DNA from: Saccharopolyspora phatthalungensis
GTDB taxonomy: Bacteria > Actinomycetota > Actinomycetes > Mycobacteriales > Pseudonocardiaceae
Reading direction: 5' to 3'
NCBI RefSeq assembly: GCF_014203395.1
Contig: NZ_JACHIW010000001.1
Coordinates: 1,488,001-1,552,000 of the forward strand
DNA length: 64,000 nt
The position numbers and the translations under genes are program-made. This document shows, in pieces, positions 1 through 64,000 of the stretch (position 1 is the stretch's first letter; each line of letters starts with the position of its first letter). Below the pieces are notes generated by a model. That model was given only the letters and a program-made list of their open reading frames with translations, searched no databases and was not told the origin of the DNA.

Positions 1-1
1 T

Positions 2-484
2 TCGTCGACTCCGGCGCAGAGCGGTTCGCAGTGGTCTGCGCCGCCGGCTGGCACTAGTAGCACCGGGCTGCCCGGTGGCGGTCCTGGTACCGGTGTTCCT
101 GCTGGAACAGGGCCGGGCACCGGCGCTCCGACCGGCGGGTTCGCTGGCTTCGCTGGAGGTCTTGGTGCTGGCGCTGGCGCGGGTGGTCTTGGTGCCGGTG
201 GCCGCGGTTTGGGTGCTGGCGGCGCTGGTCGCGGCGCGGGTATGGGCGCTGGCGGGCGTGCCGGTCTTGGCGGCCCCGGCTCGGGCGCTAGCGGAGCCGG
301 TGGCGCTGCTGGCGCGGGCGGCCGTGGCGGCGCAGGCGGTATGGGAGCCGGTGCCGGTGGCCGTGGCCAGGGCAAGCAGGGCGAGGAAGACCAGGAACAC
401 GAGAACAAGTACATGGTCGACACGGACGAAGCGTGGGACGACCTCGGCCTGCCCAGGGTCGCCCCGCCGGTCTTCGGCGAGTGA
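2..484 (+). CDS. C-terminal part of a Gly/Ala-rich PPE-like protein (5' end outside window)
   Basis: The frame is open from base 2 to a TGA at 482-484, so only the C-terminal 160 residues are present. It starts with a Ser/Thr/Pro/Gly linker, runs through about 90 residues of near-continuous Gly/Ala repeats, and ends in a charged tail with HENKYMVDTDEAWDDLG before a short hydrophobic end. A low-complexity Gly-rich middle with a conserved acidic tail is typical of the large PPE/ESX-linked exported proteins of Pseudonocardiaceae. The diagnostic N-terminal helical domain lies off the window, so the family call is inference. A strong hairpin follows the stop, and the next gene is convergent. Confidence 0.6.
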   Translation, partial: SSTPAQSGSQWSAPPAGTSSTGLPGGGPGTGVPAGTGPGTGAPTGGFAGFAGGLGAGAGAGGLGAGGRGLGAGGAGRGAGMGAGGRAGLGGPGSGASGAGGAAGAGGRGGAGGMGAGAGGRGQGKQGEEDQEHENKYMVDTDEAWDDLGLPRVAPPVFGE

Positions 485-517
485 CCAACACCAGCCGAAG
501 TCGGCTGTAAGCAGACT

Positions 518-544
518 GGCCGCGCACCAACCCGGTGCGCGGCC
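518..544. terminator. Hairpin terminator between convergent genes
   Basis: A perfect 11-bp stem, GGCCGCGCACC with GGTGCGCGGCC, encloses the loop AACCC and is followed on the + strand by TGTTTC. It lies 33 bases after the stop of the PPE-like gene and just before the 3' end of the convergent gene, so it probably serves both directions. A smaller hairpin, CAGCCG-AAGT-CGGCTG, lies just upstream at 492-507. Confidence 0.7.
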
Positions 545-551
545 TGTTTCG

Positions 552-1358
552 TCACTCGGAGGCTTTGCGGTAGATCTCGCCCAGAGCAGCCATCGCCCGG
601 TCGGCCTTCGCCTGATCACCGGAGATGAAGCCGACACGGGCGATCCCAGGCATCTGCTTGTAGTCCAAAACGAGAACGTTGTTCGGTGCACCGGGAATCT
701 CCATGATCCAACTGCGGAAGGCATCGTACTGCCCCTCGACATCGTGATCGACAATCACACGACGACCCTTGAAGTCGATGACCTCTGCTTCCGGGCTGAT
801 GTCGGTCCAACTTTGGAAGCTCCCCGACCCGATGTAAACGTCGAACGAGATTCGCATAACCGGGCTCGGTGTTTCGTAGGAACAGATAAATCCGTTCATC
901 ACCATCTTTCGGAAGTCCGGTCCCATGAACTGCGTCATCAGCTCGTCCGGCGGATAGGAGCACAGGTAAAGCGGCGACCACTTTGACGCAGGTGGCTGCT
1001 GCGGAAGACGATTCAGTCGCAAAACCTCGTTGAACGGCCGAGGTTCGGGCCGTGCCCATTCGGAGCAGGAACCCCCAAGCCGGTCAACCGAGGCGCATAC
1101 GTTGGTAGTTGCGGTGGGAACTGGGGGAGGATCTGCCTGAACTCGACTCGGGCTTGGCACACTTCCGACGTCGAGCAGCAACGCGAGGACCGATCCGCCG
1201 ACCACCACCACGGTAACCAGAACGGTGACTTGCACCGTAAACCACGCTCGCGATCTCCGGGGTGGAGTTTGGCCTGGCCCTGGCGGATACTGCGGCGGGT
1301 GCGGTTGCTGCGGGCAGGGCTGCTGACCTTGATTTCCTGGCCAGCCTTGGTAGGTCAC
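552..1358 (-). CDS. Membrane-anchored, extracytoplasmic hypothetical protein (possibly DUF3558-like)
   Basis: This 268-residue protein has a short Pro/Gln/Gly-rich cytoplasmic N-terminus (about residues 1-38), one hydrophobic segment (about 41-62) and an extracytoplasmic domain. I chose the GTG at 1358 because GAGGGGAGC lies at the right distance upstream; an in-frame ATG at 1379 would put that site inside the gene. The outer domain has paired cysteines (LCSYPPDEL and GFICSYE), a central Trp and an amphipathic C-terminal helix. The layout recalls DUF3558 lipoproteins of Pseudonocardiales, but I cannot assign it firmly. It converges on the PPE-like gene. Confidence 0.6.
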   Translation of the reverse strand: MTYQGWPGNQGQQPCPQQPHPPQYPPGPGQTPPRRSRAWFTVQVTVLVTVVVVGGSVLALLLDVGSVPSPSRVQADPPPVPTATTNVCASVDRLGGSCSEWARPEPRPFNEVLRLNRLPQQPPASKWSPLYLCSYPPDELMTQFMGPDFRKMVMNGFICSYETPSPVMRISFDVYIGSGSFQSWTDISPEAEVIDFKGRRVIVDHDVEGQYDAFRSWIMEIPGAPNNVLVLDYKQMPGIARVGFISGDQAKADRAMAALGEIYRKASE

Positions 1359-1455
1359 TTGAACATGCTCCCCTCGCATGAATGTGCTCTCGTAGAATTC
1401 GGAGCACTCCCCCTAGAGGGCATAGGGCAGGTCCTCAAAGCCGGAAAGGTCTTCT

Positions 1456-1713
1456 TCAGCCGAAGATCCAGCCCTGCGGTATTTCGATTAGTCCACTTCG
1501 GACTTTGCTGGCACAGACGGAGCAGGTCGGGCGTCCGTCTCGGGGGCCGATGTCGCCGGGCGCCGTCATTACTCCGCAGAGCGCGATCAGCTCTGGACCT
1601 TCCCGGCGCGGGTCATCGGTTGGGATCACGTGGTTCTGGTAGCCGAAAGCCGCCCAGTAGCCAGAAGTGGTGGCAGACTCATCGGGATCGCGGTCCGTTG
1701 TTGCTCGCGTCAT
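1456..1713 (-). CDS. Small Cys-motif (zinc-ribbon-like) protein, 85 aa
   Basis: The ATG at 1713 follows GAGAGACGACG, a reasonable ribosome site. After a polar N-terminus comes GYWAAFGYQNHVIP, then a CG pair (LIALCG) and, 17 residues later, PTCSVC. The CG...CxxC pattern is what a small zinc-binding knuckle would show. The next gene on the same strand has the same arrangement (AYCG ... TCMSCW), so the two look like diverged paralogues. Such proteins are common beside WhiJ/Scr1-type regulators in this order. Function is unknown and zinc binding is inference. Confidence 0.6.
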   Translation of the reverse strand: MTRATTDRDPDESATTSGYWAAFGYQNHVIPTDDPRREGPELIALCGVMTAPGDIGPRDGRPTCSVCASKVRSGLIEIPQGWIFG

Positions 1714-1840
1714 CGTCGTCTCTCGGTGGCGGGTTGGGCGGTGGCCGGGCGCTGGCGGGAGGGGGTTTTGTCGCGCCCGGCCACCAAGGGCCGGTAGAGG
1801 TGCGCCGGGGAAGGCACCACACCGGCCCTGCTTTGGGTGC

Positions 1841-2119
1841 CTACGACGGTGAGGTGCGTAGGTGGTGCCGTCCGGCGGGCCCCTTGGGAATGGCACCGCG
1901 GCCGGGTTTCGGGGCGTTGGCGAGGATGCGCCAGCAGGACATGCACGTGCCTTCGCGGATCCAGTCCAATTCGGACCTCTCGTGCAGCTGCGCCGCATCC
2001 GCCTCCGCACCGCAGTACGCGGTCACTGAGCCCCCAGCGGGCGTTTTCTTAGCAGCGATGGGAAAAGCATGGCGACCGCCCGTGACAGGACGCCAGATGT
2101 AGGTCAGATACTCAGACAC
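1841..2119 (-). CDS. Small Cys-motif (zinc-ribbon-like) protein, 92 aa
   Basis: The GTG start at 2119 follows AAGGAGAG with good spacing. The protein begins with an aromatic YLTYIWRPVTGGRHAF stretch and has VTAYCG, then ELDWIREGTCMSCWRILA, and a basic Gly/Pro tail. The CG plus CxxC pattern and preceding aromatic segment match the protein at 1456-1713. It is transcribed divergently from the WhiJ-like regulator at 2235, and the 115-bp gap holds two copies of AGTCTCAG. I infer it belongs to that regulator's unit; its biochemical role is unknown. Confidence 0.65.
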   Translation of the reverse strand: MSEYLTYIWRPVTGGRHAFPIAAKKTPAGGSVTAYCGAEADAAQLHERSELDWIREGTCMSCWRILANAPKPGRGAIPKGPAGRHHLRTSPS

Positions 2120-2164
2120 ACAAGCTCTCCTTCCTTGTCTCTGAGTCGATAAGACTGGCTCTGG

Positions 2165-2213
2165 AGTCTCAGATCAAGGCGATTCATCACTACGTGTAAT
2201 GGCAAAGTCTCAG
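2165..2213. promoter_or_regulatory. Two AGTCTCAG boxes in a divergent intergenic region
   Basis: AGTCTCAG occurs at 2165-2172 and 2206-2213, with starts 41 bp apart (about four helical turns), between the divergent starts at 2119 and 2235. A related CTCTGAGTC lies at 2139-2147. Repeated same-face boxes here suggest an operator for autoregulation by the helix-turn-helix gene; this is inference only. Confidence 0.3.
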
Positions 2214-2234
2214 GTCCTGGAATAGCGTGGGCTT

Positions 2235-3110
2235 ATGACAACTGCACGTTCCCGTGGACTGGGTGCGGAGATTCGCAAGCTCAGGAAGGAAGCTGGCCTG
2301 CGGCTAGAAGAACTGGCAGCACAGTGCGATTGGTCGAGGGCAACGTTGGGGCGGATCGAGTCCGGAGCAAAGGTTCCCACGGAAACTGAGATAGCAATCA
2401 TCCTGGGAACTCTCGGAGTCAAAAGTCGGGAACGAACCCGTCTGCTCGAACTAGCCCAAGACGCACATCAGCCGCACTGGTGGGAAGTAATGGGCAACAC
2501 AGGACTCCCCCTCCAACTCGTCGCGTTGCTGGATTTTGAACGACGCGCGACGAAAATTACCGACGTAGCGCTCGGACTAGTTCCAGGTCTGCTCCAGGTT
2601 CCCGACTACACCCGGGCCGTCATCGGTGCAGGCGGGCTCCGAGACAAAGACGTCGAGTCGAGAGTGGCGCTACGCCTCGGCAGGCAGACCGTCCTAACCG
2701 GGAAGGATCCGGTGTCGTTCCATGCCCTCATCGACGAGTCTGTGCTGCATAGACCGGTGGGGAGCTACAGCATCATGGCTGATCAACTGCGCCACATCGA
2801 ACGAATGGCGCTTCGCCCACACATCACGGTTCAAGTCATTCCGTTCAGCCTAGGCGCGCACGTGGGCCTGAACGGAAGCCAGCTGATCATGGAATTTCAA
2901 CGGCAACGCACGATGGTTCACTTGGAACACCGACGTGGCGGTGTCTTCTTGGACGACCCGAATGACGCTTCTCCCTTTGTAGAAACCGTGGCTAGGCTGG
3001 CTGAAGCAGCGTTGAGCCCGGCCGAATCTGCCAGCCTCGTCGCTGCTTGTGCCGCAACGATGGAGGAACGCGATGAAGCAGATCAAGATGTGGCGGAAGT
3101 CCAGCTATAG
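2235..3110 (+). CDS. WhiJ/Scr1-family helix-turn-helix regulator with DUF5753 domain
   Basis: The 291-residue protein has an XRE-type helix-turn-helix at residues 6-65 (LGAEIRKLRKEAGLRLEELA, then WSRATLGRIESG). A C-terminal DUF5753 sensing domain follows from about 95 to 275 (GLVPGLLQVPDYTRAVI and the ALIDESVLHRPVG motif). Such proteins regulate development and secondary metabolism in streptomycetes and are nearly always paired with a DUF397 protein. That partner overlaps its 3' end by 38 bases here, so the two are translationally coupled. The cytoplasmic dimer probably binds the boxes upstream of its own gene. No strong ribosome site is visible, so the message may be leaderless. Confidence 0.88.
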   Translation: MTTARSRGLGAEIRKLRKEAGLRLEELAAQCDWSRATLGRIESGAKVPTETEIAIILGTLGVKSRERTRLLELAQDAHQPHWWEVMGNTGLPLQLVALLDFERRATKITDVALGLVPGLLQVPDYTRAVIGAGGLRDKDVESRVALRLGRQTVLTGKDPVSFHALIDESVLHRPVGSYSIMADQLRHIERMALRPHITVQVIPFSLGAHVGLNGSQLIMEFQRQRTMVHLEHRRGGVFLDDPNDASPFVETVARLAEAALSPAESASLVAACAATMEERDEADQDVAEVQL

Positions 3111-3261
3111 CGGTGAAGAGTCCAACTGTGTTGAGATTGGGGCGGGGCTTGACATTGTCGGGGTTCGGGACAGCAAGGACCCGGGCGGGGGGACCTTGGT
3201 TTTTGGTTACCCGGCATGGGGTTCGTTCTTAGCCGTGGTCAAGGCTGAGCGATTCGGCTGA
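3073..3261 (+). CDS. DUF397 domain protein, partner of the WhiJ-like regulator
   Basis: The 62-residue protein shows the DUF397 signature: WRKSSYSGEESNCVEIG, VGVRDSKDPGGGTLVF and the closing WGSFLAVVKAERF. I start it at the ATG at 3073 because GGAGGAACGCG stands directly before it inside the 3' end of the regulator gene; an upstream in-frame ATG at 3049 lacks a site. DUF397 proteins bind or antagonise the neighbouring WhiJ-like protein in a toxin-antitoxin-like arrangement. The overlap implies coupled synthesis. The stop is only 3 bases from the convergent gene. Confidence 0.88.
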   Translation: MKQIKMWRKSSYSGEESNCVEIGAGLDIVGVRDSKDPGGGTLVFGYPAWGSFLAVVKAERFG

Positions 3262-3264
3262 CGG

Positions 3265-6243
3265 TCAGCGCAGCAGGGTTGTTGCTTCTGGGTCTGCCAG
3301 CAGGGCCGTTAGGGCGAATCGCTCTTGCCAGGTGCCGGATGCCCAGGCCAGCGCTCGGCCCAGGCCGTCCGGGGTTCGCTCCGCGTGGAGCTTTCCGGTG
3401 TTGTCGACCCACCAGTGCACGCGGTGTTCACCTGTCGAGGCTCGGACACGCAGCACGTCGTGCAGGGTGACATCGCCGGAAGGCACCTTGATCCCAAGCA
3501 GTTCGCAGGCCGCCGGGACGCGAGCCACCTCGGGCCAGCGCTGGGTGCGCCCCGGGTCCACCACCTGCATGGTGTTCTCCTCGGAAGCCAACGGCAGGTC
3601 CAGGAGTTCCGCCAGGGCTTCCGCGTCGAACTGGTCCGGGCTGCCCCCGGCGATCACCAACGGCGCTTCCAGCACGCTCAGCATCCACGGCTCGTCGAGC
3701 ACCACCGCGCGCCCGGTGCTGACCACGGCACCCGACACCGAACGCACCATCTCCGGCGGTTCGAGCTCACCAGGATCGACATGGGAGCACGCGACCGCAT
3801 CCGCTAGCGCCTGATGCGCGCGCAGCGCGGTTCCGGCGCGCACTGTGCGCTCCGGATCGCCGAGGCGTTCCAGCAGGTCCGCAGCGTCGTCGGCGTCCGC
3901 GATGCGGAGCTCGGCGCGCACTCCCGCGATCCTCAGGTGCTCGTCGTCGAGCTGGACGTCGGGCACCGTGTCGTACAGGCCCGCGAGATCTTCGGCTTCG
4001 GACAACCGCCAGTGCCGGGGCGGATAGCCCTCGATCAGCGCGTAGCGCGCGATCCACCAGGCCGGGTAGCTGTTCGGTTCGCGCAGTGCTCGCAGGGTTT
4101 CCGGGTTCTGCACCAGCAGCCGGATCGCCTCCGGCCAGGCATCCTCGGCGACCAGGTCGAGGTCGCGGATGCCCACGAACCTGGCCGGCGGCCAGTTGTC
4201 GGGCTGGGCGGCTTCCTGCTCCGCCCACCAGCCGTGCGAATCGGGGAAGCCCTCGTCGGCTTCGGCCGGTTCTTCCTCCACGTGCACCACGAAGGTGTCC
4301 AGGACCCCGATCGATCGCAGCAGATCCCTCGGATGGTCGGCCGCGAAATCCTCATCCAGCACCGCGAGCGGCGCGTCTTCGCCTATGTACTCGGCGTCGA
4401 GCACCTCCAGCAGCTCCGCATCGGGCAGCAGGAGCTCATCCGCGCGACGAACGTCGCCGTCCGCGTCGGGCAGCGCCAAAGCACCCAGCCAGTCGCGCGG
4501 CTGTGCGTTGGCGACCAGCCGCAACACCGCCTCCGCCAGCGGCCGCACGTCCGCCCCGGCCCGCGCATTGGAGACGCTGCTGCGCACCGCCTCTTCCAGC
4601 GACGGGGCATCCAGCAGTTCCGAAGGGCCAGCCGGGTGCGCGCCGAGCTTTTCCAGCAACGGGTGCGTTGCTTCGGGGTGCGCGATGCGCATCCCATAAA
4701 TGTCCAGTGTAGACAGCATCGCGGCCGGGTCTGGGTCCGCATCTCGTTGGCTGAGCAGGACATCCCGCACGCCGGTCACGGTGCGGCCATCCGCCAGCGG
4801 CACCGGAAGTGCGGTGAATTCCTCGCGCGCCAGCGGATCAGCGCCTTCGATCACGGTCAGCGCGTCATAGAGGCGATGCCACCAGCTTGGCGGGCGCTGC
4901 AGGCCGGTGACCGCTTCGACGATCTCCGCCGCGCCGAGTCGCCGGACCTCCAGCACGTGCAGCGACCTGCGGTGCTGGGCATCGGCCAGATCGGCCGTGA
5001 GCAGGGCGGGAACCACATCGTGGAGCAGCTCGACGAGCTCCGGCGAAGCGTAGTCGAGGACCCTGGATTTCAGCGGTGCGACCAGTTTTCCGTCGGCGGC
5101 GGGCAGCCACGCCGCGACCCGTAACCGGTCGTTCACACCCTGCCGCAGCTTGTCGTCCACATCGGACAGCGGGAAGCCCGGCAGCGGCACCAGCGCCGTC
5201 CGGTGTTCCGCCGCAAGCTTCTTGACCAGCGCGGGATAGCACTCGGCGGCGAAGGTCAGCACCGCATCCGAGGCGGCCGACGCCGCCACCCGGCGCCGAT
5301 CCGGCTCCACCGGCACGCTCGCCAACAACCGCGCGGGCAGCGACAGCCGCTCCTCGGTCGGGGTCGGGGCGTGCAGCACATCTTCGGCCAGCGGGATCGG
5401 CATCCCGTCGTCGTCCAACGGCACCGCCCAGGTCACGTGCCACTCCGTGGCGTGCCGAGCCTCGACGCCCAGACCAGTCAGCGCAGTCTCGCTCAACCTG
5501 CCCGCCGCCCGGTGCACCAGCCACCGCTCGCTGCGGGCCGGGCCGGCCACGACCAGTCGATCGGCGTCTTCGTCCACCCGACGCCAGGTTTTCTCGCCGA
5601 TGCGGATCTCGGCCAGCGCGGGCAACGCGAGCAACAGGTCAGGGGCCTGATCGATGAAAGCCGCCAGCAGCGCGTCGACATCGACCTCCGGGCGCAGCGG
5701 CAGCCGCACCTCGGTGTCGAAACCAGTCGGCGGCTCGCCGATGCTCGGCCACGGCAAGCGCAGGATCGGCACCGCGCCCTCGCGCGCCGCCATTTCCTCG
5801 GCAGGTCCGGGCAGCGTCGCCGCCGCTTCCCTGGTCCGCGCCGCGGAGAACGCCACGCCACCTGAGGTCGACACGACCTGCGGCTCGTCGGACACCGCTA
5901 GCACCGCGGCGAATCCGACGCCGAACCGGCCTATCGAGGCACCCTCCCGCTTGGCCGATGCGCGCAACGACGCCAAGCCGGCTACGCCGTCCGCGGTCAG
6001 CGGCGCCCCGGTGTTGGCCACCCGCAGTTCGCGGTCGATGAACTCAACCCGCAACACACCACCGGTGCCCGCGGCGTCCGCGGCGTTCTGCGCCAGCTCG
6101 ACCAGCAGGCGGTCCCGGTAGCCGCCGAGCCGGAGGTCCTCCTCGGCGTTGGCGTCTTCGCGGAACCGCGTCGGCGATGCCTCCCAGGATTGCAGCACGG
6201 CCTGCCGCAGCTCGGCCGCACCGAACGCGTCCGATCCGTTCAC
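3265..6243 (-). CDS. Sacsin/Hsp90-type ATP-binding domain protein
   Basis: The 992-residue protein opens with a GHKL ATPase domain (about 20-160): LLVELAQNAADAAG is the N-box, VANTGAPLTADGVAGLASL the G1 region, and SIGRFGVGFAAVLAV the G2/lid. This is the sacsin N-terminal nucleotide-binding fold found in many actinobacterial proteins annotated as Hsp90-like. The remaining 800 residues are acidic, Leu/Ala-rich, without membrane segments or another family I can name. Its GTG start overlaps the stop of the DUF3027 gene (GTGA), so the two are coupled. A chaperone-like cytoplasmic role is probable; the client is unknown. Confidence 0.75.
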   Translation of the reverse strand: MNGSDAFGAAELRQAVLQSWEASPTRFREDANAEEDLRLGGYRDRLLVELAQNAADAAGTGGVLRVEFIDRELRVANTGAPLTADGVAGLASLRASAKREGASIGRFGVGFAAVLAVSDEPQVVSTSGGVAFSAARTREAAATLPGPAEEMAAREGAVPILRLPWPSIGEPPTGFDTEVRLPLRPEVDVDALLAAFIDQAPDLLLALPALAEIRIGEKTWRRVDEDADRLVVAGPARSERWLVHRAAGRLSETALTGLGVEARHATEWHVTWAVPLDDDGMPIPLAEDVLHAPTPTEERLSLPARLLASVPVEPDRRRVAASAASDAVLTFAAECYPALVKKLAAEHRTALVPLPGFPLSDVDDKLRQGVNDRLRVAAWLPAADGKLVAPLKSRVLDYASPELVELLHDVVPALLTADLADAQHRRSLHVLEVRRLGAAEIVEAVTGLQRPPSWWHRLYDALTVIEGADPLAREEFTALPVPLADGRTVTGVRDVLLSQRDADPDPAAMLSTLDIYGMRIAHPEATHPLLEKLGAHPAGPSELLDAPSLEEAVRSSVSNARAGADVRPLAEAVLRLVANAQPRDWLGALALPDADGDVRRADELLLPDAELLEVLDAEYIGEDAPLAVLDEDFAADHPRDLLRSIGVLDTFVVHVEEEPAEADEGFPDSHGWWAEQEAAQPDNWPPARFVGIRDLDLVAEDAWPEAIRLLVQNPETLRALREPNSYPAWWIARYALIEGYPPRHWRLSEAEDLAGLYDTVPDVQLDDEHLRIAGVRAELRIADADDAADLLERLGDPERTVRAGTALRAHQALADAVACSHVDPGELEPPEMVRSVSGAVVSTGRAVVLDEPWMLSVLEAPLVIAGGSPDQFDAEALAELLDLPLASEENTMQVVDPGRTQRWPEVARVPAACELLGIKVPSGDVTLHDVLRVRASTGEHRVHWWVDNTGKLHAERTPDGLGRALAWASGTWQERFALTALLADPEATTLLR

Positions 6244-7091
6244 CCGCGCGACTCGAAGTCCAGGGTGGCGTCGTCGTAGACGACCTCGGCCACCGGCACC
6301 GTCGACGAAGTGTCCACCTCGACCTCCGAGTGCGCGCCGCAGCCGTACTCGACACTGACCACCCGGCCGTCGGCGGGCGCGACCTCGTTGGCGCAGACAC
6401 CGAAGGCACCGCCCATCGAACCCGCCAGCTTCAGGAAGAAACCGCAGGTACCGCAGGACGCCGGGGCCATCCGGGCCACCTCGGAACGCGGCCCGAAGTC
6501 GCCGTTGTGCCAGCGGTCGGCGGCCTCCAGCCGCCCCTCCATGCTGAGCACCCGCTTGCGGCCCAGGCCGACCTCCCGGGCGACCTCCTCCACGGCCGGA
6601 TCGTCGCTGGCCAGGTAGCCGGGCGCCAGCCGCTGGTCCTCCGCGCTGGTCGGCAGCAGGTCCCCGGCACCGAGGTCACCCGGCCGCACCCGCTGGTTCC
6701 ACGGCACCCAATCCGGCGCGGTCAGCGCGTCCGGACCGGGCAGCAGCACGACCTCGCTGACCGTCACCGGCTCGCCCGGCCCGACGCTGGCGACCGTGAC
6801 CGCCCAGCGCCACCCGACATAGCCCGGGTAGTTCGACTCGAAGTAGTGCGTGACCGCGTGCGGGCCCTCCGGCTCGATCCCGACGTGCGCGCCGACCGGA
6901 TCGCTGACCTCCGCATCCAGGGTCAGCACCGGCGAGCCGATCGGATCCGCACCCGGGCGCGCCTCGTCCTCCGCCGCAGCTCGGGCGACGTCCTCCGCGG
7001 CGGCGAGCTCCCGGTCCGGGGTCGCGGGCACGGGCTGACCGGCGTCCTCGAACGGGGCACCCGCACCTGGGTTGGTCATCGGAGCAGGCAT
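6240..7091 (-). CDS. DUF3027 domain protein
   Basis: The domain starts near DAGQPVPATPDRELAAAEDVAR and includes HVGIEPEGPHAVTHYFESNYPGY, GWRWAVTVASV and the closing Cys-containing SCGTCGFFLKLAGSMGGAFGVCANE. That segment reads like a metal-binding knuckle and is typical of DUF3027. The start is uncertain: ATG at 7091 or 7079, or a GTG slightly upstream, none with a clear ribosome site, so leaderless translation is likely. It heads a two-gene unit with the sacsin-like ATPase (four-base overlap). In M. tuberculosis its counterpart, as I recall Rv0883c, lies in the same neighbourhood as several genes here. Function unknown. Confidence 0.78.
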   Translation of the reverse strand: MPAPMTNPGAGAPFEDAGQPVPATPDRELAAAEDVARAAAEDEARPGADPIGSPVLTLDAEVSDPVGAHVGIEPEGPHAVTHYFESNYPGYVGWRWAVTVASVGPGEPVTVSEVVLLPGPDALTAPDWVPWNQRVRPGDLGAGDLLPTSAEDQRLAPGYLASDDPAVEEVAREVGLGRKRVLSMEGRLEAADRWHNGDFGPRSEVARMAPASCGTCGFFLKLAGSMGGAFGVCANEVAPADGRVVSVEYGCGAHSEVEVDTSSTVPVAEVVYDDATLDFESRG

Positions 7092-7157
7092 AGGGGTCAC
7101 GTGGTTGATTGTGCCGTACGTGGTCGCCGCTGCCGTCGGCCGTGTCAACCTATCGGG

Positions 7158-8000
7158 GTGCGACTCTTCCCGACTCGACGTGTGCTGTGCGGCGTTGTGC
7201 TCACCATCGGGTTGGGGTTGCTGGCGTGCGCACCGCAGGTACCAGCGCAGCGCGACGGCCAGGATGACCGCGAGCAAACCGATCAGGGCGTTGGGCACGC
7301 GGGAAGCCTGCCACACCTTCGAGCGGAGGTGATCTCCGTGCTCTCGCACGACCGCTCCTCATTCACTCAGGGCCTCGAACTCGCCGCCGGCACCCTCTAC
7401 GAAGGCACCGGCCTGCGGGGTTCCTCGCTGCTGCGCGCCACCGACCTCGCCACCGGCCAAGTGCGTCGGGAAACCCGGCTCCCGGCCGAACTCTTCGGTG
7501 AGGGCATCACCATCACGGGTGACCGTATCTGGCAGCTCACCTGGCAGGAAGGGGTTGCGCTCGAGCGCGACCGGGAGACGCTGGCCGAGTTGCGCCGAGT
7601 GTCGTACTCCGGCGAGGGCTGGGGCCTGTGCTTCGACGGGTCGCGGTTGGTCATGAGTGACGGCAGTGACCGGCTGACCTTCCGGGATCCGGTGACGTTC
7701 GCCCCGATCGGCGGGGTGGACGTGCGCCGCGGCGGGGGCGCGGTGGGGGAGCTCAACGAACTGGAGTGCGTCGGCGGGCAGGTGTGGGCCAACGTGTGGG
7801 GCCGCGACGAGATCCTGCGGATCGACCCGGCGAGCGGTCAGGTGACTGCCGTGGTGGACGCGTCGGGGCTGCTGAGCCCCCGGCAGCGGGCGGGTACCAA
7901 TGTCCTCAACGGCATCGCGGCGGTGCCGGGCACCGACGAGTTCCTGATCACCGGGAAGTACTGGCCGTCGATTTTCCGGGTCCGATTCGTTCCGTCCTGA
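7158..8000 (+). CDS. Glutaminyl-peptide cyclotransferase, lipoprotein
   Basis: The 280-residue protein matches the bacterial/plant-type glutamine cyclotransferase beta-propeller: SVLSHDRSSFTQGLEL near the start, GEGITITGDRIWQLTWQEG, GEGWGLCFDGSRLVMSDGS, LNELECVGGQVWANVW and the ending TNVLNGIAAVPGTDEFLITGK. These enzymes convert N-terminal glutamine to pyroglutamate. The GTG at 7158 gives a basic N-terminus, a hydrophobic stretch and the lipobox LLAC at about residues 21-24, so it should be a lipoprotein outside the membrane. It is divergent from the DUF3027 gene with only 66 bases between. A perfect 17-bp tandem duplication covers its stop codon. Confidence 0.85.
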   Translation: MRLFPTRRVLCGVVLTIGLGLLACAPQVPAQRDGQDDREQTDQGVGHAGSLPHLRAEVISVLSHDRSSFTQGLELAAGTLYEGTGLRGSSLLRATDLATGQVRRETRLPAELFGEGITITGDRIWQLTWQEGVALERDRETLAELRRVSYSGEGWGLCFDGSRLVMSDGSDRLTFRDPVTFAPIGGVDVRRGGGAVGELNELECVGGQVWANVWGRDEILRIDPASGQVTAVVDASGLLSPRQRAGTNVLNGIAAVPGTDEFLITGKYWPSIFRVRFVPS

Positions 8001-8029
8001 TCATCAGAATGGCCTGATCATCAGAATGG
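7996..8029. repeat. Perfect 17-bp tandem duplication across a stop codon
   Basis: CCTGATCATCAGAATGG occurs twice with no gap, at 7996-8012 and 8013-8029. The first copy contains the TGA of the glutamine cyclotransferase gene. Each unit also contains the small palindrome TGATCA. It looks like a recent slippage duplication. Confidence 0.85.
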
Positions 8030-8189
8030 CCGTGCACAGGTGATCATGCCGCCCTTTCGGGGGTGTTTTCGGGCGCTCATGTCGCTCGATGGTGTCCAGA
8101 TGTATCTGGCGGGCGGGCTCGCGTCTCTTTAACCCGTGGGAGCGCCGAAATCCGGCGAGACCCGATCGACCGGAGGCGGGTGAGGCAGG

Positions 8190-9911
8190 ATGAGCAGCAT
8201 GGGTTTGCGACGCCATGACCAGCGATCGGACGCCTCGCGCGGGCGTCCGGGCTGGGGTGCCGGGCAGCGCGGCAAGCGCGGTCGGTACGCCGAAGGCGGC
8301 CAGGCGGTGCCGAGCGAAGACGCCTCGGAGCACCGGTTCGAGGCGCCGAGCCCCGGCAGAAGCGAGCGGGCGGGTCGGGAGTTCGGCGCCGGAGCGTCGC
8401 ATGGAGACGACCGGGCCGAGCGGGACAGCCGTCGTTACCCGTGGGAAGAGGACCCGGACTACGCCCGGCCGCGCAGCCGCGCCCGGGGGCTGCCGCCGCT
8501 GCCCGAGGACCACCCGGGCCGGGCGCGGGAGGATCCGGAGCCCGACAAGGCCAGCGGCACCGCACCACCCCGGAAGCTGACGGTGACGCGCGTGGCCGCT
8601 TGGCGCAGTAGGGACCTGACGCAACGCGCGATGCGGATGTTCTTCTCGCTCGCGCATGCCGACGGGGCCGACCGGTCCGGGCTCGCGAAGTTCACCTACG
8701 CCGTGATGGGCAACTACGCGGTGGACGCCGCGATGGCGGTCGCACTGGCCAACACGCTGTTCTTCTCCGCCGCCACCGGCGAGAGCAAGGACAAGGTCGC
8801 GCTCTACTTGCTGATCACGGTCGCACCGTTCGCCGTGATCGCCCCGGTGATCGGCCCGGCGCTGGATCGGTTGCAGCAGGGCCGCCGCATCGCGCTCGCC
8901 GCGTCCTTCGCGATTCGCGTGCTGCTCGCGGTGGTGATGGCGGTGAACTTCAACAGCTGGCTGCTCTACCCGGCGGCGTTGGGCTGCATGGTGCTGTCGA
9001 AGTCCTTCGGGGTGCTCAAGGCCGCCATGACGCCGCGGGTGCTGCCGTCGCAGATCACGCTGACCAAGGCCAACTCCCGGCTGACCGCGTTCGGCATGGC
9101 CGCGGGCGGGATCTTCGGCGCGATCGCGTCCGGTTTCGCCTGGTTGCTGGGTTCCGAGGGCGCGCTGTGGTTCATGGCGGCGATGGCCGCCTGCGGGGTG
9201 TGGCTGTGCCTGCGGATCCCCGGCTGGGTGGAGAGCACCGAGGGTGAGGTGCCGACCTCGATCAGCTCTCGCCCGAAGCAGGCCAGGAAGGTCCCGCTGA
9301 GCAGGCATGTGGTCGTGGCGCTGTGGGGCAACGGCGGAATCCGGTTGCTGACCGGATTCCTGACGCTGTTCGCCGCGTTCGTGATCAAGCAGAGCACCCA
9401 GCACGAGCCGTTCATGCAACTGGTGCTGCTCGGCCTGGTCGGTGGCGCGGCCGGCGTCGGCAGCTTCCTTGGCAACGGGCTCGGTTCGAAGATGCACTTC
9501 GGCAAGCCGGACAGGCTGATCATCGCCTGCCTGGGCGGCACGCTGGCCGTGGTGGTCTGCGCGGCCCTGCTGGCCGGGCTGCCGCTCGCGGTGGCGGTCG
9601 GCTTGGTGGGCGCGACCGCGAGCGCGCTGGCCAAGGTCTGCCTGGACGCGGTCATCCAGCACGACATGCCGGAGGCGTCGCGGGCCTCGGCGTTCGGCAG
9701 ATCCGAGACGATCTTGCAGCTCGGCTGGGTCTTCGGCGGCGCGCTGGGAATTCTGCTGCCGCCGGTTTACTGGATCGGGTTCACCGTGGTCGCCGTCCTG
9801 CTGGCGCTCGTGCTGGCGCAGACGATCATCGCCGGTCGCGGCGGCACGCTGCTGCCACGACTTCCGCGCCGGGCCGCACCGGCCACCACCCCGTTAAGGA
9901 CCGGGTCGTAG
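8190..9911 (+). CDS. MFS-type transporter with long hydrophilic N-terminal extension
   Basis: Residues 1-150 are polar, rich in Arg, Asp, Glu and Pro, and not membrane-like. From about 155 on there are some 10-12 hydrophobic helices typical of a major facilitator (for example LLITVAPFAVIAPVIGPALD, GMAAGGIFGAIASGFAWLLG and AVAVGLVGATASALAKVCLD). The substrate is not evident. In mycobacteria a similar permease (Rv0876c, as I recall) lies next to a DUF2771 protein, and the same pairing occurs here: the lipoprotein gene starts 9 bases after this stop. The ATG at 8190 follows GAGGCAGG. The long charged head, probably cytoplasmic, is characteristic of this actinobacterial family. Confidence 0.82.
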   Translation: MSSMGLRRHDQRSDASRGRPGWGAGQRGKRGRYAEGGQAVPSEDASEHRFEAPSPGRSERAGREFGAGASHGDDRAERDSRRYPWEEDPDYARPRSRARGLPPLPEDHPGRAREDPEPDKASGTAPPRKLTVTRVAAWRSRDLTQRAMRMFFSLAHADGADRSGLAKFTYAVMGNYAVDAAMAVALANTLFFSAATGESKDKVALYLLITVAPFAVIAPVIGPALDRLQQGRRIALAASFAIRVLLAVVMAVNFNSWLLYPAALGCMVLSKSFGVLKAAMTPRVLPSQITLTKANSRLTAFGMAAGGIFGAIASGFAWLLGSEGALWFMAAMAACGVWLCLRIPGWVESTEGEVPTSISSRPKQARKVPLSRHVVVALWGNGGIRLLTGFLTLFAAFVIKQSTQHEPFMQLVLLGLVGGAAGVGSFLGNGLGSKMHFGKPDRLIIACLGGTLAVVVCAALLAGLPLAVAVGLVGATASALAKVCLDAVIQHDMPEASRASAFGRSETILQLGWVFGGALGILLPPVYWIGFTVVAVLLALVLAQTIIAGRGGTLLPRLPRRAAPATTPLRTGS

Positions 9912-9920
9912 GCTCGGAAC

Positions 9921-10397
9921 GTGCATCGTGGACTGAAGCCGCTGCTGGCCGTGGCGGGCATCGCGCTCGTCGCCGGTTGCGCCGCCCCCAGCCAACCGCA
10001 GGTCACCTTCTACTCCCACGGGAACTCGGTGGCCGTCGAACCCGCCCAGTACTGCGACGCGACCGGGCAGAACTGCGTGACGCCGTCGAAGAATCCGGTC
10101 GGCGAGCTGCGAGTCCCCGACCACGCCCCACTGCAGATCTCGGTGCCCGGAAAGGTCGCCGCAGCGCCGTGGCAGGTGGCTTTCATCTATCGCGGCATCA
10201 ACGGCGAGGAGCTGGACGGCCGCAGCGCGGTCTTCCCGCCCAACAAGCGCCACGCCTACACGCTGCAGCTGCCGCCGGACGGTACACGGCTGGAGCACGT
10301 GGAGGTCCAGCAGTTCTCGGCCGTGCTCACCCCCGGCGCCGAGGGCGGTGTCGACTTCGGCATCGGCGGCAGCTGGGTACTGAACATCAATCAGTAA
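9921..10397 (+). CDS. DUF2771 family lipoprotein
   Basis: The 158-residue protein starts with GTG and has a classic lipoprotein leader: a basic MHRGLKP, a hydrophobic core and the lipobox VAGC at about residues 17-20. The mature part contains QPQVTFYSHGNSVAVEPAQYC and ends in a beta-rich domain with SWVLNINQ, as in DUF2771 proteins. It should be anchored on the outer face of the membrane. It follows the MFS gene by 9 bases and is presumably co-transcribed, suggesting the two work together. The molecular role is unknown. Confidence 0.8.
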   Translation: MHRGLKPLLAVAGIALVAGCAAPSQPQVTFYSHGNSVAVEPAQYCDATGQNCVTPSKNPVGELRVPDHAPLQISVPGKVAAAPWQVAFIYRGINGEELDGRSAVFPPNKRHAYTLQLPPDGTRLEHVEVQQFSAVLTPGAEGGVDFGIGGSWVLNINQ

Positions 10398-10596
10398 GTC
10401 AGGGCCCCGGTTCAGTGGATGCCCCGCCCGGCTGTCGAGGCCCCGGTCGTTCGCGGACAGGCGTTGCCTGATGGTGCCGACTTGCACCCGTGTCCTCGGA
10501 GCGGAACTGCCGCTGCCACGTACTAAATTGGACAGTCTCGTCCCGACGAAGCGTCGGTGCCTCGGACTCCTGCGCAGCAACGAAGAAGTCAGAAAA

Positions 10597-10624
10597 GGCC
10601 GGGCGCACCGCGATGCGCCCGGCC
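10597..10624 (-). terminator. Rho-independent terminator of the cold-shock gene
   Basis: On the minus strand a perfect 11-bp stem, GGCCGGGCGCA with TGCGCCCGGCC, and a 6-base loop are followed by TTTTCTGACTTCTT. It lies 17 bases after the cold-shock gene's stop and is a textbook intrinsic terminator, uncommon at this GC content. Confidence 0.82.
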
Positions 10625-10641
10625 TGGAGAAGTGGCGTTGG

Positions 10642-11034
10642 TCAGCTGCCCGGGTCGAGCTCGCGGGCGACCGCGCGCACCACCTCTCCGATGCGCTTTG
10701 CGGTCTTGCGGTCCGGATAACGGCCCCGACGCAGGTCCGGCTGGATCTTCAGCTCAAGGAGCTTGATCATGTCGTCGACCATGCCGTGCAGCTCGTCGGC
10801 GGGGCGGCGCCGCGCCTCTGCCACCGACGGCAGCGGGTCCAGCAACTTCACCTTGAGCGCCTGCGGACCGCGGCGCCCCTGCGCCATGTCGAAGTCGACT
10901 CGCTGGCCGGTCTTAAGCGCATCCACACCGGACGGCAACGCGGAGGCTCGCACGTACACGTCCTCCCCACCATCCTGGGTCAGGAAGCCGAAGCCTTTCT
11001 CCGCGTCGAACCACTTGACCCTGCCGGTCGGCAC
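10642..11034 (-). CDS. Cold-shock domain protein with C-terminal extension
   Basis: The 130-residue protein begins with a cold-shock/OB domain (residues 1-66): [18 protein letters not shown] is RNP1-like, followed by [13 protein letters not shown] and [21 protein letters not shown] helical, basic C-terminal part of about 60 residues ([20 protein letters not shown] onward) makes it longer than 67-residue CspA proteins and like mycobacterial CspB. It should bind single-stranded RNA or DNA in the cytoplasm. The GTG at 11034 puts the start at the usual conserved Pro-Thr-Gly; a GTG at 11043 is an alternative. A strong terminator follows. Confidence 0.88.
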
Positions 11035-11275
11035 TGTCCTCACCGTTCCCTGTCGAATGCGCTGGCCCGGATTCCGGGTCCTCGGTCGTCCCTGGCTTTC
11101 CGCCGAGCGGGGCCGAACGGGCCCCGCACGACGAAAGCGCCCCGAAAACGCCACGCAGTTGGGCGCGCCGGGACGCGTCCCACCAAGCGTACCGCGTACC
11201 CGGTCTATAACACCCTGCCTTATCGACGTAGGCCCGCTGCGGCACCCGGCGTAGTACGTGAATACGCTGCTCAGC

Positions 11276-11482
11276 ATGGCAAGTGCTTCGCCCAGGTCCG
11301 CGGTCCTCCCGGTCTCGATGATCCTGTTCGGGCTGGGCCTGCTCGCGATCGTCGCGATCTTCGCGCTGTTCGCCGCCGGTTACCAAAACCTGCCGATCTG
11401 GCTCAATCTCGCGACCCTGCTATGCCCGGCCGGACTGATTTTCGGCGTGATCGCCACGGTTGTTCGCAACCGGCGGCGCTAA
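11276..11482 (+). CDS. Small two-helix membrane protein
   Basis: The 68-residue protein has two hydrophobic helices (about 9-31, [20 protein letters not shown], and 38-60, [19 protein letters not shown]) and a basic tail NRRR, predicting both termini inside. A GTG 18 bases upstream is an alternative start; neither has a clear ribosome site. It is divergent from the cold-shock gene and its stop is one base from the end of the convergent HAD phosphatase gene. I do not recognise a named family. Confidence 0.65.
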
Positions 11483-11483
11483 C

Positions 11484-12104
11484 TCAGGCGTGCTGCGCGA
11501 ACCACGCTGGGAACTCGGTGAGATCACGCAGGGCGACGTCGGCACCGGCTGCGTCCAGCTCGTCGAGGCCGTAGGGCCCGGTGGCCACGCCGACGGCGAC
11601 CGCGCCCGCGGCCTTTGCGCCGACGATGTCGCCGAGGTGGTCGCCGACGTAGATCGTCGCGCCTTCCTCGCGCAGCACCTCGCCCTTAGCGGCGGCGAAC
11701 ACGTCACCGGCGAGCCGGTCGACGTCCCAGCCGAACGCCTTGAGGTGCAGTCCCGCGTTCGGCCCGTACTTCCCGGTGATCACCAGCGTGCGTCCGCCAG
11801 CGTCGCGGACGACGTCCAGCGCCTGCGCGGCGCCCGGCATCGGCTGGGTCGCCCCGACCACGATCGTCGGGTAGAGCTGGCGAAAGCTGGTCACCAGCCG
11901 CTCGACCATCGGCTCGTCGAAGCCGTATCCGCGCATCACGTCGACCAGCGGCGGCCCCAGGTTCGCCGCGAAGTGCTCACCGTCGAGCGACAGCTCGAAC
12001 TCCTCGTTGAGGGCATCGAAGGCGCGCACCATCCCCGGGCGCGGGTCGATCAGGGTCATGTCCAGGTCGAAGCCGACGGTCAGGGCCCTGCGCTGTTCTG
12101 CCAC
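11484..12104 (-). CDS. HAD-superfamily phosphatase
   Basis: The 206-residue protein carries the haloacid dehalogenase motifs: motif I GFDLDMT at residues 11-17 (nucleophile Asp13, acid Asp15), motif II LVITGKYG near 110, a conserved Lys in AAKGEVLREEG, and motif IV ATIYVGDHLGDIVGAKAAG. The helical cap after motif I resembles phosphoglycolate phosphatase-type (subfamily IA) enzymes. The substrate cannot be told. The GTG start at 12104 gives a short lead into motif I. It sits between a convergent small membrane protein and the divergent R2lox gene. Confidence 0.84.
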   Translation of the reverse strand: MAEQRRALTVGFDLDMTLIDPRPGMVRAFDALNEEFELSLDGEHFAANLGPPLVDVMRGYGFDEPMVERLVTSFRQLYPTIVVGATQPMPGAAQALDVVRDAGGRTLVITGKYGPNAGLHLKAFGWDVDRLAGDVFAAAKGEVLREEGATIYVGDHLGDIVGAKAAGAVAVGVATGPYGLDELDAAGADVALRDLTEFPAWFAQHA

Positions 12105-12219
12105 GCGCTACACCTTACGTGCGCCCGGCCTCACCGCTCGGCGTGGAACCTTGCCCCGAAACTGTGCAGTACCGTAAATCTTGCCGTAATATTTCTCACA
12201 TTTGAGCCGGAGTCGTTCG

Positions 12220-13194
12220 ATGACGAGCATCACCGCGCATCCCGTGCACCGCGAAGGCTTCCACTCCCTGCGGGCCAGCGGCCTGAATTGGGACACCTTG
12301 CCGCTGCGGCTGTTCAGCAAGGGCAACGCCAAGTTCTGGAACCCCGCCGACATCGACTTCAGCAGGGACGCCGAGGACTGGCAGCGACTCGACGAGGTCG
12401 AGCAGCGCAACGTTGCCAGCCTGTGCGCGCAGTTCGTCGCCGGCGAGGAGGCCGTGACCCAGGACCTCCAGCCGTTCATGGCCGCGATGGCCGCCGAAGG
12501 CCGCTTCGGCGACGAGATGTACCTGACGCAGTTCCTGTTCGAAGAGGCCAAGCACACTCAGGTGTTCCGGCTGTGGATGGACGCCGTCGGACTCACCGGC
12601 GACATGCACGAATTCGTCGAGAACAATCCCGGCTACCGCGAGATCTTCTACAAGGCGCTGCCGGAGTCGCTGCATGTGCTGCACGCGGACCCGAGCCCGG
12701 AGAACCAGGTGCGCGCGTCGGTCACCTACAACCACATCGTCGAGGGCACCCTGGCCCTGACCGGCTACTACGCCTGGCACAAGATCTGCGTCAGCCGCGG
12801 CATCCTGCCCGGGATGCAGCAGGTCATCCGGCACATCGGTGACGACGAGCGCCGGCACATGGCATGGGGCACGTTCACCTGCCGCCGCCACGTCGCCGCC
12901 GACGAGCGCAACTGGGCAGTGGTGCAGGACCAGATGGCGCGGCTGCTGCCACACGCCATCGCGCAGATCCAGTGGCAGCCCGAAGGCGCACCCGAGTCGC
13001 CGGCCTTCGAACTGGACCTCGAGGAACTCACCGCTTACGCCGCGGACCGGGCGTCCCGCCGTCTCGGCGCGATCTCCAGCGCCCGCGGAATGCCGCCGGC
13101 CCAGATCGATGTCGACGCGTCCCCGGAGCGGCTGGAAGACCAGTTCGGCGCCGAGGACGAGGCAGAGTTGGCCAAGCTGGACGCCCAGGGCTGA
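12220..13194 (+). CDS. R2-like ligand-binding oxidase (Mn/Fe, R2lox)
   Basis: The 324-residue protein keeps every residue expected of R2lox. Metal ligands are Glu76, Glu109, His112, Glu175, Glu210 and His213, in GEEAV, FEEAKH, YNHIVE and DDERRH. Val79 and Tyr170 sit where the M. tuberculosis enzyme makes its Val71-Tyr162 ether cross-link; the offset is a constant +8. It therefore belongs to the heterodinuclear Mn/Fe oxidases with a bound fatty acid, not to ribonucleotide reductase R2. The ATG at 12220 has GAGCCGGAG upstream. The physiological substrate of the family is unknown. A convergent acyl-CoA ligase next door is suggestive given the fatty-acid ligand. Confidence 0.93.
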
Positions 13195-13243
13195 TATCGC
13201 CAGCGGCAGATTCCGGCGGCAGCCGTGCCCTAACCCTGTCCGA

Positions 13244-14860
13244 TCAGTCGAGGTTGAGGAGTTTTCTGGCGGTTTCGCGCATCTCGTTTTTGCGGATCTT
13301 TCCGGTGACGGTCATGGGGAATTCGGTCACCAGGTGGACGTAGCGGGGGATTTTGTAGTGGGCGAGTTTGCCGGTGCAGAACTCGCGCAGCGCCTCGGCG
13401 GTGAGGGGTGGCGCGCCGTCGCGCAGGCGGATCCAGGCCATGAGCTCCTCGCCGTATTTGGGGTCGGGAACGCCGATGACCTGGGCGTCGAGGATGTCGG
13501 GATGGGTGTAGAGGAATTCCTCGATCTCGCGTGGATAGACGTTCTCGCCGCCACGGATGACCATGTCCTTGATGCGGCCGGTGATGCTGACGTAGCCGTC
13601 GGAGTTCATGACCGCCAGGTCGCCGGTGTGCATCCAGCGGGCAGTGTCGATGACTTCGGCGGTTTTGTCGGGTTGTTGCCAGTAGCCGAGCATGACGGAG
13701 TAACCGCGGGTGCAGAACTCGCCCGGGATGCCGCGGGGCACGGTCAGCCCGGTGGCCGGGTCGATGATCTTGACTTCGAGGTGGGGGCCGACCCGGCCGA
13801 CGGTGGACACCCGCCGGTCCAGGGAGTCATCGGCGCGGGTCTGGGTCGACACCGGAGCAGTTTCTGTCATGCCATAGCAGATGGCGACCTCGGTCATGCC
13901 CATCCGGTCGATGACCTGCTTCATCACCTCCACCGGGCAGGGTGAGCCGGCCATGATGCCGGTGCGCAGGCTGGACAGGTCATAGTCGGCGAACCCGGGC
14001 AGGTCCAGCTGCGCGATGAACATCGTGGGCACCCCGTAGAGGGAGGTGCAGGCTTCGGCGGCCACGGCGGCCAGGGTGGCGGCGGGATCGAAGCCCTCGG
14101 CAGGGATGATCATGGCGGCGCCGTGACTGGTGGCGGCAAGGTTGCCCATGACCATGCCGAAGCAGTGGTAGAAGGGCACCGGGATGCAGATCCGGTCAGT
14201 CTCGGTGTAGCCGCAGAGTTCGCCGACGAAGAACCCGTTGTTGAGGATGTTGTGGTGCGACAGGGTCGCGCCCTTGGGGAAGCCGGTGGTGCCCGAGGTG
14301 TACTGGATGTTGATCGGGTCATCCGGTGACAACCCGATCCCGGCAAGCCGCGCCGGGTCCGCCGGGCCGCCGGAGAGCTGGCGCCATTCGGGGGTGTCGA
14401 GGAACACAACCTGCCGCAGCTCGGCGCATCTGGGCCGGACCTGCTCGACCATGGCCACGTAGTCGGAGGATTTGAACGACCGCGCGCAGACCAGGAGCCG
14501 GATCCCGGCCTGGTTGAGCACGTACTCCAGCTCGTGCACCCGGTAGGCGGGGTTGATGTTGACCAGGATCGCGCCGATCTTGGCCGTGGCGTACTGCGTC
14601 AGCGTCCACTCCGCACGATTGGGCGACCAGATCCCCACCCGGTCGCCCTTGCCGATCCCGGCCTCCAGCAGCCCCACCGCCAGCGCGTCCACATCGGTCA
14701 CGAACTCCCGGTAGGTCCACCGACGCCCCGTCGCGCACTCCACCAACGCATCCCGATCCGCACACCGCGCCGCCGTCCGATCCAGATTTGCCCCGATCGT
14801 CTCGCCCAACAACGGCACGTCCGGCACGCCCGAGTCGTAGCTGAACTGCACTGGTTCCAC
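13244..14860 (-). CDS. AMP-binding acyl-CoA synthetase (FadD-like)
   Basis: The 538-residue protein has the adenylate-forming signatures: [20 protein letters not shown] (P-loop motif), [45 protein letters not shown] and the C-terminal [12 protein letters not shown] with its catalytic lysine. It should activate a fatty or other carboxylic acid to acyl-AMP and then the CoA ester in the cytoplasm. I take the GTG at 14860 because GGGAGG lies 8 bases before it; longer starts would contain that site. It converges on the R2lox gene with a 49-base gap. Chain-length preference cannot be read from sequence. Confidence 0.9.
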
Positions 14861-15007
14861 GTTCACGACCTCCCGAACAGTAGTGAAACAGGGCACTCAT
14901 CTTGGCCTGAAGCTGCGACCAGGCCAACCCCCGGGCCCACCCGGCGGTGGCGTTCGACTGGGGCGAGTCGGGCGAGCATGTTGCGGTAGTTACGTAGGGT
15001 TCCAGGG

Positions 15008-15796
15008 GTGCGTGCCTTCGTAGTGGACTCCTTCACCGACAGCGCTTTCCGTGGCAACCCCGCCGGAGTCGTGCTGCTGGACGCTCCGGCCGAGGCCGGG
15101 TGGATGCAATCCGTCGCCGCCGAACTGCGGCACTCCGAGACCGCGTTCGTCGTGGTCGGCGGTCCCGAGGACGAGCCGAAACCGCTGCGCTGGTTCACGC
15201 CCAGCACCGAAGTGCCGCTGTGCGGGCACGCCACCCTGGCCACCGCGCACGTGCTCGGCGGCGCTCAGCGGTTCGACACCCGCAGCGGGGTGCTCACCTG
15301 CACCGCACACACCGACGGCTGGATCGAGATGGACTTCCCCGTCGATCACGCTGAGCCGGTGGAACCGCCGGAGGCGCTGGCCGCCGGCTTGCCCGGCATC
15401 ACCATCGAGGAGGCCGCGGAGGGCGAGACCAAGGTGCTGGTGCAGACCGCGTCCGCCGCGCAGGTCCGGGCGGTGCGGCCCGATTTCTCGATGCTGGCGG
15501 ACGTTCCGTCGCCCGGCGTGATCGTCACCGCGCGCGGTGACCGGCCCGGCATCGACTTCGTCAGCCGCGTGTTCGCCCCGCGCGTCGGCGTCCCGGAAGA
15601 CCCGGTGACCGGTTCGGCGCACTGCACATTGGCGACCTGGTGGGCGGCGAAGCTCAAGCGCGACGAACGCGACACGACCCTCGTCGGCGAGCAAGCCTCC
15701 GAGCGGGGCGGCATCGTCCAGATGGCCGTGCGTGGCCACCGCGTCGGCCTCCGCGGCAAAGCCGTCACGGTCCTGCGCGGCGAACTCCTCGTCTGA
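15008..15796 (+). CDS. PhzF-family isomerase
   Basis: The 262-residue protein has the PhzF/diaminopimelate-epimerase-like double fold: AFRGNPAGVVLLD near the start, LRHSETAFV with the catalytic Glu (about 45), RWFTPSTEVPLCGHATLATA and the C-terminal EDPVTGSAHCTLATWW. PhzF proteins catalyse isomerisation or epimerisation in the cytosol; the substrate of most members is unknown and there is no phenazine cluster here. The GTG at 15008 starts directly with RAFVVDSFTDSAF, the usual family beginning. It stands alone and is divergent from the acyl-CoA synthetase. Confidence 0.88.
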   Translation: MRAFVVDSFTDSAFRGNPAGVVLLDAPAEAGWMQSVAAELRHSETAFVVVGGPEDEPKPLRWFTPSTEVPLCGHATLATAHVLGGAQRFDTRSGVLTCTAHTDGWIEMDFPVDHAEPVEPPEALAAGLPGITIEEAAEGETKVLVQTASAAQVRAVRPDFSMLADVPSPGVIVTARGDRPGIDFVSRVFAPRVGVPEDPVTGSAHCTLATWWAAKLKRDERDTTLVGEQASERGGIVQMAVRGHRVGLRGKAVTVLRGELLV

Positions 15797-15911
15797 CCGC
15801 CCCTAACCGACTCGGGATACCTTCGCCGGTGCTGGACCGGCCGAACAGCCTGTCCGGCGATGATCGTCACCGGGTTCGGCGGCCGAGGTGCCGGGGTGGC
15901 ACCGTAGATAC

Positions 15912-16313
15912 ATGCGGCTATTGCTGAACATCATCTGGCTGGTGCTGTGCGGGTTCTGGATGGCGCTGGGCTACGCCTTCGCCGGGGTTTTGCTGGCGAT
16001 CACGATCATCGGCATCCCGTTCGCCATCGCCTCCTTCCGGATGGCCAGCTTCGCGCTGTGGCCGTTCGGCCGGCGCCTGGTGGACGAGCCGACGTCGGGA
16101 GCGCTGGCAGCGATCGGCAACATCATCTGGTTGGTGCTGGCCGGCTGGTGGTTGGCGCTGGGGCACATCTTCACCGGTATCGCCCTGTGCGTCACGATCA
16201 TCGGCATTCCGCTGGGCATCGCGAACTTCAAGCTGGTGCCGGTTTCCCTGCTGCCGCTGGGCAAACGCATCGTCGACGCCGACGACGCGTACGCGTTCAT
16301 GCGCTTCAGATGA
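15912..16313 (+). CDS. YccF-domain inner-membrane protein
   Basis: The 133-residue protein is an internal duplication of the YccF (DUF307) unit. LLNIIWLVLCGFWMALGYAF and IGNIIWLVLAGWWLALGHIF begin the two halves, and each continues with an ITIIGIPF/L segment. Four hydrophobic stretches fit a small integral membrane protein. The start is the ATG at 15912. Function is unknown. A strong hairpin at 16390-16421 separates it from the convergent NagD-like gene. Confidence 0.88.
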   Translation: MRLLLNIIWLVLCGFWMALGYAFAGVLLAITIIGIPFAIASFRMASFALWPFGRRLVDEPTSGALAAIGNIIWLVLAGWWLALGHIFTGIALCVTIIGIPLGIANFKLVPVSLLPLGKRIVDADDAYAFMRFR

Positions 16314-16389
16314 CTTGCGCCGCCGCGTGGCAAATAAGCCGAAGCGATCCGCGCTGCGGAACCCGCCGCATCGGCGGTACGCGCCGATT

Positions 16390-16421
16390 GGGGGCACCCG
16401 CACCCCTTGACGGGTGCCCCC
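16390..16421. terminator. Bidirectional hairpin terminator
   Basis: A perfect 11-bp stem, GGGGGCACCCG with CGGGTGCCCCC, and a 10-base loop lie between the convergent YccF and NagD-like genes, 7 bases from the end of the latter. There is no U-run on either strand, as is usual at this GC content. Confidence 0.7.
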
Positions 16422-16428
16422 ACCCGGT

Positions 16429-17220
16429 TCAGGCCTTGAACGGGTCCATCACGTGGTCGGTGAGGTCGGCGATCGAGTTGACCACCTTCGTCGGCCGGTA
16501 CGGGAACAACTCCGCGGTGTGCTCCTTGGAGATCCCGGAGAGCACCAGGATCGTCTGCAGGCCCGACTCCAGCCCGGAGCGCACGTCGGTATCCATCCGG
16601 TCCCCGATCATCAGGGTGTTCTCCGAGTGCACGCCCAGGTGACGCAGCGCCGACCGCATCATCAGCGGGTTCGGCTTGCCCACGTAGTACGGCGCGCGGC
16701 CGGTCACCCGCTCGATCAGCGCGGCGACCGCACCGGTGGCCGGCAGCGTGCCCTCCCGGCTCGGCCCCTTCTCGTCGGGGTTGGTGGCGATGAACCGCGC
16801 ACCCCCCTCGACCAGCCGGATCGCCTTGGTTATCGCCTCGAAGCTGTAGGTGCGGGTCTCCCCGAGGATGACGTAGTCCGGGTCGCGATCGGTGAGCACG
16901 TAGCCGATGTTGTGCAGCGCCGTGGTCAGCCCCGATTCGCCGACCACGTAGGCCGAACCGCCCGGCCGCTGCTTCTCCAGGAACTGCGCGGTCGCCAGCG
17001 CGGAGGTCCAGATCGCGCCCTCCGGAACGTCCAGCCCGGTGCGCAGCAGCCTGGCGCGCAGGTCGCGCGGGGTGTAGATCGAGTTGTTGGTGAAGACCAT
17101 GAACGGGATGTTGTTCTCGCGCAGAGCCGCCATGAAGGCGTCCGCGCCCGGCACCATGTGCTCCTCGTGGACAAGCACGCCGTCCATGTCCATCAGGTAC
17201 GTCCAAATACCGTCGCTCAT
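16429..17220 (-). CDS. HAD-IIA (NagD-type) phosphatase
   Basis: The 263-residue protein has motif I YLMDMDGVL (Asp11 and Asp13), motif II FMVFTNNS, the C2-cap typical of NagD/phosphoglycolate-like phosphatases, the GKPNPLMMRSAL lysine motif and motif IV TLMIGDRMDTDVRSGLESG. These enzymes dephosphorylate nucleotides or sugar phosphates in the cytosol. The ATG at 17220 has AGGTGAACCG just upstream. It marks the boundary of a stretch with lower coding quality and insertion sequences (17.2-21.1 kb). Confidence 0.88.
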   Translation of the reverse strand: MSDGIWTYLMDMDGVLVHEEHMVPGADAFMAALRENNIPFMVFTNNSIYTPRDLRARLLRTGLDVPEGAIWTSALATAQFLEKQRPGGSAYVVGESGLTTALHNIGYVLTDRDPDYVILGETRTYSFEAITKAIRLVEGGARFIATNPDEKGPSREGTLPATGAVAALIERVTGRAPYYVGKPNPLMMRSALRHLGVHSENTLMIGDRMDTDVRSGLESGLQTILVLSGISKEHTAELFPYRPTKVVNSIADLTDHVMDPFKA

Positions 17221-17587
17221 CGGTTCACCTTATCCTCCGACATCATTCGGACACCCCAGCTGACCTGCCCAGACCGCGGCTCCGATTCCCCTTCCCCACC
17301 AGTGCGTTCAGAGACCATCGCGGGCTTGTGCGCTCGTCTACTGGTCGTCTTCCGGTCAGCGCTGCGCAGGCCCCTGATCGCGTTGCCGGTCTCATCGGCG
17401 ATCCCCACCGCGACATCCGGCTAATCGCGACCCTTGATGTCCGCCGTCGTCGAGGTCTTGCTGCGGCGGATGCGCTCGCTGACCAGAGCAGCGCCACCCC
17501 CCAATGATCCTTGACCGACGACACGGCCCGTGATGCCAGGGCGCTGGTAAACGTCGCGGGCGCGGCGGGGCGGATGCCTTGTTCGCT
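17221..17587. other. 367-bp region without a convincing gene; possible gene remnant
   Basis: No frame here has a plausible start, ribosome site and family match. On the minus strand two short open stretches in different frames, separated by stops, read like pieces of a protein (VYQRPGITGRVVGQGSLGG in one; DVAVGIADETGNAIRGLRSA after a stop in the other). This suggests a decayed gene, consistent with insertion sequences nearby. I cannot name the ancestor. Confidence 0.35.
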
Positions 17588-17908
17588 TTATCCGGATGAG
17601 GTTTCGAAAGTCACGGTGGCACTGCGCGCGCCATAGCCGGGAGCCTGCCCGGCCAACCACAGCGTTTTGAGAAAGCCGCGATTGGTCCAGGTGCCGGCGA
17701 AGAGTACGAAACCGCCAGGGTCCGACTCCTGCTCTTGGGCCCAGGCCAGGGCTTCACGCACATCACAGCCGTTCAGGATGTGGTGGCTTACTACCCAGCC
17801 TTGGGGCTCACCGTGCTCGTCGTAGTGCCCCGACCACAGCTCGACTAGGAACGTCGGGTGATCCTGTCGATCGCAAACAAGCTGATCGTCGAACTGGCTT
17901 ATGTCCAT
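17588..17908 (-). CDS. Hypothetical cytosolic acidic protein, 106 aa
   Basis: The protein has no signal or membrane segment and reads as a compact acidic alpha/beta domain (TFLVELWSGHYDEHGEPQGW, DVREALAWAQEQ, GGFVLFAGTWTNRGF). Its ATG lies 6 bases after the stop of the secreted protein gene at 17915-18439, so the two form an operon. I recognise no family. A secreted protein followed by a small cytosolic protein can be an effector-immunity pair, but nothing in the sequence proves it. Confidence 0.6.
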   Translation of the reverse strand: MDISQFDDQLVCDRQDHPTFLVELWSGHYDEHGEPQGWVVSHHILNGCDVREALAWAQEQESDPGGFVLFAGTWTNRGFLKTLWLAGQAPGYGARSATVTFETSSG

Positions 17909-17914
17909 AGCTCT

Positions 17915-18439
17915 CTATGGTGCACAGGGGATCTCTTTGCTGGTGGTAGTCAGGGCAAGCTTCTGAGGCGCAGCGCCCTCCACCGGAATCATAATTGCGT
18001 TGAACTCGCCGTACCACCAGGTCGGACTCGGCGAGCTGCACGGCGGTGAGCTGGTCCGATCGTTGGCTAGCGTCGGCGAATCCCAGTTTTGGGCAAACGA
18101 GATTTCGCTGCCTGACTGCGGCAGCCAGTCTCCCCAGTAGTAGAACATCTCGCCTGTGATCTCGATGTGGCGCACGGGTGTCGTGCAGTTGACGGAGGCT
18201 TTTGCCCCAGCTCCCCTGGTGCTCGTCCTGACGTGCGGATCCCCGTTCTGCACGATGCGACACTCGGCTCGAATCCCCGGAGTTCCGGCGGAGGGCCCCG
18301 GTAGGGCGAACGTGACCACAGCGGGTGCCGCCCTAGTGGCGAGCGGTTCCGATGGCGCCTCCGCGAGGGCAACGGATGCGGTGCCCACGGCAAGAATGGC
18401 GGCGGAGAACGCTGCGCCTGCAATTCGTCCCAACTTCAC
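17915..18439 (-). CDS. Secreted hypothetical protein, 174 aa
   Basis: A clear Sec signal peptide covers residues 1-26 (MKLGRIAGAAFSAAILAVGT, then ASVALAEA) with a probable cleavage site after ALA. The mature protein is Ser/Thr/Pro-rich at first, then has RAECRIVQNGDPH, VNCTTPVRHIEITGEMFYYW and the four-Cys pattern typical of small disulfide-bonded exported proteins. The GTG at 18439 precedes a basic N-terminus. Downstream, after 6 bases, is a cytosolic 106-residue gene. Upstream, if the two insertion sequences are removed, the gene would lie 78 bases after the modC stop. No family recognised. Confidence 0.65.
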   Translation of the reverse strand: MKLGRIAGAAFSAAILAVGTASVALAEAPSEPLATRAAPAVVTFALPGPSAGTPGIRAECRIVQNGDPHVRTSTRGAGAKASVNCTTPVRHIEITGEMFYYWGDWLPQSGSEISFAQNWDSPTLANDRTSSPPCSSPSPTWWYGEFNAIMIPVEGAAPQKLALTTTSKEIPCAP

Positions 18440-18520
18440 GTGTCGCGACGCTACAAACGAGCACCCATGTACGGGCCCGATTCGATCATCCTCACTCCGA
18501 TGGAGTATTGCCCCCGCTAA

Positions 18521-20083
18521 GCTTGTTGTTTAACCAGGTAGCGCTGGGGTGTGCCCCCAGTTGATCACGGACGAAGCCCTTGGTTGATCATTCCTCTTGC
18601 GACAGAAGGAAGATCACAACCAAGGGCTTCGATGATCAGTGTGCACGACACCGGCCAGGCCGATGCGTTCGGGGAGCTGTCCGGGTTCCGCCAGCGGTTC
18701 TACGACGAGTGTCTGACCAGGCGGGGGGATGCGTTGTTCGAGCTGACCGACGCGGTGCTGTGCACTGCGGGACCGGTGACCAGCCTGGCCGAACTGTCCC
18801 TTACCGCGGAGCATCGGCGCGGGCATGGTGCCGGCTACGACGCGATCAACCACGGCCGCATCGAGATCGACCGGTTACGCACCGCCCTGGCCGAGCTCCC
18901 CTTACCGCGCGCCGCAGACGGGCGGATCGCCCTGGCCGTGGACATCTCACCCTGGCTGCGTCCGGACGCCCCGTGCAGCCCCGAGCGGTTGTTCTGCCAT
19001 GTCCATGGCCGCTCCCGTAGCGGCTCGCAGTTCATCCCGGGCTGGCCCTACTCCTTTGTCGCCGCGCTGGAGACCGGGCGTACCTCCTGGACGGCGATCC
19101 TCGACGCGGTACGGCTGGGGCCCGCCGACGATGCCACCGCGGTCACCGCCGCTCAACTGCGTGAGGTCGTGGGCCGGATCATCGACGCCGGACACTGGCA
19201 GCCTGGCGATCCACACATCCTGATCGTGGCCGACGCCGGCTACGACGTGACCCGGCTGGCCTTCGTTCTGGCCGATCTGCCCGTCGAGCTGGTGGGCAGA
19301 ATCCGTTCCGACCGCGTCATGCTGCGGCCCGCACCGCCCCGGCCGCCGGGGACCATCGGGCGTCCGCACAAGCACGGCGGCGTGTTCACCCTGGCCGACC
19401 AGAACAGCTGGCATGCCCCCGACCACACCACCGACACCGACACCACCCGCTACGGACACGCCCAGGCGCGGGCCTGGGACCGGCTGCACCCGCGCCTGAC
19501 CCACCGCGGCCCCTGGCTGGACCATGAGGGCGAGCTGCCCCTCGTCGAGGGCACCGTGATCCGTTTGCAGGTCGAACACCTGCCCGGCGATCGGGACCCC
19601 ACACCGGTGTGGCTGTGGTCCTCGGTCACCGGCGCCAGCGCCGAGTTGGTTGATCTGCTCTGGCAGGCGTTCCTACGCCGGTTCGACCTCGAACACACCT
19701 TCCGACTTCTCAAGCAAACCCTCGGATGGACCCGCCCGAAACTGCGGGCACCCGACTCGGCCGATCGCTGGACCTGGCTGATCCTGGTCGCCCACACGCA
19801 ACTACGCCTCGCCCGCCCCATCACCGAAGACCTTCGACGCCCCTGGGAAAAACCGGTCACCGAGCCCCGCCGGCTGACTCCCGCCCGCGTCCGGCGAGGG
19901 TTTCGCAACATCCGCGCGAAGGCCGGTCACCCGGCAGCCGCACCGAAACCCTCCCGACCCGGTCCCGGACGCCCACCCGGCTCCCCCAACACCCACCGCG
20001 CCACCCGTCACGATGTCGGCAAGACCATCAAACGCAACCTCACCCTCCAACAACACCAAAACCGCACAGGTTAAACAACAAGC
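18521..20083 (+). mobile_element. Insertion sequence 1 with 15-bp perfect terminal inverted repeats
   Basis: The ends are GCTTGTTGTTTAACC at 18521-18535 and its exact complement GGTTAAACAACAAGC at 20069-20083. The match extends by one A/T pair outside. The element holds one transposase gene. The trinucleotide outside the left end is TAA; outside the right end it is TGA, which is also the left flank of the second element. No perfect target duplication is seen for this copy alone. Confidence 0.85.
18632..20074 (+). CDS. DDE transposase (IS4/IS701-like, NF041680 type)
   Basis: The 480-residue protein has the layout of the actinobacterial transposase family I know as NF041680: MISVHDTGQADAFGELSGF at the start, a first catalytic Asp in LAVDISPWLR, a second in LIVADAGYDV, and the Glu region FDLEHTFRLLKQTLGW. 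It ends in a basic Pro/Arg tail. The ATG at 18632 is the family's usual beginning; an upstream in-frame ATG at 18551 is probably not used. The reading frame is intact and lies inside 15-bp inverted repeats, so the element may still be active. Confidence 0.85.
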   Translation: MISVHDTGQADAFGELSGFRQRFYDECLTRRGDALFELTDAVLCTAGPVTSLAELSLTAEHRRGHGAGYDAINHGRIEIDRLRTALAELPLPRAADGRIALAVDISPWLRPDAPCSPERLFCHVHGRSRSGSQFIPGWPYSFVAALETGRTSWTAILDAVRLGPADDATAVTAAQLREVVGRIIDAGHWQPGDPHILIVADAGYDVTRLAFVLADLPVELVGRIRSDRVMLRPAPPRPPGTIGRPHKHGGVFTLADQNSWHAPDHTTDTDTTRYGHAQARAWDRLHPRLTHRGPWLDHEGELPLVEGTVIRLQVEHLPGDRDPTPVWLWSSVTGASAELVDLLWQAFLRRFDLEHTFRLLKQTLGWTRPKLRAPDSADRWTWLILVAHTQLRLARPITEDLRRPWEKPVTEPRRLTPARVRRGFRNIRAKAGHPAAAPKPSRPGPGRPPGSPNTHRATRHDVGKTIKRNLTLQQHQNRTG

Positions 20084-20086
20084 TGA

Positions 20087-21114
20087 GAGGCTGTTGGGTA
20101 TGTGAGTGATTACGCTGCGAGATGGGTCTCCACGGTGAGTCGGCGGGCGGCTTCGCGTTCGCTGGTGTTGGACCACTGGACGGTCTGGCCGGCCAGCCGG
20201 GTGGCCATGAGGCGGATCATCGCGAGCTTGATCATGGTTTCGGAGTTGACGGTCCGGCGTTCGTAGTCTCGTGCGAGGCGGCGATGACGGATCAGCCACC
20301 CAAAAGTTCGTTCGACCACCCACCTGCGCGGTAGCACCTGGAACCCCTTGACATCGTCGCTGCGTTTGACGATTTCCAGTACCAGTCCGAGTTTTTCCTT
20401 CGCCCAGGCCAGTAGGCCGTTGACGATGGAGTTGGCGTATCCGCCATCGGCCCAGACCAGCGCGATCGAGGGGAACCGGGCGGCCAGGCGTTGCAGGATC
20501 TCCCGCCCGCCGACGCGGTCCTGGACCGACGCGGAGGTGACCATGACGACCAGCAGCAGGCCGAGGGTGTCCACGATCAGGTGCCGTTTGCGGCCTGTCG
20601 TTTTCTTGCCCATATCGAACCCGCGCGCTTGGCCGCCCTCACTGCTTTTGATGGACTGGGCATCGAGCACCGCCGCCGACGGGTCCGCCTGGCGCCCGGC
20701 CTGGATACGGACCTGATCGCGCAGCGCGTCGTGAACACGGTCGATGGTGCCGTCAGCCGCCCAGGTCCGAAACCAGCGGTAGGCGGCGTCCCAGGGCAGC
20801 AGATCGCGGGGAATCATCCGCCACTGACAGCCCGAGCGCAGCACGAAGAAGACCGCGTCCAGCACCAGACGATCGCCGTATCTCCTTGCGGCACCGCCCT
20901 TTCGGCGGTCTCGTACCGGCATCAACGGTTCCAGGACCGCCCACACCTCATCGGTCAGACTGGACGGATAACATGAGCGGCGATCATCCCCGCCGGTATC
21001 GCAGTTGCACACACAACCAGATGACGGCGGGGATGATCTTTTGGTCTTCCCGACACGCCAACCATGATCAACATCACGTGGCGCTACGTGCCCACCCGGT
21101 TACCCAACAGTCTC
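20087..21114 (-). mobile_element. Insertion sequence 2, IS5 family
   Basis: The left end reads AGAGGCTGTTGGGTA at 20086-20100 and the complement of the right end at 21101-21115 reads AGAGACTGTTGGGTA: a 14/15 inverted repeat of the GAGACTGTTGGGTA kind typical of IS5-group elements. The flanking triplets are TGA (20084-20086) and TAA (21115-21117), close to a 3-bp TNA target duplication. It lies 3 bases from insertion sequence 1 and ends exactly at the modC stop codon. Confidence 0.85.
20110..21012 (-). CDS. IS5-family transposase
   Basis: The 300-residue protein has the IS5 N-terminal SLTDEVWAVLEPLMPVRDR and RLVLDAVFFVLRSGCQWRMI, the first Asp in VLDAQSIKSSEGG, the second in LVWADGGYAN, and the Glu in VVERTFGWLIRHRRLARDYE, giving a full DDE triad. 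The GTG start at 21012 lies inside the right terminal repeat region. It is a single intact frame, in contrast to the many IS5 elements that need frameshifting. Transcription is convergent with the transposase of insertion sequence 1. Confidence 0.9.
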   Translation of the reverse strand: MCNCDTGGDDRRSCYPSSLTDEVWAVLEPLMPVRDRRKGGAARRYGDRLVLDAVFFVLRSGCQWRMIPRDLLPWDAAYRWFRTWAADGTIDRVHDALRDQVRIQAGRQADPSAAVLDAQSIKSSEGGQARGFDMGKKTTGRKRHLIVDTLGLLLVVMVTSASVQDRVGGREILQRLAARFPSIALVWADGGYANSIVNGLLAWAKEKLGLVLEIVKRSDDVKGFQVLPRRWVVERTFGWLIRHRRLARDYERRTVNSETMIKLAMIRLMATRLAGQTVQWSNTSEREAARRLTVETHLAA

Positions 21115-22205
21115 TAAGGAGCAACCGCCGCACCTCCGGACAGGGGGTGGATGGCCACCTCGGCTGCCTTTACCACGAACCAGACCTCGTCGCCCGGGGC
21201 GAGCCGCAGGTCGGCGACGGCAGCCGGGGTCACGTCGGCCGCCAGCGCGCAGTCCCGCACCGCGCCGCGCACCCGTACGACGTCGCCGCGTGGTTCGAGC
21301 GCCGCCAACCGCACCGGGATTGCGTTGCGCGGGCTGCCGTGCGGCTGCTCGCGGTGCACGGCGACGGCCGATGGCGCGAACACCGCCGCGGCGTCTTCGC
21401 CCTGCTCCAACGCCTCGACGGTCCGGCCGCTGATAGTGCCGTCCCCGAACGAAATGCCGTCGGCCGTGGCCACCCCGGGCACTAGGTTGAGCCCGGCTAC
21501 GCGGGCGGTGAAGGCATCCTGGGGCCGGGCCAGCACCTCACGGGTCTGGCCCTGCTCGACAATGCAGCCGTCAAGCAGCACCACGAGCCGGTCCGCCAGC
21601 ACGACCGCATCCAGCACGTCGTGGGTGACCAGCACGGTCGGTTTCTCCTGCCGCCGCAGCACTTGGTGCAGCAGCCCACGCATGGCCGGCGCGGCATCGA
21701 CGTCGAGCGCGGCCAGCGGCTCGTCGAGCAGCAGCAGTCGGGGATTGGCGGCCAGCGCCCGCGCCAACGCGACGCGCTGGGCCTGACCGCCGGAGAGCTG
21801 ACCCGGCTTGCGCGCCGCCAGCCCATCTGCGTCCACTTCGGACAGCCAGCGCTCGGCGAGCTTGCCGGCCTCGGCCTTGCCGACGCCGACCGCGCGGGGG
21901 CCGAAGGCGACGTTTTCCAGCGCGGTCAGGTTCGGGAACAGTAGGGCGTTCTGCGCGAGGAGGCCCACACCCCGGCGATGCGTCGGCACGTTGATCCGGC
22001 GCTCGGTGTCCAGCCACGACGTGCCGTCGAGCTCGACCCGTCCGCGATTCGGTACGAGCTGGCCGGCCAGCACCGACAGCAAGGTGGACTTGCCGGCCCC
22101 GTTCGGCCCGAGCACCGCGAGGACCTCCCCCGGTGCCACCTCGAATTCCGCCCGCAGTGTGAAGTCGGCGCGCCGGAACTCGATGTCGGCCCGCAATCCG
22201 CTCAC
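21114..22205 (-). CDS. modC: Molybdate ABC transporter ATP-binding protein ModC
   Basis: The 363-residue protein has Walker A GPNGAGKSTLL (about 33-43), the Q-loop, the signature LSGGQAQRVALARAL, Walker B LLLLDEPLAALD and an H-loop HDVLDAV. A C-terminal TOBE-like domain (from about 285: AIPVRLAALEPRGDVVRVRG) binds molybdate in this family. The GTG start overlaps the modB stop (GTGA). The stop TAG sits exactly at the junction with insertion sequence 2. Joining the sequence beyond the two insertion sequences (18517 and below) would give the same TAG, so the protein is not shortened. It powers molybdate import with ModA and ModB. Confidence 0.92.
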   Translation of the reverse strand: MSGLRADIEFRRADFTLRAEFEVAPGEVLAVLGPNGAGKSTLLSVLAGQLVPNRGRVELDGTSWLDTERRINVPTHRRGVGLLAQNALLFPNLTALENVAFGPRAVGVGKAEAGKLAERWLSEVDADGLAARKPGQLSGGQAQRVALARALAANPRLLLLDEPLAALDVDAAPAMRGLLHQVLRRQEKPTVLVTHDVLDAVVLADRLVVLLDGCIVEQGQTREVLARPQDAFTARVAGLNLVPGVATADGISFGDGTISGRTVEALEQGEDAAAVFAPSAVAVHREQPHGSPRNAIPVRLAALEPRGDVVRVRGAVRDCALAADVTPAAVADLRLAPGDEVWFVVKAAEVAIHPLSGGAAVAP

Positions 22206-23044
22206 AGCTGTCCTTCCACGGCCTTGGGCCGGGCCACCACGATCACCAGCAGCGCGACCACCACCAGCAGCAGCGACATCGCCACCGCGGCATCCACGTC
22301 GGACTGGGCCGTGGTGTAGATGGCCAACGGCAGGGTCCGGGTGGTGCCCTGCAGGCTACCGGCGAAGGTAATCGTCGCGCCGAATTCTCCCAGCGCCCGC
22401 GCGAAGGTCAGCACCAGACTCGACCCGAGGGCGGGCAGCAGCAGCGGCACGGTCACCCGCCGGAAGGCCAGCCACGGCCCGGCCCCCAGCGTCGCGGCAA
22501 CCTGCTCGTAGCGCCCGCCGGCGGTCCTCAGCGCACCTTCCAAGCCGACCACGAGGAACGGCATCGCGACGAACGTCTGCGCCAGCACCACGGCAGTCGT
22601 CGTGTACGGCAGGCGCAGTCCCGCGGCGTCGAGCCACTGTCCGATCGGTCCGGTGCGCCCCAGCAGGTAGAGCAGGGCAAGGCCGCCGACCACAGGCGGC
22701 AACACCAGCGGCAGCAACACCAATGCCCGCACCACGCGCAGACCGCGCATCCGCGATCTCGCCAGCACTAGCGCCAGCGGGCCACCCAGAACCAGGGCCA
22801 GTGCCGTGGAGATCAGGCCGGTGATCACCGAGAGCCACAGGGCGTCCAGCGCGGCAGGGCTGAGCAGCAGCTCCGGGAGCCGGGCCGGGTCGACGCGGGT
22901 CAGCAGGCCGAGGACCGGTAGGACCACGAGCGCCAGCGCGAGCACCGCTGGCGCCCACAGCACCGGCGGCACTCGGGAGGAGTGCGAATTCAATGGAAAT
23001 CGACGTGCTGATTTCCATTGAAATCGCGGTGGTCCAGCGGTCAC
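22202..23044 (-). CDS. modB: Molybdate ABC transporter permease ModB, with palindromic-repeat-encoded N-terminus
   Basis: The permease has five to six membrane helices from residue 27 on and the EAA-type loop RYEQVAATLGAGPWLAFRRV. The GTG at 23044 overlaps the modA stop (GTGA), which fixes the start and the coupling. Residues 6-20 (PRFQWKSARRFPLNS) are translated from the dispersed palindromic element at 22984-23027, so the cytoplasmic N-terminus carries a foreign peptide ahead of the first helix (VLWAPAVLALALVVLPVLGL). A later start would have to be inside or after the repeat; none has a better ribosome site. It forms the membrane channel for molybdate. Confidence 0.9.
   Translation of the reverse strand: MTAGPPRFQWKSARRFPLNSHSSRVPPVLWAPAVLALALVVLPVLGLLTRVDPARLPELLLSPAALDALWLSVITGLISTALALVLGGPLALVLARSRMRGLRVVRALVLLPLVLPPVVGGLALLYLLGRTGPIGQWLDAAGLRLPYTTTAVVLAQTFVAMPFLVVGLEGALRTAGGRYEQVAATLGAGPWLAFRRVTVPLLLPALGSSLVLTFARALGEFGATITFAGSLQGTTRTLPLAIYTTAQSDVDAAVAMSLLLVVVALLVIVVARPKAVEGQL
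22984..23027 (+). repeat. Dispersed palindromic element, copy 1 (inside modB)
   Basis: The left arm GCGAATTCAATGGAAAT (22984-23000) and right arm ATTTCCATTGAAATCGC (23011-23027) pair in 16 of 17 positions around the loop CGACGTGCTG. It begins 14 bases downstream of the modA stop on the minus strand and is read through as the ModB N-terminus. It belongs to a five-copy family in this window. Confidence 0.9.
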
Positions 23045-23796
23045 GGGGTGCCGAAGCCGTGCTTGGCGAGGACCTCGCGGCCCACCGGGCCGCGCACGAA
23101 CGCCATGAACTCCGCCGCAAGCTGCTTCTCCGGGGCGGCGTTGATCGTCGCGATCGGGTAGGTGTTGATGGCCTTCGCCGCCTCCGGGAAGTCGACCGCC
23201 TGCACCTGAGCCCCGGCCGCGCGCGCATCGGTGACGTACACCAGCCCGGCGTCCGCCTCGCCCGCAACGACCTTCTGCAGCACCGACTTGACGTCGTCCT
23301 CCTCGCTGACCGGCTTCAGCTGCGCGCCCGACGCCTGCGACACCTTCTGCGTGGCCGACCCGCACGGCACCTGCGGAGCACAGACCACCACGGTCCGGCC
23401 GGAAGCCGCGAGATCGGCGAGCGAGGCGATCTTGGCCGGGTTGCCCGGCGGGACCACGATGGTCAACTTGTTGGTCGCCAGCGTCTCCGAAGTGCCGACG
23501 AGATCCCGCACCTTGTCCATGTTCTTCGTGTCCGCCGAGGCGAAGACGTCCGCGGCCCGCCCCTGTTTGATCTGTTCGGCCAGCGTCGACGAACCCTGGT
23601 AGTCGAACTGCACATGCACATCCGGGTGCTGCTGGCTGAACCGGGTGCCGAGTTCGTTGAAGGACTCGGTGAGCGATGCCGCCGCGAGCACGGTCAGCAT
23701 GTGCTGCGGCTGGGATTGCGGCTGGGACTGCCCGCACCCGGCCAGCACCAAGAACGCGATCATCGCGCCAATGATCATCCTGAGCTTCGACATCAT
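23041..23796 (-). CDS. modA: Molybdate-binding lipoprotein ModA
   Basis: The 251-residue protein has a lipoprotein leader with lipobox LAGC (about residues 18-21), then VLAAASLTESFNELGTRF, the QFDYQGSSTLAEQIKQG motif and ADVFASADTKNMD, all typical of ModA oxyanion-binding proteins. The start is one of two adjacent ATGs at 23796 and 23793; the first gives an ATGA overlap with the regulator gene and GGGAGAAGG precedes both. It captures molybdate (and probably tungstate) outside the membrane and passes it to ModBC. Confidence 0.93.
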   Translation of the reverse strand: MMSKLRMIIGAMIAFLVLAGCGQSQPQSQPQHMLTVLAAASLTESFNELGTRFSQQHPDVHVQFDYQGSSTLAEQIKQGRAADVFASADTKNMDKVRDLVGTSETLATNKLTIVVPPGNPAKIASLADLAASGRTVVVCAPQVPCGSATQKVSQASGAQLKPVSEEDDVKSVLQKVVAGEADAGLVYVTDARAAGAQVQAVDFPEAAKAINTYPIATINAAPEKQLAAEFMAFVRGPVGREVLAKHGFGTP

Positions 23797-24194
23797 CCTT
23801 CTCCCGGCGTTTCCACCACGACGTTGGTCGACTTGACCACGGCTACCGCTAGCGCCCCGGGCTCCAACCCGAGTTCGCGCACCGCCTCGGTGCTCATCAG
23901 CGACACGATCCGGTGCGGGCCGCACTGCATCTCCACCTGCGACATGACCCGGTCCGAGATCACCTCGGTGACCAGCCCGACCAGTTTGTTGCGCGCCGAC
24001 CGGCCGATGCCGGACGGGTCGGGCGTCGAGCGGGCCTGGGCACGGGCGAACTCGGCCAGCGCGGCGCCGTCGACGATGCGCCGGCCGGCGGCATCCCGCT
24101 CCGAGGGCAGGTGCCCACCTTCGATCCACCGGCGCACCGTGTCATCGCTGACGCCAAGCAGTCCGGCGGCCTCTGAGATCCGATAGTGCGGCAC
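23793..24194 (-). CDS. Molybdate-sensing regulator: MerR-like helix-turn-helix plus TOBE (Mop) domain
   Basis: The 133-residue protein has an excisionase/MerR-type DNA-binding domain (residues 1-55: YRISEAAGLLGVSDDTVRRW with the wing GRRIVDGAALAEFARAQ). A single TOBE/Mop domain follows (68-130: ARNKLVGLVTEVISDRVMSQ then IVSLMSTEAVRELGLEPG and VVKSTNVVVE). Mop domains bind molybdate, so this is likely the molybdate-responsive switch of the operon. The GTG at 24194 gives the natural domain start. It is the first gene of regulator-modA-modB-modC, all joined by four-base overlaps, and is divergent from moaA. Confidence 0.87.
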   Translation of the reverse strand: MPHYRISEAAGLLGVSDDTVRRWIEGGHLPSERDAAGRRIVDGAALAEFARAQARSTPDPSGIGRSARNKLVGLVTEVISDRVMSQVEMQCGPHRIVSLMSTEAVRELGLEPGALAVAVVKSTNVVVETPGEG

Positions 24195-24342
24195 AGCCGG
24201 AACAATACTTCCGCAGTTGCGGGCAAAACCAGGGAATGCGTCCGCGAATCCGGATTGTTGCGCGTTTTCGTGCCGTTCTCCGAGCGCCCCGAAGGCCACC
24301 CGCACGATCGAAATTCCTGGCTGCGACACGTAGGGTCGTGGG

Positions 24343-25401
24343 GTGACCGCGGTGGACCTGGGAATCCCGCTCGTGCGCCGCACGATCGACATGTCCGCGC
24401 GTCCGGACACGCCCGCGCTGGTGGACCGGTTCGGTCGCGTGGCCACCGACTTGCGGGTCTCCCTTATCGACAAGTGCAATCTGCGCTGCACCTATTGCAT
24501 GCCCGCCGAGGGGCTGCCCTGGTTGAAACGCGCGGAATTGCTCGACACCGCCGAGATGAACCGGCTCATCCGCATCGCCGTCGAGGAGCTCGGCATCACC
24601 ACGGTGCGCTTCACCGGCGGCGAACCGCTGCTGCGCCAGGACCTGGTGGACATCATCGCGGCGACCGCGGCGCTGCCTTCCCGTCCGAAAACCTCGTTGA
24701 CTACCAACGGGATCAACCTCGGCAGCTTCGCCGAGCCGCTGGTGCGGGCCGGACTGAACCGGGTCAACGTCTCGCTGGACACCCTCGACCGCGAGGTGTT
24801 CAAGCAGCTCACCCGCCGCGACCGGCTTGACGGCGTGCTTGCCGGGCTCGCCGCCGCGAAGACGATGCGGCTGGAGCCGGTCAAGGTCAACGCGGTGCTG
24901 ATGCGCGGCATCAACGATCACGAGGCGCCCGGCCTGCTGGGGTACTGCATCGAGCGCGGCTACCAACTGCGGTTCATCGAGCAGATGCCGCTGGACGCAC
25001 AGCACGACTGGGACCGCGAGAAAATGATCACCGCCGAGGAGATCCTGGACCGGCTCAGCGCCCAGTTCACGCTCTCCCCGGACGTGGCCGAGCGGGGTTC
25101 AGCACCCGCCGAGCGCTGGCTGGTCGACGGCGGACCCGCCACCGTCGGCGTGATCGCCTCGGTGACCAGGCCGTTCTGCGCCGCCTGCGACCGGACCCGG
25201 CTCACCGCCGACGGTCAGCTGCGCTCGTGCCTGTTCTCGACGACCGAAACGGACCTGCGCGGGGCGATGCGCACCGGGGCGGACGACGCCGAACTGATCA
25301 GGTTGTGGCAGGAGACGATGTGGGCGAAGGCGGCCGGGCACGGGATGGACTCGGGCGAGTTCGCCCAGCCGGCGCGGCCGATGAGCGCCATTGGGGGTTG
25401 A
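24343..25401 (+). CDS. moaA: GTP 3',8-cyclase MoaA
   Basis: The 352-residue radical-SAM enzyme carries CNLRCTYC (Cys45, Cys49, Cys52) for the SAM [4Fe-4S] cluster. The second cluster motif PFCAACDRTRLTADGQLRSC binds GTP, and the C-terminal double glycine needed for activity is present. It catalyses the first step of molybdenum cofactor synthesis, together with MoaC. The GTG start lies divergent to the molybdate regulator. moaD follows four bases after its stop, so the pair is co-transcribed. Confidence 0.95.
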   Translation: MTAVDLGIPLVRRTIDMSARPDTPALVDRFGRVATDLRVSLIDKCNLRCTYCMPAEGLPWLKRAELLDTAEMNRLIRIAVEELGITTVRFTGGEPLLRQDLVDIIAATAALPSRPKTSLTTNGINLGSFAEPLVRAGLNRVNVSLDTLDREVFKQLTRRDRLDGVLAGLAAAKTMRLEPVKVNAVLMRGINDHEAPGLLGYCIERGYQLRFIEQMPLDAQHDWDREKMITAEEILDRLSAQFTLSPDVAERGSAPAERWLVDGGPATVGVIASVTRPFCAACDRTRLTADGQLRSCLFSTTETDLRGAMRTGADDAELIRLWQETMWAKAAGHGMDSGEFAQPARPMSAIGG

Positions 25402-25405
25402 GGGG

Positions 25406-25696
25406 ATGACGACGCTGCCGGGCCAGGTCAGGACCGTGGCCGTGCAAGTCCGATACTTCGCGGGCGCTCGCGCGGCGGCCGGAGTCCCGGAGGAGACGGT
25501 GCGCGTCTCTCGCACCGGCGGCACTGTGACGGCCGCGGACGTCATCGCGGCCGCGCTGGACCGGCATGACGAGAACCTGGCGAAGGTGCTGCCGGCGTGC
25601 AGCTTTCTGCTCGACGGGGTCGCCGTCCGGGACCGCGGCATCCAGGTCGCCGACGACGCCACCCTGGATGTCCTCCCGCCGTTCGCGGGCGGCTGA
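25406..25696 (+). CDS. moaD: Molybdopterin synthase sulfur-carrier subunit MoaD
   Basis: The 96-residue ubiquitin-like protein ends in the required Gly-Gly (VLPPFAGG) that is thiocarboxylated. It has the beta-grasp landmarks VAVQVRYFAGARAAAGV, SFLLDGVAVRD and DDATLDVLPP. It supplies sulfur to the MoaE half of molybdopterin synthase, which here is fused to MogA (27304-28218). The ATG at 25406 follows TTGAGGGG without spacing, so a start slightly inside is possible. Confidence 0.92.
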   Translation: MTTLPGQVRTVAVQVRYFAGARAAAGVPEETVRVSRTGGTVTAADVIAAALDRHDENLAKVLPACSFLLDGVAVRDRGIQVADDATLDVLPPFAGG

Positions 25697-26426
25697 ATCC
25701 CACCGTCGAGGCCCGTCGACGCGACACTGCATTACTGCGCGCGCGGGCGTGCGCGCGCACGCGAATACAACATTCGTCGGCGTGTCGTACACGCTCACTC
25801 GGGTGACATTTTGGTCCCCCCAAAGGCCGTGTCGATCTTGATTTTCGGCACGTGTCCTTCGAACAGACTAGAAGCCTCCGATCTAGCGACATAGATCACT
25901 ACTCTGCGTGCTGATGTGAATCCATCTCGCGACTTCTCGGACAACCGTTCGGGCCCACCTGGGGGACGATGACGAGGAGTCGGCGGGCGGGTAAACCACT
26001 GCGACGGGCGTTGCTCCGAGAGGACAACGAGGTGACCCACGCCTCACTGACGGTGATCGATATCGACGCGGAAACGACTTGGTAACGACGCTCTGATCAG
26101 CGCAAATAGGTCGGATCGGAGCACCCATTTCGGGCGTTACTGTGACGAGCGACACATATACAAAGATTTCCGATCTTCTCGTTGGTTACGTAGTGTCGCT
26201 CCTCGGTCGGCCCCGAACCGATCAGGAAGAAGCGGGAAGCTCGCAGCGCCGAACCCTGTCCGGCGGGCTTCCGACCCCCGAAACGAACACACCGGACAGG
26301 GGCGGGGGACCCAACCACCGGGCTCCCCGAAGCCCTAGGGGTGAAGCCGGTTCCCCGGAACCGGCCGGGCTGCCTCTCAGCCCGAACCCGACAGCTCACC
26401 TCGCAGGCGCGGCAGGAGAGAGGGAC
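25697..26426. other. 730-bp non-coding stretch ahead of the rpf gene
   Basis: No convincing gene is seen on either strand. The part from 25740 to 26180 is lower in GC than its surroundings (AATACAACATT, AGACTAGAAGCC, ACACATATACAAAG) and presumably carries promoters; it includes CGTTACTGTGACG, which resembles sites of envelope-stress response regulators but is too weak to call. From about 26238 to 26412 lies a cyclic-di-AMP riboswitch. Confidence 0.6.
26238..26412 (+). ncRNA. Cyclic di-AMP riboswitch (ydaO type) in the rpf leader
   Basis: The leader matches the actinobacterial ydaO/yuaA class in order: GCGCCGAACCCTGTCCGG, its pairing partner CCGGACAGGGGCGGGGGACC, GGGGTGAAGCCGGTTCC with CGGAACCGGCCGGGCTGCC, and the closing CTCAGCCCGAACCCGACAG then CTCACCTCGCAGGC. 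It ends about 15 bases before the start of a resuscitation-promoting-factor gene, the classic target of this switch in actinobacteria. Binding of c-di-AMP is expected to turn expression off. Bounds are approximate. Confidence 0.88.
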
Positions 26427-27062
26427 ATGGCTCGCTACCTAGGCAAGCACCGCAAATCGTCCAATGCCAGCCGCACCATCGCCCGCGTCGCCATCGCCGG
26501 CGCGGTGGTCGCCACCCCGATCGCAATCGCCGCCCCCGCCGCCAACGCGGCCCCGGACTGGGACAAGCTCGCCCAGTGCGAAAGCAGCGGCAACTGGAGC
26601 ATCAACACCGGCAACGGCTTCTCCGGCGGACTCCAGTTCACCCCGTCGACCTGGGCGGCCTACGGCGGCACCCAGTACGCCGGCAGCGCGCACCAGGCGA
26701 CGCGCGAGCAGCAGATCGCCGTCGCCGAGAAGGTCCTCGCTTCGCAGGGCTCCAACGCGTGGCCCGGCTGCACCGCCAAGCTCAACTGGACCAGCGGCGG
26801 CACCAAGGTCAGCATCAAGACCACCACGCCGAAGAAGGCCGAGACCAAGCCCGCGCCCAAGCCCAAGCCCAAGCCCAAGGCGACCCCCAGCAAGCCCGCG
26901 GTGAAGTCCAACGGCGCGGACTACACGGTCCAGCTCGGTGACACGCTGAGCAAGATCGGCGAGATGTTCGGCGTGAGCTACCAGGACATCGCTCACCGCA
27001 ACTCGGACATCATCCATGACCCGAACCTGATCTTTCCGGGCCAGCAGCTCGACATCAAATGA
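26427..27062 (+). CDS. Resuscitation-promoting factor (transglycosylase plus LysM)
   Basis: The 211-residue exported protein has a signal peptide ending around ANAA (residue 42). The Rpf transglycosylase domain follows (43-122: PDWDKLAQCESSGNWSINTG with catalytic Glu52, GGLQFTPSTWAAYGG and EQQIAVAEKVLASQG). Next come a Lys/Pro linker and a C-terminal LysM domain (about 165-210: YTVQLGDTLSKIGEMFGV to PNLIFPGQQLDI). It cleaves peptidoglycan and promotes growth resumption from dormancy or spores. The ATG at 26427 follows AGGAGAGAGGG. A c-di-AMP riboswitch controls it, and hairpins follow the stop. Confidence 0.93.
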   Translation: MARYLGKHRKSSNASRTIARVAIAGAVVATPIAIAAPAANAAPDWDKLAQCESSGNWSINTGNGFSGGLQFTPSTWAAYGGTQYAGSAHQATREQQIAVAEKVLASQGSNAWPGCTAKLNWTSGGTKVSIKTTTPKKAETKPAPKPKPKPKATPSKPAVKSNGADYTVQLGDTLSKIGEMFGVSYQDIAHRNSDIIHDPNLIFPGQQLDIK

Positions 27063-27067
27063 TCTGA

Positions 27068-27088
27068 CCGACCGGCTGGTCCGGTCGG
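27068..27088 (+). terminator. Hairpin directly after rpf
   Basis: A perfect 8-bp stem, CCGACCGG with CCGGTCGG, and a 5-base loop begin 5 bases after the rpf stop. A second hairpin (CGTGTCG with CGACACG) follows at 27098-27118. Together they probably end or protect the rpf message. Confidence 0.55.
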
Positions 27089-27141
27089 CAAGGAGTACGT
27101 GTCGTAACCCCCGACACGGCACGTGCTCCGCACCTCTCGGA

Positions 27142-27174
27142 AACCCCCACCGCACGCCCCCAGCGGTGGGGGTT
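27142..27174. terminator. Strong bidirectional hairpin between convergent rpf and mogA-moaE
   Basis: A perfect 12-bp stem, AACCCCCACCGC with GCGGTGGGGGTT, and a 9-base loop lie between two convergent genes. The A/T pairs at the base of the stem favour termination in both directions. Confidence 0.7.
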
Positions 27175-27303
27175 CCGTCATTTCCGGGCAAGCGCCACCC
27201 CGCGCCGCCCACCCGAACCGACGCGGCCCCTCGGATGCCCCGAGTACTTGCGGGTCATCACGACCAGCCGTGCTCCCTGGCGTTCACCCGCGGAGCCCAG
27301 CTC

Positions 27304-28218
27304 TCATGGGCAGTTGACCCATTCTTCGGTGTTGTCTTCGAAGACCTGGCGCTTCCAGATCGGTAGCCGCCGCTTGACCTCGTCGACCAGCTCCGAGCAG
27401 GCGCTGAAACCCTGCTTGCGGTGCTCCGCCGCCACCGCGCAGCCGAGGGCCACATCGCCGATCTTGAGCAGCCCGGTGCGGTGCGACACCGCGATCGCTC
27501 GCACACCCTCGAAGCGGGCCGCGATGTCCTGGGCAACCTCGGCGATCACCTCGGCGGCGCTGGGGTGCCCGACATATTCGAGCTCGCGGACCCCGCGTCC
27601 GCCGTCGTGGTCGCGAACGACCCCGCCGAAGGTCACCACGGCGCCGGCCGCGCGGTGCTCGACCGACCGGGCCAGGGCCTCCACATCGATCACCTGCTCG
27701 GTCACGTCGGCCCGCAGGACGTCCGCCACCACCCGCTTCGGGGTCGCGTGATCGCCCCCGTGCAGCTGGTCGACGGCGTGGTCCAGGACCCCGTCGAGCA
27801 CGCCGAGCCCGTCCTTGACGCCGCCGCGCGAGCCCGGCAGGTTCACGATCAACGTCCGCCCGCTGACCCCGGCCAGCCCGCGGGAGAGCACCGCCGTCGG
27901 GACCTCGGGCAGACCTGCCGAGCGGATCGCCTCCGCAAGTCCAGGTATCGGGTAGTCGAGCACGGCCGCCGTGACCTCGGGGGTGCGGTCCGTCGGGCTG
28001 ATCCCGGTGCCGCCGGTGGTGATCACGACGTCCGCGCCGTCGGCGACCGCGCGACGCAGCTCCTCCCCCACCGGGTCACCGTCGGGCACCACGACGGGAT
28101 CGGGCGTCGAGTAACCGTGCCCACGCAGCCACTCGACGATCACCGGACCGGTGCGGTCCGGGTACACGCCGGACGCAGCGCGGTTGGACGCGGCGATCAC
28201 TCGCGCTGTCCTCGTCAT
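27304..28218 (-). CDS. MogA/MoaB-MoaE fusion, molybdenum cofactor synthesis
   Basis: The 304-residue protein fuses two activities. Residues 1-160 are a MogA/MoaB molybdopterin adenylyltransferase domain (VITTGGTGISPTDRTPEVTAAV and LIVNLPGSRGGVKDGL). Residues 170-304 are MoaE, the large subunit of molybdopterin synthase (GAVVTFGGVVRDHDGG, AVSHRTGLLKIGDVALGCAV and the catalytic lysine region RKQGFSACSELVDEVKRRLPIWKRQ). The ATG at 28218 has CAGGAGGTCTCC before it. The MoaE half needs MoaD, encoded 2.5 kb away on the other strand. moaC lies just upstream on the same strand. Confidence 0.92.
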   Translation of the reverse strand: MTRTARVIAASNRAASGVYPDRTGPVIVEWLRGHGYSTPDPVVVPDGDPVGEELRRAVADGADVVITTGGTGISPTDRTPEVTAAVLDYPIPGLAEAIRSAGLPEVPTAVLSRGLAGVSGRTLIVNLPGSRGGVKDGLGVLDGVLDHAVDQLHGGDHATPKRVVADVLRADVTEQVIDVEALARSVEHRAAGAVVTFGGVVRDHDGGRGVRELEYVGHPSAAEVIAEVAQDIAARFEGVRAIAVSHRTGLLKIGDVALGCAVAAEHRKQGFSACSELVDEVKRRLPIWKRQVFEDNTEEWVNCP

Positions 28219-28306
28219 GGAGACCTCCTGTGTATTGCGCCCCGTCCGAACGTCGGCCGCAGGGCCATCTTTTAGGCCAGGCCGACACCGCATCAAACGG
28301 CCGGTG

Positions 28307-28786
28307 TCAGTCGTCGCGCGTCCAGGTCCCGGTCTTGCCGCCCTCCTTGCGCTCCACCCGGACGGCGTCGAGCACGGCGGCAGGGTCGACGGCCTTGATC
28401 ATGTCGTGCAGCGCGAGCCCGGCCCCGGCGACCGCGGTGAGCGCCTCCATCTCGACGCCGGTGCGGTCGGTGGTCTTCACCGTCGCGGTGATCCGCACTT
28501 CGGCCTCGCCGAGCGCGAGTTCCACCTTGGCACCGGAGATCGCGATCGGATGGCACAGCGGAATCAGGTCCGGGGTTCGCTTGGCGGCCATGATGCCGGC
28601 GATCCGGGCGGTCGCGATCGCGTCGCCCTTCGGCAGCCCGTCGCGGCGCAGCAACGCGATCACCTCGGCGGTCGTGCGCACCACACCGCTGGCGACCGCG
28701 ATGCGGGCGGTGGGCTGCTTTCCGGAGACGTCGACCATGCGAGCCGCGCCCGCCTCATCGACATGCGTTAGCTCGTCCTGCGCCAT
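28307..28786 (-). CDS. moaC: Cyclic pyranopterin monophosphate synthase MoaC
   Basis: The 159-residue protein shows the complete MoaC pattern: LTHVDEAGAARMVDVSGKQP, ARIAGIMAAKRTPDLIPLCHP, TTDRTGVEMEALTAVAGAG and DMIKAVDP near the end. It converts the MoaA product to cyclic pyranopterin monophosphate in the cytosol. The ATG at 28786 is the natural start. It precedes the MogA-MoaE fusion by 88 bases on the same strand and is probably in the same transcript. Confidence 0.94.
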   Translation of the reverse strand: MAQDELTHVDEAGAARMVDVSGKQPTARIAVASGVVRTTAEVIALLRRDGLPKGDAIATARIAGIMAAKRTPDLIPLCHPIAISGAKVELALGEAEVRITATVKTTDRTGVEMEALTAVAGAGLALHDMIKAVDPAAVLDAVRVERKEGGKTGTWTRDD

Positions 28787-28900
28787 ACCCCGAGCGTAGA
28801 CCGCCGATTTCGGCGCGCGCGGCAACGGTCGCACAGCGGCCGCTGCCGCCCGGTGCGAGCACCCGCGGACCGCCGGCCCCGGGTGCCGCACCTCGGACGA

Positions 28901-30355
28901 TCAGTACTCGGTGTCCTCGCCCATGGACCAGGGCAGGGCGGAACCGCCGTGCGGGGCCGGGTCACCGGCCTGCGACGCGAGTGCCGCGCGCTTGACCGCG
29001 TCGGCGACCGCCGGGGCCACCGCCGAGTCGAACACGCTCGGCACGATGAACGACGCGTTGAGCCGTTCCCCGTCCACGACGTCGGCGATCGCATTCGACG
29101 CCGCGACCATCATCTCGTCGGTGATCTTGTGCGCATGCGCGTCCAGCAGCCCGCGGAAGACACCGGGGAAGGCAAGCACGTTGTTGATCTGGTTCGGGTA
29201 GTCGCTGCGGCCGGTGGCCACGACGGTGGCGTGCTTCTGCGCCTCCAGCGGGTCGATCTCCGGGTCCGGGTTGGCCAGCGCGAACACGATCGAGTCGGCG
29301 CTCATGGTCGCGACGTCGTCCGCGGTGAGCAGGTTCGGCGCGGACACCCCGATGAACACATCCGCCTCGCGAACCGCGTCGGACAACGTGCCGGTGCGGC
29401 CATCCTTGTTGGTGGCCTCCGCGATGGACTGCAGGTTCGGATCGGCGTCGCCACGTCCGCTGTGGACGATGCCGTCAATATCGACTGCGATGATGTCGCC
29501 GGGTTTCTTGTGCTGCAGCAGGCGGATGATGGCCGAACCGGCGGCGCCGACGCCGCACACCACGATGCGGCAGTCGGTGATGTCCTTGTTCACCACGCGC
29601 AGCGCGTTGCGCAGCGCGCCGAGCACCACGACCGCGGTGCCGTGCTGGTCGTCGTGGAAGACCGGGATGTTCAGCTTCTCCCGCAGCCGGGCCTCGATCT
29701 CGAAGCAGCGCGGGGCTGCGATGTCCTCCAGGTTGATACCGCCGTAGACCGGGGCGATCAGCTCCACGGCCCGGATGATCTCCTCGGTGTCCTGGGTGTC
29801 CAGGCAGACCGGCCAGGCGTTGACCCCGGCGAACTTCTTGAAGAGCGCGGCCTTGCCCTCCATGACCGGCAACGCGGCCTCCGGGCCGATGTTGCCCAGC
29901 CCCAGCACGGCCGAGCCGTCGGTGACCACCGCGACCGCGTTGCGCTTGACGGTCAGGCGGCGGGCGTCTTCGGGGTTCTCCGCGATCGCGGTGCAGACCC
30001 GCGCCACCCCCGGGGTGTAGGCGCGGGAGAGGTCGTCGCGGTTGTTGAGCGCGACCCGCGAGTTGACCTCGATCTTGCCGCCGAGGTGAACCAGGAAGGT
30101 CCGGTCGGAGATCTTGCGCACCCGGACGCCGGGCAGCGCGCCCAAGACCTCGGCGAGGTCGTTGGCGTGATCCGCCGACAACGCGTTGCAGGTGATGTCG
30201 ACGACGATGCGATCGGCGTGCGACTCGACGACGTCGAACGCCGTGATGACCCCGCCGGCGCGTCCGATCGCACTGGTCAGGTCGCCCGCCGCGGTCGTCG
30301 ACGGCGGCGCCTCGACGCGAACGGTGATCGAATAACCCGGACCTGGAACCGGCAT
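28901..30355 (-). CDS. Malic enzyme with N-terminal ACT domain
   Basis: The 484-residue protein has an ACT-like domain (residues 1-80: [30 protein letters not shown]). The malic enzyme catalytic part follows: [37 protein letters not shown], the Glu-Asp metal site in [26 protein letters not shown], and the Rossmann motif [11 protein letters not shown]. It converts malate to pyruvate and CO2 with NAD(P) reduction. ACT domains suggest allosteric control by a small ligand. The upstream 212 bases hold low-GC sequence that may contain the promoter. Confidence 0.9.
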
Positions 30356-30567
30356 GGCACACCCCTGTCGAGCTGATCGGCTGTGGACTTGGCGGGTGCC
30401 GTTCTCCGGCGGCCCGCGAGCCGCCGGAGCAGATCGCTCCTCCGGGATGCAAGCCCTGCGGGCCCGCTAAGCGACCGGAACTTCACCCAGCACGAAAAAG
30501 CCTAAAACTTTCCAGAGTGTGAGCGACGTCCGGTTCCCGTTACCGACGGTCCCTCTTGACAGGAGCG

Positions 30568-30753
30568 CTACTTGTTGATGCGCGTGACCGGGTGGACGTA
30601 CGGCACGGCGTCCTGCCCGAGCGGAAAGGCGGTCTCCCCGAACGGCGACAGCGCGCCCTGCTTGTCGGCCAGGAACTCGCTCACCGGGTGATCGCCCTCG
30701 CCGACCTTCGGCCAAGACGGGTCAATGCGGTCCTTTTTGGCTTTGCCGGCCAC
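30568..30753 (-). CDS. Conserved small protein, 61 aa, unknown function
   Basis: The GTG at 30753 is preceded by GGAGGACGAC. The protein reads VAGKAKKDRIDPSWPKVGEG, then DHPVSEFLADKQGALSPFGE, ending in VPYVHPVTRINK: soluble, with no membrane segment. A small gene sits in the corresponding place beside the Rv0862c-type gene in mycobacteria as I recall (Rv0863), so it is likely the positional counterpart. It is divergent from the helicase-associated gene at 31001. Confidence 0.65.
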   Translation of the reverse strand: MAGKAKKDRIDPSWPKVGEGDHPVSEFLADKQGALSPFGETAFPLGQDAVPYVHPVTRINK

Positions 30754-31000
30754 GTCGTCCTCCTGTGCATTCCGGCTGCGGTGTACTTCCAGTTTGCCGG
30801 ATCCTGCCCCAGACCTCACCCAAGGGGGCGCGGCGAAACAAAACAAGTGCGACGCATCTCTCACCCGCGCGAAACGACCGAGAGGTCGCGCAAGCGACGA
30901 GCCACCCGGTCGCGGCGACGCCGACTCCAGCCAACGGCCACCCGCATCGCCGCGCGGAGACGACCTATTCGCCCGGGGGCGGCTGGGTATCGTGAGGGAG

Positions 31001-33253
31001 ATGTCATCACTCGCGGATTGGCTGCGGGCGCGCAGCGACGAACAGCTTGTCGCGCTGCTTCGCGCCCGGCCCGACCTCGCGACCCCGCCGCCCGCCGATA
31101 CCTCGGTGCTAGCGACGCGCGTTGGCGTGCGCTCGTCGGTCGCGCGGGCCTGCGAGGACCTCGACTCCTTCACCCTCGCCACACTCGAAGCGCTGGTGCT
31201 GCTCGACGCGGATGATGCGCCCGTGCCGCTGGACGCCGTTACCGAGTTGCTCGGCCGCGATGTCACGGTCGAACGCGCCCGCCGATCCGTCGCGCAGCTG
31301 CGCGATCTCGCGCTGACCTGGGGCGAGGACAGCGAGCTCGCCGTGGCTCCGGCGGCACGGGAGGCCTTGCCGACCTTCCCCGCCGGTCTCGGACGCGCCG
31401 CCGACCACCTCACCGGCGCGGCGGCGAAAGCGGCGTTGGCCGAGCTCGACAAGGAGGAGCGGCGGCTGGTCGACAAGCTCGCCGGGGGCGCGCCGATCGG
31501 GCGCACCAAGGACGCGGCCAAGCAGGTTCCGCTGGAGCAGGCGACTAATCCGGTGCAACGGCTGCTCGCGAAGGGGTTGCTGCTGCGGCGCGATGCCGAG
31601 ACCGTCGAGCTGCCGCGCCAGCTCGCCCTGGCCGTGCGCGGCGACCGGCCAATGGGCGCGGTCGAACCCGACGAGCCCGTACCGGATCTGACCGGCACCG
31701 ATCAGTCCACAGTAGACAAAACGGCGGGCGGCGAGGCGCTGGAGCTGCTGCGGCACGTGGAGGGTCTGCTGAACACCTGGGGCGAGGAGCCGCCCGACGT
31801 GCTGCGTTCCGGCGGCGTCGGGGTACGCGACCTGCGCCGCACCGCCAAGGCCATCGACGTCGACGAGAACCGGCTGGGTCTGCTCGTGGAACTCGCGACC
31901 GCGGCCAACCTGCTGGCCAGCAGCGACGGCGCGGCACCGCAGTGGGTCCCCACCATCGAGTCCGACACCTGGCTGGCCGCCCCGCCCGAACAGCGCTGGG
32001 CGACCCTGGCCCAAGCCTGGCTCGACCTGCCCCGGCTGCCCGGCCTGATCGGCGCCCGCGACGAGAAGGACCGGCTGCTCAACCCGCTCTCCGAAGACCT
32101 ACGCCGACCGCTCGCGCCGAAGGACCGCCGCCGCATCCTCGACTACCTCGACGAACTGCCCGGTGGCTACGGGGCCCGGCCGGACGACGTCGCCGCGGTC
32201 CTCGGGTGGCGTGCCCCGCGCCGCGGTGGGCGGCTTCGCGACGACCTGGTGCGCTGGACCCTCGCCGAAGCCACCACCCTCGGCATCGTCGCCCTGCACG
32301 CGATGACCACCGCCGGACGCGTCCTGCTCGCCGACGGATCGGCCGAAGCGGCCCGCCAACTCGCCCTTGCATTGCCCGAACCCCTGGACCACGTCCTTGT
32401 GCAGGCCGACCTCACCGTCGTCGCCCCGGGTCGCCTCGAACCCGAGCTCGCCATCGAGATGAAGCTCGTCGCGGACGTCGAATCCGCCGGTAGCGCCACC
32501 GTTTACCGGATCAGCGACGGCAGCATCCGACGCGCCCTCGATACCGGCTACACCGCCGACGACCTGCACGCGCTGTTCCGCACCCGCTCGCGCACCCCGG
32601 TCCCGCAGTCGTTGACCTACCTGATCGACGACGTCGCCCGCCGCCACGGCCTGCTCCGCGCGGGCACCGCCGCGGCCTTCCTGCGCTGCGACGACCCGCT
32701 GCTGCTGGCGGAAATCCTGGCCAAGCCGGAAACCGAGGAACTCGAACTCCGCCGCATCGCGCCCACCGTCCTGGTCAGCCCGCTGCCGCTGGCCGACGTA
32801 GTCGCCGAACTACGCGCCGCCGGATTCGCCCCGGTCGCCGAAGGCCCCGACGGCAACGTGCTTGACCTGCGGGAGAGCGGGCGGCGCGTGCGCGGCAAAA
32901 GCCGCCCTGCGCAGCCGGCGGCGATCGCCGCGCCGAGCGAGGAGCAGCTCGGCGAGCTCGTGGCGCACCTGCGAGCCGGCGACCGGGCCGGGGCGGCGCG
33001 GCGCGGCAGCACCGTGCGCCCCGAACGCGGGCGGCCGAGTGCCGAAGCGACGCTGCAGCTGCTGCGCGACGCGGCGCAACAGCGCCGGAGCGTGTGGTTG
33101 GGGTTCGTCGACACGCACGGAGTGCGCAGCCAGCGCGTGGTGCGGCCGGTGAGCGTCGGCGGCGGGATCCTGCAGGGCTTCGACCCCAGCAGCGAAGAGC
33201 TGGGCAACTTCCCCTTGCACCGCATCATGTCCGTCGCCCTCGTCGAGGACTGA
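31001..33253 (+). CDS. Helicase-associated/WYL domain protein (Rv0862c-like)
   Basis: The 750-residue protein begins MSSLADWLRARSDEQLVALL, a winged-helix-rich region. In the middle it has an XPB-associated segment (HVLVQADLTVVAPGRLEPEL, SAGSATVYRISDGSIRRALD, GYTADDLHALF, RTPVPQSLTYLIDDVARRHG), and it ends with a WYL-like fold (SVWLGFVDTHGVRSQRVVRP, then FPLHRIMSVALVED). No Walker motifs are visible, so it is not a helicase itself. In mycobacteria the similar gene lies directly beside the XPB helicase; here XPB is 19 kb away. A role in nucleic-acid repair or regulation is inferred. The ATG follows GAGGGAG. A palindromic element begins at the last base of its stop codon. Confidence 0.8.
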   Translation: MSSLADWLRARSDEQLVALLRARPDLATPPPADTSVLATRVGVRSSVARACEDLDSFTLATLEALVLLDADDAPVPLDAVTELLGRDVTVERARRSVAQLRDLALTWGEDSELAVAPAAREALPTFPAGLGRAADHLTGAAAKAALAELDKEERRLVDKLAGGAPIGRTKDAAKQVPLEQATNPVQRLLAKGLLLRRDAETVELPRQLALAVRGDRPMGAVEPDEPVPDLTGTDQSTVDKTAGGEALELLRHVEGLLNTWGEEPPDVLRSGGVGVRDLRRTAKAIDVDENRLGLLVELATAANLLASSDGAAPQWVPTIESDTWLAAPPEQRWATLAQAWLDLPRLPGLIGARDEKDRLLNPLSEDLRRPLAPKDRRRILDYLDELPGGYGARPDDVAAVLGWRAPRRGGRLRDDLVRWTLAEATTLGIVALHAMTTAGRVLLADGSAEAARQLALALPEPLDHVLVQADLTVVAPGRLEPELAIEMKLVADVESAGSATVYRISDGSIRRALDTGYTADDLHALFRTRSRTPVPQSLTYLIDDVARRHGLLRAGTAAAFLRCDDPLLLAEILAKPETEELELRRIAPTVLVSPLPLADVVAELRAAGFAPVAEGPDGNVLDLRESGRRVRGKSRPAQPAAIAAPSEEQLGELVAHLRAGDRAGAARRGSTVRPERGRPSAEATLQLLRDAAQQRRSVWLGFVDTHGVRSQRVVRPVSVGGGILQGFDPSSEELGNFPLHRIMSVALVED

Positions 33254-33298
33254 GCGATTTCAAGGGAAATCGGCAGGTTGATTTCCCTTGAAATCGCT
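33253..33298 (+). repeat. Dispersed palindromic element, copy 2
   Basis: This is the best-preserved copy: arms AGCGATTTCAAGGGAAAT (33253-33270) and ATTTCCCTTGAAATCGCT (33281-33298) are perfectly complementary over 18 bp around CGGCAGGTTG. Its first base is the last base of the TGA stop at 33251-33253, and the convergent cvnD gene ends 7 bases beyond it, so it fills the whole gap between two 3' ends. Confidence 0.92.
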
Positions 33299-33305
33299 GC
33301 CCACA

Positions 33306-33902
33306 TCAGTGGGCGGCGGCCAAGCGTTGGCGCATGGCGTGTTCCACCAAGGTGATCAGGGCCTGCTTGGTGGACTCCCGGTTCCGGGCGTCGCAGGTGA
33401 TCATCGGCACCGAGGCCGAGATGGTCAGCGCTTCCCGGATGTCCTCCTGCCGGTGGTGCAGCACGCCGTCGAACGTGTTCACCGCGATGATGTAGGGCAG
33501 GCCCCGGTCATCGAAGAAGTCGATCGAGGCGAACGCGTCGGCCAACCGCCGGGTGTCGACCAGCACCACCGCGCCGATCGCGCCGCGCACCAGGTCGTCC
33601 CACATGAACCAGAACCGGTGCTGGCCGGGAGTGCCGAACAGGTACAGGATCAGGTCCGAGTCCAGCGAGACCCGGCCGAAGTCCATCGCCACCGTGGTGG
33701 TGACCTTGCCCGGCGTAGCGCTGAGGTCATCGACCCCGACGCTGGCCTCGGTCATGACCGCCTCGGTGGTCAACGGCACGATCTCGGAGACCGAACCGAC
33801 GAACGTCGTCTTGCCGACCCCGAAGCCACCGGCGACCACGATCTTCGTCGAGGTCTTCTGGTGGCCCGCATTCGCTCGGGGATCAGAGCCTGCGAAGCCC
33901 AC
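33306..33902 (-). CDS. Conservon GTPase CvnD
   Basis: The 198-residue Ras/MglA-like GTPase has the P-loop GGFGVGKTTFVGSVSE, a Thr switch region, the G3 equivalent LYLFGTPGQHRFWFMWDDLV, and the G4-like AVNTFDGVLH. It is the fourth gene of the cvnA-B-C-D signalling cassette. The GTG at 33902 lies inside the 3' end of cvnC (20-base overlap) with AAGGGTG before it, showing coupling. In Streptomyces conservons the four proteins form a membrane-associated complex like eukaryotic G-protein modules. A palindromic element follows its stop. Confidence 0.9.
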   Translation of the reverse strand: MGFAGSDPRANAGHQKTSTKIVVAGGFGVGKTTFVGSVSEIVPLTTEAVMTEASVGVDDLSATPGKVTTTVAMDFGRVSLDSDLILYLFGTPGQHRFWFMWDDLVRGAIGAVVLVDTRRLADAFASIDFFDDRGLPYIIAVNTFDGVLHHRQEDIREALTISASVPMITCDARNRESTKQALITLVEHAMRQRLAAAH

Positions 33903-34626
33903 TGAGCACCCTTTCCAAGAACTCCATGGACGGCCGATCACCGACGACCATGCCACTGTCATGAATCAGAACCAGGCCGGTATCGGCCATGTCGCCGATC
34001 AGCACCCGCACCACGCCCAACGGAAGGCGCAGGTGCGCGGCGACCTCGGCCACCGAGCGAGCCTCCATACACAGTTCGGAGATCGAGCGGTGCTCGGCCC
34101 GGGTTTGGGTCGCTTGCGTGCGACCGCGTTCGCTGGTGGAGACCAGCGTTTCGATAGCAAGATCATAATCGGTGCGGGTGCGCCCGCGCGTGCGGGCGTA
34201 GGGCCGCACCAGCGAACCGCCGTCGAGGCTGTCGGACTCCGGCGATTCGGCGCTGGGAATCGCCGGCATCGATCCGGAGATCGACGGCATGGACTGCGAC
34301 AGCGGCGGCAGCGGCTGCGAAATCGAGGGCATCGACTGGGAAATCGGCGACATCGACCGCGAGATCGACGGCATCGACACCGACTGCGGACCGCTGTCGG
34401 TCGGCCGGTGCCCGGCGACCTCCGGCATCGAGCTGTAGCCGGAGCCGAACAGGTCGGCACCCGGACCGCCGAACAGGGCCCGCTCGTAGCCGCCGATCGA
34501 CTCCGAAGCCGGACCGGGCGCGGAATCGTCCTCGACGAAGTCGTCCTGCCAGGAATCGGGGCTCAACCGCTTGTTGTAGAGGCGGAACAGGTCACCGTCC
34601 CAGCTGGGCTCGGAACCGGTGTTCAT
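33883..34626 (-). CDS. Conservon DUF742 protein CvnC with Ser/Met/Pro/Ile repeats
   Basis: The C-terminal 120 residues are the DUF742 domain (SLVRPYARTRGRTRTDYDLA, SISELCMEARSVAEVAAHLR, LGVVRVLIGDMADTGLV), a winged-helix fold. The N-terminal half is long and disordered and contains an imperfect repeat of the form SMPSISxS five to six times (about residues 82-125), unusual for CvnC proteins, which are often shorter. It sits between cvnB and cvnD, 32 bases after the former. The repeat could be an interaction or phosphorylation region; that is inference. Confidence 0.9.
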   Translation of the reverse strand: MNTGSEPSWDGDLFRLYNKRLSPDSWQDDFVEDDSAPGPASESIGGYERALFGGPGADLFGSGYSSMPEVAGHRPTDSGPQSVSMPSISRSMSPISQSMPSISQPLPPLSQSMPSISGSMPAIPSAESPESDSLDGGSLVRPYARTRGRTRTDYDLAIETLVSTSERGRTQATQTRAEHRSISELCMEARSVAEVAAHLRLPLGVVRVLIGDMADTGLVLIHDSGMVVGDRPSMEFLERVLSGLRRL

Positions 34627-34658
34627 GACGAGCTCCCCTCAGCGTTGCCCAGCGGGAA

Positions 34659-35090
34659 TCATCGGCGCACCATGCCCTGCAGCTGCGCCCGCAGCTCCGG
34701 GGTTAGCTGCCGCCCGACCCGCTCGACCAGGAGGGTCATCTCGTAGGCCACCAGGCCGATGTCGGCGTTCGGCGCGGCCAGCACCGCCAGGCAGGAACCG
34801 TCGCTGATGGACATCAGGAACAGGTAGCCCTGCTCCATTTCCACCACGGTCTGGGTGACCTCACCTGCTTCGAAACAACGCGCGGCGCCCTGGGTGAGGC
34901 TGACCAGCCCGGAGGCCACCGCGGACAACTGCTCGGCGCGATCCCGCGGCAAGCCCTGGGACCCGGCGAGTAACAGTCCGTCGGCCGAGACCACCACCGA
35001 GTGCGCCACACCGGGGACGCGACGCACGAAGTCGGTGATCAGCCAGCTGAAGCTGTTGCTGCTCATCGGTTGCTGCACGGACCCGTTCAC
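34659..35090 (-). CDS. Conservon roadblock/LC7 protein CvnB
   Basis: The 143-residue protein has a roadblock/LC7 domain (about 12-125: FSWLITDFVRRVPGVAHSVV, VSADGLLLAGSQGLPRDRAE, QGYLFLMSISDGSCLAVLAA). Such proteins act as partners of MglA/CvnD-type GTPases. The GTG at 35090 overlaps the cvnA stop (GTGA) and follows GGAGCAGGA; a second possible start is the Met nine codons in, where many CvnB proteins begin. It is the second gene in the conservon. Confidence 0.92.
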   Translation of the reverse strand: MNGSVQQPMSSNSFSWLITDFVRRVPGVAHSVVVSADGLLLAGSQGLPRDRAEQLSAVASGLVSLTQGAARCFEAGEVTQTVVEMEQGYLFLMSISDGSCLAVLAAPNADIGLVAYEMTLLVERVGRQLTPELRAQLQGMVRR

Positions 35091-38000
35091 TCCTGCTCCT
35101 CGGGACGGCTCGGATTCGAGCGGGGTGGTTCGGTGGAAACCGGTTCGGCCTTGGAATGCCTACCCCGTTTGACACCCTGCTGGAAGTTCGCCATCCGACC
35201 GCGCACGGCGTCTGCCGAGCGGGTGGCGGCGGGCTTGCGGCGGGGGGTCTGGGGTGTGCGCGGGGCCGCCGAACCCGGCACCAGGTTCGTCTTGGGCACC
35301 CGCTTGGGCAGCCCGGCCGCGGTGGTCTCCTGGACCTGCTGGGTCTGCAGCAGCGCCTCGGCTGCCTTCCAGCCGACATCGGCCGAACCCCAGCCCGGGT
35401 CCGGCACCGTGGTGCGCGGCACCTCGTCGACGTGCTCCTCCGGGGCGTCCGGCTGCTCGTTCTCCGGCTCCGGTTCGACCGGTTCGGGAGTCTCGGCCTG
35501 CTCGGGATTGTCGGCCGAAGCCGAACGGGCCGGGGTGGCCGGGGTGGCCGGAAATTCGTCCACATCGGACTCGCGGAACCACTGCGAAAGCACCGCTTCG
35601 TAGATCGGCAGGCGTTGGGTCGGCGCGTCGTCCATGTCCCAGGCGGTCCCTCTCGGCTCGTCGTCGGCGAACGCCGGCGGCCTGCCGTCGGTGCCCTCCA
35701 CCGGGCCACCCCCTAGGGCCCAGGCTTCGGTGGCCGGCTCCTGCCGGGTTCCGTTGTCCGCGGCGCCCTCGGAGTCCGCGGAACCGAAAAGGGCTCCGCC
35801 CAACCCGGTTCCGTCCGGTCCGCTGCCGTTGGGCACCGGCTCGTCCAGCCCCACCGGCAACTCCGCCGAGGTGAACCGGGCGGTCTTCTCCGCCTCGAAC
35901 GGGCTGCGGAACAGATCGGCCGATCCGATGGGATCCGACGGGCCCCCGCACTGGCCGTCGAATTCATCCGGGAACTGGCCGCCGCTCTCCTCGCTGGGCC
36001 ACTCCTCGGCGCGGACCTCATCGTCCGCGGGCGCCTGCGACGCATCCTCCCACTCCGGGACGTCGGTGGCACCGAACGAATCGCCGGAAGTAACGGTCAC
36101 CGAATACTGCGTGGACACCTCGGTGTCGTCGTTGTCCGGTTCGTCCTGTGGTTTCGGGGTGAACGCGGTGGCTTGCTCGACCCCGGCCAGCGACGGCAGC
36201 GGGGTGCGCTCGGGCAGCGGTTCGATCCCACGATCGGTTCCGGCGGCGGCGCGACCGCCGAACGCGGCGGCCAGGCCGAGGTGCGTGCCGGTCTCGCTGA
36301 CGGATTCGCGCGGCTCTTCGCCGATCGCGGCGCGCGGCACGTCGGGCATCGGCATCGGGCCGTCCGGGGTCAGCTGGACGACGAACTCGCCGGACACGCG
36401 CACCGTCGCGGTGACGCCGCCTTCGAGGCCGTCGTTGTTGTGCAGCTCGACCCGGATGTTGTGCCGCCGGGCCAGCTGCCCGACCACGAAGAGCCCCATC
36501 CGCCGGGACACCGCGACGTCGATCTCCGGCGGCCGGGTGAGCCGCTCGTTGATCTCGTCGACCTCGCCGGCGTCGATGCCCACGCCGCGGTCCCGGATCT
36601 CGATGACGAGTTCCTGCCTCCGGTATGCGGTGCGGACGGTGACCTCGGTGTCCGGGTTGGAGAACACGGTGGCGTTCTCCAGCAGCTCGGCGACCAGGTG
36701 CACGAAGTCGTTGACCACCCGGCCCTGGATGGCCAGGTCGGGCGCGTCGACCACGGCGACCCGCGCGTATTGCTCCACTTCGGACACCGCCGCGCCGAGA
36801 ACCTCGTTGAGCGCCACCGGCCGCATCATCCGGCGGGTCAGGTCGGTGCCGCCGAGGATCAGCAGGTTCTCGTTGTTCCGGCGCATGCGCGTGGCCAGGT
36901 GGTCCAGCTCGAACAGGCTGCTCAGCTGGTCCGGGTCCTGCTCGTCGCGCTCCAGCCGGTCGATCAGGGCCAGCTGCCGCTGCACCAGGGTCTGGCTGCG
37001 GCGCGCCAGGTTGACGAACAGGTCGTTGACGTTGGTGCGCAGCAGCGCCTGCTCGGAGGCAAGCCTCAGCGCCTGCTGGTGCACCGCGTCGAAGGTGCGG
37101 GCCACCTGCCCGATTTCCTCGTTGGAGTACACCGGCACCGGGGGCACCGTGATCTGGGCGGCGGTGCCCGGGTTCTCGTTGACCTTGTTGATCGCGTCCG
37201 GCAGGCTCTGCTGCGCGATCTCCAGGGCCCCGTAGCGCAGGGTGCGCAGCGGGCGCAGCATCGAGCGCGCGATGTAGGCCGCGACACCGAACGCCACCAC
37301 CAGCAGCAGCAACAGCAACACCGAGTCGCGGATCAGCGACCACGTCGCGGAATCGGCCAGGGCGGCGGCATCGTCGTGGAAGTCGGTCAGCACCTCGTCT
37401 TCCACCGAACGGACCAGGTCGGTGCGCTTGGCCGACTGCGTTCCCCATTCGAGCGGGTCGATGCCCGGCGGGTTCTCGCGGTCGGCCGCGATCAGCGCCG
37501 TCTGCTCGATCTGCTCGGTCCGGTCGACTTCGGGACCGGCGACCCGCGCGGCGTAGAGGGCGCTTTGCTCGGGGGTGGCGGCGCTCTCGAACTCCGCGAA
37601 AGCGGCCTCGAACCGCGCATTGGCGGCGCGCACCGCGTCGGTCTGCCCGGTGAGGAACTGCCCACGCAGCCCGGCCATGAGCAGGATCGAGCGCTGCTGG
37701 GCGAGCTGCTCCTTGGCCCGGCCGAGTGCTTCGGCGGCCCGCGCGGTCTGGCTGACCTGGGTGTTGACCGCGGCGGTGGATACCGTCCGGTTGATCTGCA
37801 GCAGGCTGTCGAGCACCGAGTTGTAGGCGACCAGCGTCTGCGGGCCGGTAAAGCCGGTGTTGATCGTGTTGCGCAGGGCACCCAGGCTGTCGAGTCGGTG
37901 CATCGCGCTCTGGTAGGCGCTGCTTACTTCCAGGGTGAAGTCCGCGACCCGCGAATCGAATGCCCGCAGCTGCTGCACCGCCGCGTCGACCCGCTGGTTC

Positions 38001-38326
38001 TGCGCGGTGTAATCGCCGACCCCGTTGGGACCGTTGGCGTTGGTGAGCACGACCGCGAAGTCGCGTTCGCGCTGCAGCTCGTGCGTCAGGCTCGCGACTT
38101 GCTGGCCGAGTTCGACCTGCTCGACGATGCTGTTCAGCCGCGACTGGGTGGCAAGTCCGTCATAGACCCGGATCCCGCCGACGGCCAGCGCGGCCAGGGT
38201 CGGCACGAGCAGGACGGCGGCCATCTTGTACCGGAGGCGCCAGTTGCGCAGCCACCACTTCTTGGTCCGGTTGGCAGCCGGATCAGTGGCTGCGCCGGCT
38301 CCGGTAGCGGGGTCGTTGTTGAGCAT
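35087..38326 (-). CDS. Conservon sensor histidine kinase CvnA (NIT domain)
   Basis: The 1079-residue protein has a transmembrane helix near residues 30-50 (YKMAAVLLVPTLAALAVGGI), an extracytoplasmic nitrate/nitrite-sensing-like region, a second helix (about 325-350), a HAMP-type linker and a GHKL ATPase domain (about 530-650: VHLVAELLENATVFSNPDTE and VIEIRDRGVGIDAGEVDE). The last 400 residues are acidic, Pro-rich and disordered, with a basic end. I chose the ATG at 38326 because AGGAAACAGGG precedes it; earlier in-frame starts lack a site. As in other conservons there is no typical phospho-acceptor His box. It senses an unknown signal and acts through CvnB, CvnC and CvnD. Confidence 0.9.
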   Translation of the reverse strand: MLNNDPATGAGAATDPAANRTKKWWLRNWRLRYKMAAVLLVPTLAALAVGGIRVYDGLATQSRLNSIVEQVELGQQVASLTHELQRERDFAVVLTNANGPNGVGDYTAQNQRVDAAVQQLRAFDSRVADFTLEVSSAYQSAMHRLDSLGALRNTINTGFTGPQTLVAYNSVLDSLLQINRTVSTAAVNTQVSQTARAAEALGRAKEQLAQQRSILLMAGLRGQFLTGQTDAVRAANARFEAAFAEFESAATPEQSALYAARVAGPEVDRTEQIEQTALIAADRENPPGIDPLEWGTQSAKRTDLVRSVEDEVLTDFHDDAAALADSATWSLIRDSVLLLLLLVVAFGVAAYIARSMLRPLRTLRYGALEIAQQSLPDAINKVNENPGTAAQITVPPVPVYSNEEIGQVARTFDAVHQQALRLASEQALLRTNVNDLFVNLARRSQTLVQRQLALIDRLERDEQDPDQLSSLFELDHLATRMRRNNENLLILGGTDLTRRMMRPVALNEVLGAAVSEVEQYARVAVVDAPDLAIQGRVVNDFVHLVAELLENATVFSNPDTEVTVRTAYRRQELVIEIRDRGVGIDAGEVDEINERLTRPPEIDVAVSRRMGLFVVGQLARRHNIRVELHNNDGLEGGVTATVRVSGEFVVQLTPDGPMPMPDVPRAAIGEEPRESVSETGTHLGLAAAFGGRAAAGTDRGIEPLPERTPLPSLAGVEQATAFTPKPQDEPDNDDTEVSTQYSVTVTSGDSFGATDVPEWEDASQAPADDEVRAEEWPSEESGGQFPDEFDGQCGGPSDPIGSADLFRSPFEAEKTARFTSAELPVGLDEPVPNGSGPDGTGLGGALFGSADSEGAADNGTRQEPATEAWALGGGPVEGTDGRPPAFADDEPRGTAWDMDDAPTQRLPIYEAVLSQWFRESDVDEFPATPATPARSASADNPEQAETPEPVEPEPENEQPDAPEEHVDEVPRTTVPDPGWGSADVGWKAAEALLQTQQVQETTAAGLPKRVPKTNLVPGSAAPRTPQTPRRKPAATRSADAVRGRMANFQQGVKRGRHSKAEPVSTEPPRSNPSRPEEQE

Positions 38327-38959
38327 CCCTGTTTCCTGCGCTGCGGCGGACATGTTCGACACCGCCACGGCTAGCTGCCCTTCCGCGCCGCGGCAGTGTT
38401 GATCGACGTGTGAGGAATGTGCCCGCGATCCGACGCGGTGGCGCCAAATACGCACGAGCGGGACGACGGGCCTTCGACTCGCGTCGAGCCCCCGTAGACC
38501 CTGACTCTGTCAGCCGGGCTTGCCATCACACTCCCTGGTCACAACGTGCATCCCCCGAAGCAGAGGCCGGTCACCTCGACGGGCGAGACTATACTTAACT
38601 GGGCGTCACAAGTCAGGCCCCTAGAGCGAGAGTTCCTCACTCGGATGAGTGGCATGAACTACACGTAGGCCATTCGTGTGACTATGAGCTCGTTACGCCT
38701 GGTTGTCGACGTTGGTTCGACGCCCTACAGTCCTGCGTGCACCCCCGCCCGGCCACGTCCCGAAACCTTTGCCGCTCCACCACCGGGCCGCGGCGCCAAT
38801 GGCCCGTGAACAGCCGGTGATCGCCAACGACGGCATCGTCCACAGTGCACTGGAGCGCGCTTCTGGACCGCTCGCGGGGGCACGTCCGCACCGTTCGGCT
38901 GCTCACGCCAATCCCTCCGCAGCCGTGCCCGGCGCCGCACCCAATGCAAGGAGGAGTAC
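38327..38959. other. 633-bp intergenic region between cvnA and the first binding-protein gene
   Basis: No credible gene is seen. On the minus strand it holds the upstream region of the conservon. On the plus strand it holds a sigma-70-type promoter at 38703-38731, followed by an untranslated leader of about 220 bases to the start at 38960. The segment 38681-38745 closely resembles 40194-40260 ahead of the second binding-protein gene. Confidence 0.6.
38703..38731 (+). promoter_or_regulatory. Promoter of the first NitT/TauT-type binding protein (duplicated module, copy 1)
   Basis: The -35 box TTGTCG (38703-38708) and -10 box TACAGT (38726-38731) are separated by 17 bases. The identical boxes with the same 17-base spacing recur ahead of the second binding-protein gene (40220-40248), while the spacer has diverged. 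Preservation of exactly these bases argues for function. TTACGCCTGG directly upstream of the -35 box is also conserved. Confidence 0.7.
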
Positions 38960-39979
38960 ATGAGCCCCGTCCTCGCCCACCGCGCCCTGCCCCGCAGGAG
39001 TCTGCTGAAGCTCGCCGGCGGGACGGCCACCGCCGGGGCGCTGCTGGGCGTGAGCGGCTGCGGACTCCTCGGCGGATCACAGTCGGCGGAGGGCGGAAAC
39101 GGCCTGGTCGAGAAGGCTAACCTGCGGGTCGGCGCGCTGCCGATCAACGACCTGGCGCCGCTGCACCTGGCCGTTCGGAACGGGCTTTTCCGGCAAGAAG
39201 GACTGACCGTCGAGATCATCACCGCGGCGGACGGCGCCTCCGCGCTGAACAGCACCATCGGCGGCGACTACGACATCACCTACAGCAGCTACGTGCCGTT
39301 CTTCCAGGCGCAGGCGCGGGGCGTCGCGCAGCTGAAGATCGTCGCGGACTGCGCGTCGGCCGCCCCGAACAGCACCGTGATCATGACCTCGCCGCGCTCC
39401 AAGGTCCGCCGGCCGCCGGACCTGGCCGGTAAGAAGATCGCGATCAGCGGCCCGGCCACCATCTCGGAACTGCTGGTCAAGGCCACCATGCGCGCCTACG
39501 GCGTGGACTTCGACAAGGTGCGCTTCGTCCCGATCCCGTTCATCAACATGCCCGCCGCGCTGCAGCAGGACCAGGTGGACGCCGCGATTCTCACCGAGCC
39601 GTTCCTCACCCTGGCGGCCCGCAACAGCGGCGCGGTGCCGGTGGTGGACGCCGCCACCGGACCGCTTGAGGACCTGCCGCTGACCGGCTACGGCGCGACG
39701 ACGAAGTTCTGCACGGAGAATCCGAAGACCATCGCCGCGTTCCAGCGGGCAATGGACCGCGCCGTCGCCGAAGCGCAGGACCGCAGCAAGATCGAGCCAC
39801 TGCTGCCGGAATTCGCCAAGATCGACAAGGAAACCGCGTCGATCATCACGCTGCTGAAGTTCAACTCGCGCGCCGACGCCACCCGCCTGCAGCGGGTGCC
39901 GCGCCTGATGCGGGACTTCGGGTTCATCAACACCGACGTCGACGTCGACGGCATGATCGTGCCTCCGCCGCGGAACTGA
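38960..39979 (+). CDS. NitT/TauT-type ABC transporter substrate-binding lipoprotein, paralogue 1
   Basis: The 339-residue protein has an RR-containing leader (PRRSLLKLAGGTATAGALLG) and lipobox-like VSGC, suggesting Tat export and lipid anchoring. A periplasmic-binding fold of the SsuA/TauA/ThiY group follows (LRVGALPINDLAPLHLAVRN, GLFRQEGLTVEIITAADGAS, GGDYDITYSSYVPFF, DLAGKKIAISGPATISELLV). It is strikingly similar to the next gene's product, with long identical stretches near the C-terminus. AAGGAGGAG precedes the ATG. A hairpin after its stop suggests it is transcribed alone. The ligand is not evident. Confidence 0.88.
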   Translation: MSPVLAHRALPRRSLLKLAGGTATAGALLGVSGCGLLGGSQSAEGGNGLVEKANLRVGALPINDLAPLHLAVRNGLFRQEGLTVEIITAADGASALNSTIGGDYDITYSSYVPFFQAQARGVAQLKIVADCASAAPNSTVIMTSPRSKVRRPPDLAGKKIAISGPATISELLVKATMRAYGVDFDKVRFVPIPFINMPAALQQDQVDAAILTEPFLTLAARNSGAVPVVDAATGPLEDLPLTGYGATTKFCTENPKTIAAFQRAMDRAVAEAQDRSKIEPLLPEFAKIDKETASIITLLKFNSRADATRLQRVPRLMRDFGFINTDVDVDGMIVPPPRN

Positions 39980-39990
39980 CTTTTCCCGCA

Positions 39991-40039
39991 GCGGCCGTGA
40001 GTCCGCGAGTGGCCCGTCGCCGCCAACGAACTCACGGGC
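39991..40039 (+). terminator. Long hairpin after the first binding-protein gene
   Basis: GGCCGTGAGT at 39992-40001 can pair with ACTCACGGGCC at 40029-40039 across a 27-base loop, 12 bases after the stop. It could terminate the first binding-protein message before the second promoter. Confidence 0.4.
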
Positions 40040-40102
40040 CGGATCCCGAATCACCTTGACTCAGAAGGAATTCGGCGTTTCCCCGAATTGTCCAGGCGAA
40101 TT

Positions 40103-40158
40103 CAGCTCGCCGTCACAACCTGTTTTGATTCAGCTCGCAGTCACACCATGTTTTGGTT
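40103..40158 (+). repeat. 28-bp tandem repeat containing GTCACA, possible operator
   Basis: Two adjacent 28-base units start with CAGCTCGC, continue with GTCACA and end with TGTTTTG plus two or three bases; they agree at 24 of 28 positions. GTCACAA is the reverse of TTGTGAC, which appears at 40193-40199 just upstream of the promoter. CGTCACAA also appears ahead of the first binding-protein gene (around 38607). This pattern suggests binding sites for one regulator; inference. Confidence 0.45.
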
Positions 40159-40219
40159 GCTCCGAGTGAGCCATACAACACGCGTGAGTGAGTTGTGACA
40201 ACGAGCTAATTACGCCTGG

Positions 40220-40248
40220 TTGTCGCATGTGGTCCGACCTTCTACAGT
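40220..40248 (+). promoter_or_regulatory. Promoter of the second binding protein and transporter operon (duplicated module, copy 2)
   Basis: TTGTCG (40220-40225) and TACAGT (40243-40248) with a 17-base spacer exactly mirror the promoter at 38703-38731. The preceding TTACGCCTGG is shared too. This promoter probably drives the binding protein, both permeases and the ATPase. Confidence 0.7.
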
Positions 40249-40493
40249 TCGAGTGCACCAAGCCCGCCACTGCACCGGGAGAATCGATGCACCGCCTCCG
40301 GACCGCGGCAGTCAACCGGCCCGGAGTCAACGCTCGCCCCGCCCGTCCTCCCGGGTCAACAACGCGACGACGCCGTCCACCTCGGACGAGCCACGCCCGC
40401 GTGGCACCGGTCGTCGAAGCGGACCCGTACCTGCTCCCGGCGCGCGGCACAAGGGAAGTACGCGCACCGCACCCCGACGCCAGGAGGATCCAG

Positions 40494-41495
40494 ATGAGTC
40501 CGCTTCCACGCCGAGACCTGCTGAAACTCGCAGGCGGGATGATCACGGCAGGCGCCGTGATGGGCACTGGCGGTTGCGGGCTACTCGGCGGTTCGGAAGC
40601 GCAACAGGGCGGCAACGCCCAGGTCGAGAAGGCGAATCTGCGGGTCGGCGGCCTGCCCACCAGCGAACTCGCACCCCTGCACCTGGCGGTGCAGAACGGT
40701 CATTTCCAGCGCGAGGGCCTCACCGTCGAAATCATCAACGCCGCCGACGGCGCCTCCGCGCTGAACAGCACCATCGGCGGCGACTACGACATCACGTTCA
40801 GCAGCTACGTGCCCATCTTCGCCGCCCAGGCCCATGGCGTGGCCCAGCTGAAGATCGTCGCGGACTGCGCATCGAGCGTGCCGAACACCTGCATGATCAT
40901 GGCCTCGCCGAACTCCAGCGTGCGCAGGCCAAAAGACCTCGCGGGCAAGAAGATCGCGATCAGCGGCGCGGGCACCATCTCCGAGCTGATGGTCAAGGCC
41001 GCGATGAAAGCCAACGGCGTGGACTACGGCAAGGTGCAGTGGGTGCCGCTCGGATTCGTCAACATGCCGAACGCGCTGCGCGCAAGCCAGGTCGATGCCG
41101 CCTTCGTCGTCGAGCCGTTCCTGACGCTGTCCGCCCGCGACGCGGGCGCCATCCCGGTCGTGGACACCGCCACCGGACCGCTGGAAGACCTTCCGCTTGG
41201 CGGCTACGTCTCGTCGGCCAAGTTCGCCGACGAGAATCCCAAGACGATTTCGGCATTTCAGCGCGCCATGGACACCGCGGTCGCCGAAGCGCAGGACCGC
41301 AGCAAGATCGAGCCGCTGCTCCCGCAATTCGCCAAGATCGACAAGGAAACCGCGTCGATCATCACGCTGCTGAAGATGAACTCCCGCGCCGACAGCACCC
41401 GCCTGCAGCGCATCCCGCGGCTGATGCGGGAATTCGGCTACATCGACAAGGATGTCGACGTGGCAAGCATGATCATCGCGCCGCCGCAGAGCTGA
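40494..41495 (+). CDS. NitT/TauT-type ABC transporter substrate-binding lipoprotein, paralogue 2
   Basis: The 333-residue protein repeats the architecture of the preceding gene: PRRDLLKLAGGMITAGAVMG leader, GGC lipobox, LAPLHLAVQNGHFQREGLTV, GGDYDITFSSYVPIF, AGKKIAISGAGTISELMVKA. Both proteins share the identical stretch DRSKIEPLLP and IDKETASIITLLK. The differences cluster in regions that normally line the ligand pocket, so the two may bind related but different ligands. AGGAGGATCCAG precedes the ATG. It is the first gene of the operon with both permeases (10 bases to the next gene). Confidence 0.9.
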   Translation: MSPLPRRDLLKLAGGMITAGAVMGTGGCGLLGGSEAQQGGNAQVEKANLRVGGLPTSELAPLHLAVQNGHFQREGLTVEIINAADGASALNSTIGGDYDITFSSYVPIFAAQAHGVAQLKIVADCASSVPNTCMIMASPNSSVRRPKDLAGKKIAISGAGTISELMVKAAMKANGVDYGKVQWVPLGFVNMPNALRASQVDAAFVVEPFLTLSARDAGAIPVVDTATGPLEDLPLGGYVSSAKFADENPKTISAFQRAMDTAVAEAQDRSKIEPLLPQFAKIDKETASIITLLKMNSRADSTRLQRIPRLMREFGYIDKDVDVASMIIAPPQS

Positions 41496-41504
41496 CTCGC
41501 GGAA

Positions 41505-42272
41505 ATGACCAGAACACTCCGGGGATTGATCGGGCTTGCGGGTTTCCTCCTCGCGTGGGAAGTCTTCAGCCGGTCCGGAATCGTCCCGCAGCAATACCTT
41601 CCGCCACCGTCCACAGTGCTCACTCGATTCGTCGAACTACTCGGCGACCGCGCCTTCCTGCTCGACCTAATCGCCAGCGTGCTGGCCTGGGCGATCGCGC
41701 TGGGCATCGCCATCGCCATCGCGGTACCCGCCGGCCTGCTGCTCGGCAGCGTGCCCTGGATCCGGTCGGGCACCCGGGCGATCATCGAGTTCCTCCGTCC
41801 GATCCCGTCGGTCGCGCTGATCCCGCTCGCCATCGTGCTCGTCGGCGCCGGGCCGGAAACCAAGATCACGCTTGCCGTGTACGCCGCGGTGTGGCCGATC
41901 CTGTTCAACACCATTTATGCGCTGGACGAGATCGACCCGGTCATGGTGGATACCGCGCGCTCCTTCGGGTTCGGCCGCGGCCGGGTGATGTGCACGGTGG
42001 CGCTGCCAAGCGCCGCGCCGTTCGTGCTCACCGGCATCCGGATGTCCGCCGCGGTCGCGCTGATTCTGGTTGTCAGCACCGAGTTCCTGGCCGGCGGCGG
42101 CAGCGGGCTGGGCAGCTTCGTGCTCGACGCGAGCACCGGTGCCGGCCGGATGGACCTCGTGCTGGCGGGCACCCTGGTCGCGGGAATCGTCGGCTATCTC
42201 AGCAACGAAGCGCTGGAACTGGTGCACAAGCGCGCCTTCCGGTGGAGCGCGGTCGATCGGGAGGCGGGGTGA
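41505..42272 (+). CDS. ABC transporter permease (SsuC/TauC type), first
   Basis: The 255-residue protein has about six membrane helices and the binding-protein-dependent permease motif with the EAA loop MVDTARSFGFGRGRVMCTVA. Helices include LRGLIGLAGFLLAWEVFS and VLAWAIALGIAIAIAVPAGL. It forms one half of the channel, with the next permease overlapping its stop (GTGA). Two distinct permeases instead of a homodimer fit a heterodimeric importer. Confidence 0.9.
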   Translation: MTRTLRGLIGLAGFLLAWEVFSRSGIVPQQYLPPPSTVLTRFVELLGDRAFLLDLIASVLAWAIALGIAIAIAVPAGLLLGSVPWIRSGTRAIIEFLRPIPSVALIPLAIVLVGAGPETKITLAVYAAVWPILFNTIYALDEIDPVMVDTARSFGFGRGRVMCTVALPSAAPFVLTGIRMSAAVALILVVSTEFLAGGGSGLGSFVLDASTGAGRMDLVLAGTLVAGIVGYLSNEALELVHKRAFRWSAVDREAG

Positions 42273-43069
42273 TCGGGGTGCACGGATTCCTGCGGCGTTG
42301 GTCGGTGTTCATCGGCGCGATCGTGGTCTGGGAACTGCTCACCCGCGCCGCGTCGAGCCCCTTCTTCCCCGCCCCGACGCGGATCGTCGGCGCCGCCGTA
42401 GAGAAGTGGTTCAGCGGACCGGCCTCGTCACTGTTCCTGACCGACGAGGCGTACACGGATCTGCTGGCCAGCCTCGGGCGGATCGCCGGGGGTTGGCTCA
42501 TCGCGGTGGCGCTCGGCGTCGGACTAGGAACGCTGCTGGGCCGGTCTCGCACCGCGCTGGACTACGTCGGGCCGCTGATGGCGTTCATGCGGGCCATTCC
42601 GCCGCCGGTGCTGGTGCCGGTCTTCCTGGTATTGCTGGGCATCGGGGCACAGATGCAGATCGCTGTGATCGTTTTCGGCGTGATGTGGCCGATCCTGCTG
42701 AATACCGTCGACGGGGTCCGCTCCGTCGACCAAGTCAAGGTGGACACCGCCCGGTCGTTCCGCATTCCCCGCGCGCACTGGGTTTTCGGGGTGGTGCTGC
42801 CCGCGGCGACGCCGAAGATCTTCGCCGGGCTGCGGGTGAGCCTGTCGCTGGCGCTGGTGCTGATGGTCGTCTCGGAACTGGTCGGCTCCACCAACGGCAT
42901 CGGCTACCGGCTGATGTTCGACCAGCGGAAGTTCGACTTTCCCGCCATGTGGGCGGGCATCGTGCTGCTGGGCATCCTCGGTTATCTGCTCAACACCTTG
43001 CTGCTCGCGGTGGAGCGCCGCGCGCTGAGCTGGCAACCATCGCAAGCGCACCAAATGGCCGGAGGCTGA
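42269..43069 (+). CDS. ABC transporter permease (SsuC/TauC type), second
   Basis: The 266-residue permease begins at a GTG overlapping the stop of the preceding permease gene by four bases. Membrane helices include VFIGAIVVWELLTRA and GGWLIAVALGVGLGTLLGR, with the EAA loop VKVDTARSFRIPRAHWVFGV. It has the same fold as its neighbour but is clearly diverged, so both copies are functional partners and not a recent duplicate. The ATPase gene follows 6 bases downstream. Confidence 0.9.
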   Translation: MIGVHGFLRRWSVFIGAIVVWELLTRAASSPFFPAPTRIVGAAVEKWFSGPASSLFLTDEAYTDLLASLGRIAGGWLIAVALGVGLGTLLGRSRTALDYVGPLMAFMRAIPPPVLVPVFLVLLGIGAQMQIAVIVFGVMWPILLNTVDGVRSVDQVKVDTARSFRIPRAHWVFGVVLPAATPKIFAGLRVSLSLALVLMVVSELVGSTNGIGYRLMFDQRKFDFPAMWAGIVLLGILGYLLNTLLLAVERRALSWQPSQAHQMAGG

Positions 43070-43075
43070 CTTGTC

Positions 43076-43954
43076 ATGACCGAAACCAAGACCATGCTCG
43101 AGGTCTCCGGGCTCGGCCACCGCTACGGCGGCGAGGGCCACCTGGCCATCGCCGACCTGACGTTCCAGGTGCGTATCGGCGAACTGGCCTGCATCGTCGG
43201 CCCATCCGGCTGCGGCAAGTCCACCCTGCTGCGCTCGATCTCCGGGCTGATCAAGCCGACCAGCGGCGATATCCGCTTGCACGGCGGCGCCGTGCAGGGC
43301 GTGCCGACCGACCTGGCCGTGGTGTTCCAGGACTACAGCCGGTCGCTGTTCCCGTGGCTGTCGGTGCGGTCCAACGTCGAATTCCCTTTGCGCTCCAGGG
43401 GATTGAGCAAGGCCGGACGGCGCGGCCGGGCCGACGAGGTGCTGGAGTGGGTGGGCCTGAGCGCCGCCGCGAAGAAGTACCCATGGCAGCTCTCCGGCGG
43501 CATGCAGCAGCGGGTGTCGATCGCCCGCGCGCTGGCCTGCCGACCGGCGCTGCTGCTGATGGACGAGCCGTTCGCCTCGGTCGACGCCCAGACCCGCTTC
43601 GAGCTGGAAGACCTGCTGCTTCGGGTCCGCAAGCAGTTCGACAGCACGGTCCTGCTGGTCACCCACGACATCGACGAGAGCATCTACCTCGCGGACCGGG
43701 TGTTCGTGCTGTCGAAGTCGCCGGCGAACATCGTGGCGGACCTGGCGATCCCGCTCGGCGACGTTCGCGATCAGATCACCACCCGCGAGTCGGAGACCTT
43801 CGTCCAGCTGCGCAGCGAGGTCGCCCGCCTCCTCGACGTGGGGCGGTTTCAGGGGAAGTCGACGGGGGAATTTCCATTGAAATCAACGATCTCCGGCGCG
43901 TCGCATCACGACGGGGCCGGCGGATTAGCGGGACCTCAATCGAAATCGCCCTAG
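43076..43954 (+). CDS. ABC transporter ATP-binding protein (SsuB/TauB type) with palindromic-element-encoded tail
   Basis: The 292-residue protein has Walker A GPSGCGKSTLL (about 41-51), Q-loop VFQDYSRSLFPW, signature LSGGMQQRVSIARAL, Walker B LLLMDEPFASVD and the H-loop THDIDES. Family members normally end near EVARLLDV. Here about 35 extra residues follow, beginning RFQGKSTGEFPLKS, encoded by the degenerate palindromic element at 43843-43887. The stop TAG shares the tetramer CTAG with the stop of the convergent decarboxylase. It energises the importer encoded upstream. Confidence 0.88.
   Translation: MTETKTMLEVSGLGHRYGGEGHLAIADLTFQVRIGELACIVGPSGCGKSTLLRSISGLIKPTSGDIRLHGGAVQGVPTDLAVVFQDYSRSLFPWLSVRSNVEFPLRSRGLSKAGRRGRADEVLEWVGLSAAAKKYPWQLSGGMQQRVSIARALACRPALLLMDEPFASVDAQTRFELEDLLLRVRKQFDSTVLLVTHDIDESIYLADRVFVLSKSPANIVADLAIPLGDVRDQITTRESETFVQLRSEVARLLDVGRFQGKSTGEFPLKSTISGASHHDGAGGLAGPQSKSP
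43843..43887 (+). repeat. Dispersed palindromic element, copy 3 (degenerate, inside the ATPase gene)
   Basis: The left arm reads GCGGTTTCAGGGGAAGT (43843-43859), the loop CGACGGGGGA, and the right arm ATTTCCATTGAAATC (43870-43884). Compared with copy 2 the arms carry several changes. A further half-copy, TCAATCGAAATCGCC, lies at 43936-43950 just before the stop. It encodes the C-terminal extension of the ATP-binding protein. Confidence 0.75.
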
Positions 43955-45546
43955 TACAGGTGGCGATGGGCTGGGTTGACTTTGACGTGCAGGAGGGTTG
44001 GGCCGGGTTTGCCGGTGAACTCCTCGGCGAGGGCCGCGTTGAGATCCTTCGGTGTCCGGATCAGCTTGGCCGGGCAGCCCAGGCTGGTGGCCAGCGCGGC
44101 GAAGTCGATACCGCCGAGCTCGACACCGGGCAGCTTGCTGCCGCCCGCCGCCGCGCCCAGCACCGCCACCGCCGCGTACCGCGCGTTGTCCATGATCACG
44201 AAGGTGACCGGCGCCTGCTCCCGCACCGCCGTCCACACCGACTGGATCCCGTACATGCTGGAGCCGTCGCCGATCAGCGCGACCGTGCGCCGCGACGGGT
44301 CGGCCATCGCCACCCCGACGGCGGCGCCGATGCCGTAACCGAGTGCACCGGAGAAACAGGTGAAGAACCCGCCGTCGGTGGACCGGATCGGGAAGTACTC
44401 GTGCAGATCGTTGCGGTGGCTGGGGGTTTCCTCCACCACCGCCGCGTCCTCGGGCAGCGCCTCGGCGATCGTGTCGAAGACGTAGGCGGCGGTCAGCGGC
44501 GTCGACGCGATCGGCTTCGGCGGCCGCGCATAGGTCTCCGGCGCGCTCCGCTGCGACGCCTCAACCCGGCCGTTGACCTGCCGCAACGAGTGCGCCAAGG
44601 TGCCCAGCACGCCGCGGCCCTGCCGGGCGCGGGCGAGCACATCCGGGTCGTCGTGCACCAGGAAGAGATCCGGCAGCTCGGTCTCGCTCTCACCTCGGTA
44701 CACGTGAAAGGTGAACGCCGGTGCGCCCCACACCACGACTAGGTCGTGCTCGGCGAGCTCCGCGCTGAGCAATCGCCGCTCGGGCTGCAGGAAACCGGCG
44801 AATTGCGGGTGGTCCTCGGGAAACGAGCAGCGCGGCGACATCGGCGCCGCGAACACCGCGGCCTGCGTCTTCTCCGCCAGCTCGACCATGTCCGCGACGG
44901 CCCCGTCCGCATCCACCGCCGGGCCCACGACGAACGCGGGACGCTCGCAACGCCGCAAGGCATCGGCGAGCTCGGTCACCGCGGTCGGGGCCGGAGCGAA
45001 ACCCGGGGTCCGCGGCCGGGCGGTCACCGGCACGCCGGGCTGGTCCCAGTCATCGGCGGGGATCGAGACGAAGACCGGGCCGTACGGCGGGGTTGTCGCC
45101 AACTGATAGGCGCGCATCAGGGCCGCCGGGACGTCGGCGGCGCGGGCCGGTTCGTAGCTCCACTTCACATACGGCTTGGGGAAGGTGGTGGCGTCGGTGG
45201 CGCCGAGGAACGGCTCGTCGAACATCAGGCTGCGGGTTTGCTGCCCGGCCGTCACGATCATCGGCGTCCGGTTGCGGTACGCGGTGAAGATCGCGCCCTG
45301 CGCATGGCCCACGCCGCCGGCGGAATGCAGGTTGACCAGCACCGGTTCCCGCCGGGACTGCGCGTAGCCGTCGGCCATCGCGACCACCGCGGACTCCTGC
45401 AGGCCCAGCACGTAGCGGAAGTCGTCCGGCCACCCGGTCAGGAACGGCACCTCGGTCGTGCCCGGATTGCCGAATACCGTGGTCAGCCCGAGCTCCCGCA
45501 TCAGCCCCCGGGTGATGTCGCGGACCGTGCGGTCCTCGCTGCGCAT
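43951..45546 (-). CDS. Benzoylformate-decarboxylase-like thiamine diphosphate enzyme
   Basis: The 531-residue protein aligns along its length with benzoylformate decarboxylase. Glu51 (QESAVVAMADGYAQ) is the cofactor-activating Glu, His74 (VNLHSAGG) matches His70, His281 (FTFHVYRGES) matches His281, and GDGSSMYGIQSVWTAVREQA with DNARYAA binds ThDP-Mg. The catalytic Ser26 of the Pseudomonas enzyme is Thr here (GNPGTTEV, Thr30), so the substrate may differ. It should decarboxylate a 2-oxo acid in the cytosol. GAGGGAGGG precedes the ATG. It converges on the ABC operon with stops sharing CTAG. Confidence 0.85.
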   Translation of the reverse strand: MRSEDRTVRDITRGLMRELGLTTVFGNPGTTEVPFLTGWPDDFRYVLGLQESAVVAMADGYAQSRREPVLVNLHSAGGVGHAQGAIFTAYRNRTPMIVTAGQQTRSLMFDEPFLGATDATTFPKPYVKWSYEPARAADVPAALMRAYQLATTPPYGPVFVSIPADDWDQPGVPVTARPRTPGFAPAPTAVTELADALRRCERPAFVVGPAVDADGAVADMVELAEKTQAAVFAAPMSPRCSFPEDHPQFAGFLQPERRLLSAELAEHDLVVVWGAPAFTFHVYRGESETELPDLFLVHDDPDVLARARQGRGVLGTLAHSLRQVNGRVEASQRSAPETYARPPKPIASTPLTAAYVFDTIAEALPEDAAVVEETPSHRNDLHEYFPIRSTDGGFFTCFSGALGYGIGAAVGVAMADPSRRTVALIGDGSSMYGIQSVWTAVREQAPVTFVIMDNARYAAVAVLGAAAGGSKLPGVELGGIDFAALATSLGCPAKLIRTPKDLNAALAEEFTGKPGPTLLHVKVNPAHRHLY

Positions 45547-45665
45547 CGAAGCCCTCCCTCATCGTGCGTACAACCGCCTTCACCTGCGAGCTTGCCCTGC
45601 CACGACATCACATCGGAGGCCGCGGAACCAGATCGCGTTGGTCACTGAGCCGGTTACTGAGCCGG

Positions 45666-46187
45666 TTACGCCGGGAAGGGTTCGGCGCACACCGTTCGCG
45701 CCGGCTCCGGGTAGACCGCGGCCCGGTTGGTCCCGGCCGGACACGCCGCCGCACCGCTGCTGTTCGCCGCCACCCGGGTGACCCGCTCGTTCGCCCCGGG
45801 CTCGTCGCACGGCACCTTGGTCTCGATACCGGCCACTGGAACGCGCAGGCAATCGCCGACGGCCACGTCCGGCACCAGGCACAACCGCACCCCGCTGTCG
45901 CGCCGGGTATCTCGGCTGGCCGTCGCGTACGCCGGCGGGCACGCCGCCGAAACCGCGGTGACCTTCGCGATCACGAAGTCGGATTCGGCACTGCCGCAGT
46001 CGACCCGGCGCCAGCCTGGCGCCGCGCTGTCGACGTCCGTGATGGCCACGCACTTGCCTGCCTCGGGCTGATCGGTGCTGGAGGCGAAGTACGCGACGAT
46101 GGCGATGGCGATGCCGATGCCCAGTGCGCCGAGGTAGAGGACGCTGCTGATCATCTTGCCGTCCTGGTCGCGCGGTGGCTGGCTCAT
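45666..46187 (-). CDS. LppU/SCO3897-like membrane-anchored Cys-rich protein
   Basis: The 173-residue protein has a short cytoplasmic start, one membrane helix (about 13-33: ISSVLYLGALGIGIAIAIVA) and an exported domain with about eight cysteines (GKCVAITDV, RRVDCGSAESDFVIAK, GVRLCLVPDVAVGDCLRV, TKVPCDEPG, TVCAEPFP). The spaced Cys and VGDCL motif are shared with the next gene on the same strand, so these are paralogues of the LppU/SCO3897-type family. GGAGGGATCC precedes the ATG. Function unknown. Confidence 0.72.
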   Translation of the reverse strand: MSQPPRDQDGKMISSVLYLGALGIGIAIAIVAYFASSTDQPEAGKCVAITDVDSAAPGWRRVDCGSAESDFVIAKVTAVSAACPPAYATASRDTRRDSGVRLCLVPDVAVGDCLRVPVAGIETKVPCDEPGANERVTRVAANSSGAAACPAGTNRAAVYPEPARTVCAEPFPA

Positions 46188-46322
46188 GGATCCCTCCGGA
46201 ATCGATCTAGGCGCGCAAACCTAGCCGAGCCGACGGTCCGGCCACGGCCGATCAGCAGGATTACCCCGGATTTCCGGAATCAGGATGTTGTGCGTCCCCA
46301 GTGGACACGCGCTCGCGCTCCG

Positions 46323-47036
46323 TCAGGTGCCCCGCACGTCGCCGAAGCAGACGGTGCGCTTCTCGAAGACGTAGTAGCCCTCGTTGGAACCGCAGGCGCT
46401 TTCCGGGTCGGTGCTGTTGGCGACCTTGGTCACCTGGTCTTCTGCCTTGCCGCAGTCGATCTTGAGCGGCAGGATCTCCTCGGCCCGCTGGAACGAGGTC
46501 AGGCAGTCGCCCACCTTGACGTCCAGCTCGATGCAGTAGGTCTTGCCGTCGATGACGTTGCTGTAATTGTTCTGGCACACGGCACGACTGGTGCCCTGCC
46601 GGACCTCGATGACCTTGTAGTCCGAATCCGCGGAACCGCAGGTCGCGGCGCTCATTTCGCCGCCCTTCTCGCTGGCCAGCGACATGCACTCACCGGCCTC
46701 GATCCGGCCACCGCTGTTGACGGCGAGCAGGATGATCGTGACCACCACTGCGATGACCACCACCGCGCCGACGCCGGCCAGGGCGATGATGAGCCCGGTA
46801 CGGCTTTTCTTCGGCTGCATCGGGGGCTGGTTTCCCGCTACATGGCGCCAGAAGTCGTCCGTGCCGTTCGGCGGCGGGTACTGGCCCGTCGGGTACAGGC
46901 CCGTCGGGTACTGGCCCGACGGGTACCGGCCCGAGGGGTACTGGCCCGAGAGGTGCTGCCCCGAGGGGTGCTGGCCCGGCTGCGATCCGTACGGGCCGGA
47001 CTGCGTACCGTACGGGTCCTGCGGTGGGTAGCTCAC
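46323..47036 (-). CDS. LppU/SCO3897-like membrane protein with Gly-Gln-Tyr-Pro repeats
   Basis: The 237-residue protein starts at a GTG preceded by GGAGGAGCA. Residues 15-50 are a low-complexity repeat built from GQYPSG/GQYPTG units; a membrane helix follows (about 79-105: GLIIALAGVGAVVVIAVVV), then an exported Cys-rich domain (GECMSLASEKGGEM, DVKVGDCLTSF, ESACGSNEGYYVFEKRTVCF). The exported half matches the downstream paralogue. The two genes are separated by 135 bases and run in the same direction. Confidence 0.75.
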   Translation of the reverse strand: MSYPPQDPYGTQSGPYGSQPGQHPSGQHLSGQYPSGRYPSGQYPTGLYPTGQYPPPNGTDDFWRHVAGNQPPMQPKKSRTGLIIALAGVGAVVVIAVVVTIILLAVNSGGRIEAGECMSLASEKGGEMSAATCGSADSDYKVIEVRQGTSRAVCQNNYSNVIDGKTYCIELDVKVGDCLTSFQRAEEILPLKIDCGKAEDQVTKVANSTDPESACGSNEGYYVFEKRTVCFGDVRGT

Positions 47037-47232
47037 TGCTCCTCCGTTTTTCGTTCGCAACGAGCAACTTAGCCGAGCTCGCCCCGGACACTCGCCCGAA
47101 CAGGCGATAACGGCAGCGCCCGAGCACACCCCGAACACGCACGATCACCGTGCGCAGCACACCGACGACACCGCGCCGATCGCCCGCGGTTTTCCAAGTT
47201 TCTTCCCAGAAACGCGGCCGAGAATCGACGAC

Positions 47233-48591
47233 GTGCAATCGGAACGACGCAAGACCAGGGCGGGCGACGCGAAGTGGTGGCTTTGGGCCCTGCTGGTGCT
47301 CAACGCCATGTGGGTCGTCGACCTCTTCGTGCTCGGCGGCGAGGTGGGCGTGCTGACCGGGCCCCAGGGCTTGGTGCTGGCACTGGGCCGGTTGACCGGC
47401 CTCGGCGGCGCGTTGGCATTGGTGCTCCAACTAGTGCTCATCGCGCGGGTGCCTTGGCTGGAGCGGCGGCTCGGCATGGACCGGCTCACGAGCTGGCACC
47501 GGTGGACGGGCACCTGGGTCCTCTGGCTGGTGTCGGCGCATGTCGTGCTGATCACGGTCGGCTACGCCGAGCAGGACCGGAGCCCGGTGCTGTCGGAGTT
47601 CGGATCGCTGGTGTCCGAAACCGGGGACCTGCTGCTGGCCGCAGCGGGCGCGGCCCTGCTCGTCGTAGTCGGCGTCACCTCCGCGCGGGCGGCCCGACGG
47701 CGGATGCGTTACGAGACGTGGCATTTCCTGCACCTCGGCGCCTACCTGGCCGTCCTACTCGGCTTCCTGCACCAGGTGACGAGCGGAAATGACTTCGTGG
47801 GCAGCCCGATCGGCCGGGCTTACTGGTGGACGCTCTACGGCGCGGCCCTCGGCATGGTGCTGGTGTTCCGCTTTCTGCTGCCACTGTGGCGGATGGCGCG
47901 GCACGACACCCGGGTGCTGGGGGTGGTTCCGGAAGGCCCGGACGTCGTGTCGATCCACATCGGCGGCCGTCGGCTGGACAGGTTGCCCGCCAGGGCCGGG
48001 CAGTTCTTTCTGTGGCGATTCCTCGCCACCGGCCTTTGTGCGCAGGCACATCCGTACTCGCTGTCGGCGATGCCGGACGGGAAGACGTTGCGCATCACGG
48101 TGAAAGCACTCGGCGATGGCAGCGCCGCACTGCGGAACCTGCGCGTCGGAACGCGGGTGCTCGCGGAGGGGCCGTACGGCGCGTTCACGACCGAGCAGTG
48201 CACCGGCCGGGATGTGCTGCTGATCGGCGGCGGGGTCGGGGTGACGCCGATCCGCGCGCTGCTCGAAGAGCTCGCCCAGACCCGCCAGGACGTCGTCGTG
48301 CTCTACCGCGTCGGCGACCAGCGGGAGGCGGTTCTGGTGTCGGAATTGCAGTGGCTGGCGCAGCGAGCCGGAGCGCAGCTGCACGTCGTGATCGGTCCCG
48401 CCACCGCGGTGGGTCGTCACGGGCCGATCATGGGACCGCAACACCTCGCCGCCCTGGTGCCCGGTATCCGCCACCGCGATGTCTTCCTCTGCGGCCCGCC
48501 GGGCATGACCGACGCAGTCCTCGGCGCCCTGCGCACCCTGGGGGTGCCGCGTGCCCAATGCCACACCGAACGATTCGCCTTCGCGGCCTAG
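47233..48591 (+). CDS. Ferric-reductase-like membrane protein with FAD/NAD(P) reductase domain
   Basis: The N-terminal half has six membrane helices with heme-ligating His pairs (RLTSWHRWTGTWVLWLVSAH and RYETWHFLHLGAYLAVLLGF), as in ferric-reductase/NOX-like proteins. The C-terminal half is a flavodoxin-reductase-like module: FAD motif HPYSLSAMPD, and NAD motifs LLIGGGVGVTPIRALLEEL and DVFLCGPPGM. It should move electrons from NAD(P)H across the membrane. FMN-binding and ApbE genes follow closely, which suggests the electrons go to a flavinylated exported protein. GTG start. Confidence 0.88.
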   Translation: MQSERRKTRAGDAKWWLWALLVLNAMWVVDLFVLGGEVGVLTGPQGLVLALGRLTGLGGALALVLQLVLIARVPWLERRLGMDRLTSWHRWTGTWVLWLVSAHVVLITVGYAEQDRSPVLSEFGSLVSETGDLLLAAAGAALLVVVGVTSARAARRRMRYETWHFLHLGAYLAVLLGFLHQVTSGNDFVGSPIGRAYWWTLYGAALGMVLVFRFLLPLWRMARHDTRVLGVVPEGPDVVSIHIGGRRLDRLPARAGQFFLWRFLATGLCAQAHPYSLSAMPDGKTLRITVKALGDGSAALRNLRVGTRVLAEGPYGAFTTEQCTGRDVLLIGGGVGVTPIRALLEELAQTRQDVVVLYRVGDQREAVLVSELQWLAQRAGAQLHVVIGPATAVGRHGPIMGPQHLAALVPGIRHRDVFLCGPPGMTDAVLGALRTLGVPRAQCHTERFAFAA

Positions 48592-48617
48592 AGGCAGCAA
48601 AACCCAGGAGTGATGAC

Positions 48618-49058
48618 ATGCGGCGTTTCGGCGCGATCCTGGCCCTCGCGGTCGCGGGGTTGCTCCCGCTGGTGCGTTACCAGTCAAGCCACGACGCGGC
48701 GGCGCGCGCCTCGTCGGCCGTGCCAGCCGGGACCGGCGCGGCCCCGGCACCGGGAAAGACCGCGCCCCCGAACCCGGCCGGCGGCGACAAAACGGTCGAC
48801 GGATCGCTGGTGCAAACCGAGTTCGGGCCCTATCAGGTGCGGGTGGTGTTCACCGGCACCAAGATCACCGACGTCCAGCTGATCACCGAGCCCTCCGACC
48901 GGCACAGCAGGCGGATCGCGAGCAGCGCCGCTCCGACTTTGCGGCAGGAAGCGCTGCGGGCGCAGAACGCGAACCTCGACACGGTGTCCGGCGCCACCAC
49001 GACCAGCAATGCCTACGCCCAGTCCCTGCAGGCCGCGATCGACTCCCAGGGAGGGTAG
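48618..49058 (+). CDS. Exported FMN-binding domain protein
   Basis: The 146-residue protein has an N-terminal signal or anchor (RRFGAILALAVAGLLPLV), a Pro/Ala linker and an FMN-binding domain (about 60-146) ending in the flavinylation motif DTVSGATTTSNAYAQSL, where the Thr after SGA is the covalent FMN site. The stop is two bases before the ApbE gene, the enzyme that attaches FMN, so this is very likely its substrate. AGGAG precedes the ATG at 48618. Confidence 0.9.
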   Translation: MRRFGAILALAVAGLLPLVRYQSSHDAAARASSAVPAGTGAAPAPGKTAPPNPAGGDKTVDGSLVQTEFGPYQVRVVFTGTKITDVQLITEPSDRHSRRIASSAAPTLRQEALRAQNANLDTVSGATTTSNAYAQSLQAAIDSQGG

Positions 49059-49060
49059 CC

Positions 49061-49879
49061 GTGGCGAGCGAATCGGGCGCTCGGCTCCGGCGCGTCGAGC
49101 ACATCATGGGCCTGCCGATCTCGGCGGACGTGCGGGCTGCCGCGCCTGCGGTACGGGATGCCGTGTCACGGGCCTTCGACTGGCTGCGCGAGGTGGATCG
49201 CCGCTTCAGCCCCTTCCGTGCTGGCAGCGAGGTCCAACGGTGCGGCGACGGCGCAACGCCTGAGCACGCAAGTCCGGAACTCACCGAGATCATCGATCTG
49301 TGTCGGCGCTACGAACGGGACAGCGGCGGCGCCTTCCGTGCCTGGCTACCGGGACGCCCCTTCGATCCCTGCGGGGTGGTGAAGGGATGGGCCGTCCAGC
49401 GTGCCGGAGAGCTCCTGCGCGCGGCCGGAGCCGACCGGTTCAGCCTCAACGCCGGAGGCGACGTGCTCGTCGTCGGCGAGCCCGAGCCCGGCCGCCCCTG
49501 GCGGGTGGGCATCCGCCACCCCGATATCGCGCACCAGGTGTGCGCGGTGTTCGAGGTGCGCGACTGCGCGGTCGCCACCTCTGGCAACTACGAGCGCGGC
49601 GCCCACGTCATCAACGGCCGCACCGGCCGCCCGGCCCGCGAGCTAGTGAGCCTGACCGTGTTGGCACCCGACCTGACCACGGCCGACGCTGTTTCGACCG
49701 CCGCATTCGCGATGGGCGTCGACGGCATGGAGTGGGCGGCGACCCAGCCCGGCTGCCTGGTGTTCGCGGTCGATGCCGAGCGCCGAGTGCATAGGTCGCC
49801 CCTACTCGACGAGCCGGTGGTGACCCCCGAGCTGCTCTTGACCTGTGGCGGATCGGCCGCACCAGGGCCGCAGCAGTAA
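49061..49879 (+). CDS. FAD:protein FMN transferase (ApbE)
   Basis: The 272-residue protein has the ApbE signatures: MGLPISADV, VDRRFSPFRAGSEV, GVVKGWAVQRAGELLRAAG, SLNAGGDVLVVG, ATSGNYERGAHVINGRTG and TADAVSTAAFAMG, the last holding the magnesium-binding Asp. It transfers FMN from FAD to a Thr in proteins such as the one just upstream. No lipobox or signal peptide is seen, unlike many ApbE proteins, so it may act before export. The GTG start lies two bases after the previous stop. Confidence 0.9.
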   Translation: MASESGARLRRVEHIMGLPISADVRAAAPAVRDAVSRAFDWLREVDRRFSPFRAGSEVQRCGDGATPEHASPELTEIIDLCRRYERDSGGAFRAWLPGRPFDPCGVVKGWAVQRAGELLRAAGADRFSLNAGGDVLVVGEPEPGRPWRVGIRHPDIAHQVCAVFEVRDCAVATSGNYERGAHVINGRTGRPARELVSLTVLAPDLTTADAVSTAAFAMGVDGMEWAATQPGCLVFAVDAERRVHRSPLLDEPVVTPELLLTCGGSAAPGPQQ

Positions 49880-49889
49880 GAATGGCGTC

Positions 49890-50570
49890 ATGGATCGGGC
49901 CGCTGACACACCACCGCGGCTGCTGCTGGTCGAGGACGACCCGGAACTGGCCGGCATGCTGACCTCGCTGCTGCGCGAGGAGGCCTACGCGGTCGATGCG
50001 GCAGCCGACGGTCAACGCGGGCTGCACCTGGGGCTCACCCGGGCCTATGACGTGATCGTGCTGGATCGCGGGCTGCCCGCACTCGAAGGACTCGACCTGC
50101 TCACCCGCCTGCGGATGCGGGGCGTGGCGACCCCCGTGCTGGTGCTGTCCGCACTCGGCAATCCGGCCGACCGGGTGGCCGGGCTGGACGCGGGGGCGGA
50201 AGACTACCTGCCGAAGCCCTTCGACATCGAAGAACTGCTTGCGCGGCTGCGCGCCCTGCGGCGTCGGCACCTCGACACCGCGCGATCCGTGCCCCTACCG
50301 AACGGCCGCCTCGATCTCGACAGTCGAATGGCTGCCGACGCGGCAGGCGGACCTGTGCGGTTATCGGAGCGGGAATGCGCGCTGCTCGCCGTGTTGGCCG
50401 CCCGACCGTCGCGGGTGTTCAGCCGTGACGACCTGCTGCGGCTGGTCTTCGACGGTGCCGGGAGCCCGGTCGTCGTGGACACCTACGTGCACTACCTGCG
50501 ACGCAAGCTCGGCAAACGCATCGTGGACACGGTGCGCGGCCGGGGATACCAGCTGGGGCGGTCCGCATGA
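49890..50570 (+). CDS. OmpR-family response regulator
   Basis: The receiver domain (residues 12-125) has the acidic pocket LLVEDDPELAG, the phospho-acceptor Asp in DVIVLDRGLP and Lys in DYLPKPFDIEELLARLRAL. The C-terminal winged helix (about 150-224) has LSERECALLAVLAARPSRVF and VVVDTYVHYLRRKLGKRIVD, then GRGYQL. Its TGA overlaps the kinase start (ATGA). It probably controls the neighbouring flavin-reductase cluster, just upstream in the same direction; inference. Confidence 0.92.
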   Translation: MDRAADTPPRLLLVEDDPELAGMLTSLLREEAYAVDAAADGQRGLHLGLTRAYDVIVLDRGLPALEGLDLLTRLRMRGVATPVLVLSALGNPADRVAGLDAGAEDYLPKPFDIEELLARLRALRRRHLDTARSVPLPNGRLDLDSRMAADAAGGPVRLSERECALLAVLAARPSRVFSRDDLLRLVFDGAGSPVVVDTYVHYLRRKLGKRIVDTVRGRGYQLGRSA

Positions 50571-51781
50571 TGGCGCGGCGGGTGCGTTCCCCGGACGCCG
50601 CGATGCTCCGCCGTGCGCAGCTGCGCCTCGGCTTGCAAACGGCCGCTGCCGTGGCCGCCGCGATGTTGCTGCTCGCCGCCGTCACGCTCCTAGTCGTGGA
50701 GCACGACCAGCACCGGTCGCAAGACGAGCTACTGAGCACCGCCACCGCTCGCATGGACGACGTCAGCGACCCACCGGCAGGCGTGTGGCTGGTGGTGCGC
50801 TCGGCGGACCGGGTGCTGGCGTCCCCGGGGCTGCCGCACGGGTTCCCCGACGAGGAATCGCTGCGCCGGACCGCCCGGGACCATCTGATGCGATCGGCGG
50901 ACGTCGTGGTGGAGGGGCACGATTACTACGTCCGCACCCAGCCGCACGGCGCGGATGTGGTGCAAGCGGTCCTGAGCCTGCGCGATGCGAATGCCGAACG
51001 CATCCGCATCATCCAGGCGCTGGCCGCCGCCGGGGGCGTGGGACTGGTGCTCGCGGGCCTGGCCGGCGCGTGGCTGGGTCGGCGCGCAGTGGCACCGCTG
51101 GCGGAATCCCTTGCCCTGCAACGCCGTTTCGTGGCCGATGCGAGCCACGAGCTGCGCACCCCATTGACGCTGTTGAGCACCCGCGCCCAATTGATCCGCC
51201 GCAGGCTCGGCCGATCCGCCGATCCGGACCACATTCGGTCCGATGTGGACGTTCTGGTCGCGGACGCTGACCGGCTCACGACGATCCTCGAAGACCTGCT
51301 GCTGGCGGCCGACCCGCGCGGCGAGCTGCCCCTCGGGCCGGTGGCCCTCACCGATCTCGCAGGGGAGACGGTGGCGGCCGCCAGTCCGGCGGCCGAGCGG
51401 CACGGGGTGTCAGTACGGCTCGAAGCGGATGGCCCCATCGAGGTCATCGGCTTCGATGCGGGCCTGCGGCGCGCGCTGAACGCGTTGCTGGACAACGCGA
51501 TCCGGCACGCACGCAGCGAGGTGCGGGTGGTGCTCGGCACCGACGCGCGCTCGACCGTCGTCGAGGTGGTCGACGACGGGCCCGGCATCGACCCGACGAT
51601 CTTGCCGACGCTGTTCGAGCGGTTTTCCTCCGCACCCGGGGGCTCCGATCGCGGGAGCCGGCGCTACGGCCTGGGATTGGCGCTGGTGAGCGAGATCGCG
51701 GCGCGCCACGGCGGGTCCGTGTCGGCCCGGCGCCCGGACGCCGGCGGGACCGCACTGCGGTTGCTCCTGCCCGCCCGCTGA
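50567..51781 (+). CDS. Sensor histidine kinase
   Basis: The 404-residue protein has two membrane helices (about 23-45 and 145-170) enclosing a short sensor region, then the dimerisation/phospho-acceptor motif RRFVADASHELRTPLTLLST and the ATPase boxes N (LLDNAIRHA), G1 (VVDDGPGIDPTIL), F (LFERFSSAPGG) and G2 (RYGLGLALVSEIAARHGG). It forms a two-component pair with the preceding regulator (ATGA overlap). The signal is unknown. Confidence 0.92.
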   Translation: MMARRVRSPDAAMLRRAQLRLGLQTAAAVAAAMLLLAAVTLLVVEHDQHRSQDELLSTATARMDDVSDPPAGVWLVVRSADRVLASPGLPHGFPDEESLRRTARDHLMRSADVVVEGHDYYVRTQPHGADVVQAVLSLRDANAERIRIIQALAAAGGVGLVLAGLAGAWLGRRAVAPLAESLALQRRFVADASHELRTPLTLLSTRAQLIRRRLGRSADPDHIRSDVDVLVADADRLTTILEDLLLAADPRGELPLGPVALTDLAGETVAAASPAAERHGVSVRLEADGPIEVIGFDAGLRRALNALLDNAIRHARSEVRVVLGTDARSTVVEVVDDGPGIDPTILPTLFERFSSAPGGSDRGSRRYGLGLALVSEIAARHGGSVSARRPDAGGTALRLLLPAR

Positions 51782-51953
51782 CTCGTTCAGGTGCTTCGCG
51801 CCCGAGCACCACGCAGCCCATCGCCTGCCGCGGACGGGTGGCCGAACGGGTGATAACGGCGGCGGTGGAATACTGGGTGCGGAGTCCGGCAGATGCCCAA
51901 GGCACCGCTGATCACTGCGAACACGCCGTCCGACCCGAGGGAGCTGCGCACCC

Positions 51954-53615
51954 GTGACCGACGGACCCCTGATCGTCCAGTCCGACAAGACACTGCTGCT
52001 CGAAGTCGACCATGGCCTCTCCGATGAGGCTCGCACCGCCATCGCTCCGTTCGCCGAGCTGGAACGCGCCCCGGAGCATGTGCACACCTACCGCATCACG
52101 CCGCTCGCGCTGTGGAACGCGCGTGCCGCCGGGCATGACGCGGAGCAGGTGGTGGACGGCCTGGTGCGTTACTCGCGCTACCCGGTGCCGCAGCCGCTGC
52201 TGGTGGACATCGTCGAGACGATGGGCCGCTTCGGCCGCCTGCAGCTGGTCAATGACCCGGCGCACGGCCTGGTGCTGAGCTCGCTGGACCGCGCCGTGCT
52301 GGAAGAGATCCTGCGGAATAAGAAGATCATCCCGATGCTCGGCGCGCGCATCGACGACGACACCGTGGTGGTGCACCCCAGCGAGCGCGGGCGGCTCAAG
52401 CAACTGCTGCTCAAGGTCGGCTGGCCCGCCGAAGACCTGGCCGGCTACGTCGACGGTGAGGCGCACCCGATCGCGTTGCAGCAGGACGGTTGGGTGCTTC
52501 GCGACTACCAGCAGCAGGCGGTGCAGTCGTTCTGGGCCGGTGGCTCGGGCGTCGTGGTGTTGCCCTGCGGCGCGGGTAAGACGCTGGTCGGCGCGGCGGC
52601 GATGGCCGAGGCACAGGCGACGACGCTGATCCTGGTCACCAACACCGTGGCCGGGCGGCAGTGGAAGCGCGAGCTGGTCGAGCGGACCTCGCTGACCGAG
52701 GAGGAGATCGGCGAGTACTCCGGGGAGAAGAAAGAGATCCGGCCGGTCACCATCGCGACCTACCAGGTGATCACCCGCCGCTCCAAGGGCGAATACAAGC
52801 ACCTCGAACTGTTCGACTCCCGCGACTGGGGCCTGGTGGTCTACGACGAGGTGCACCTGCTGCCCGCGCCGGTGTTCCGGATGACCGCCGACCTGCAGTC
52901 GCGGCGGCGCCTCGGGCTCACCGCGACCCTGGTCCGCGAAGACGGCCGGGAGGGCGACGTGTTCTCGCTGATCGGGCCGAAGCGTTTTGACGCGCCGTGG
53001 AAGGACATCGAGGCGCAGGGGTGGATCGCGCCGGCCGAGTGCGTCGAGGTCCGGGTGACGCTGACCGACAACGAGCGGCTGGAGTACGCCACCGCCGAGG
53101 CCGACGAGCGCTACAAGATGTGTGCGACGGCGCGCACCAAGGCCCCGGTCGTCAAGGCGATCCTGGACCGGCACCCGGACGAACCCGCGCTGGTCATCGG
53201 CGCATACCTGGAGCAGCTGCACGAGCTCGGCGAGGCGCTGGACGCGCCGATCGTGGAGGGCTCGACGAAGAACAAGGACCGCGAGGAGCTCTTCGACGCC
53301 TTCCGGCGCGGCGAGATCAAGCGGCTCGTGGTGTCGAAGGTGGCGAACTTCTCGATCGACCTGCCGGAGGCGTCGGTCGCGGTTCAGGTATCCGGGACCT
53401 TCGGGTCGCGGCAGGAAGAGGCGCAGCGGCTCGGCCGGCTGCTGCGGCCGAAGGCCGAGCGCAAGCAGGCGCACTTCTACTCGGTGGTCTCGCGGGACAC
53501 CCTGGACACCGACTACGCGGCGCACCGGCAGCGCTTCCTCGCCGAGCAGGGCTACGCGTACCGGATCGTTGACGCCGACGACCTGCTCGGGCCGGCGATT
53601 CCGGACGTTGGGTGA
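51954..53615 (+). CDS. DNA repair helicase, XPB family
   Basis: The 553-residue superfamily 2 helicase has an N-terminal wHTH-like domain (1-170), motif I LPCGAGKTLVGAA (Walker A ending Thr210), Ia TNTVAGRQWKREL, motif II VYDEVHLLP (DEVH), motif III LTATLVREDGREGD, and C-terminal motifs VVSKVANFSIDLPEASVAVQ and GSRQEEAQRLGRLLRPKAER. It is the bacterial XPB-like 3'-5' helicase of nucleotide excision repair or transcription-coupled processes. The GTG is at 51954. In mycobacteria it adjoins an Rv0862c-like gene; here that gene is 19 kb away. A SUFU-domain gene follows. Confidence 0.93.
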   Translation: MTDGPLIVQSDKTLLLEVDHGLSDEARTAIAPFAELERAPEHVHTYRITPLALWNARAAGHDAEQVVDGLVRYSRYPVPQPLLVDIVETMGRFGRLQLVNDPAHGLVLSSLDRAVLEEILRNKKIIPMLGARIDDDTVVVHPSERGRLKQLLLKVGWPAEDLAGYVDGEAHPIALQQDGWVLRDYQQQAVQSFWAGGSGVVVLPCGAGKTLVGAAAMAEAQATTLILVTNTVAGRQWKRELVERTSLTEEEIGEYSGEKKEIRPVTIATYQVITRRSKGEYKHLELFDSRDWGLVVYDEVHLLPAPVFRMTADLQSRRRLGLTATLVREDGREGDVFSLIGPKRFDAPWKDIEAQGWIAPAECVEVRVTLTDNERLEYATAEADERYKMCATARTKAPVVKAILDRHPDEPALVIGAYLEQLHELGEALDAPIVEGSTKNKDREELFDAFRRGEIKRLVVSKVANFSIDLPEASVAVQVSGTFGSRQEEAQRLGRLLRPKAERKQAHFYSVVSRDTLDTDYAAHRQRFLAEQGYAYRIVDADDLLGPAIPDVG

Positions 53616-53748
53616 CGACATTCGGGGGACACACCCGGTTGACTGTCACCCAAAAGGGTCCGTGTTCGGCACCGCAACGGCTACCGTTGCGGTGCACGCA
53701 CGCAGCACCGAGGCGCTGCTCGGAGTCCGCGAAGACACTGGAGATCGG

Positions 53749-54342
53749 ATGGCCACCGAACAGGAACGCGCGGCGATGGGCGGCGCGCACCGGTTCATCG
53801 GACTCGCGGAAAGCCTCGAACGCCACGCCGGCGCGCCGACCGGGGCCGAACCCCCGAACGTGCATGGCACCAATCGCGGTTACGGGCTGGTGTTCTTCCA
53901 CCAGGAGCAGTACCACCTGACGACGGTGATCAGCACCGGGCTGCGCTTCCAGCCGCTGGGGGCCGAGCCCGCCCAGGAGCTCGCCTGCACGGTCTACAAG
54001 GAGCAGACCGAAGCCGCCCGGCACCTGGTCGACCTCACCGCCGAGTTGCTGGTGCAGCATCGCACCTACCTGGTGCCGGACCAGATCGTGCCGAACAAGA
54101 AGCCGCTGCTGCCGGGCACCGAGTTCCACGGGGTGCTGGCCTCCGGCCACCCGCTGTTCCCGCCCGAGTTCACCAGGTTCACCGATCCCGACGGGGTGGA
54201 GCAGCTCCAGGTGTTCACGCTGCTGCCGGTCACCCTAGGTGAGCTGAACTTCATCCTCGACAACGGCGTCACCGCATTGCGCCAGCAGTGGGCCCGATTC
54301 GAGGTGGACGTGTTCGACCTCGGTCGCCCGAGCGTGGTGTAG
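53749..54342 (+). CDS. Suppressor-of-fused (SUFU) domain protein
   Basis: The 197-residue protein has the SUFU-like pattern: LVFFHQEQYHLTTVISTGLR, QELACTVYKEQTEAARHLVD, the GTEFHGVLASGHPLFPPEF core, and LQVFTLLPVTLGELNFILDN near the C-terminus. SUFU domains in bacteria occur in stand-alone cytosolic proteins and in polymorphic-toxin immunity. The ATG at 53749 has GGAG at proper spacing; earlier in-frame starts lack it. A palindromic element begins two bases after the stop. Function here is unknown. Confidence 0.72.
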   Translation: MATEQERAAMGGAHRFIGLAESLERHAGAPTGAEPPNVHGTNRGYGLVFFHQEQYHLTTVISTGLRFQPLGAEPAQELACTVYKEQTEAARHLVDLTAELLVQHRTYLVPDQIVPNKKPLLPGTEFHGVLASGHPLFPPEFTRFTDPDGVEQLQVFTLLPVTLGELNFILDNGVTALRQQWARFEVDVFDLGRPSVV

Positions 54343-54343
54343 A

Positions 54344-54388
54344 GCGATTTCAATGGGAAATCGACGTGCCGATTTCCCTTGAAATCGC
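54344..54388 (+). repeat. Dispersed palindromic element, copy 4
   Basis: The arms GCGATTTCAATGGGAAAT (54344-54361) and ATTTCCCTTGAAATCGC (54372-54388) pair around CGACGTGCCG with one extra base on the left side. It starts two bases after the TAG of the SUFU-domain gene and ends 31 bases before the menC start, within a 77-base gap. Confidence 0.9.
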
Positions 54389-54419
54389 CGTCGCGACGGC
54401 GGACTGAAAGGATCAGACC

Positions 54420-55403
54420 ATGGACTCGGCGACGATCGACCTAGCGGAACTGGACGCGGTTCGGGTGTACGCGCTGCCCATGCGCAACAGGTTCCGCGGC
54501 GTCACGGTCCGGCGCGGAGTCCTGCTGAGCGGTCCGGCCGGGTGGGGTGAGTTCTGTCCGTTCGAGGACTACGACGACAACCAGTCCGTGCCGTGGCTGC
54601 GCGCTGCACTGGAGGCGTGCACCGAGGACTGGCCGGAGCCGATGCGCGACAGCATTCCGGTCAACTGCACGGTGCCCGCAGTGCCGGCGGACAAGGCCGC
54701 GGCGATCGTCGCGGCATCCGGGTGCGGCACGGCGAAAATCAAGGTCGCCGAGCCCGGCCAGTCTCCCGGTGACGACGTCGAACGTGTCGCGGCGGTCCGC
54801 GACGCGCTGGGGCCGAACGGCGCGATCCGGGTCGACGCCAACGCCGCCTGGGACGCCGAAACGGCGATCGCCCGAATCCGCGAACTGGACAAGGCCGCCG
54901 GAGGCCTGGAGTACGCGGAACAACCGTGCCCGACGATCGACGAACTGGCTGCGGTCCGGGGCCGCGTGGACGTCCGGATCGCGGCCGACGAGAGCATTCG
55001 CCACGCCGACGACCCGCTTCGCATGGCGGTCGCCGGAGCGGCCGACGTCGCGATCATCAAGGCCACGCCGCTCGGCGGCGTTCGCCGCGCGCTGCGAGTC
55101 GCAGAGTCCTGCGGCCTGCCCTGCGTCGTGTCCTCCGCGGTGGAGAGCAGCGTCGGCCTCGCCGCGCAGCTCGCCCTGGCGGGCGCGCTACCAGAGCTCC
55201 CCTTCGCCTGCGGCCTCGGCACGATGGCGCTGCTCGACGGCGACGTCGTCGCCGACTCGCTGCTTCCGGTGAGCGGCCGCCTGCCGGTGCCCCGCCGTCC
55301 GCCGGAGCCGGATCCTGCGCTGGTCGCGGCGGCTACGCCGCCCGCCGACGTGCAGCGCATCTGGCTCGACCGGCTCCGGCGGGTGCATAGCCTGCTGCCA
55401 TAG
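54420..55403 (+). CDS. menC: o-Succinylbenzoate synthase MenC
   Basis: The 327-residue enolase-superfamily protein has the catalytic set: Lys in GTAKIKVAEPG (KxK), Asp in IRVDANAAWD, Glu in LEYAEQPC, Asp in RIAADESIRH and Lys in VAIIKATPLGGV, in the order of OSBS enzymes. It makes o-succinylbenzoate in menaquinone biosynthesis. The start is ATG at 54420, preceded by AAAGGATC. The length and C-terminal PPADVQRIWLDRL are as in actinobacterial MenC. No other men genes are in the window. Confidence 0.9.
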   Translation: MDSATIDLAELDAVRVYALPMRNRFRGVTVRRGVLLSGPAGWGEFCPFEDYDDNQSVPWLRAALEACTEDWPEPMRDSIPVNCTVPAVPADKAAAIVAASGCGTAKIKVAEPGQSPGDDVERVAAVRDALGPNGAIRVDANAAWDAETAIARIRELDKAAGGLEYAEQPCPTIDELAAVRGRVDVRIAADESIRHADDPLRMAVAGAADVAIIKATPLGGVRRALRVAESCGLPCVVSSAVESSVGLAAQLALAGALPELPFACGLGTMALLDGDVVADSLLPVSGRLPVPRRPPEPDPALVAAATPPADVQRIWLDRLRRVHSLLP

Positions 55404-55434
55404 CGCGGCCTAGGACGTGCGTGCTCGCCGGTGT

Positions 55435-56226
55435 TCAGGCGCGTGCGCGGCGGCGTCGGCGCCGGATGATGCGGAAGGCGATAACCAGGACCACGATCGC
55501 GACCGCGGCCGGGGCCAGACGCTTGAGAAGCGGGGCTCCCGCCGTGCCGAGGAGGTCGATTGCCTCGTCTGACGGCGCCACGCCGCCGGTCATCACCGCG
55601 TCCGCCTTTCGCGATGGTTCTTCTTTTGCCGTGCTCACGAACGACGTCTGCTGGCTACCTGCCGGCGTGACCCGCCAGTTCGCCCGCCCCGTGGCGACCG
55701 CCGATGGCTCGGGCTTCGCCTCGGCCTCCGGGCCTTCCGCGACCGGGGCAGCGGCCTTCTCGGCCGGTGCCGCGGCCGGTTCCTCCTCGGTGAGCCGCTT
55801 CGCGAGGTTGACGGCGAACTGGTTCAGGATCTTGCCGCCGACCTCGGAGATCAGCCCGCGACCGAGCTGCGCCGGCTTGCCGGTGACCTTCAGGTCGGTG
55901 TCCACGGTGACCGCCGTGGCGTCGCCTTCCGGCTTGAGCGCCGCGGTGACCGTCGCGGCGGCCGTGCCGCTACCGCGCGCGTCCTTGCCGCTGGCGTCGA
56001 TGACCACCCGGCGGGCGGCCTCGTCGACGTCCTTGAAAATGCCGGTGCCCTTGTAGAGCAGGGTGACCGGGCCGAGCTTTACCTTGACCGAACCGGCGAA
56101 CTCGTTGCCCTCGGCCTTGGTGAGCGTGGCGCCGGGCATGCACGGGGCGACCCGCTCCGGGTCGAGCAGCGCCTGCCACGCCACGTCCACCGGCACCGGA
56201 ACGCTGAACTGGTGCTGCATCTGCAC
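55435..56226 (-). CDS. coxG: CoxG-type SRPBCC protein with C-terminal membrane anchor
   Basis: The first 150 residues are a CoxG/SRPBCC domain (VPVPVDVAWQALLDPERVAP, CMPGATLTKAEGNEFAGSVK, GPVTLLYKGTGIFKDVDEAA, then VTGKPAQLGRGLISEVGGKI). After an acidic Ala/Pro/Glu linker there is one hydrophobic helix (about 240-258: LAPAAVAIVVLVIAFRIIRR) and a basic end. CoxG recruits CO-dehydrogenase-type enzymes to the membrane in well-studied systems, and the C-terminal anchor fits that. It is the last gene of the Cox operon, 279 bases after the medium-subunit gene. Confidence 0.88.
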   Translation of the reverse strand: MQMQHQFSVPVPVDVAWQALLDPERVAPCMPGATLTKAEGNEFAGSVKVKLGPVTLLYKGTGIFKDVDEAARRVVIDASGKDARGSGTAAATVTAALKPEGDATAVTVDTDLKVTGKPAQLGRGLISEVGGKILNQFAVNLAKRLTEEEPAAAPAEKAAAPVAEGPEAEAKPEPSAVATGRANWRVTPAGSQQTSFVSTAKEEPSRKADAVMTGGVAPSDEAIDLLGTAGAPLLKRLAPAAVAIVVLVIAFRIIRRRRRRARA

Positions 56227-56505
56227 TAGAGGGTCCTCCTGGTTCGACCGAGCTCGGCTCGAAAGAGCCGTCCTTCCTGAGGAAGCCGTTTCAACAGTCC
56301 ACCCACAGCTTCCCAGCCCGCAGGGCCGGTGGATACCCCATTCGGATCACTCAATGCAACCGAACGCGAGTACTCCGGGGCACGCTGGAGGCTGTCTGCA
56401 GATTCCTCTTGCGTGGCGCAGCGCGCGAATTGAGCAGCTGCGCCATCGTGCGGAACCACACCTCTCCGGCATCCCGAAGTACCCGCGCCGGTCGTCCTGC
56501 CGGGC

Positions 56506-57360
56506 CTAGCCGCTCGCCGCCGCGAGCACCGCTCGACCGGTGAGCACCTCGGCAAGGTGCTCGCGGTAGTCGACGTCCGCGCTGGAGTCGGCCGCCGGGC
56601 TGGTGCCTTCGGTGGCATGCCGGGCCGCCGCCCGGATGGCCTCCGCCGTGGCGGGCTGACCGACCAGAGCCTGCTCGACACCGTGGGCCCGGATCGGCGT
56701 CGGCCCCATGTTGGTCAGCCCGACGCGGGCCTCGGCGATCGTCCCGTCGGAGACCCGCAGCGCGGCGGCCACGCCAACGATCGACCATGCCTGGGCGACG
56801 CGGCTGAACTTCTCGTAGTGCGCGCTCCACCCCGTCCACTTCGGCATCCGCACCTCGACCAGCAGTTCGCCGGGCTGCAGCGCGGTGGTGAAGTAGTCGA
56901 CGAAGAATTCCGCGGCCGGCACGGTGCGCCGCCCGGACGGCCCGGCCACCACCATCTCGGCATCCAGCACCAGCGCCGGAGCGGGCAGATCCCCGGCCGG
57001 GTCGGCGTGCGCCAGCGAGCCGCCGAAGGTGCCGCGGTGCCGCACCTGCGGATCGGCGACCGTGCGGGTGGCCAGCGTGATCAGCTTCGCGTGCCGCTGC
57101 ACCAGCGGATCGCCCATGACGTCGTGGTGCGTGGTCATCGCGCCGATGACCAGGGCATCGCCGTCCTCGCGCACGCCGCGCAGCGCGGCGATCCGGCCGA
57201 GGTCGACGACCACCCGCGGGTCGGCCAGCCGCATCCGCAGCACCGGCAGCAGGCTCTGCCCGCCGGCCAGCACCTTGGCGTCCTCGCCGGCTTCGGTGAG
57301 CGCGACGACCGCTTCCTCCACAGTGGAGGGTGCGACGTAATCGAACTGGGCGGGAATCAC
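56506..57360 (-). CDS. coxM: CO-dehydrogenase-type FAD subunit (CoxM)
   Basis: The 284-residue protein has FAD-binding motifs AGGQSLLPVLRMRLADPRVV and GTFGGSLAHADPAGDLPAPA, the standard pair in CoxM/XDH-type FAD subunits. It passes electrons from the iron-sulfur subunit to the quinone or other acceptors. The GTG start overlaps the coxL stop (GTGA). The three catalytic genes are thus translationally coupled in the order S, L, M. Confidence 0.92.
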   Translation of the reverse strand: MIPAQFDYVAPSTVEEAVVALTEAGEDAKVLAGGQSLLPVLRMRLADPRVVVDLGRIAALRGVREDGDALVIGAMTTHHDVMGDPLVQRHAKLITLATRTVADPQVRHRGTFGGSLAHADPAGDLPAPALVLDAEMVVAGPSGRRTVPAAEFFVDYFTTALQPGELLVEVRMPKWTGWSAHYEKFSRVAQAWSIVGVAAALRVSDGTIAEARVGLTNMGPTPIRAHGVEQALVGQPATAEAIRAAARHATEGTSPAADSSADVDYREHLAEVLTGRAVLAAASG

Positions 57361-59789
57361 CGGTTACCTCCCTGGGTGTCCATCGAGCCGAGTCCACCGC
57401 CGGCCTCCGGCGCGATGACGTCACTTTCGCGAGCACCGGTCACTGCCCGCCACACCCGTTGCGGCGAGCACGGCATCTCCACGTCATTGACGCCCATCGG
57501 CCGCAGGGCGTCCACGACCGCGTTCACCACCGCCGGAGTCGAGGCGATGGTGCCCGCCTCGCCGACCCCCTTGACGCCCAACGGATTCGACGTCGCGCGG
57601 GTTTCGGTGCGGTCGGTGACGAAATCCGGCAGATCGACGGCCGACGGCACCAGGTAGTCGGCCAGCGTCCCGGTCGTGAGCGTGCCGGTTTCGTCGTAGA
57701 CGGCCTCCTCGAACAGCGCCTGCGCGATGCCTTGCGCCAACCCGCCGTGCACCTGGCCTTCCACGATCAGCGGGTTGACCACGCTGCCGATGTCGTCCAC
57801 GCAGACGTATTTGCGGATCTGGACCCGCCCGGTCTCGGTGTCCACTTCGGTCGCGCACAGGTGGGTGCCGTGCGGGAAGGAGAAGTTGTCCGGGTCGAAC
57901 GTCGCGTCGGCGTCCAGGTTCGGCTCCACCCCGTCCGGCAGATCGTGCGCGGCGAAGGCGGCGAGCGCCACCTCGGCCAGCGCGGTGGCCCGGTCGGTGC
58001 CGCGGACCCCGAATCGCCCCGAGACGAACTCCACATCGTCCTCGGCGCATTCCAGCAAGTGCGCGGCGATTTTCTTGGCCTTCTCCACGACCTTGTCGGC
58101 CGCGTTGACCACCGCCATGCCGCCGACGGTCAGCGACCGCGACCCGTAGGTGTCCATGCCCTTGGGCGCGACCTGCGTATCGCCGTGCAGCACTTCGACG
58201 TCCTCGAACGGGACACCGAGCCGGTCGGCCACGATCTGGCTCCACGCCGTCTCATGCCCCTGCCCGTGCGGCGAGGTCCCCGTGACGACCTCAACCTTCC
58301 CGGTCGGCAGCACCCGGATCGAGGCGTGTTCCCAGCCGCCCGCGCCGTAGGACAGCGAGCCCAGCACGCGCGACGGGGCCAGCCCGCACATTTCGGTGAA
58401 CGTCGAGATGCCGATGCCCAGCTGGACCGGATCGCCCGAGCGGCGCCGTTCCTCCTGTTCCTCGCGCAATGCCTGGTAGCCGAACAGTTCCATGGCCTTG
58501 TCGGTGGCGGCCTCGTAGTTGCCGGAGTCGTAGGTCAGGCCGGCGACCGTGTTGTACGGGAACTCTTCGTGCCCGATCCAGTTCTTGCGCCGCACCTCCA
58601 TCGCGTCCATGCCGAGTTCGTTGGCGAGCTCGTCCATCATCCGCTCGATGGCGAACGTGGCCTCCGGCCGGCCGGCCCCGCGGTAGGCGTCGGTGGGCGT
58701 CTTGTTGGTGAACACGTTGGTGCAGCTGAAGTGGTACGCCGGGATCTTGTAGATCGCGTTGAACATGAACGCGCCCAGGATCGGGATGCCCGGCGTGACC
58801 AGCCGCAGGTAGGCGCCCATGTCGGCGAGCAGCTCGACCCTCAGCCCGGTGATCTTGCCATCCCGGGTCGCCGACATCGACAGCTTCTGGATCTGGTCGC
58901 GGCCGTGGTGCGCGGAGACCATCGTCTCGGACCGGGATTCGGTCCACTTCACCGGCCGTTCGAGCTTGCGGGCCAGCACGAAGGCGATGAACTCCTCCGG
59001 TGTCACCTGGAGCTTGCCGCCGAACCCGCCGCCCACGTCCGGCGCGATGACCCGGATCTTCTGCTCCGGCACGCCGAGCGACATCGCCAGCATCAGCCGC
59101 AGGATGTGCGGCACCTGGGTGGCCGACCACATGGTGATCTGCTCACCGGTCGGGTCGACGACCACCGATCGCGGTTCCATGAACGCCGGGATCAGCCGCT
59201 GCTGCCGGAAGGTCCGGTCGATGCGCACTTCGGCGCTGCCCAGCGCCTGCTCGACATCGCCGCCGGTGCCCGCCTCGGCCGAGTCGAACGTCCAGGTCGC
59301 GTTGCGGTTGGTGCCCAGATCGTCGTGCACCAACGGCGAATCCGCCCGCAACGCCGATTCCATATCGAGCACCACCGGCAGGTCCTCGTAGTCGATGTCG
59401 ATGGCGTCCAGCGCGTCGCGCGCTTCGGCCGCGCTGCGCGCCGCGACCACCGCGACCGCTTCTCCGGCGAAGCGAACCGTGTCCACCGCCATCGGCGGTG
59501 CCGCCGGTGCCTTCATGTCCTCGGTGATCGGCCACGCACAAGGCAGGCTGCCTTGCTCGTCGGCGATGTCCCTACCGGTGATCACCGCCGCGACACCGGA
59601 CATCCGGCGCGCCTCGTCGGTGTTGATCGACGTGATCCGGGCGTGTGCGACCGGGCTGCGCAGGATCGCCAGGTGCAGTGTGCCCGCGGGCGTCAGGTTG
59701 TCGGTCCAGCGGGTGCGGCCGGTGATCAGCCGCGCGTCTTCCTTGCGCTTGCGGGAACGCCCGAGTTCGGGTTCCAGGACCGATGTCAT
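57357..59789 (-). CDS. coxL: Form II CO-dehydrogenase-like large (molybdenum) subunit CoxL
   Basis: The 810-residue molybdopterin-cytosine-dinucleotide subunit carries AYRGAGR at residues 368-374. That loop defines form II (putative) CO dehydrogenases; form I enzymes have AYxCSFR with the Cys that binds copper. The catalytic glutamate region GVKGVGEAGTIAS is present near the C-terminus, as are the cofactor loops APDVGGGFGGKLQ and GTSPHGQGHETAW. Form II enzymes have uncertain activity: CO oxidation is disputed and other aldehyde/purine-type substrates are possible. It depends on the molybdenum genes at 21-29 kb. The ATG overlaps the coxS stop (ATGA). Confidence 0.93.
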   Translation of the reverse strand: MTSVLEPELGRSRKRKEDARLITGRTRWTDNLTPAGTLHLAILRSPVAHARITSINTDEARRMSGVAAVITGRDIADEQGSLPCAWPITEDMKAPAAPPMAVDTVRFAGEAVAVVAARSAAEARDALDAIDIDYEDLPVVLDMESALRADSPLVHDDLGTNRNATWTFDSAEAGTGGDVEQALGSAEVRIDRTFRQQRLIPAFMEPRSVVVDPTGEQITMWSATQVPHILRLMLAMSLGVPEQKIRVIAPDVGGGFGGKLQVTPEEFIAFVLARKLERPVKWTESRSETMVSAHHGRDQIQKLSMSATRDGKITGLRVELLADMGAYLRLVTPGIPILGAFMFNAIYKIPAYHFSCTNVFTNKTPTDAYRGAGRPEATFAIERMMDELANELGMDAMEVRRKNWIGHEEFPYNTVAGLTYDSGNYEAATDKAMELFGYQALREEQEERRRSGDPVQLGIGISTFTEMCGLAPSRVLGSLSYGAGGWEHASIRVLPTGKVEVVTGTSPHGQGHETAWSQIVADRLGVPFEDVEVLHGDTQVAPKGMDTYGSRSLTVGGMAVVNAADKVVEKAKKIAAHLLECAEDDVEFVSGRFGVRGTDRATALAEVALAAFAAHDLPDGVEPNLDADATFDPDNFSFPHGTHLCATEVDTETGRVQIRKYVCVDDIGSVVNPLIVEGQVHGGLAQGIAQALFEEAVYDETGTLTTGTLADYLVPSAVDLPDFVTDRTETRATSNPLGVKGVGEAGTIASTPAVVNAVVDALRPMGVNDVEMPCSPQRVWRAVTGARESDVIAPEAGGGLGSMDTQGGNR

Positions 59790-60367
59790 GACTGCCGACC
59801 TCCCGTCGCCTTCGTCTCGACCTGCGCGTCACCGGGCGTTCGCGGGCTCGGAGCCTGGGACTGTGTTCCTTCGGAGGTCTGCTCCGCGGCAGGACCGGCG
59901 CCCGGCTGCATGCGCTCGGCCGCGTCGCGGACCGCGCGGACGATGTTCTGGTAGCCGGTGCAGCGGCAGAGGTTGCCCTCCATCCCCTCCCGGATCTGCT
60001 GGTCGTCGGGCTGGTGCACCTCGGCGAGCAGGTCCAGCGCCTGCATGATCATCCCCGGGGTGCAGTACCCGCACTGCAAAGCGTGGTTGTCGTGGAACGC
60101 CTGCTGCAAGGGGTGCAGCTGGCCGTTTTGGGCGAGCCCCTCGATGGTAGTGACGTCGTGCCCGTCGGCCTGCACCGCAAGCACCGAGCACGACTTCACG
60201 CTGTGCCCGTCCAGGTGGACGGTGCACGCGCCGCAGTTGCTGGTATCGCAACCGACGACCGTGCCGACTTTGCCGAGACGTTCGCGGAGATACTGGACGA
60301 GCAGCAGGCGCGGCTCGACCTCATCGGTGTATTGGGTGCCGTCGACGTGGACGGTGATGCGCGGCAT
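59786..60367 (-). CDS. coxS: CO-dehydrogenase-type iron-sulfur subunit (CoxS)
   Basis: The 193-residue protein has two [2Fe-2S] clusters: plant-ferredoxin type (CDTSNCGACTVHLDG, with an upstream Cys) and the second set (CGYCTPG and GNLCRCTGYQNIV). A disordered Pro/Gln-rich tail of about 35 residues follows the domain and is longer than in most CoxS proteins. GAGGAGG precedes the ATG. It relays electrons from the molybdenum centre to CoxM. Confidence 0.94.
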   Translation of the reverse strand: MPRITVHVDGTQYTDEVEPRLLLVQYLRERLGKVGTVVGCDTSNCGACTVHLDGHSVKSCSVLAVQADGHDVTTIEGLAQNGQLHPLQQAFHDNHALQCGYCTPGMIMQALDLLAEVHQPDDQQIREGMEGNLCRCTGYQNIVRAVRDAAERMQPGAGPAAEQTSEGTQSQAPSPRTPGDAQVETKATGGRQS

Positions 60368-60494
60368 TTGGGCGGCCTCCTCAGAGGAACTGGCCCGCGG
60401 TGCGCGGACGAGCTGGAACAGACTGCACCGTCTAGGTGACGGGCGTCACTTCGTGAGCCTGCTACTTCGATCGACCGCGGGCAACCCACGCTCA

Positions 60495-61610
60495 CTAGTG
60501 ATGGTGGATCGGTCCCTCGATTTCGGAAAGCCGCACGCCGCGGCCGCCCCACCGCAGGGCGATCAGCTCAGCCGCGATGGACACCGCGGTCTCCTCCGGA
60601 GTCCGGGCACCCAGGTCCAGACCGATCGGCGAGGACAACCTGGCCAGCTCGTTGTCGGTCAAGCCCTGCTCGCGCAGCCGCCGCAGCCGGTCGTCGTGGG
60701 TGCGCCGGGAACCCATCGCGCCGACGTAGCCGACGTTGCGCCGCAACGCCGCCTCCAGCACCGGCACGTCGAACTTCGGGTCGTGGGTGAGGACCATGAT
60801 CGCGGTCCGCCCGTCCAGCCGCCCGGCCTCCGCCTCGGCCATCAGGTAGCGGTGTGGCCAGTCCACCACCACGTCGTCGACGCCGGGGAACCGGCTGTGC
60901 GTGGCGAAGACCGGGCGCGCGTCGCAGACCGTGACCCGGTAGCCGAGGAAGGCGCCCATCCTGGCCATCGCCGCGGCGAAGTCGATCGCGCCGAACACCA
61001 GCATCCGGGGCGGCGGTTCGAAGGAGTTCACGAACACCCGCAGCCCTTCGCCACGACGCTGTCCCTCCGGGCCGTACTCGATGACGCCGCTGCGGCCGCT
61101 GGCCAGCATGCCGCGCGCGTCGTCGATCACCGCGTCGTCGATCCGCGCCGAGCCGAGGCCGCCGCTGGTGCGCTCGCGCCACACCAGCAGATGCGAGCCG
61201 ACCTTCGCGGCATCGGGGTGTTCCAGGACGGTGGCGATCGCGACCGGCTCCTCCGCGCGAACCGACGTGGCGACCACGTCGAGCTCCGGGAAGGTCTCGC
61301 GATCCACTCGCTCTACGAAGACGTCGAGGATCCCGCCGCAGGTCAGACCCACTGCGAAGGCGTCGTCGTCGCTGACGCCGTAGCGGCGCAGGACCGGCTC
61401 TGAGCCCTCCAGCACGCCGGTCGCCTCCTCGTAGACCGCGCCCTCGACACACCCGCCGGACACGCTGCCGACGGCCTCGCCGCCCTCGGTCACCAGCATC
61501 GAGGCCCCGGGCGGTCGCGGCGCCGACCGGAACGTCGCGACCACGGTGCCCAGTCCGATGGCCTCGCCCGCCTCCCACCGCTTGGTCAACTCGTCCAGCA
61601 CGTCACGCAC
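60495..61610 (-). CDS. XdhC/CoxF-type maturation protein
   Basis: The 371-residue protein has the XdhC N-terminal motif FRSAPRPPGASMLVTEGGEA and GSVSGGCVEGAVYEEA. A C-terminal Rossmann-type domain follows (MLVFGAIDFAAAMARMGAFL, VLTHDPKFDVPVLEAALRRN, YVGAMGSRRTHDDRL). Proteins of this family insert or sulfurate the molybdenum cofactor of hydroxylases such as the CoxL enzyme downstream. The GTG at 61610 has GGAGG six bases before it; an ATG further upstream would lack a site. It lies 127 bases from coxS. Confidence 0.9.
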   Translation of the reverse strand: MRDVLDELTKRWEAGEAIGLGTVVATFRSAPRPPGASMLVTEGGEAVGSVSGGCVEGAVYEEATGVLEGSEPVLRRYGVSDDDAFAVGLTCGGILDVFVERVDRETFPELDVVATSVRAEEPVAIATVLEHPDAAKVGSHLLVWRERTSGGLGSARIDDAVIDDARGMLASGRSGVIEYGPEGQRRGEGLRVFVNSFEPPPRMLVFGAIDFAAAMARMGAFLGYRVTVCDARPVFATHSRFPGVDDVVVDWPHRYLMAEAEAGRLDGRTAIMVLTHDPKFDVPVLEAALRRNVGYVGAMGSRRTHDDRLRRLREQGLTDNELARLSSPIGLDLGARTPEETAVSIAAELIALRWGGRGVRLSEIEGPIHHH

Positions 61611-61727
61611 AGCGCACCTCCGCTTACTCGACGCCTCCCGGCGCTGCGCCAGTTCCGCTTGAGTCGCGTTGGACGTCGGCAATGCCTGGAAACTGACACG
61701 TCTTCCTCCGGTTCCGGGTAGTCGGCC

Positions 61728-62858
61728 TCAGGCCGCACCCACCGGTTCGTACCCGGGCTGGGACAACCGGCGCACCCACGACCACACGTCCTCCAGGGAG
61801 CGCAGGCTGTGCCCGGCCACCATTCGGTCAACGTGCGGCATGGCCGCCACAATTCCGGATTGCACCGGCTGGTATCCGTCATGCCCGGCATGTGGATTCG
61901 CCCAGATCACCGCGCGGGCCAGCCGCCGCAACCGCCGCATCTGCTCGGCGAGCTCCGCCGAGTCGCCGCGCTCCCAGCCATCGGAGAACAACACGACCAC
62001 CGAACCCCGCGCGACCCCCCGCTGCCCCCACCTGTCCAAGAACACCCGGAGCGTCTCGCCGAGCCTGGTGCCACCCGAAAAGTCCGGCACGGCCCGGGAA
62101 GCCGCCAACAACGCCGCTTCCGGATCGCGCTGCCGGAGCTGCCTGCTCACCCGCGTCATGCGGGTGCCCAGGGTGAAGACCTCGGTGCTGGCCGGCGATC
62201 GCCGCACCGCGACGTGCGCGAACCGGAGCAGCGCGTCGGCGTACGGGCTCATCGAACCCGAGACGTCGATCAACAGCACCACCCGGCGGGGCCGACGAGA
62301 ACGCCGCTGCCGCGGCAACCGCATCGGCTCACCGCCGGCGCGCAGCAGCTCGCGAAGCGTCGCGCGCGGGCTGAGCGTTCCGCGCTTGCTGCGGCGATGC
62401 CGCAGCGCGGGGCGCGTCGGCGGCTCCGGACGCAGCACCGCGAGCATGCGCCGCAGGTGCTCGCGCTCCGCCACACCGAGCTCCGCGAGGTCGCGTCGCC
62501 GGAGCACCTCCGCGTCGCTCGCAGCAGCGGCGAGCGGCTTGTCCGCGTCGCCGTCGCCCGCGCCGTCCGCAGCGGAAAGCGCGGCGATCCGCGCCGGACG
62601 CGGCAGCGGACGCCCCGGCGACTCGGTGGGCAGGACCGCGACGCCAAACCAGGAGTCGAAGGCCGCGTCGTAGCGCGCGACATCATCCGGTTCGGAGCAC
62701 AGCGTTAGGCGGCCGGCCCAGTAGACCGCGGAGCGGTCGTCAAGGCCGACGTGCTCGGTGGCGGCGAGGAATGCCTGGACGCGAGTGGGGCCGCAGGCCA
62801 TCCCGGAGTGCCGCAGGGCGCGGGCGAACCCGACCAGCCCGGTCACGGTGTGCTCCAT
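61728..62858 (-). CDS. VWA-domain protein (CoxE-like)
   Basis: The 376-residue protein carries a von Willebrand type A domain with MIDAS motif VLLIDVSGSMSPYADALL (Asp198, Ser200, Ser202) and FSGGTRLGETL. The N-terminal half is helical and rich in Arg/Asp/Glu. CoxE proteins work with the MoxR ATPase CoxD to assemble the active site of molybdenum hydroxylases. MoxR is encoded directly upstream with a palindromic element between. The start is ATG at 62858. MIDAS residues are complete. Confidence 0.9.
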   Translation of the reverse strand: MEHTVTGLVGFARALRHSGMACGPTRVQAFLAATEHVGLDDRSAVYWAGRLTLCSEPDDVARYDAAFDSWFGVAVLPTESPGRPLPRPARIAALSAADGAGDGDADKPLAAAASDAEVLRRRDLAELGVAEREHLRRMLAVLRPEPPTRPALRHRRSKRGTLSPRATLRELLRAGGEPMRLPRQRRSRRPRRVVLLIDVSGSMSPYADALLRFAHVAVRRSPASTEVFTLGTRMTRVSRQLRQRDPEAALLAASRAVPDFSGGTRLGETLRVFLDRWGQRGVARGSVVVLFSDGWERGDSAELAEQMRRLRRLARAVIWANPHAGHDGYQPVQSGIVAAMPHVDRMVAGHSLRSLEDVWSWVRRLSQPGYEPVGAA

Positions 62859-62891
62859 CGGCCCCCTCCTGAACCTTCGGTGTCGCTGGGC

Positions 62892-62937
62892 GGCGACTTC
62901 AAGGGAAATCGACGCGCTGATTTCCCTGGAAATCGCC
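62892..62937 (+). repeat. Dispersed palindromic element, copy 5 (encodes the MoxR C-terminus)
   Basis: The arms GGCGACTTCAAGGGAAAT (62892-62909) and ATTTCCCTGGAAATCGCC (62920-62937) pair at 16 of 18 positions around CGACGCGCTG. On the minus strand it is translated as GDFQGNQRVDFP and supplies the stop of the MoxR gene (62899-62901). Confidence 0.9.
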
Positions 62938-63816
62938 CACGATGCCCGCCGCGCGGACCCGCTCGGTGTCCTCCCGGTACTTCAGCACCGCGCCCAGCGT
63001 GGTCGCGGCGACCTCGGTGTCCAGTTCGTCCCGGTCGAGCGCCTGCAACGCCTGCGCCCAGTCCAGCGCCTCGGCCACCCCGGGCGGCTTCAGCAGCTCC
63101 ATCTGCCGCATCCGCTGCACCGCCGCGGCCACCTGCTCCGCCAGCCGGCTCTCCAGGCCCGGCAGGCGACGGCGCAGGATCGCCACCTCCCGATCCAGGT
63201 CCGGGTGCTCCAGCCAGTGGTAGAGGCAGCGGCGCTTCAGCGCGTCGTGCACCTCGCGGGTCCGGTTTGAGGTCAGGACCACGATCGGCGGTTCCGGCGC
63301 CGTCACCACTCCGAACTCCGGAATGGTCACCGCGTATTCCGACAGCACCTCCAGCAGGAACGCCTCGAATTCGTCGTCGGCTCGGTCGATCTCGTCGACC
63401 AGCAGCACGCAAGGCGCCTCCTGCAACGCGCGCAACAACGGCCGCGCCAGCAGGAACCTCGGGGTGTACAGGGAGGACTCGGCGGCGTCGGCGTCCAGCT
63501 CGCCCCCGGAAGCCGCCTCCAGGGTGCGCAGGTGCAGCAGTTGACGCGGAAAGTCCCAGTCGTAGAGCGCCTGCGCGGCGTCGATCCCCTCATGGCACTG
63601 CAGCCGGATCAGGTTCACCCCGAGCGCCGTGGCCAGGGCCTGCGCCAACGCGGTCTTGCCGGTGCCGGGTTCGCCCTCGCACAGCAGCGGGCGACGCATC
63701 CGCATCGCCAGGAACGCCGCCGTCGCGATTCCTTCGTCGGGCAGGTACCCGGTCTCATCCAGTGCCTTCGCGACCTCGGCCGGGGACTTCATCTGGAGCG
63801 CGTCATCCACCGCCAT
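62899..63816 (-). CDS. MoxR-family AAA+ ATPase (CoxD-like)
   Basis: The 305-residue ATPase has Walker A GEPGTGKT at residues 48-55, Walker B VLLVDEIDRADDEFE, sensor 1 IVVLTSNRTREV and the arginine finger region LKRRCLYHWLEHPD. The family works with VWA proteins to mature metalloenzymes; the CoxE-like gene follows. The last dozen residues (VGDFQGNQRVDFP) come from the palindromic element at 62892-62937, which also supplies the stop. Without it the protein would have ended elsewhere, so the natural C-terminus is not known. ATG at 63816. Confidence 0.9.
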   Translation of the reverse strand: MAVDDALQMKSPAEVAKALDETGYLPDEGIATAAFLAMRMRRPLLCEGEPGTGKTALAQALATALGVNLIRLQCHEGIDAAQALYDWDFPRQLLHLRTLEAASGGELDADAAESSLYTPRFLLARPLLRALQEAPCVLLVDEIDRADDEFEAFLLEVLSEYAVTIPEFGVVTAPEPPIVVLTSNRTREVHDALKRRCLYHWLEHPDLDREVAILRRRLPGLESRLAEQVAAAVQRMRQMELLKPPGVAEALDWAQALQALDRDELDTEVAATTLGAVLKYREDTERVRAAGIVGDFQGNQRVDFP

Positions 63817-63978
63817 GCCGCCGAGCGTAGGCGAACTACCGGCCGCAAGGCGATCAGCCGATCATCCGATAACGAGTTCCCCCACCGCGTGGATCACTGT
63901 GTCACCTGCCAAGGCCGGGATCGGCTGCCGACCGCCTGCGCAGATCACGTTCCGGAACGGGCTCTAGGTTCTGTTTAT

Positions 63979-63996
63979 AAGCGGCGTAAGCCGCTT
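63979..63996. repeat. Short perfect hairpin at the end of the window
   Basis: AAGCGGC and GCCGCTT are complementary across the loop GTAA, preceded by TTTAT. It lies 163 bases upstream of the moxR start and runs up to the window edge, so its role (terminator of an outside gene or repeat) cannot be decided. Confidence 0.4.
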
Positions 63997-64000
63997 GCGG

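Follow-up and report, generated by a model that had tools for sequence, protein, structure and literature searches.

The window analyzed here is a stretch of 64,000 nucleotides from the Saccharopolyspora phatthalungensis genome. A first-pass annotation had placed five copies of a dispersed palindrome in it, and all five were found where it had put them, as dyads of 46 to 47 bp to which no strand was assigned:

Copy 1, 22983–23028, no strand: between two minus-strand genes, 3′ of the stop of 23041–23796 (solute-binding protein) and ahead of 22202–22972 (ABC permease).
Copy 2, 33253–33298, no strand: adjoins the TGA of 30992–33253 (Helicase_C_3 protein) and precedes the stop of the convergent gene 33306–33902 (ATP_bind_1); a perfect palindrome as annotated, with perfect 19-bp arms.
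Copy 3, 43842–43887, no strand: decayed; in-frame within 43076–43954 (ABC transporter ATPase) near the C-terminus, the tail of this protein being different in relatives.
Copy 4, 54343–54389, no strand: adjoins the stop of 53749–54342 (SUFU-domain protein); one additional arm base.
Copy 5, 62892–62937, no strand: gives the TGA and the last residues to the minus-strand gene 62899–63816 (AAA ATPase).

The predicted RNA folds of copies 1, 2, 4, and 5 have energies of −25.0 to −32.2 kcal/mol (z −5.7 to −9.0), and that of copy 3 reaches −13.7 kcal/mol (z −1.9). No Rfam family at or above its gathering score lies at the elements; the sole Rfam match in the window is a riboswitch (RF00379) at 26280–26425.

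The consensus in S. phatthalungensis, GGCGATTTCAATGGAAATC-RRCGCGYY-GATTTCCATTGAAATCGCC, spans 46 bp and consists of 19-bp arms around a quasi-symmetric centre. These dimensions replace the arms of 17 to 18 bp and the loop of 10 bases described initially; the centre measures 8 bases (9 by profile in copy 4). The arms are indeed AT-rich relative to their surroundings, but at 46% GC, compared with 69% for the window, they are less extreme than the 41% first given. That the repeat is not a product of chance was borne out by the half-site GATTTCAANGGAAATC, which has 18 matches in the window when up to three mismatches are allowed, whereas 100 shuffles give an expectation of 0.26. The full pattern has 67 forward and 65 reverse matches in the genome, and a reversed-pattern control has 0. 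The single loop orientation reported for the five copies does not extend to the genome, because both orientations occur among 73 aligned copies, whose centres comprise 21 of type CGDG, 9 of type CHCG, 30 of the symmetric type CGCG, and 13 with other sequences; the 21:9 split has a binomial p of 0.04. According to the alignments, the feet of the element are GGCG/CGCC in this genome and of the CCGC/GCGG or ACGC/GCGT type in relatives. The alignment took in 43 of 45 elements from relatives and 26 copies from the genome itself, namely three window copies and, of 25 copies sampled at random, 23; it leaves out window copies 3 and 4 as well as L107.

The examined sequence of the 8.54-Mb genome holds 96 distinct copies, well beyond the five in the window. 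Judged by gene predictions from our own gene finder, which was run on stretches picked for holding elements, 67 of the 96 contain a predicted gene's stop codon or lie within 20 nt of one, compared with 8.2% of random intergenic 46-mers; the other 29 are away from any predicted stop codon. The element itself provides the TGA stop of 10 genes, and 75 copies overlap predicted genes by no more than 12 nt. Among 44 tandem spacers, the element lies within 20 nt 3′ of the stop in 27 and within 20 nt ahead of the next start in five, where 11.7 would be expected in either case. Convergent genes flank 23 of the 96 copies, often with little else in the spacer than the element, and divergent genes flank six. 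This positioning favors a role for the palindrome as a gene-end element.

The search of related genomes that the first pass had proposed recovered family members across the genus, with the core present in 15 of 22 Saccharopolyspora genomes and in none of 15 genomes from other genera of the family; the number of places ranges from 0 to 134 across the 22 genus genomes. The element is dispensable in the genus, because seven of the 22 genomes do not carry the core. A 38-base pattern matched at least 120 stretches, and among the 80 matches listed with titles all are from Saccharopolyspora; the exact 46-mer has no match in named genomes. The double form is thus almost confined to one genus, as judged from the genus and family survey and among the matches listed. 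Centres are species-specific, and the arm sequence also varies between species.

Junctions orthologous to those in the window were compared in relatives, which are denoted by genome labels. Three window copies (1, 4, and 5) occupy gene junctions that are also filled in related species. At the copy 1 junction, the element is present in G006, G018, G004, and G014, a short single palindrome in G008, and nothing in G015. The copy 4 junction is filled in G006, G018, and G005, holds a relic (by eye) in G008, and is empty in G015, G004, and G014. At the copy 5 locus, the element lies 3′ of the stop in G006 and G018, is shortened in G005, and is absent from G004. For copy 2, the same neighbor gene lies within 500 bp in 15 other genus genomes; 12 of these have no such element, and the remainder carry a composite form (G014 and G002) or other units (G012). 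Over 200 kb, each of the 13 G014 copies has a counterpart at the orthologous site in S. kobensis, which in turn has one copy that G014 lacks. Most of the copies compared occupy the same sites in close species, yet empty counterparts exist, and because they do, gain or loss of copies occurs. By these comparisons, the copies are for the most part not fresh insertions.

The two arms also tend to change together. Changes on both sides are present in nine of 20 arm pairs and amount to 71 cells, whereas shuffles that leave relatedness in give 32.5. A variant with AATTG for AATGG in both arms occupies 50 places in the S. kobensis genome, 25 in a sister genome, and none in 19 other genomes.

The element has the stable hairpin just behind the coding sequence that an intrinsic terminator would present. 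For 97 transcribed sides, the downstream sequence averages 1.6 T per 10 nt, which equals background; only one side has five or more T, and four have TTT. A U-tract terminator was accordingly discarded as a candidate. Pairing counts drew on 73 of the 96 copies (8-base centre, score of 45 or more) and gave no preference for G.U over A.C (24 to 18 in the arms and 30 to 27 in the centre), so that selection on the RNA strand left no signal by this measure. Because both the G.U preference and the U-tracts are missing, the data argue against a plain intrinsic terminator.

We favor, with a probability of roughly 0.55, the explanation that the palindromes form a genus-level family of REP-like, RAYT-independent, two-way gene-end hairpins, a function that we infer. 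When transcribed from either side, the element would yield a 19-bp hairpin marking the gene end, which may serve as a transcription boundary, as a shield for the mRNA 3′ end, or as both, and the element would supply TGA stop codons on both strands. Copies may be homogenized by inter-copy exchange or by template switching at inverted repeats, frequent RAYT-driven transposition presumably not being the main mode of upkeep, and many copies stay in place through speciation.

It is also conceivable, albeit unlikely, that the element acts as DNA. The dyad, or the GATTTC-N4-GAAATC within each arm, would then be a putative site for a chromosome-organizing or replication protein, with gene ends being the places of least harm. 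The equal frequency of G.U and A.C noted above fits such a role, as do centre positions that keep a purine followed by a pyrimidine without pairing covariation. Relatives carry a composite form in which a third hairpin is flanked by two palindromes, often together with a DnaA-box nonamer that would be involved in such a role. PMC4285127 gives the nonamer TTGTCCACA as the high-affinity DnaA box in both S. coelicolor and M. tuberculosis, and of its 21 occurrences in relatives, 13 have an element no more than 120 bp away, where 0.36 would be expected. However, only one of 11 DnaA boxes in the S. phatthalungensis genome is near an element (0.32 expected), the composite core has no match in this genome, whose copies are mostly single, and the variation of the arms between species also speaks against a fixed protein site. 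The composite element has no match in plasmid and phage collections. A bolder proposal, which we put forward tentatively, is that gene-end palindromes fixed at orthologous sites are rewritten in place, such that RAYT-free copy-to-copy homogenizing spread the AATTG variant in one lineage, and that the DnaA-box pairs in sister species would tie the hairpins to DnaA binding.

Similarly improbable is a still-mobile MITE or REP, moved by some transposase, for which the species differences in centre and outer arms would record separate bursts. The wide range of copy numbers, the element-free junctions, and the species-specific centres are in keeping with mobility, as are the many composite-core copies with identical spacers in G013 and G005. 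Yet the complete orthology of the G014 copies over 200 kb is difficult to reconcile with it, and the checks suggested by the first-pass annotation, for a helper transposase and for terminal duplications, revealed neither a RAYT gene nor target duplications of 5 to 9 bp in this genome. Genes for Y1_Tnp (PF01797, RAYT-type) have no match in this genome or in the element-rich G014, G004, and G002, leaving a RAYT-driven REP unsupported in these four; such genes are present in nine of 22 genus genomes, including G006, G018, and G013, which are also element-rich. The flanks of 79 copies, read in five registers, contain no matching 8- to 9-bp segments, no 5-mers, and one 6-mer, and hence no target duplication of 5 to 9 bp beyond that 6-mer; small excesses appear in one register each at 2 bp (13 versus 5.9 in shuffled flanks) and 4 bp (3 versus 0.4). 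Identical composite cores in S. spinosa resemble a burst of the composite, but the four that were aligned are carried by a larger repeat, which has inverted ends of its own. Of the small mobile palindrome originally proposed, one part is strongly upheld, in that copy number, position, and relatives point to a REP-like family dispersed over gene 3′ ends. Mobility of the classical REP or MITE kind is not supported.

A mobile element is associated with the palindrome. An insertion sequence (IS) encoding a DDE_Tnp_4 transposase enters the palindrome arm at one constant position, and all six assembled insertions abut a palindrome half, five of them on both sides. The arms serve as the target of this IS, which is a guest of the palindrome and not its parent and which, from its Pfam domain, appears to belong to the IS5 family.

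Ordinary terminators that arose independently and resemble each other by constraint are very improbable, for although gene-end position, hairpin energy, and the presence of single units (GCGATTTC-N4-GAAATCGC) in some other genera would suit them, they would hardly produce AT-rich arms without a U-tract, near-identity over 36 to 46 bp at unrelated loci, or a double form so nearly confined, among the matches listed, to one genus.

REP-like repeats are best known in Gram-negative bacteria, where RAYT transposases are the usual explanation. The element shares with REP, BIME, and REPIN sequences its character as a short, high-copy, extragenic palindrome at gene 3′ ends that is an IS target; relatives also have composite pairs with inverse arms around a spacer, an arrangement reminiscent of BIMEs and REPINs. 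At 46 bp, in high copy and mostly outside genes, it falls in the REP size range of 21 to 65 nt given in PMC1525189, which also reports REP targeting by the IS3, IS110, IS4, IS256, and IS5 families. It differs from REPs in having no GTAG or CGTC foot, in its dyad-symmetric centre and actinobacterial host, and in the lack of a Y1_Tnp gene in the four genomes named above. Insertion into REPs is also known for IS1397, IS621, and ISPsy8, but the palindrome here is a different one. Like MITEs, the element is small, noncoding, and repeated with inverted ends, but it is one whole inverted repeat and has no target duplication of 5 to 9 bp. With intrinsic terminators it has in common a strong hairpin right behind stops and between convergent genes, but it lacks a U-tract and any Rfam match, and its sequence is common to many loci. 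Literature searches by arm sequence and by words, at title level and mostly outside subscription journals, revealed no such Saccharopolyspora repeat among the listed titles, the arm sequences leading to one unrelated chicken paper; the main text of PMC3733652, on GTAG/CGTC palindromes, makes no mention of Saccharopolyspora, actinobacteri-, or Streptomyces, and the word Saccharopolyspora is absent from the text of PMC2267715.

REP-like placement and copy number thus occur here in genomes that lack a RAYT-type gene. In this family, long orthologous residence goes together with arms that change in concert, and it becomes a testable question whether a gene-end function maintains such repeats or exchange homogenizes them. 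Whichever reading is true, the elements mark insertion hot spots. The genus includes producers of antibiotics and insecticides (S. spinosa, S. hirsuta, S. kobensis, and others), and if the elements end transcripts, they would offer ready two-way gene-end parts for engineering it.

Five palindromes, which the first-pass annotation had described, and a riboswitch were located in the window:

22983-23028, copy 1 of the palindromic element
26280-26425 (+), c-di-AMP riboswitch (RF00379, 57.7 bits), upstream of predicted gene 26427-27062
33253-33298, copy 2
43842-43887, copy 3, decayed
54343-54389, copy 4
62892-62937, copy 5

When scored against the profile, all five palindromes are dyads of 46 bp (47 bp for copy 4); the arms measure 19 bp and the centre 8 bases rather than the 17-18 bp and 10 bases originally given. 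The half-site matched 18 times in the window against 0.26 expected, and a genome-wide search for the full pattern yielded 67 forward and 65 reverse matches in 8.54 Mb with 0 for the reversed-pattern control, which places the five palindromes far above chance. The stricter core GGAAATC-n-GATTTCC is present at 57 places in this genome (control, 0). A covariance model applied to both strands gave 150 matches, as many as there were candidates scored. The profile identified 96 distinct copies in the sequence examined, which comprised the window together with loci of 3 kb and sixty stretches of 10 kb, so the true copy number is probably higher. The consensus is GGCGATTTCAATGGAAATC RRCGCGYY GATTTCCATTGAAATCGCC, wherein each arm is itself a near-palindrome (GATTTC-N4-GAAATC), and some copies (e.g. 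at loci L023, L027 and L062) have a longer centre. The proposal that the loop keeps a fixed orientation fails because the centre is quasi-symmetric: 73 copies comprise 21 CGDG, 9 CHCG, 30 symmetric CGCG and 13 other centres. The asymmetric centres show a weak bias relative to the plus strand of the contigs (21 CGDG versus 9 CHCG, p = 0.04). Elements on small contigs, at L053 (contig C6) and L090 (C5), have flanks that are 85-95% identical mutually and about 88% identical to those of a copy on contig C2 (L062); these shared flanks are a duplication that took the element along.

By using a codon-usage gene finder made for this analysis, we observed a stop codon inside or within 20 nt of 67 of the 96 copies, compared to 8.2% of random intergenic 46-mers and 4.8% of any random 46-mers, a background that is not independent of the elements because the control stretches were chosen as element-bearing. 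In the 44 tandem spacers, a copy follows the stop by no more than 20 nt in 27 cases and precedes the next start by no more than 20 nt in 5, versus 11.7 expected for each. Convergent genes flank 23 of the 96 copies and divergent genes 6, and several element-bearing convergent spacers are 50-62 bp, hardly longer than the element. Three copies are intragenic and one is near a start. There are 17 cases in which a predicted gene end falls inside or just past the element, 10 of them at element position 39, the TGA of the arm. The frame of the copy 5 gene is ended by the element itself, unlike in five relatives, whose protein stops ahead of the element, four times with AP and in S. hirsuta with TAER. 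The most probable reading is that the copies would act as gene-end hairpins.

A DNA-binding site ranks behind the gene-end hairpin. In relatives, some of the elements have a composite form, a palindrome pair with the hairpin GGCGTGTCG-n-CGACACGCC in between, and the nonamer TTGTCCACA follows the palindrome by 8-9 bp, at times repeated at 28-30 bp, in S. elongata, S. spinosa, G006 and G008 (numbered genomes are relatives compared here). A published account (PMC4285127) lists this nonamer as the high-affinity DnaA box in both M. tuberculosis and S. coelicolor. Of 21 such nonamers in relatives, 13 lie no more than 120 bp from an element (0.36 expected), as does 1 of 11 in the own genome (0.32 expected), so DnaA cannot by itself account for the window copies. 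The composite core TTGTCCACAN{0,30}GGCGTGTCG, mostly TTGTCCACAGnnnnCGGCGTGTCG, has 44 matches in S. elongata, 26 in G013, 24 in G006 and 22 in S. spinosa, fewer in G008 (8), S. kobensis (3), S. hirsuta (2), G014 (2) and G019 (1), and none in the own genome or in 12 others. Separately, S. spinosa loci L167, L176, L182 and L187 hold a repeat of about 600-700 bp, bounded by the inverted ends CAGGGCGTGTGCAAGGTTGACCT / AGATCAACCTTGCACACGCCCTG, in which the palindrome composite is a passenger.

A still mobile MITE has odds equal to those of a DNA-binding site. Comparison of orthologous loci, suggested in the first-pass annotation, revealed many sites common to relatives and also element-free counterparts. 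Window gene junctions were compared with eight relatives. The copy 1 junction has the element in G006, S. elongata, S. hirsuta and G014 and lacks it in G015; that of G008 holds a short single palindrome. For copy 4, the element is present in G006, S. elongata and S. spinosa, as a relic (by eye) in G008, and in none of G015, S. hirsuta and G014; for copy 5, it is present in G006 and S. elongata, shortened in S. spinosa and lacking in S. hirsuta. For copy 2, the same neighbour gene lies within 500 bp in 15 other genus genomes, 12 of them without such an element; the site holds a composite in G014 and S. kobensis and differently sequenced units in G012. Junction 59786|60495 has no element in the window, an element in G006, S. 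elongata and S. spinosa (decayed in the last) and a relic (by eye) in G008. When G014 was aligned with S. kobensis over 200 kb, the aligned blocks being 96.4% identical, 13 of 13 G014 copies proved to occupy orthologous S. kobensis positions, one being decayed in S. kobensis. An S. kobensis copy adjoining the first of the 13 has no counterpart in G014, and one further S. kobensis copy lies past the aligned end. At their gene ends, relatives also carry another palindrome type, which has CGTGAGTGCTTTG-like arms around CTATA:

Junction orthologous to window 43076|43951: CGTGAGTGCTTTG-like palindrome in G008 and S. hirsuta
Junction orthologous to window 54420|55435: CGTGAGTGCTTTG-like palindrome in G014

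In four own-genome copies, one arm is interrupted by related sequence, an insertion sequence (IS) encoding a 286-aa DDE_Tnp_4 transposase:

L097:3905-5031, and further own-genome copies: IS with DDE_Tnp_4 in palindrome arms

The 13 pieces found by BLAST assemble into six insertions and three fragments. A palindrome half adjoins all six insertions on at least one side, five of them on both sides, and one of the three fragments adjoins a palindrome. The IS end type AGGATGAAAAACGCTCA also adjoins palindromes in G008, with a similar end in G006. Four insertions have a second left end back-to-back, in an 82% identical form, giving a longer composite. IS5-family and other ISs are known to target REPs (PMC1525189). 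The own-genome palindromes share copy number, position and IS targeting with REPs but differ in that neither the GTAG/CGTC foot nor a gene for RAYT (REP-type transposase; Y1_Tnp domain, PF01797) was found in this genome. Y1_Tnp genes are present in three element-rich relatives (G006, S. elongata and G013). The impression that no such element had been described holds for the part of the open literature covered by searches with sequence letters and words, among the titles listed.

The 38-base core occurs in at least 120 stretches of named genomes, and the carriers among the 80 listed, all Saccharopolyspora, are S. hirsuta, S. kobensis, S. elongata, S. indica, S. oryzae and S. spinosa. As had been proposed, related genomes were searched. 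Of the 22 genus genomes, 15 have the core GGAAATC-GATTTCC, each at between 2 and 134 places; none of 15 genomes from elsewhere in the family has it, and 4 of 24 from outside the family have it 1-2 times each. Its reversed control matched once each in G012, G027 and G031. Centres are species-dependent among the rows listed, being of the RGACGTCY type in G014 and of the GGACCTTC or AGAGCTCT type in S. elongata. Single units GCGATTTC-N4-GAAATCGC are present in some other genera, indicating that the simpler hairpin is more widespread than the double form, and 5 of 8 genomes of one genus (g41) have 10-19 matches of a wider single-unit pattern. Palindromes of 20-22 bp of the GCGATTTCGCGCGAAATCGC type were seen in G246, G093 and genus g41, and also at Saccharopolyspora gene ends (L144/L147 regions, G008 and S. 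elongata).

Orthologous pairs from G014 and S. kobensis differ at 61 of 617 core positions and at 377 of 5827 positions of 250-bp flanks, a flank count that takes in neighbouring elements, so that change is only about 1.5 times as frequent in the core. More notable is the pattern of change: at three orthologous loci both arms switched between AATGG/CCATT and AATTG/CAATT. Two more loci have AATTG on both sides in S. kobensis and AATGG on both sides in G014, which implies a mispaired arm in G014, and at one locus the left arm alone differs. The exact AATTG form occupies 50 places in S. kobensis, 25 in G014 and 1 in G012 and is absent from the 19 other genomes searched; AATGG/CCATT occupies 103 in G014, 96 in S. 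elongata, 70 in S. hirsuta, 56 in S. kobensis and 50 in G006. This restriction of AATTG to few genomes favours spread of the arm variant from copy to copy. Template switching within arms, familiar from inverted repeats in general, may instead lie behind the paired changes, as may selection. Among 69 aligned copies, 9 of 20 arm pairs are changed on both sides, 71 cells are changed on both sides versus 32.5 in shuffles that keep relatedness in, and 89.6% of cells pair.

Four of the five window copies fold as RNA at -25 to -32 kcal/mol. No U-tract was found 3' of the element, and the transcribed strand shows no preference for G.U versus A.C. The same sequence data would fit either an RNA hairpin or a DNA dyad, and it is position, namely the placement of the copies at gene ends, that speaks for a gene-end role.
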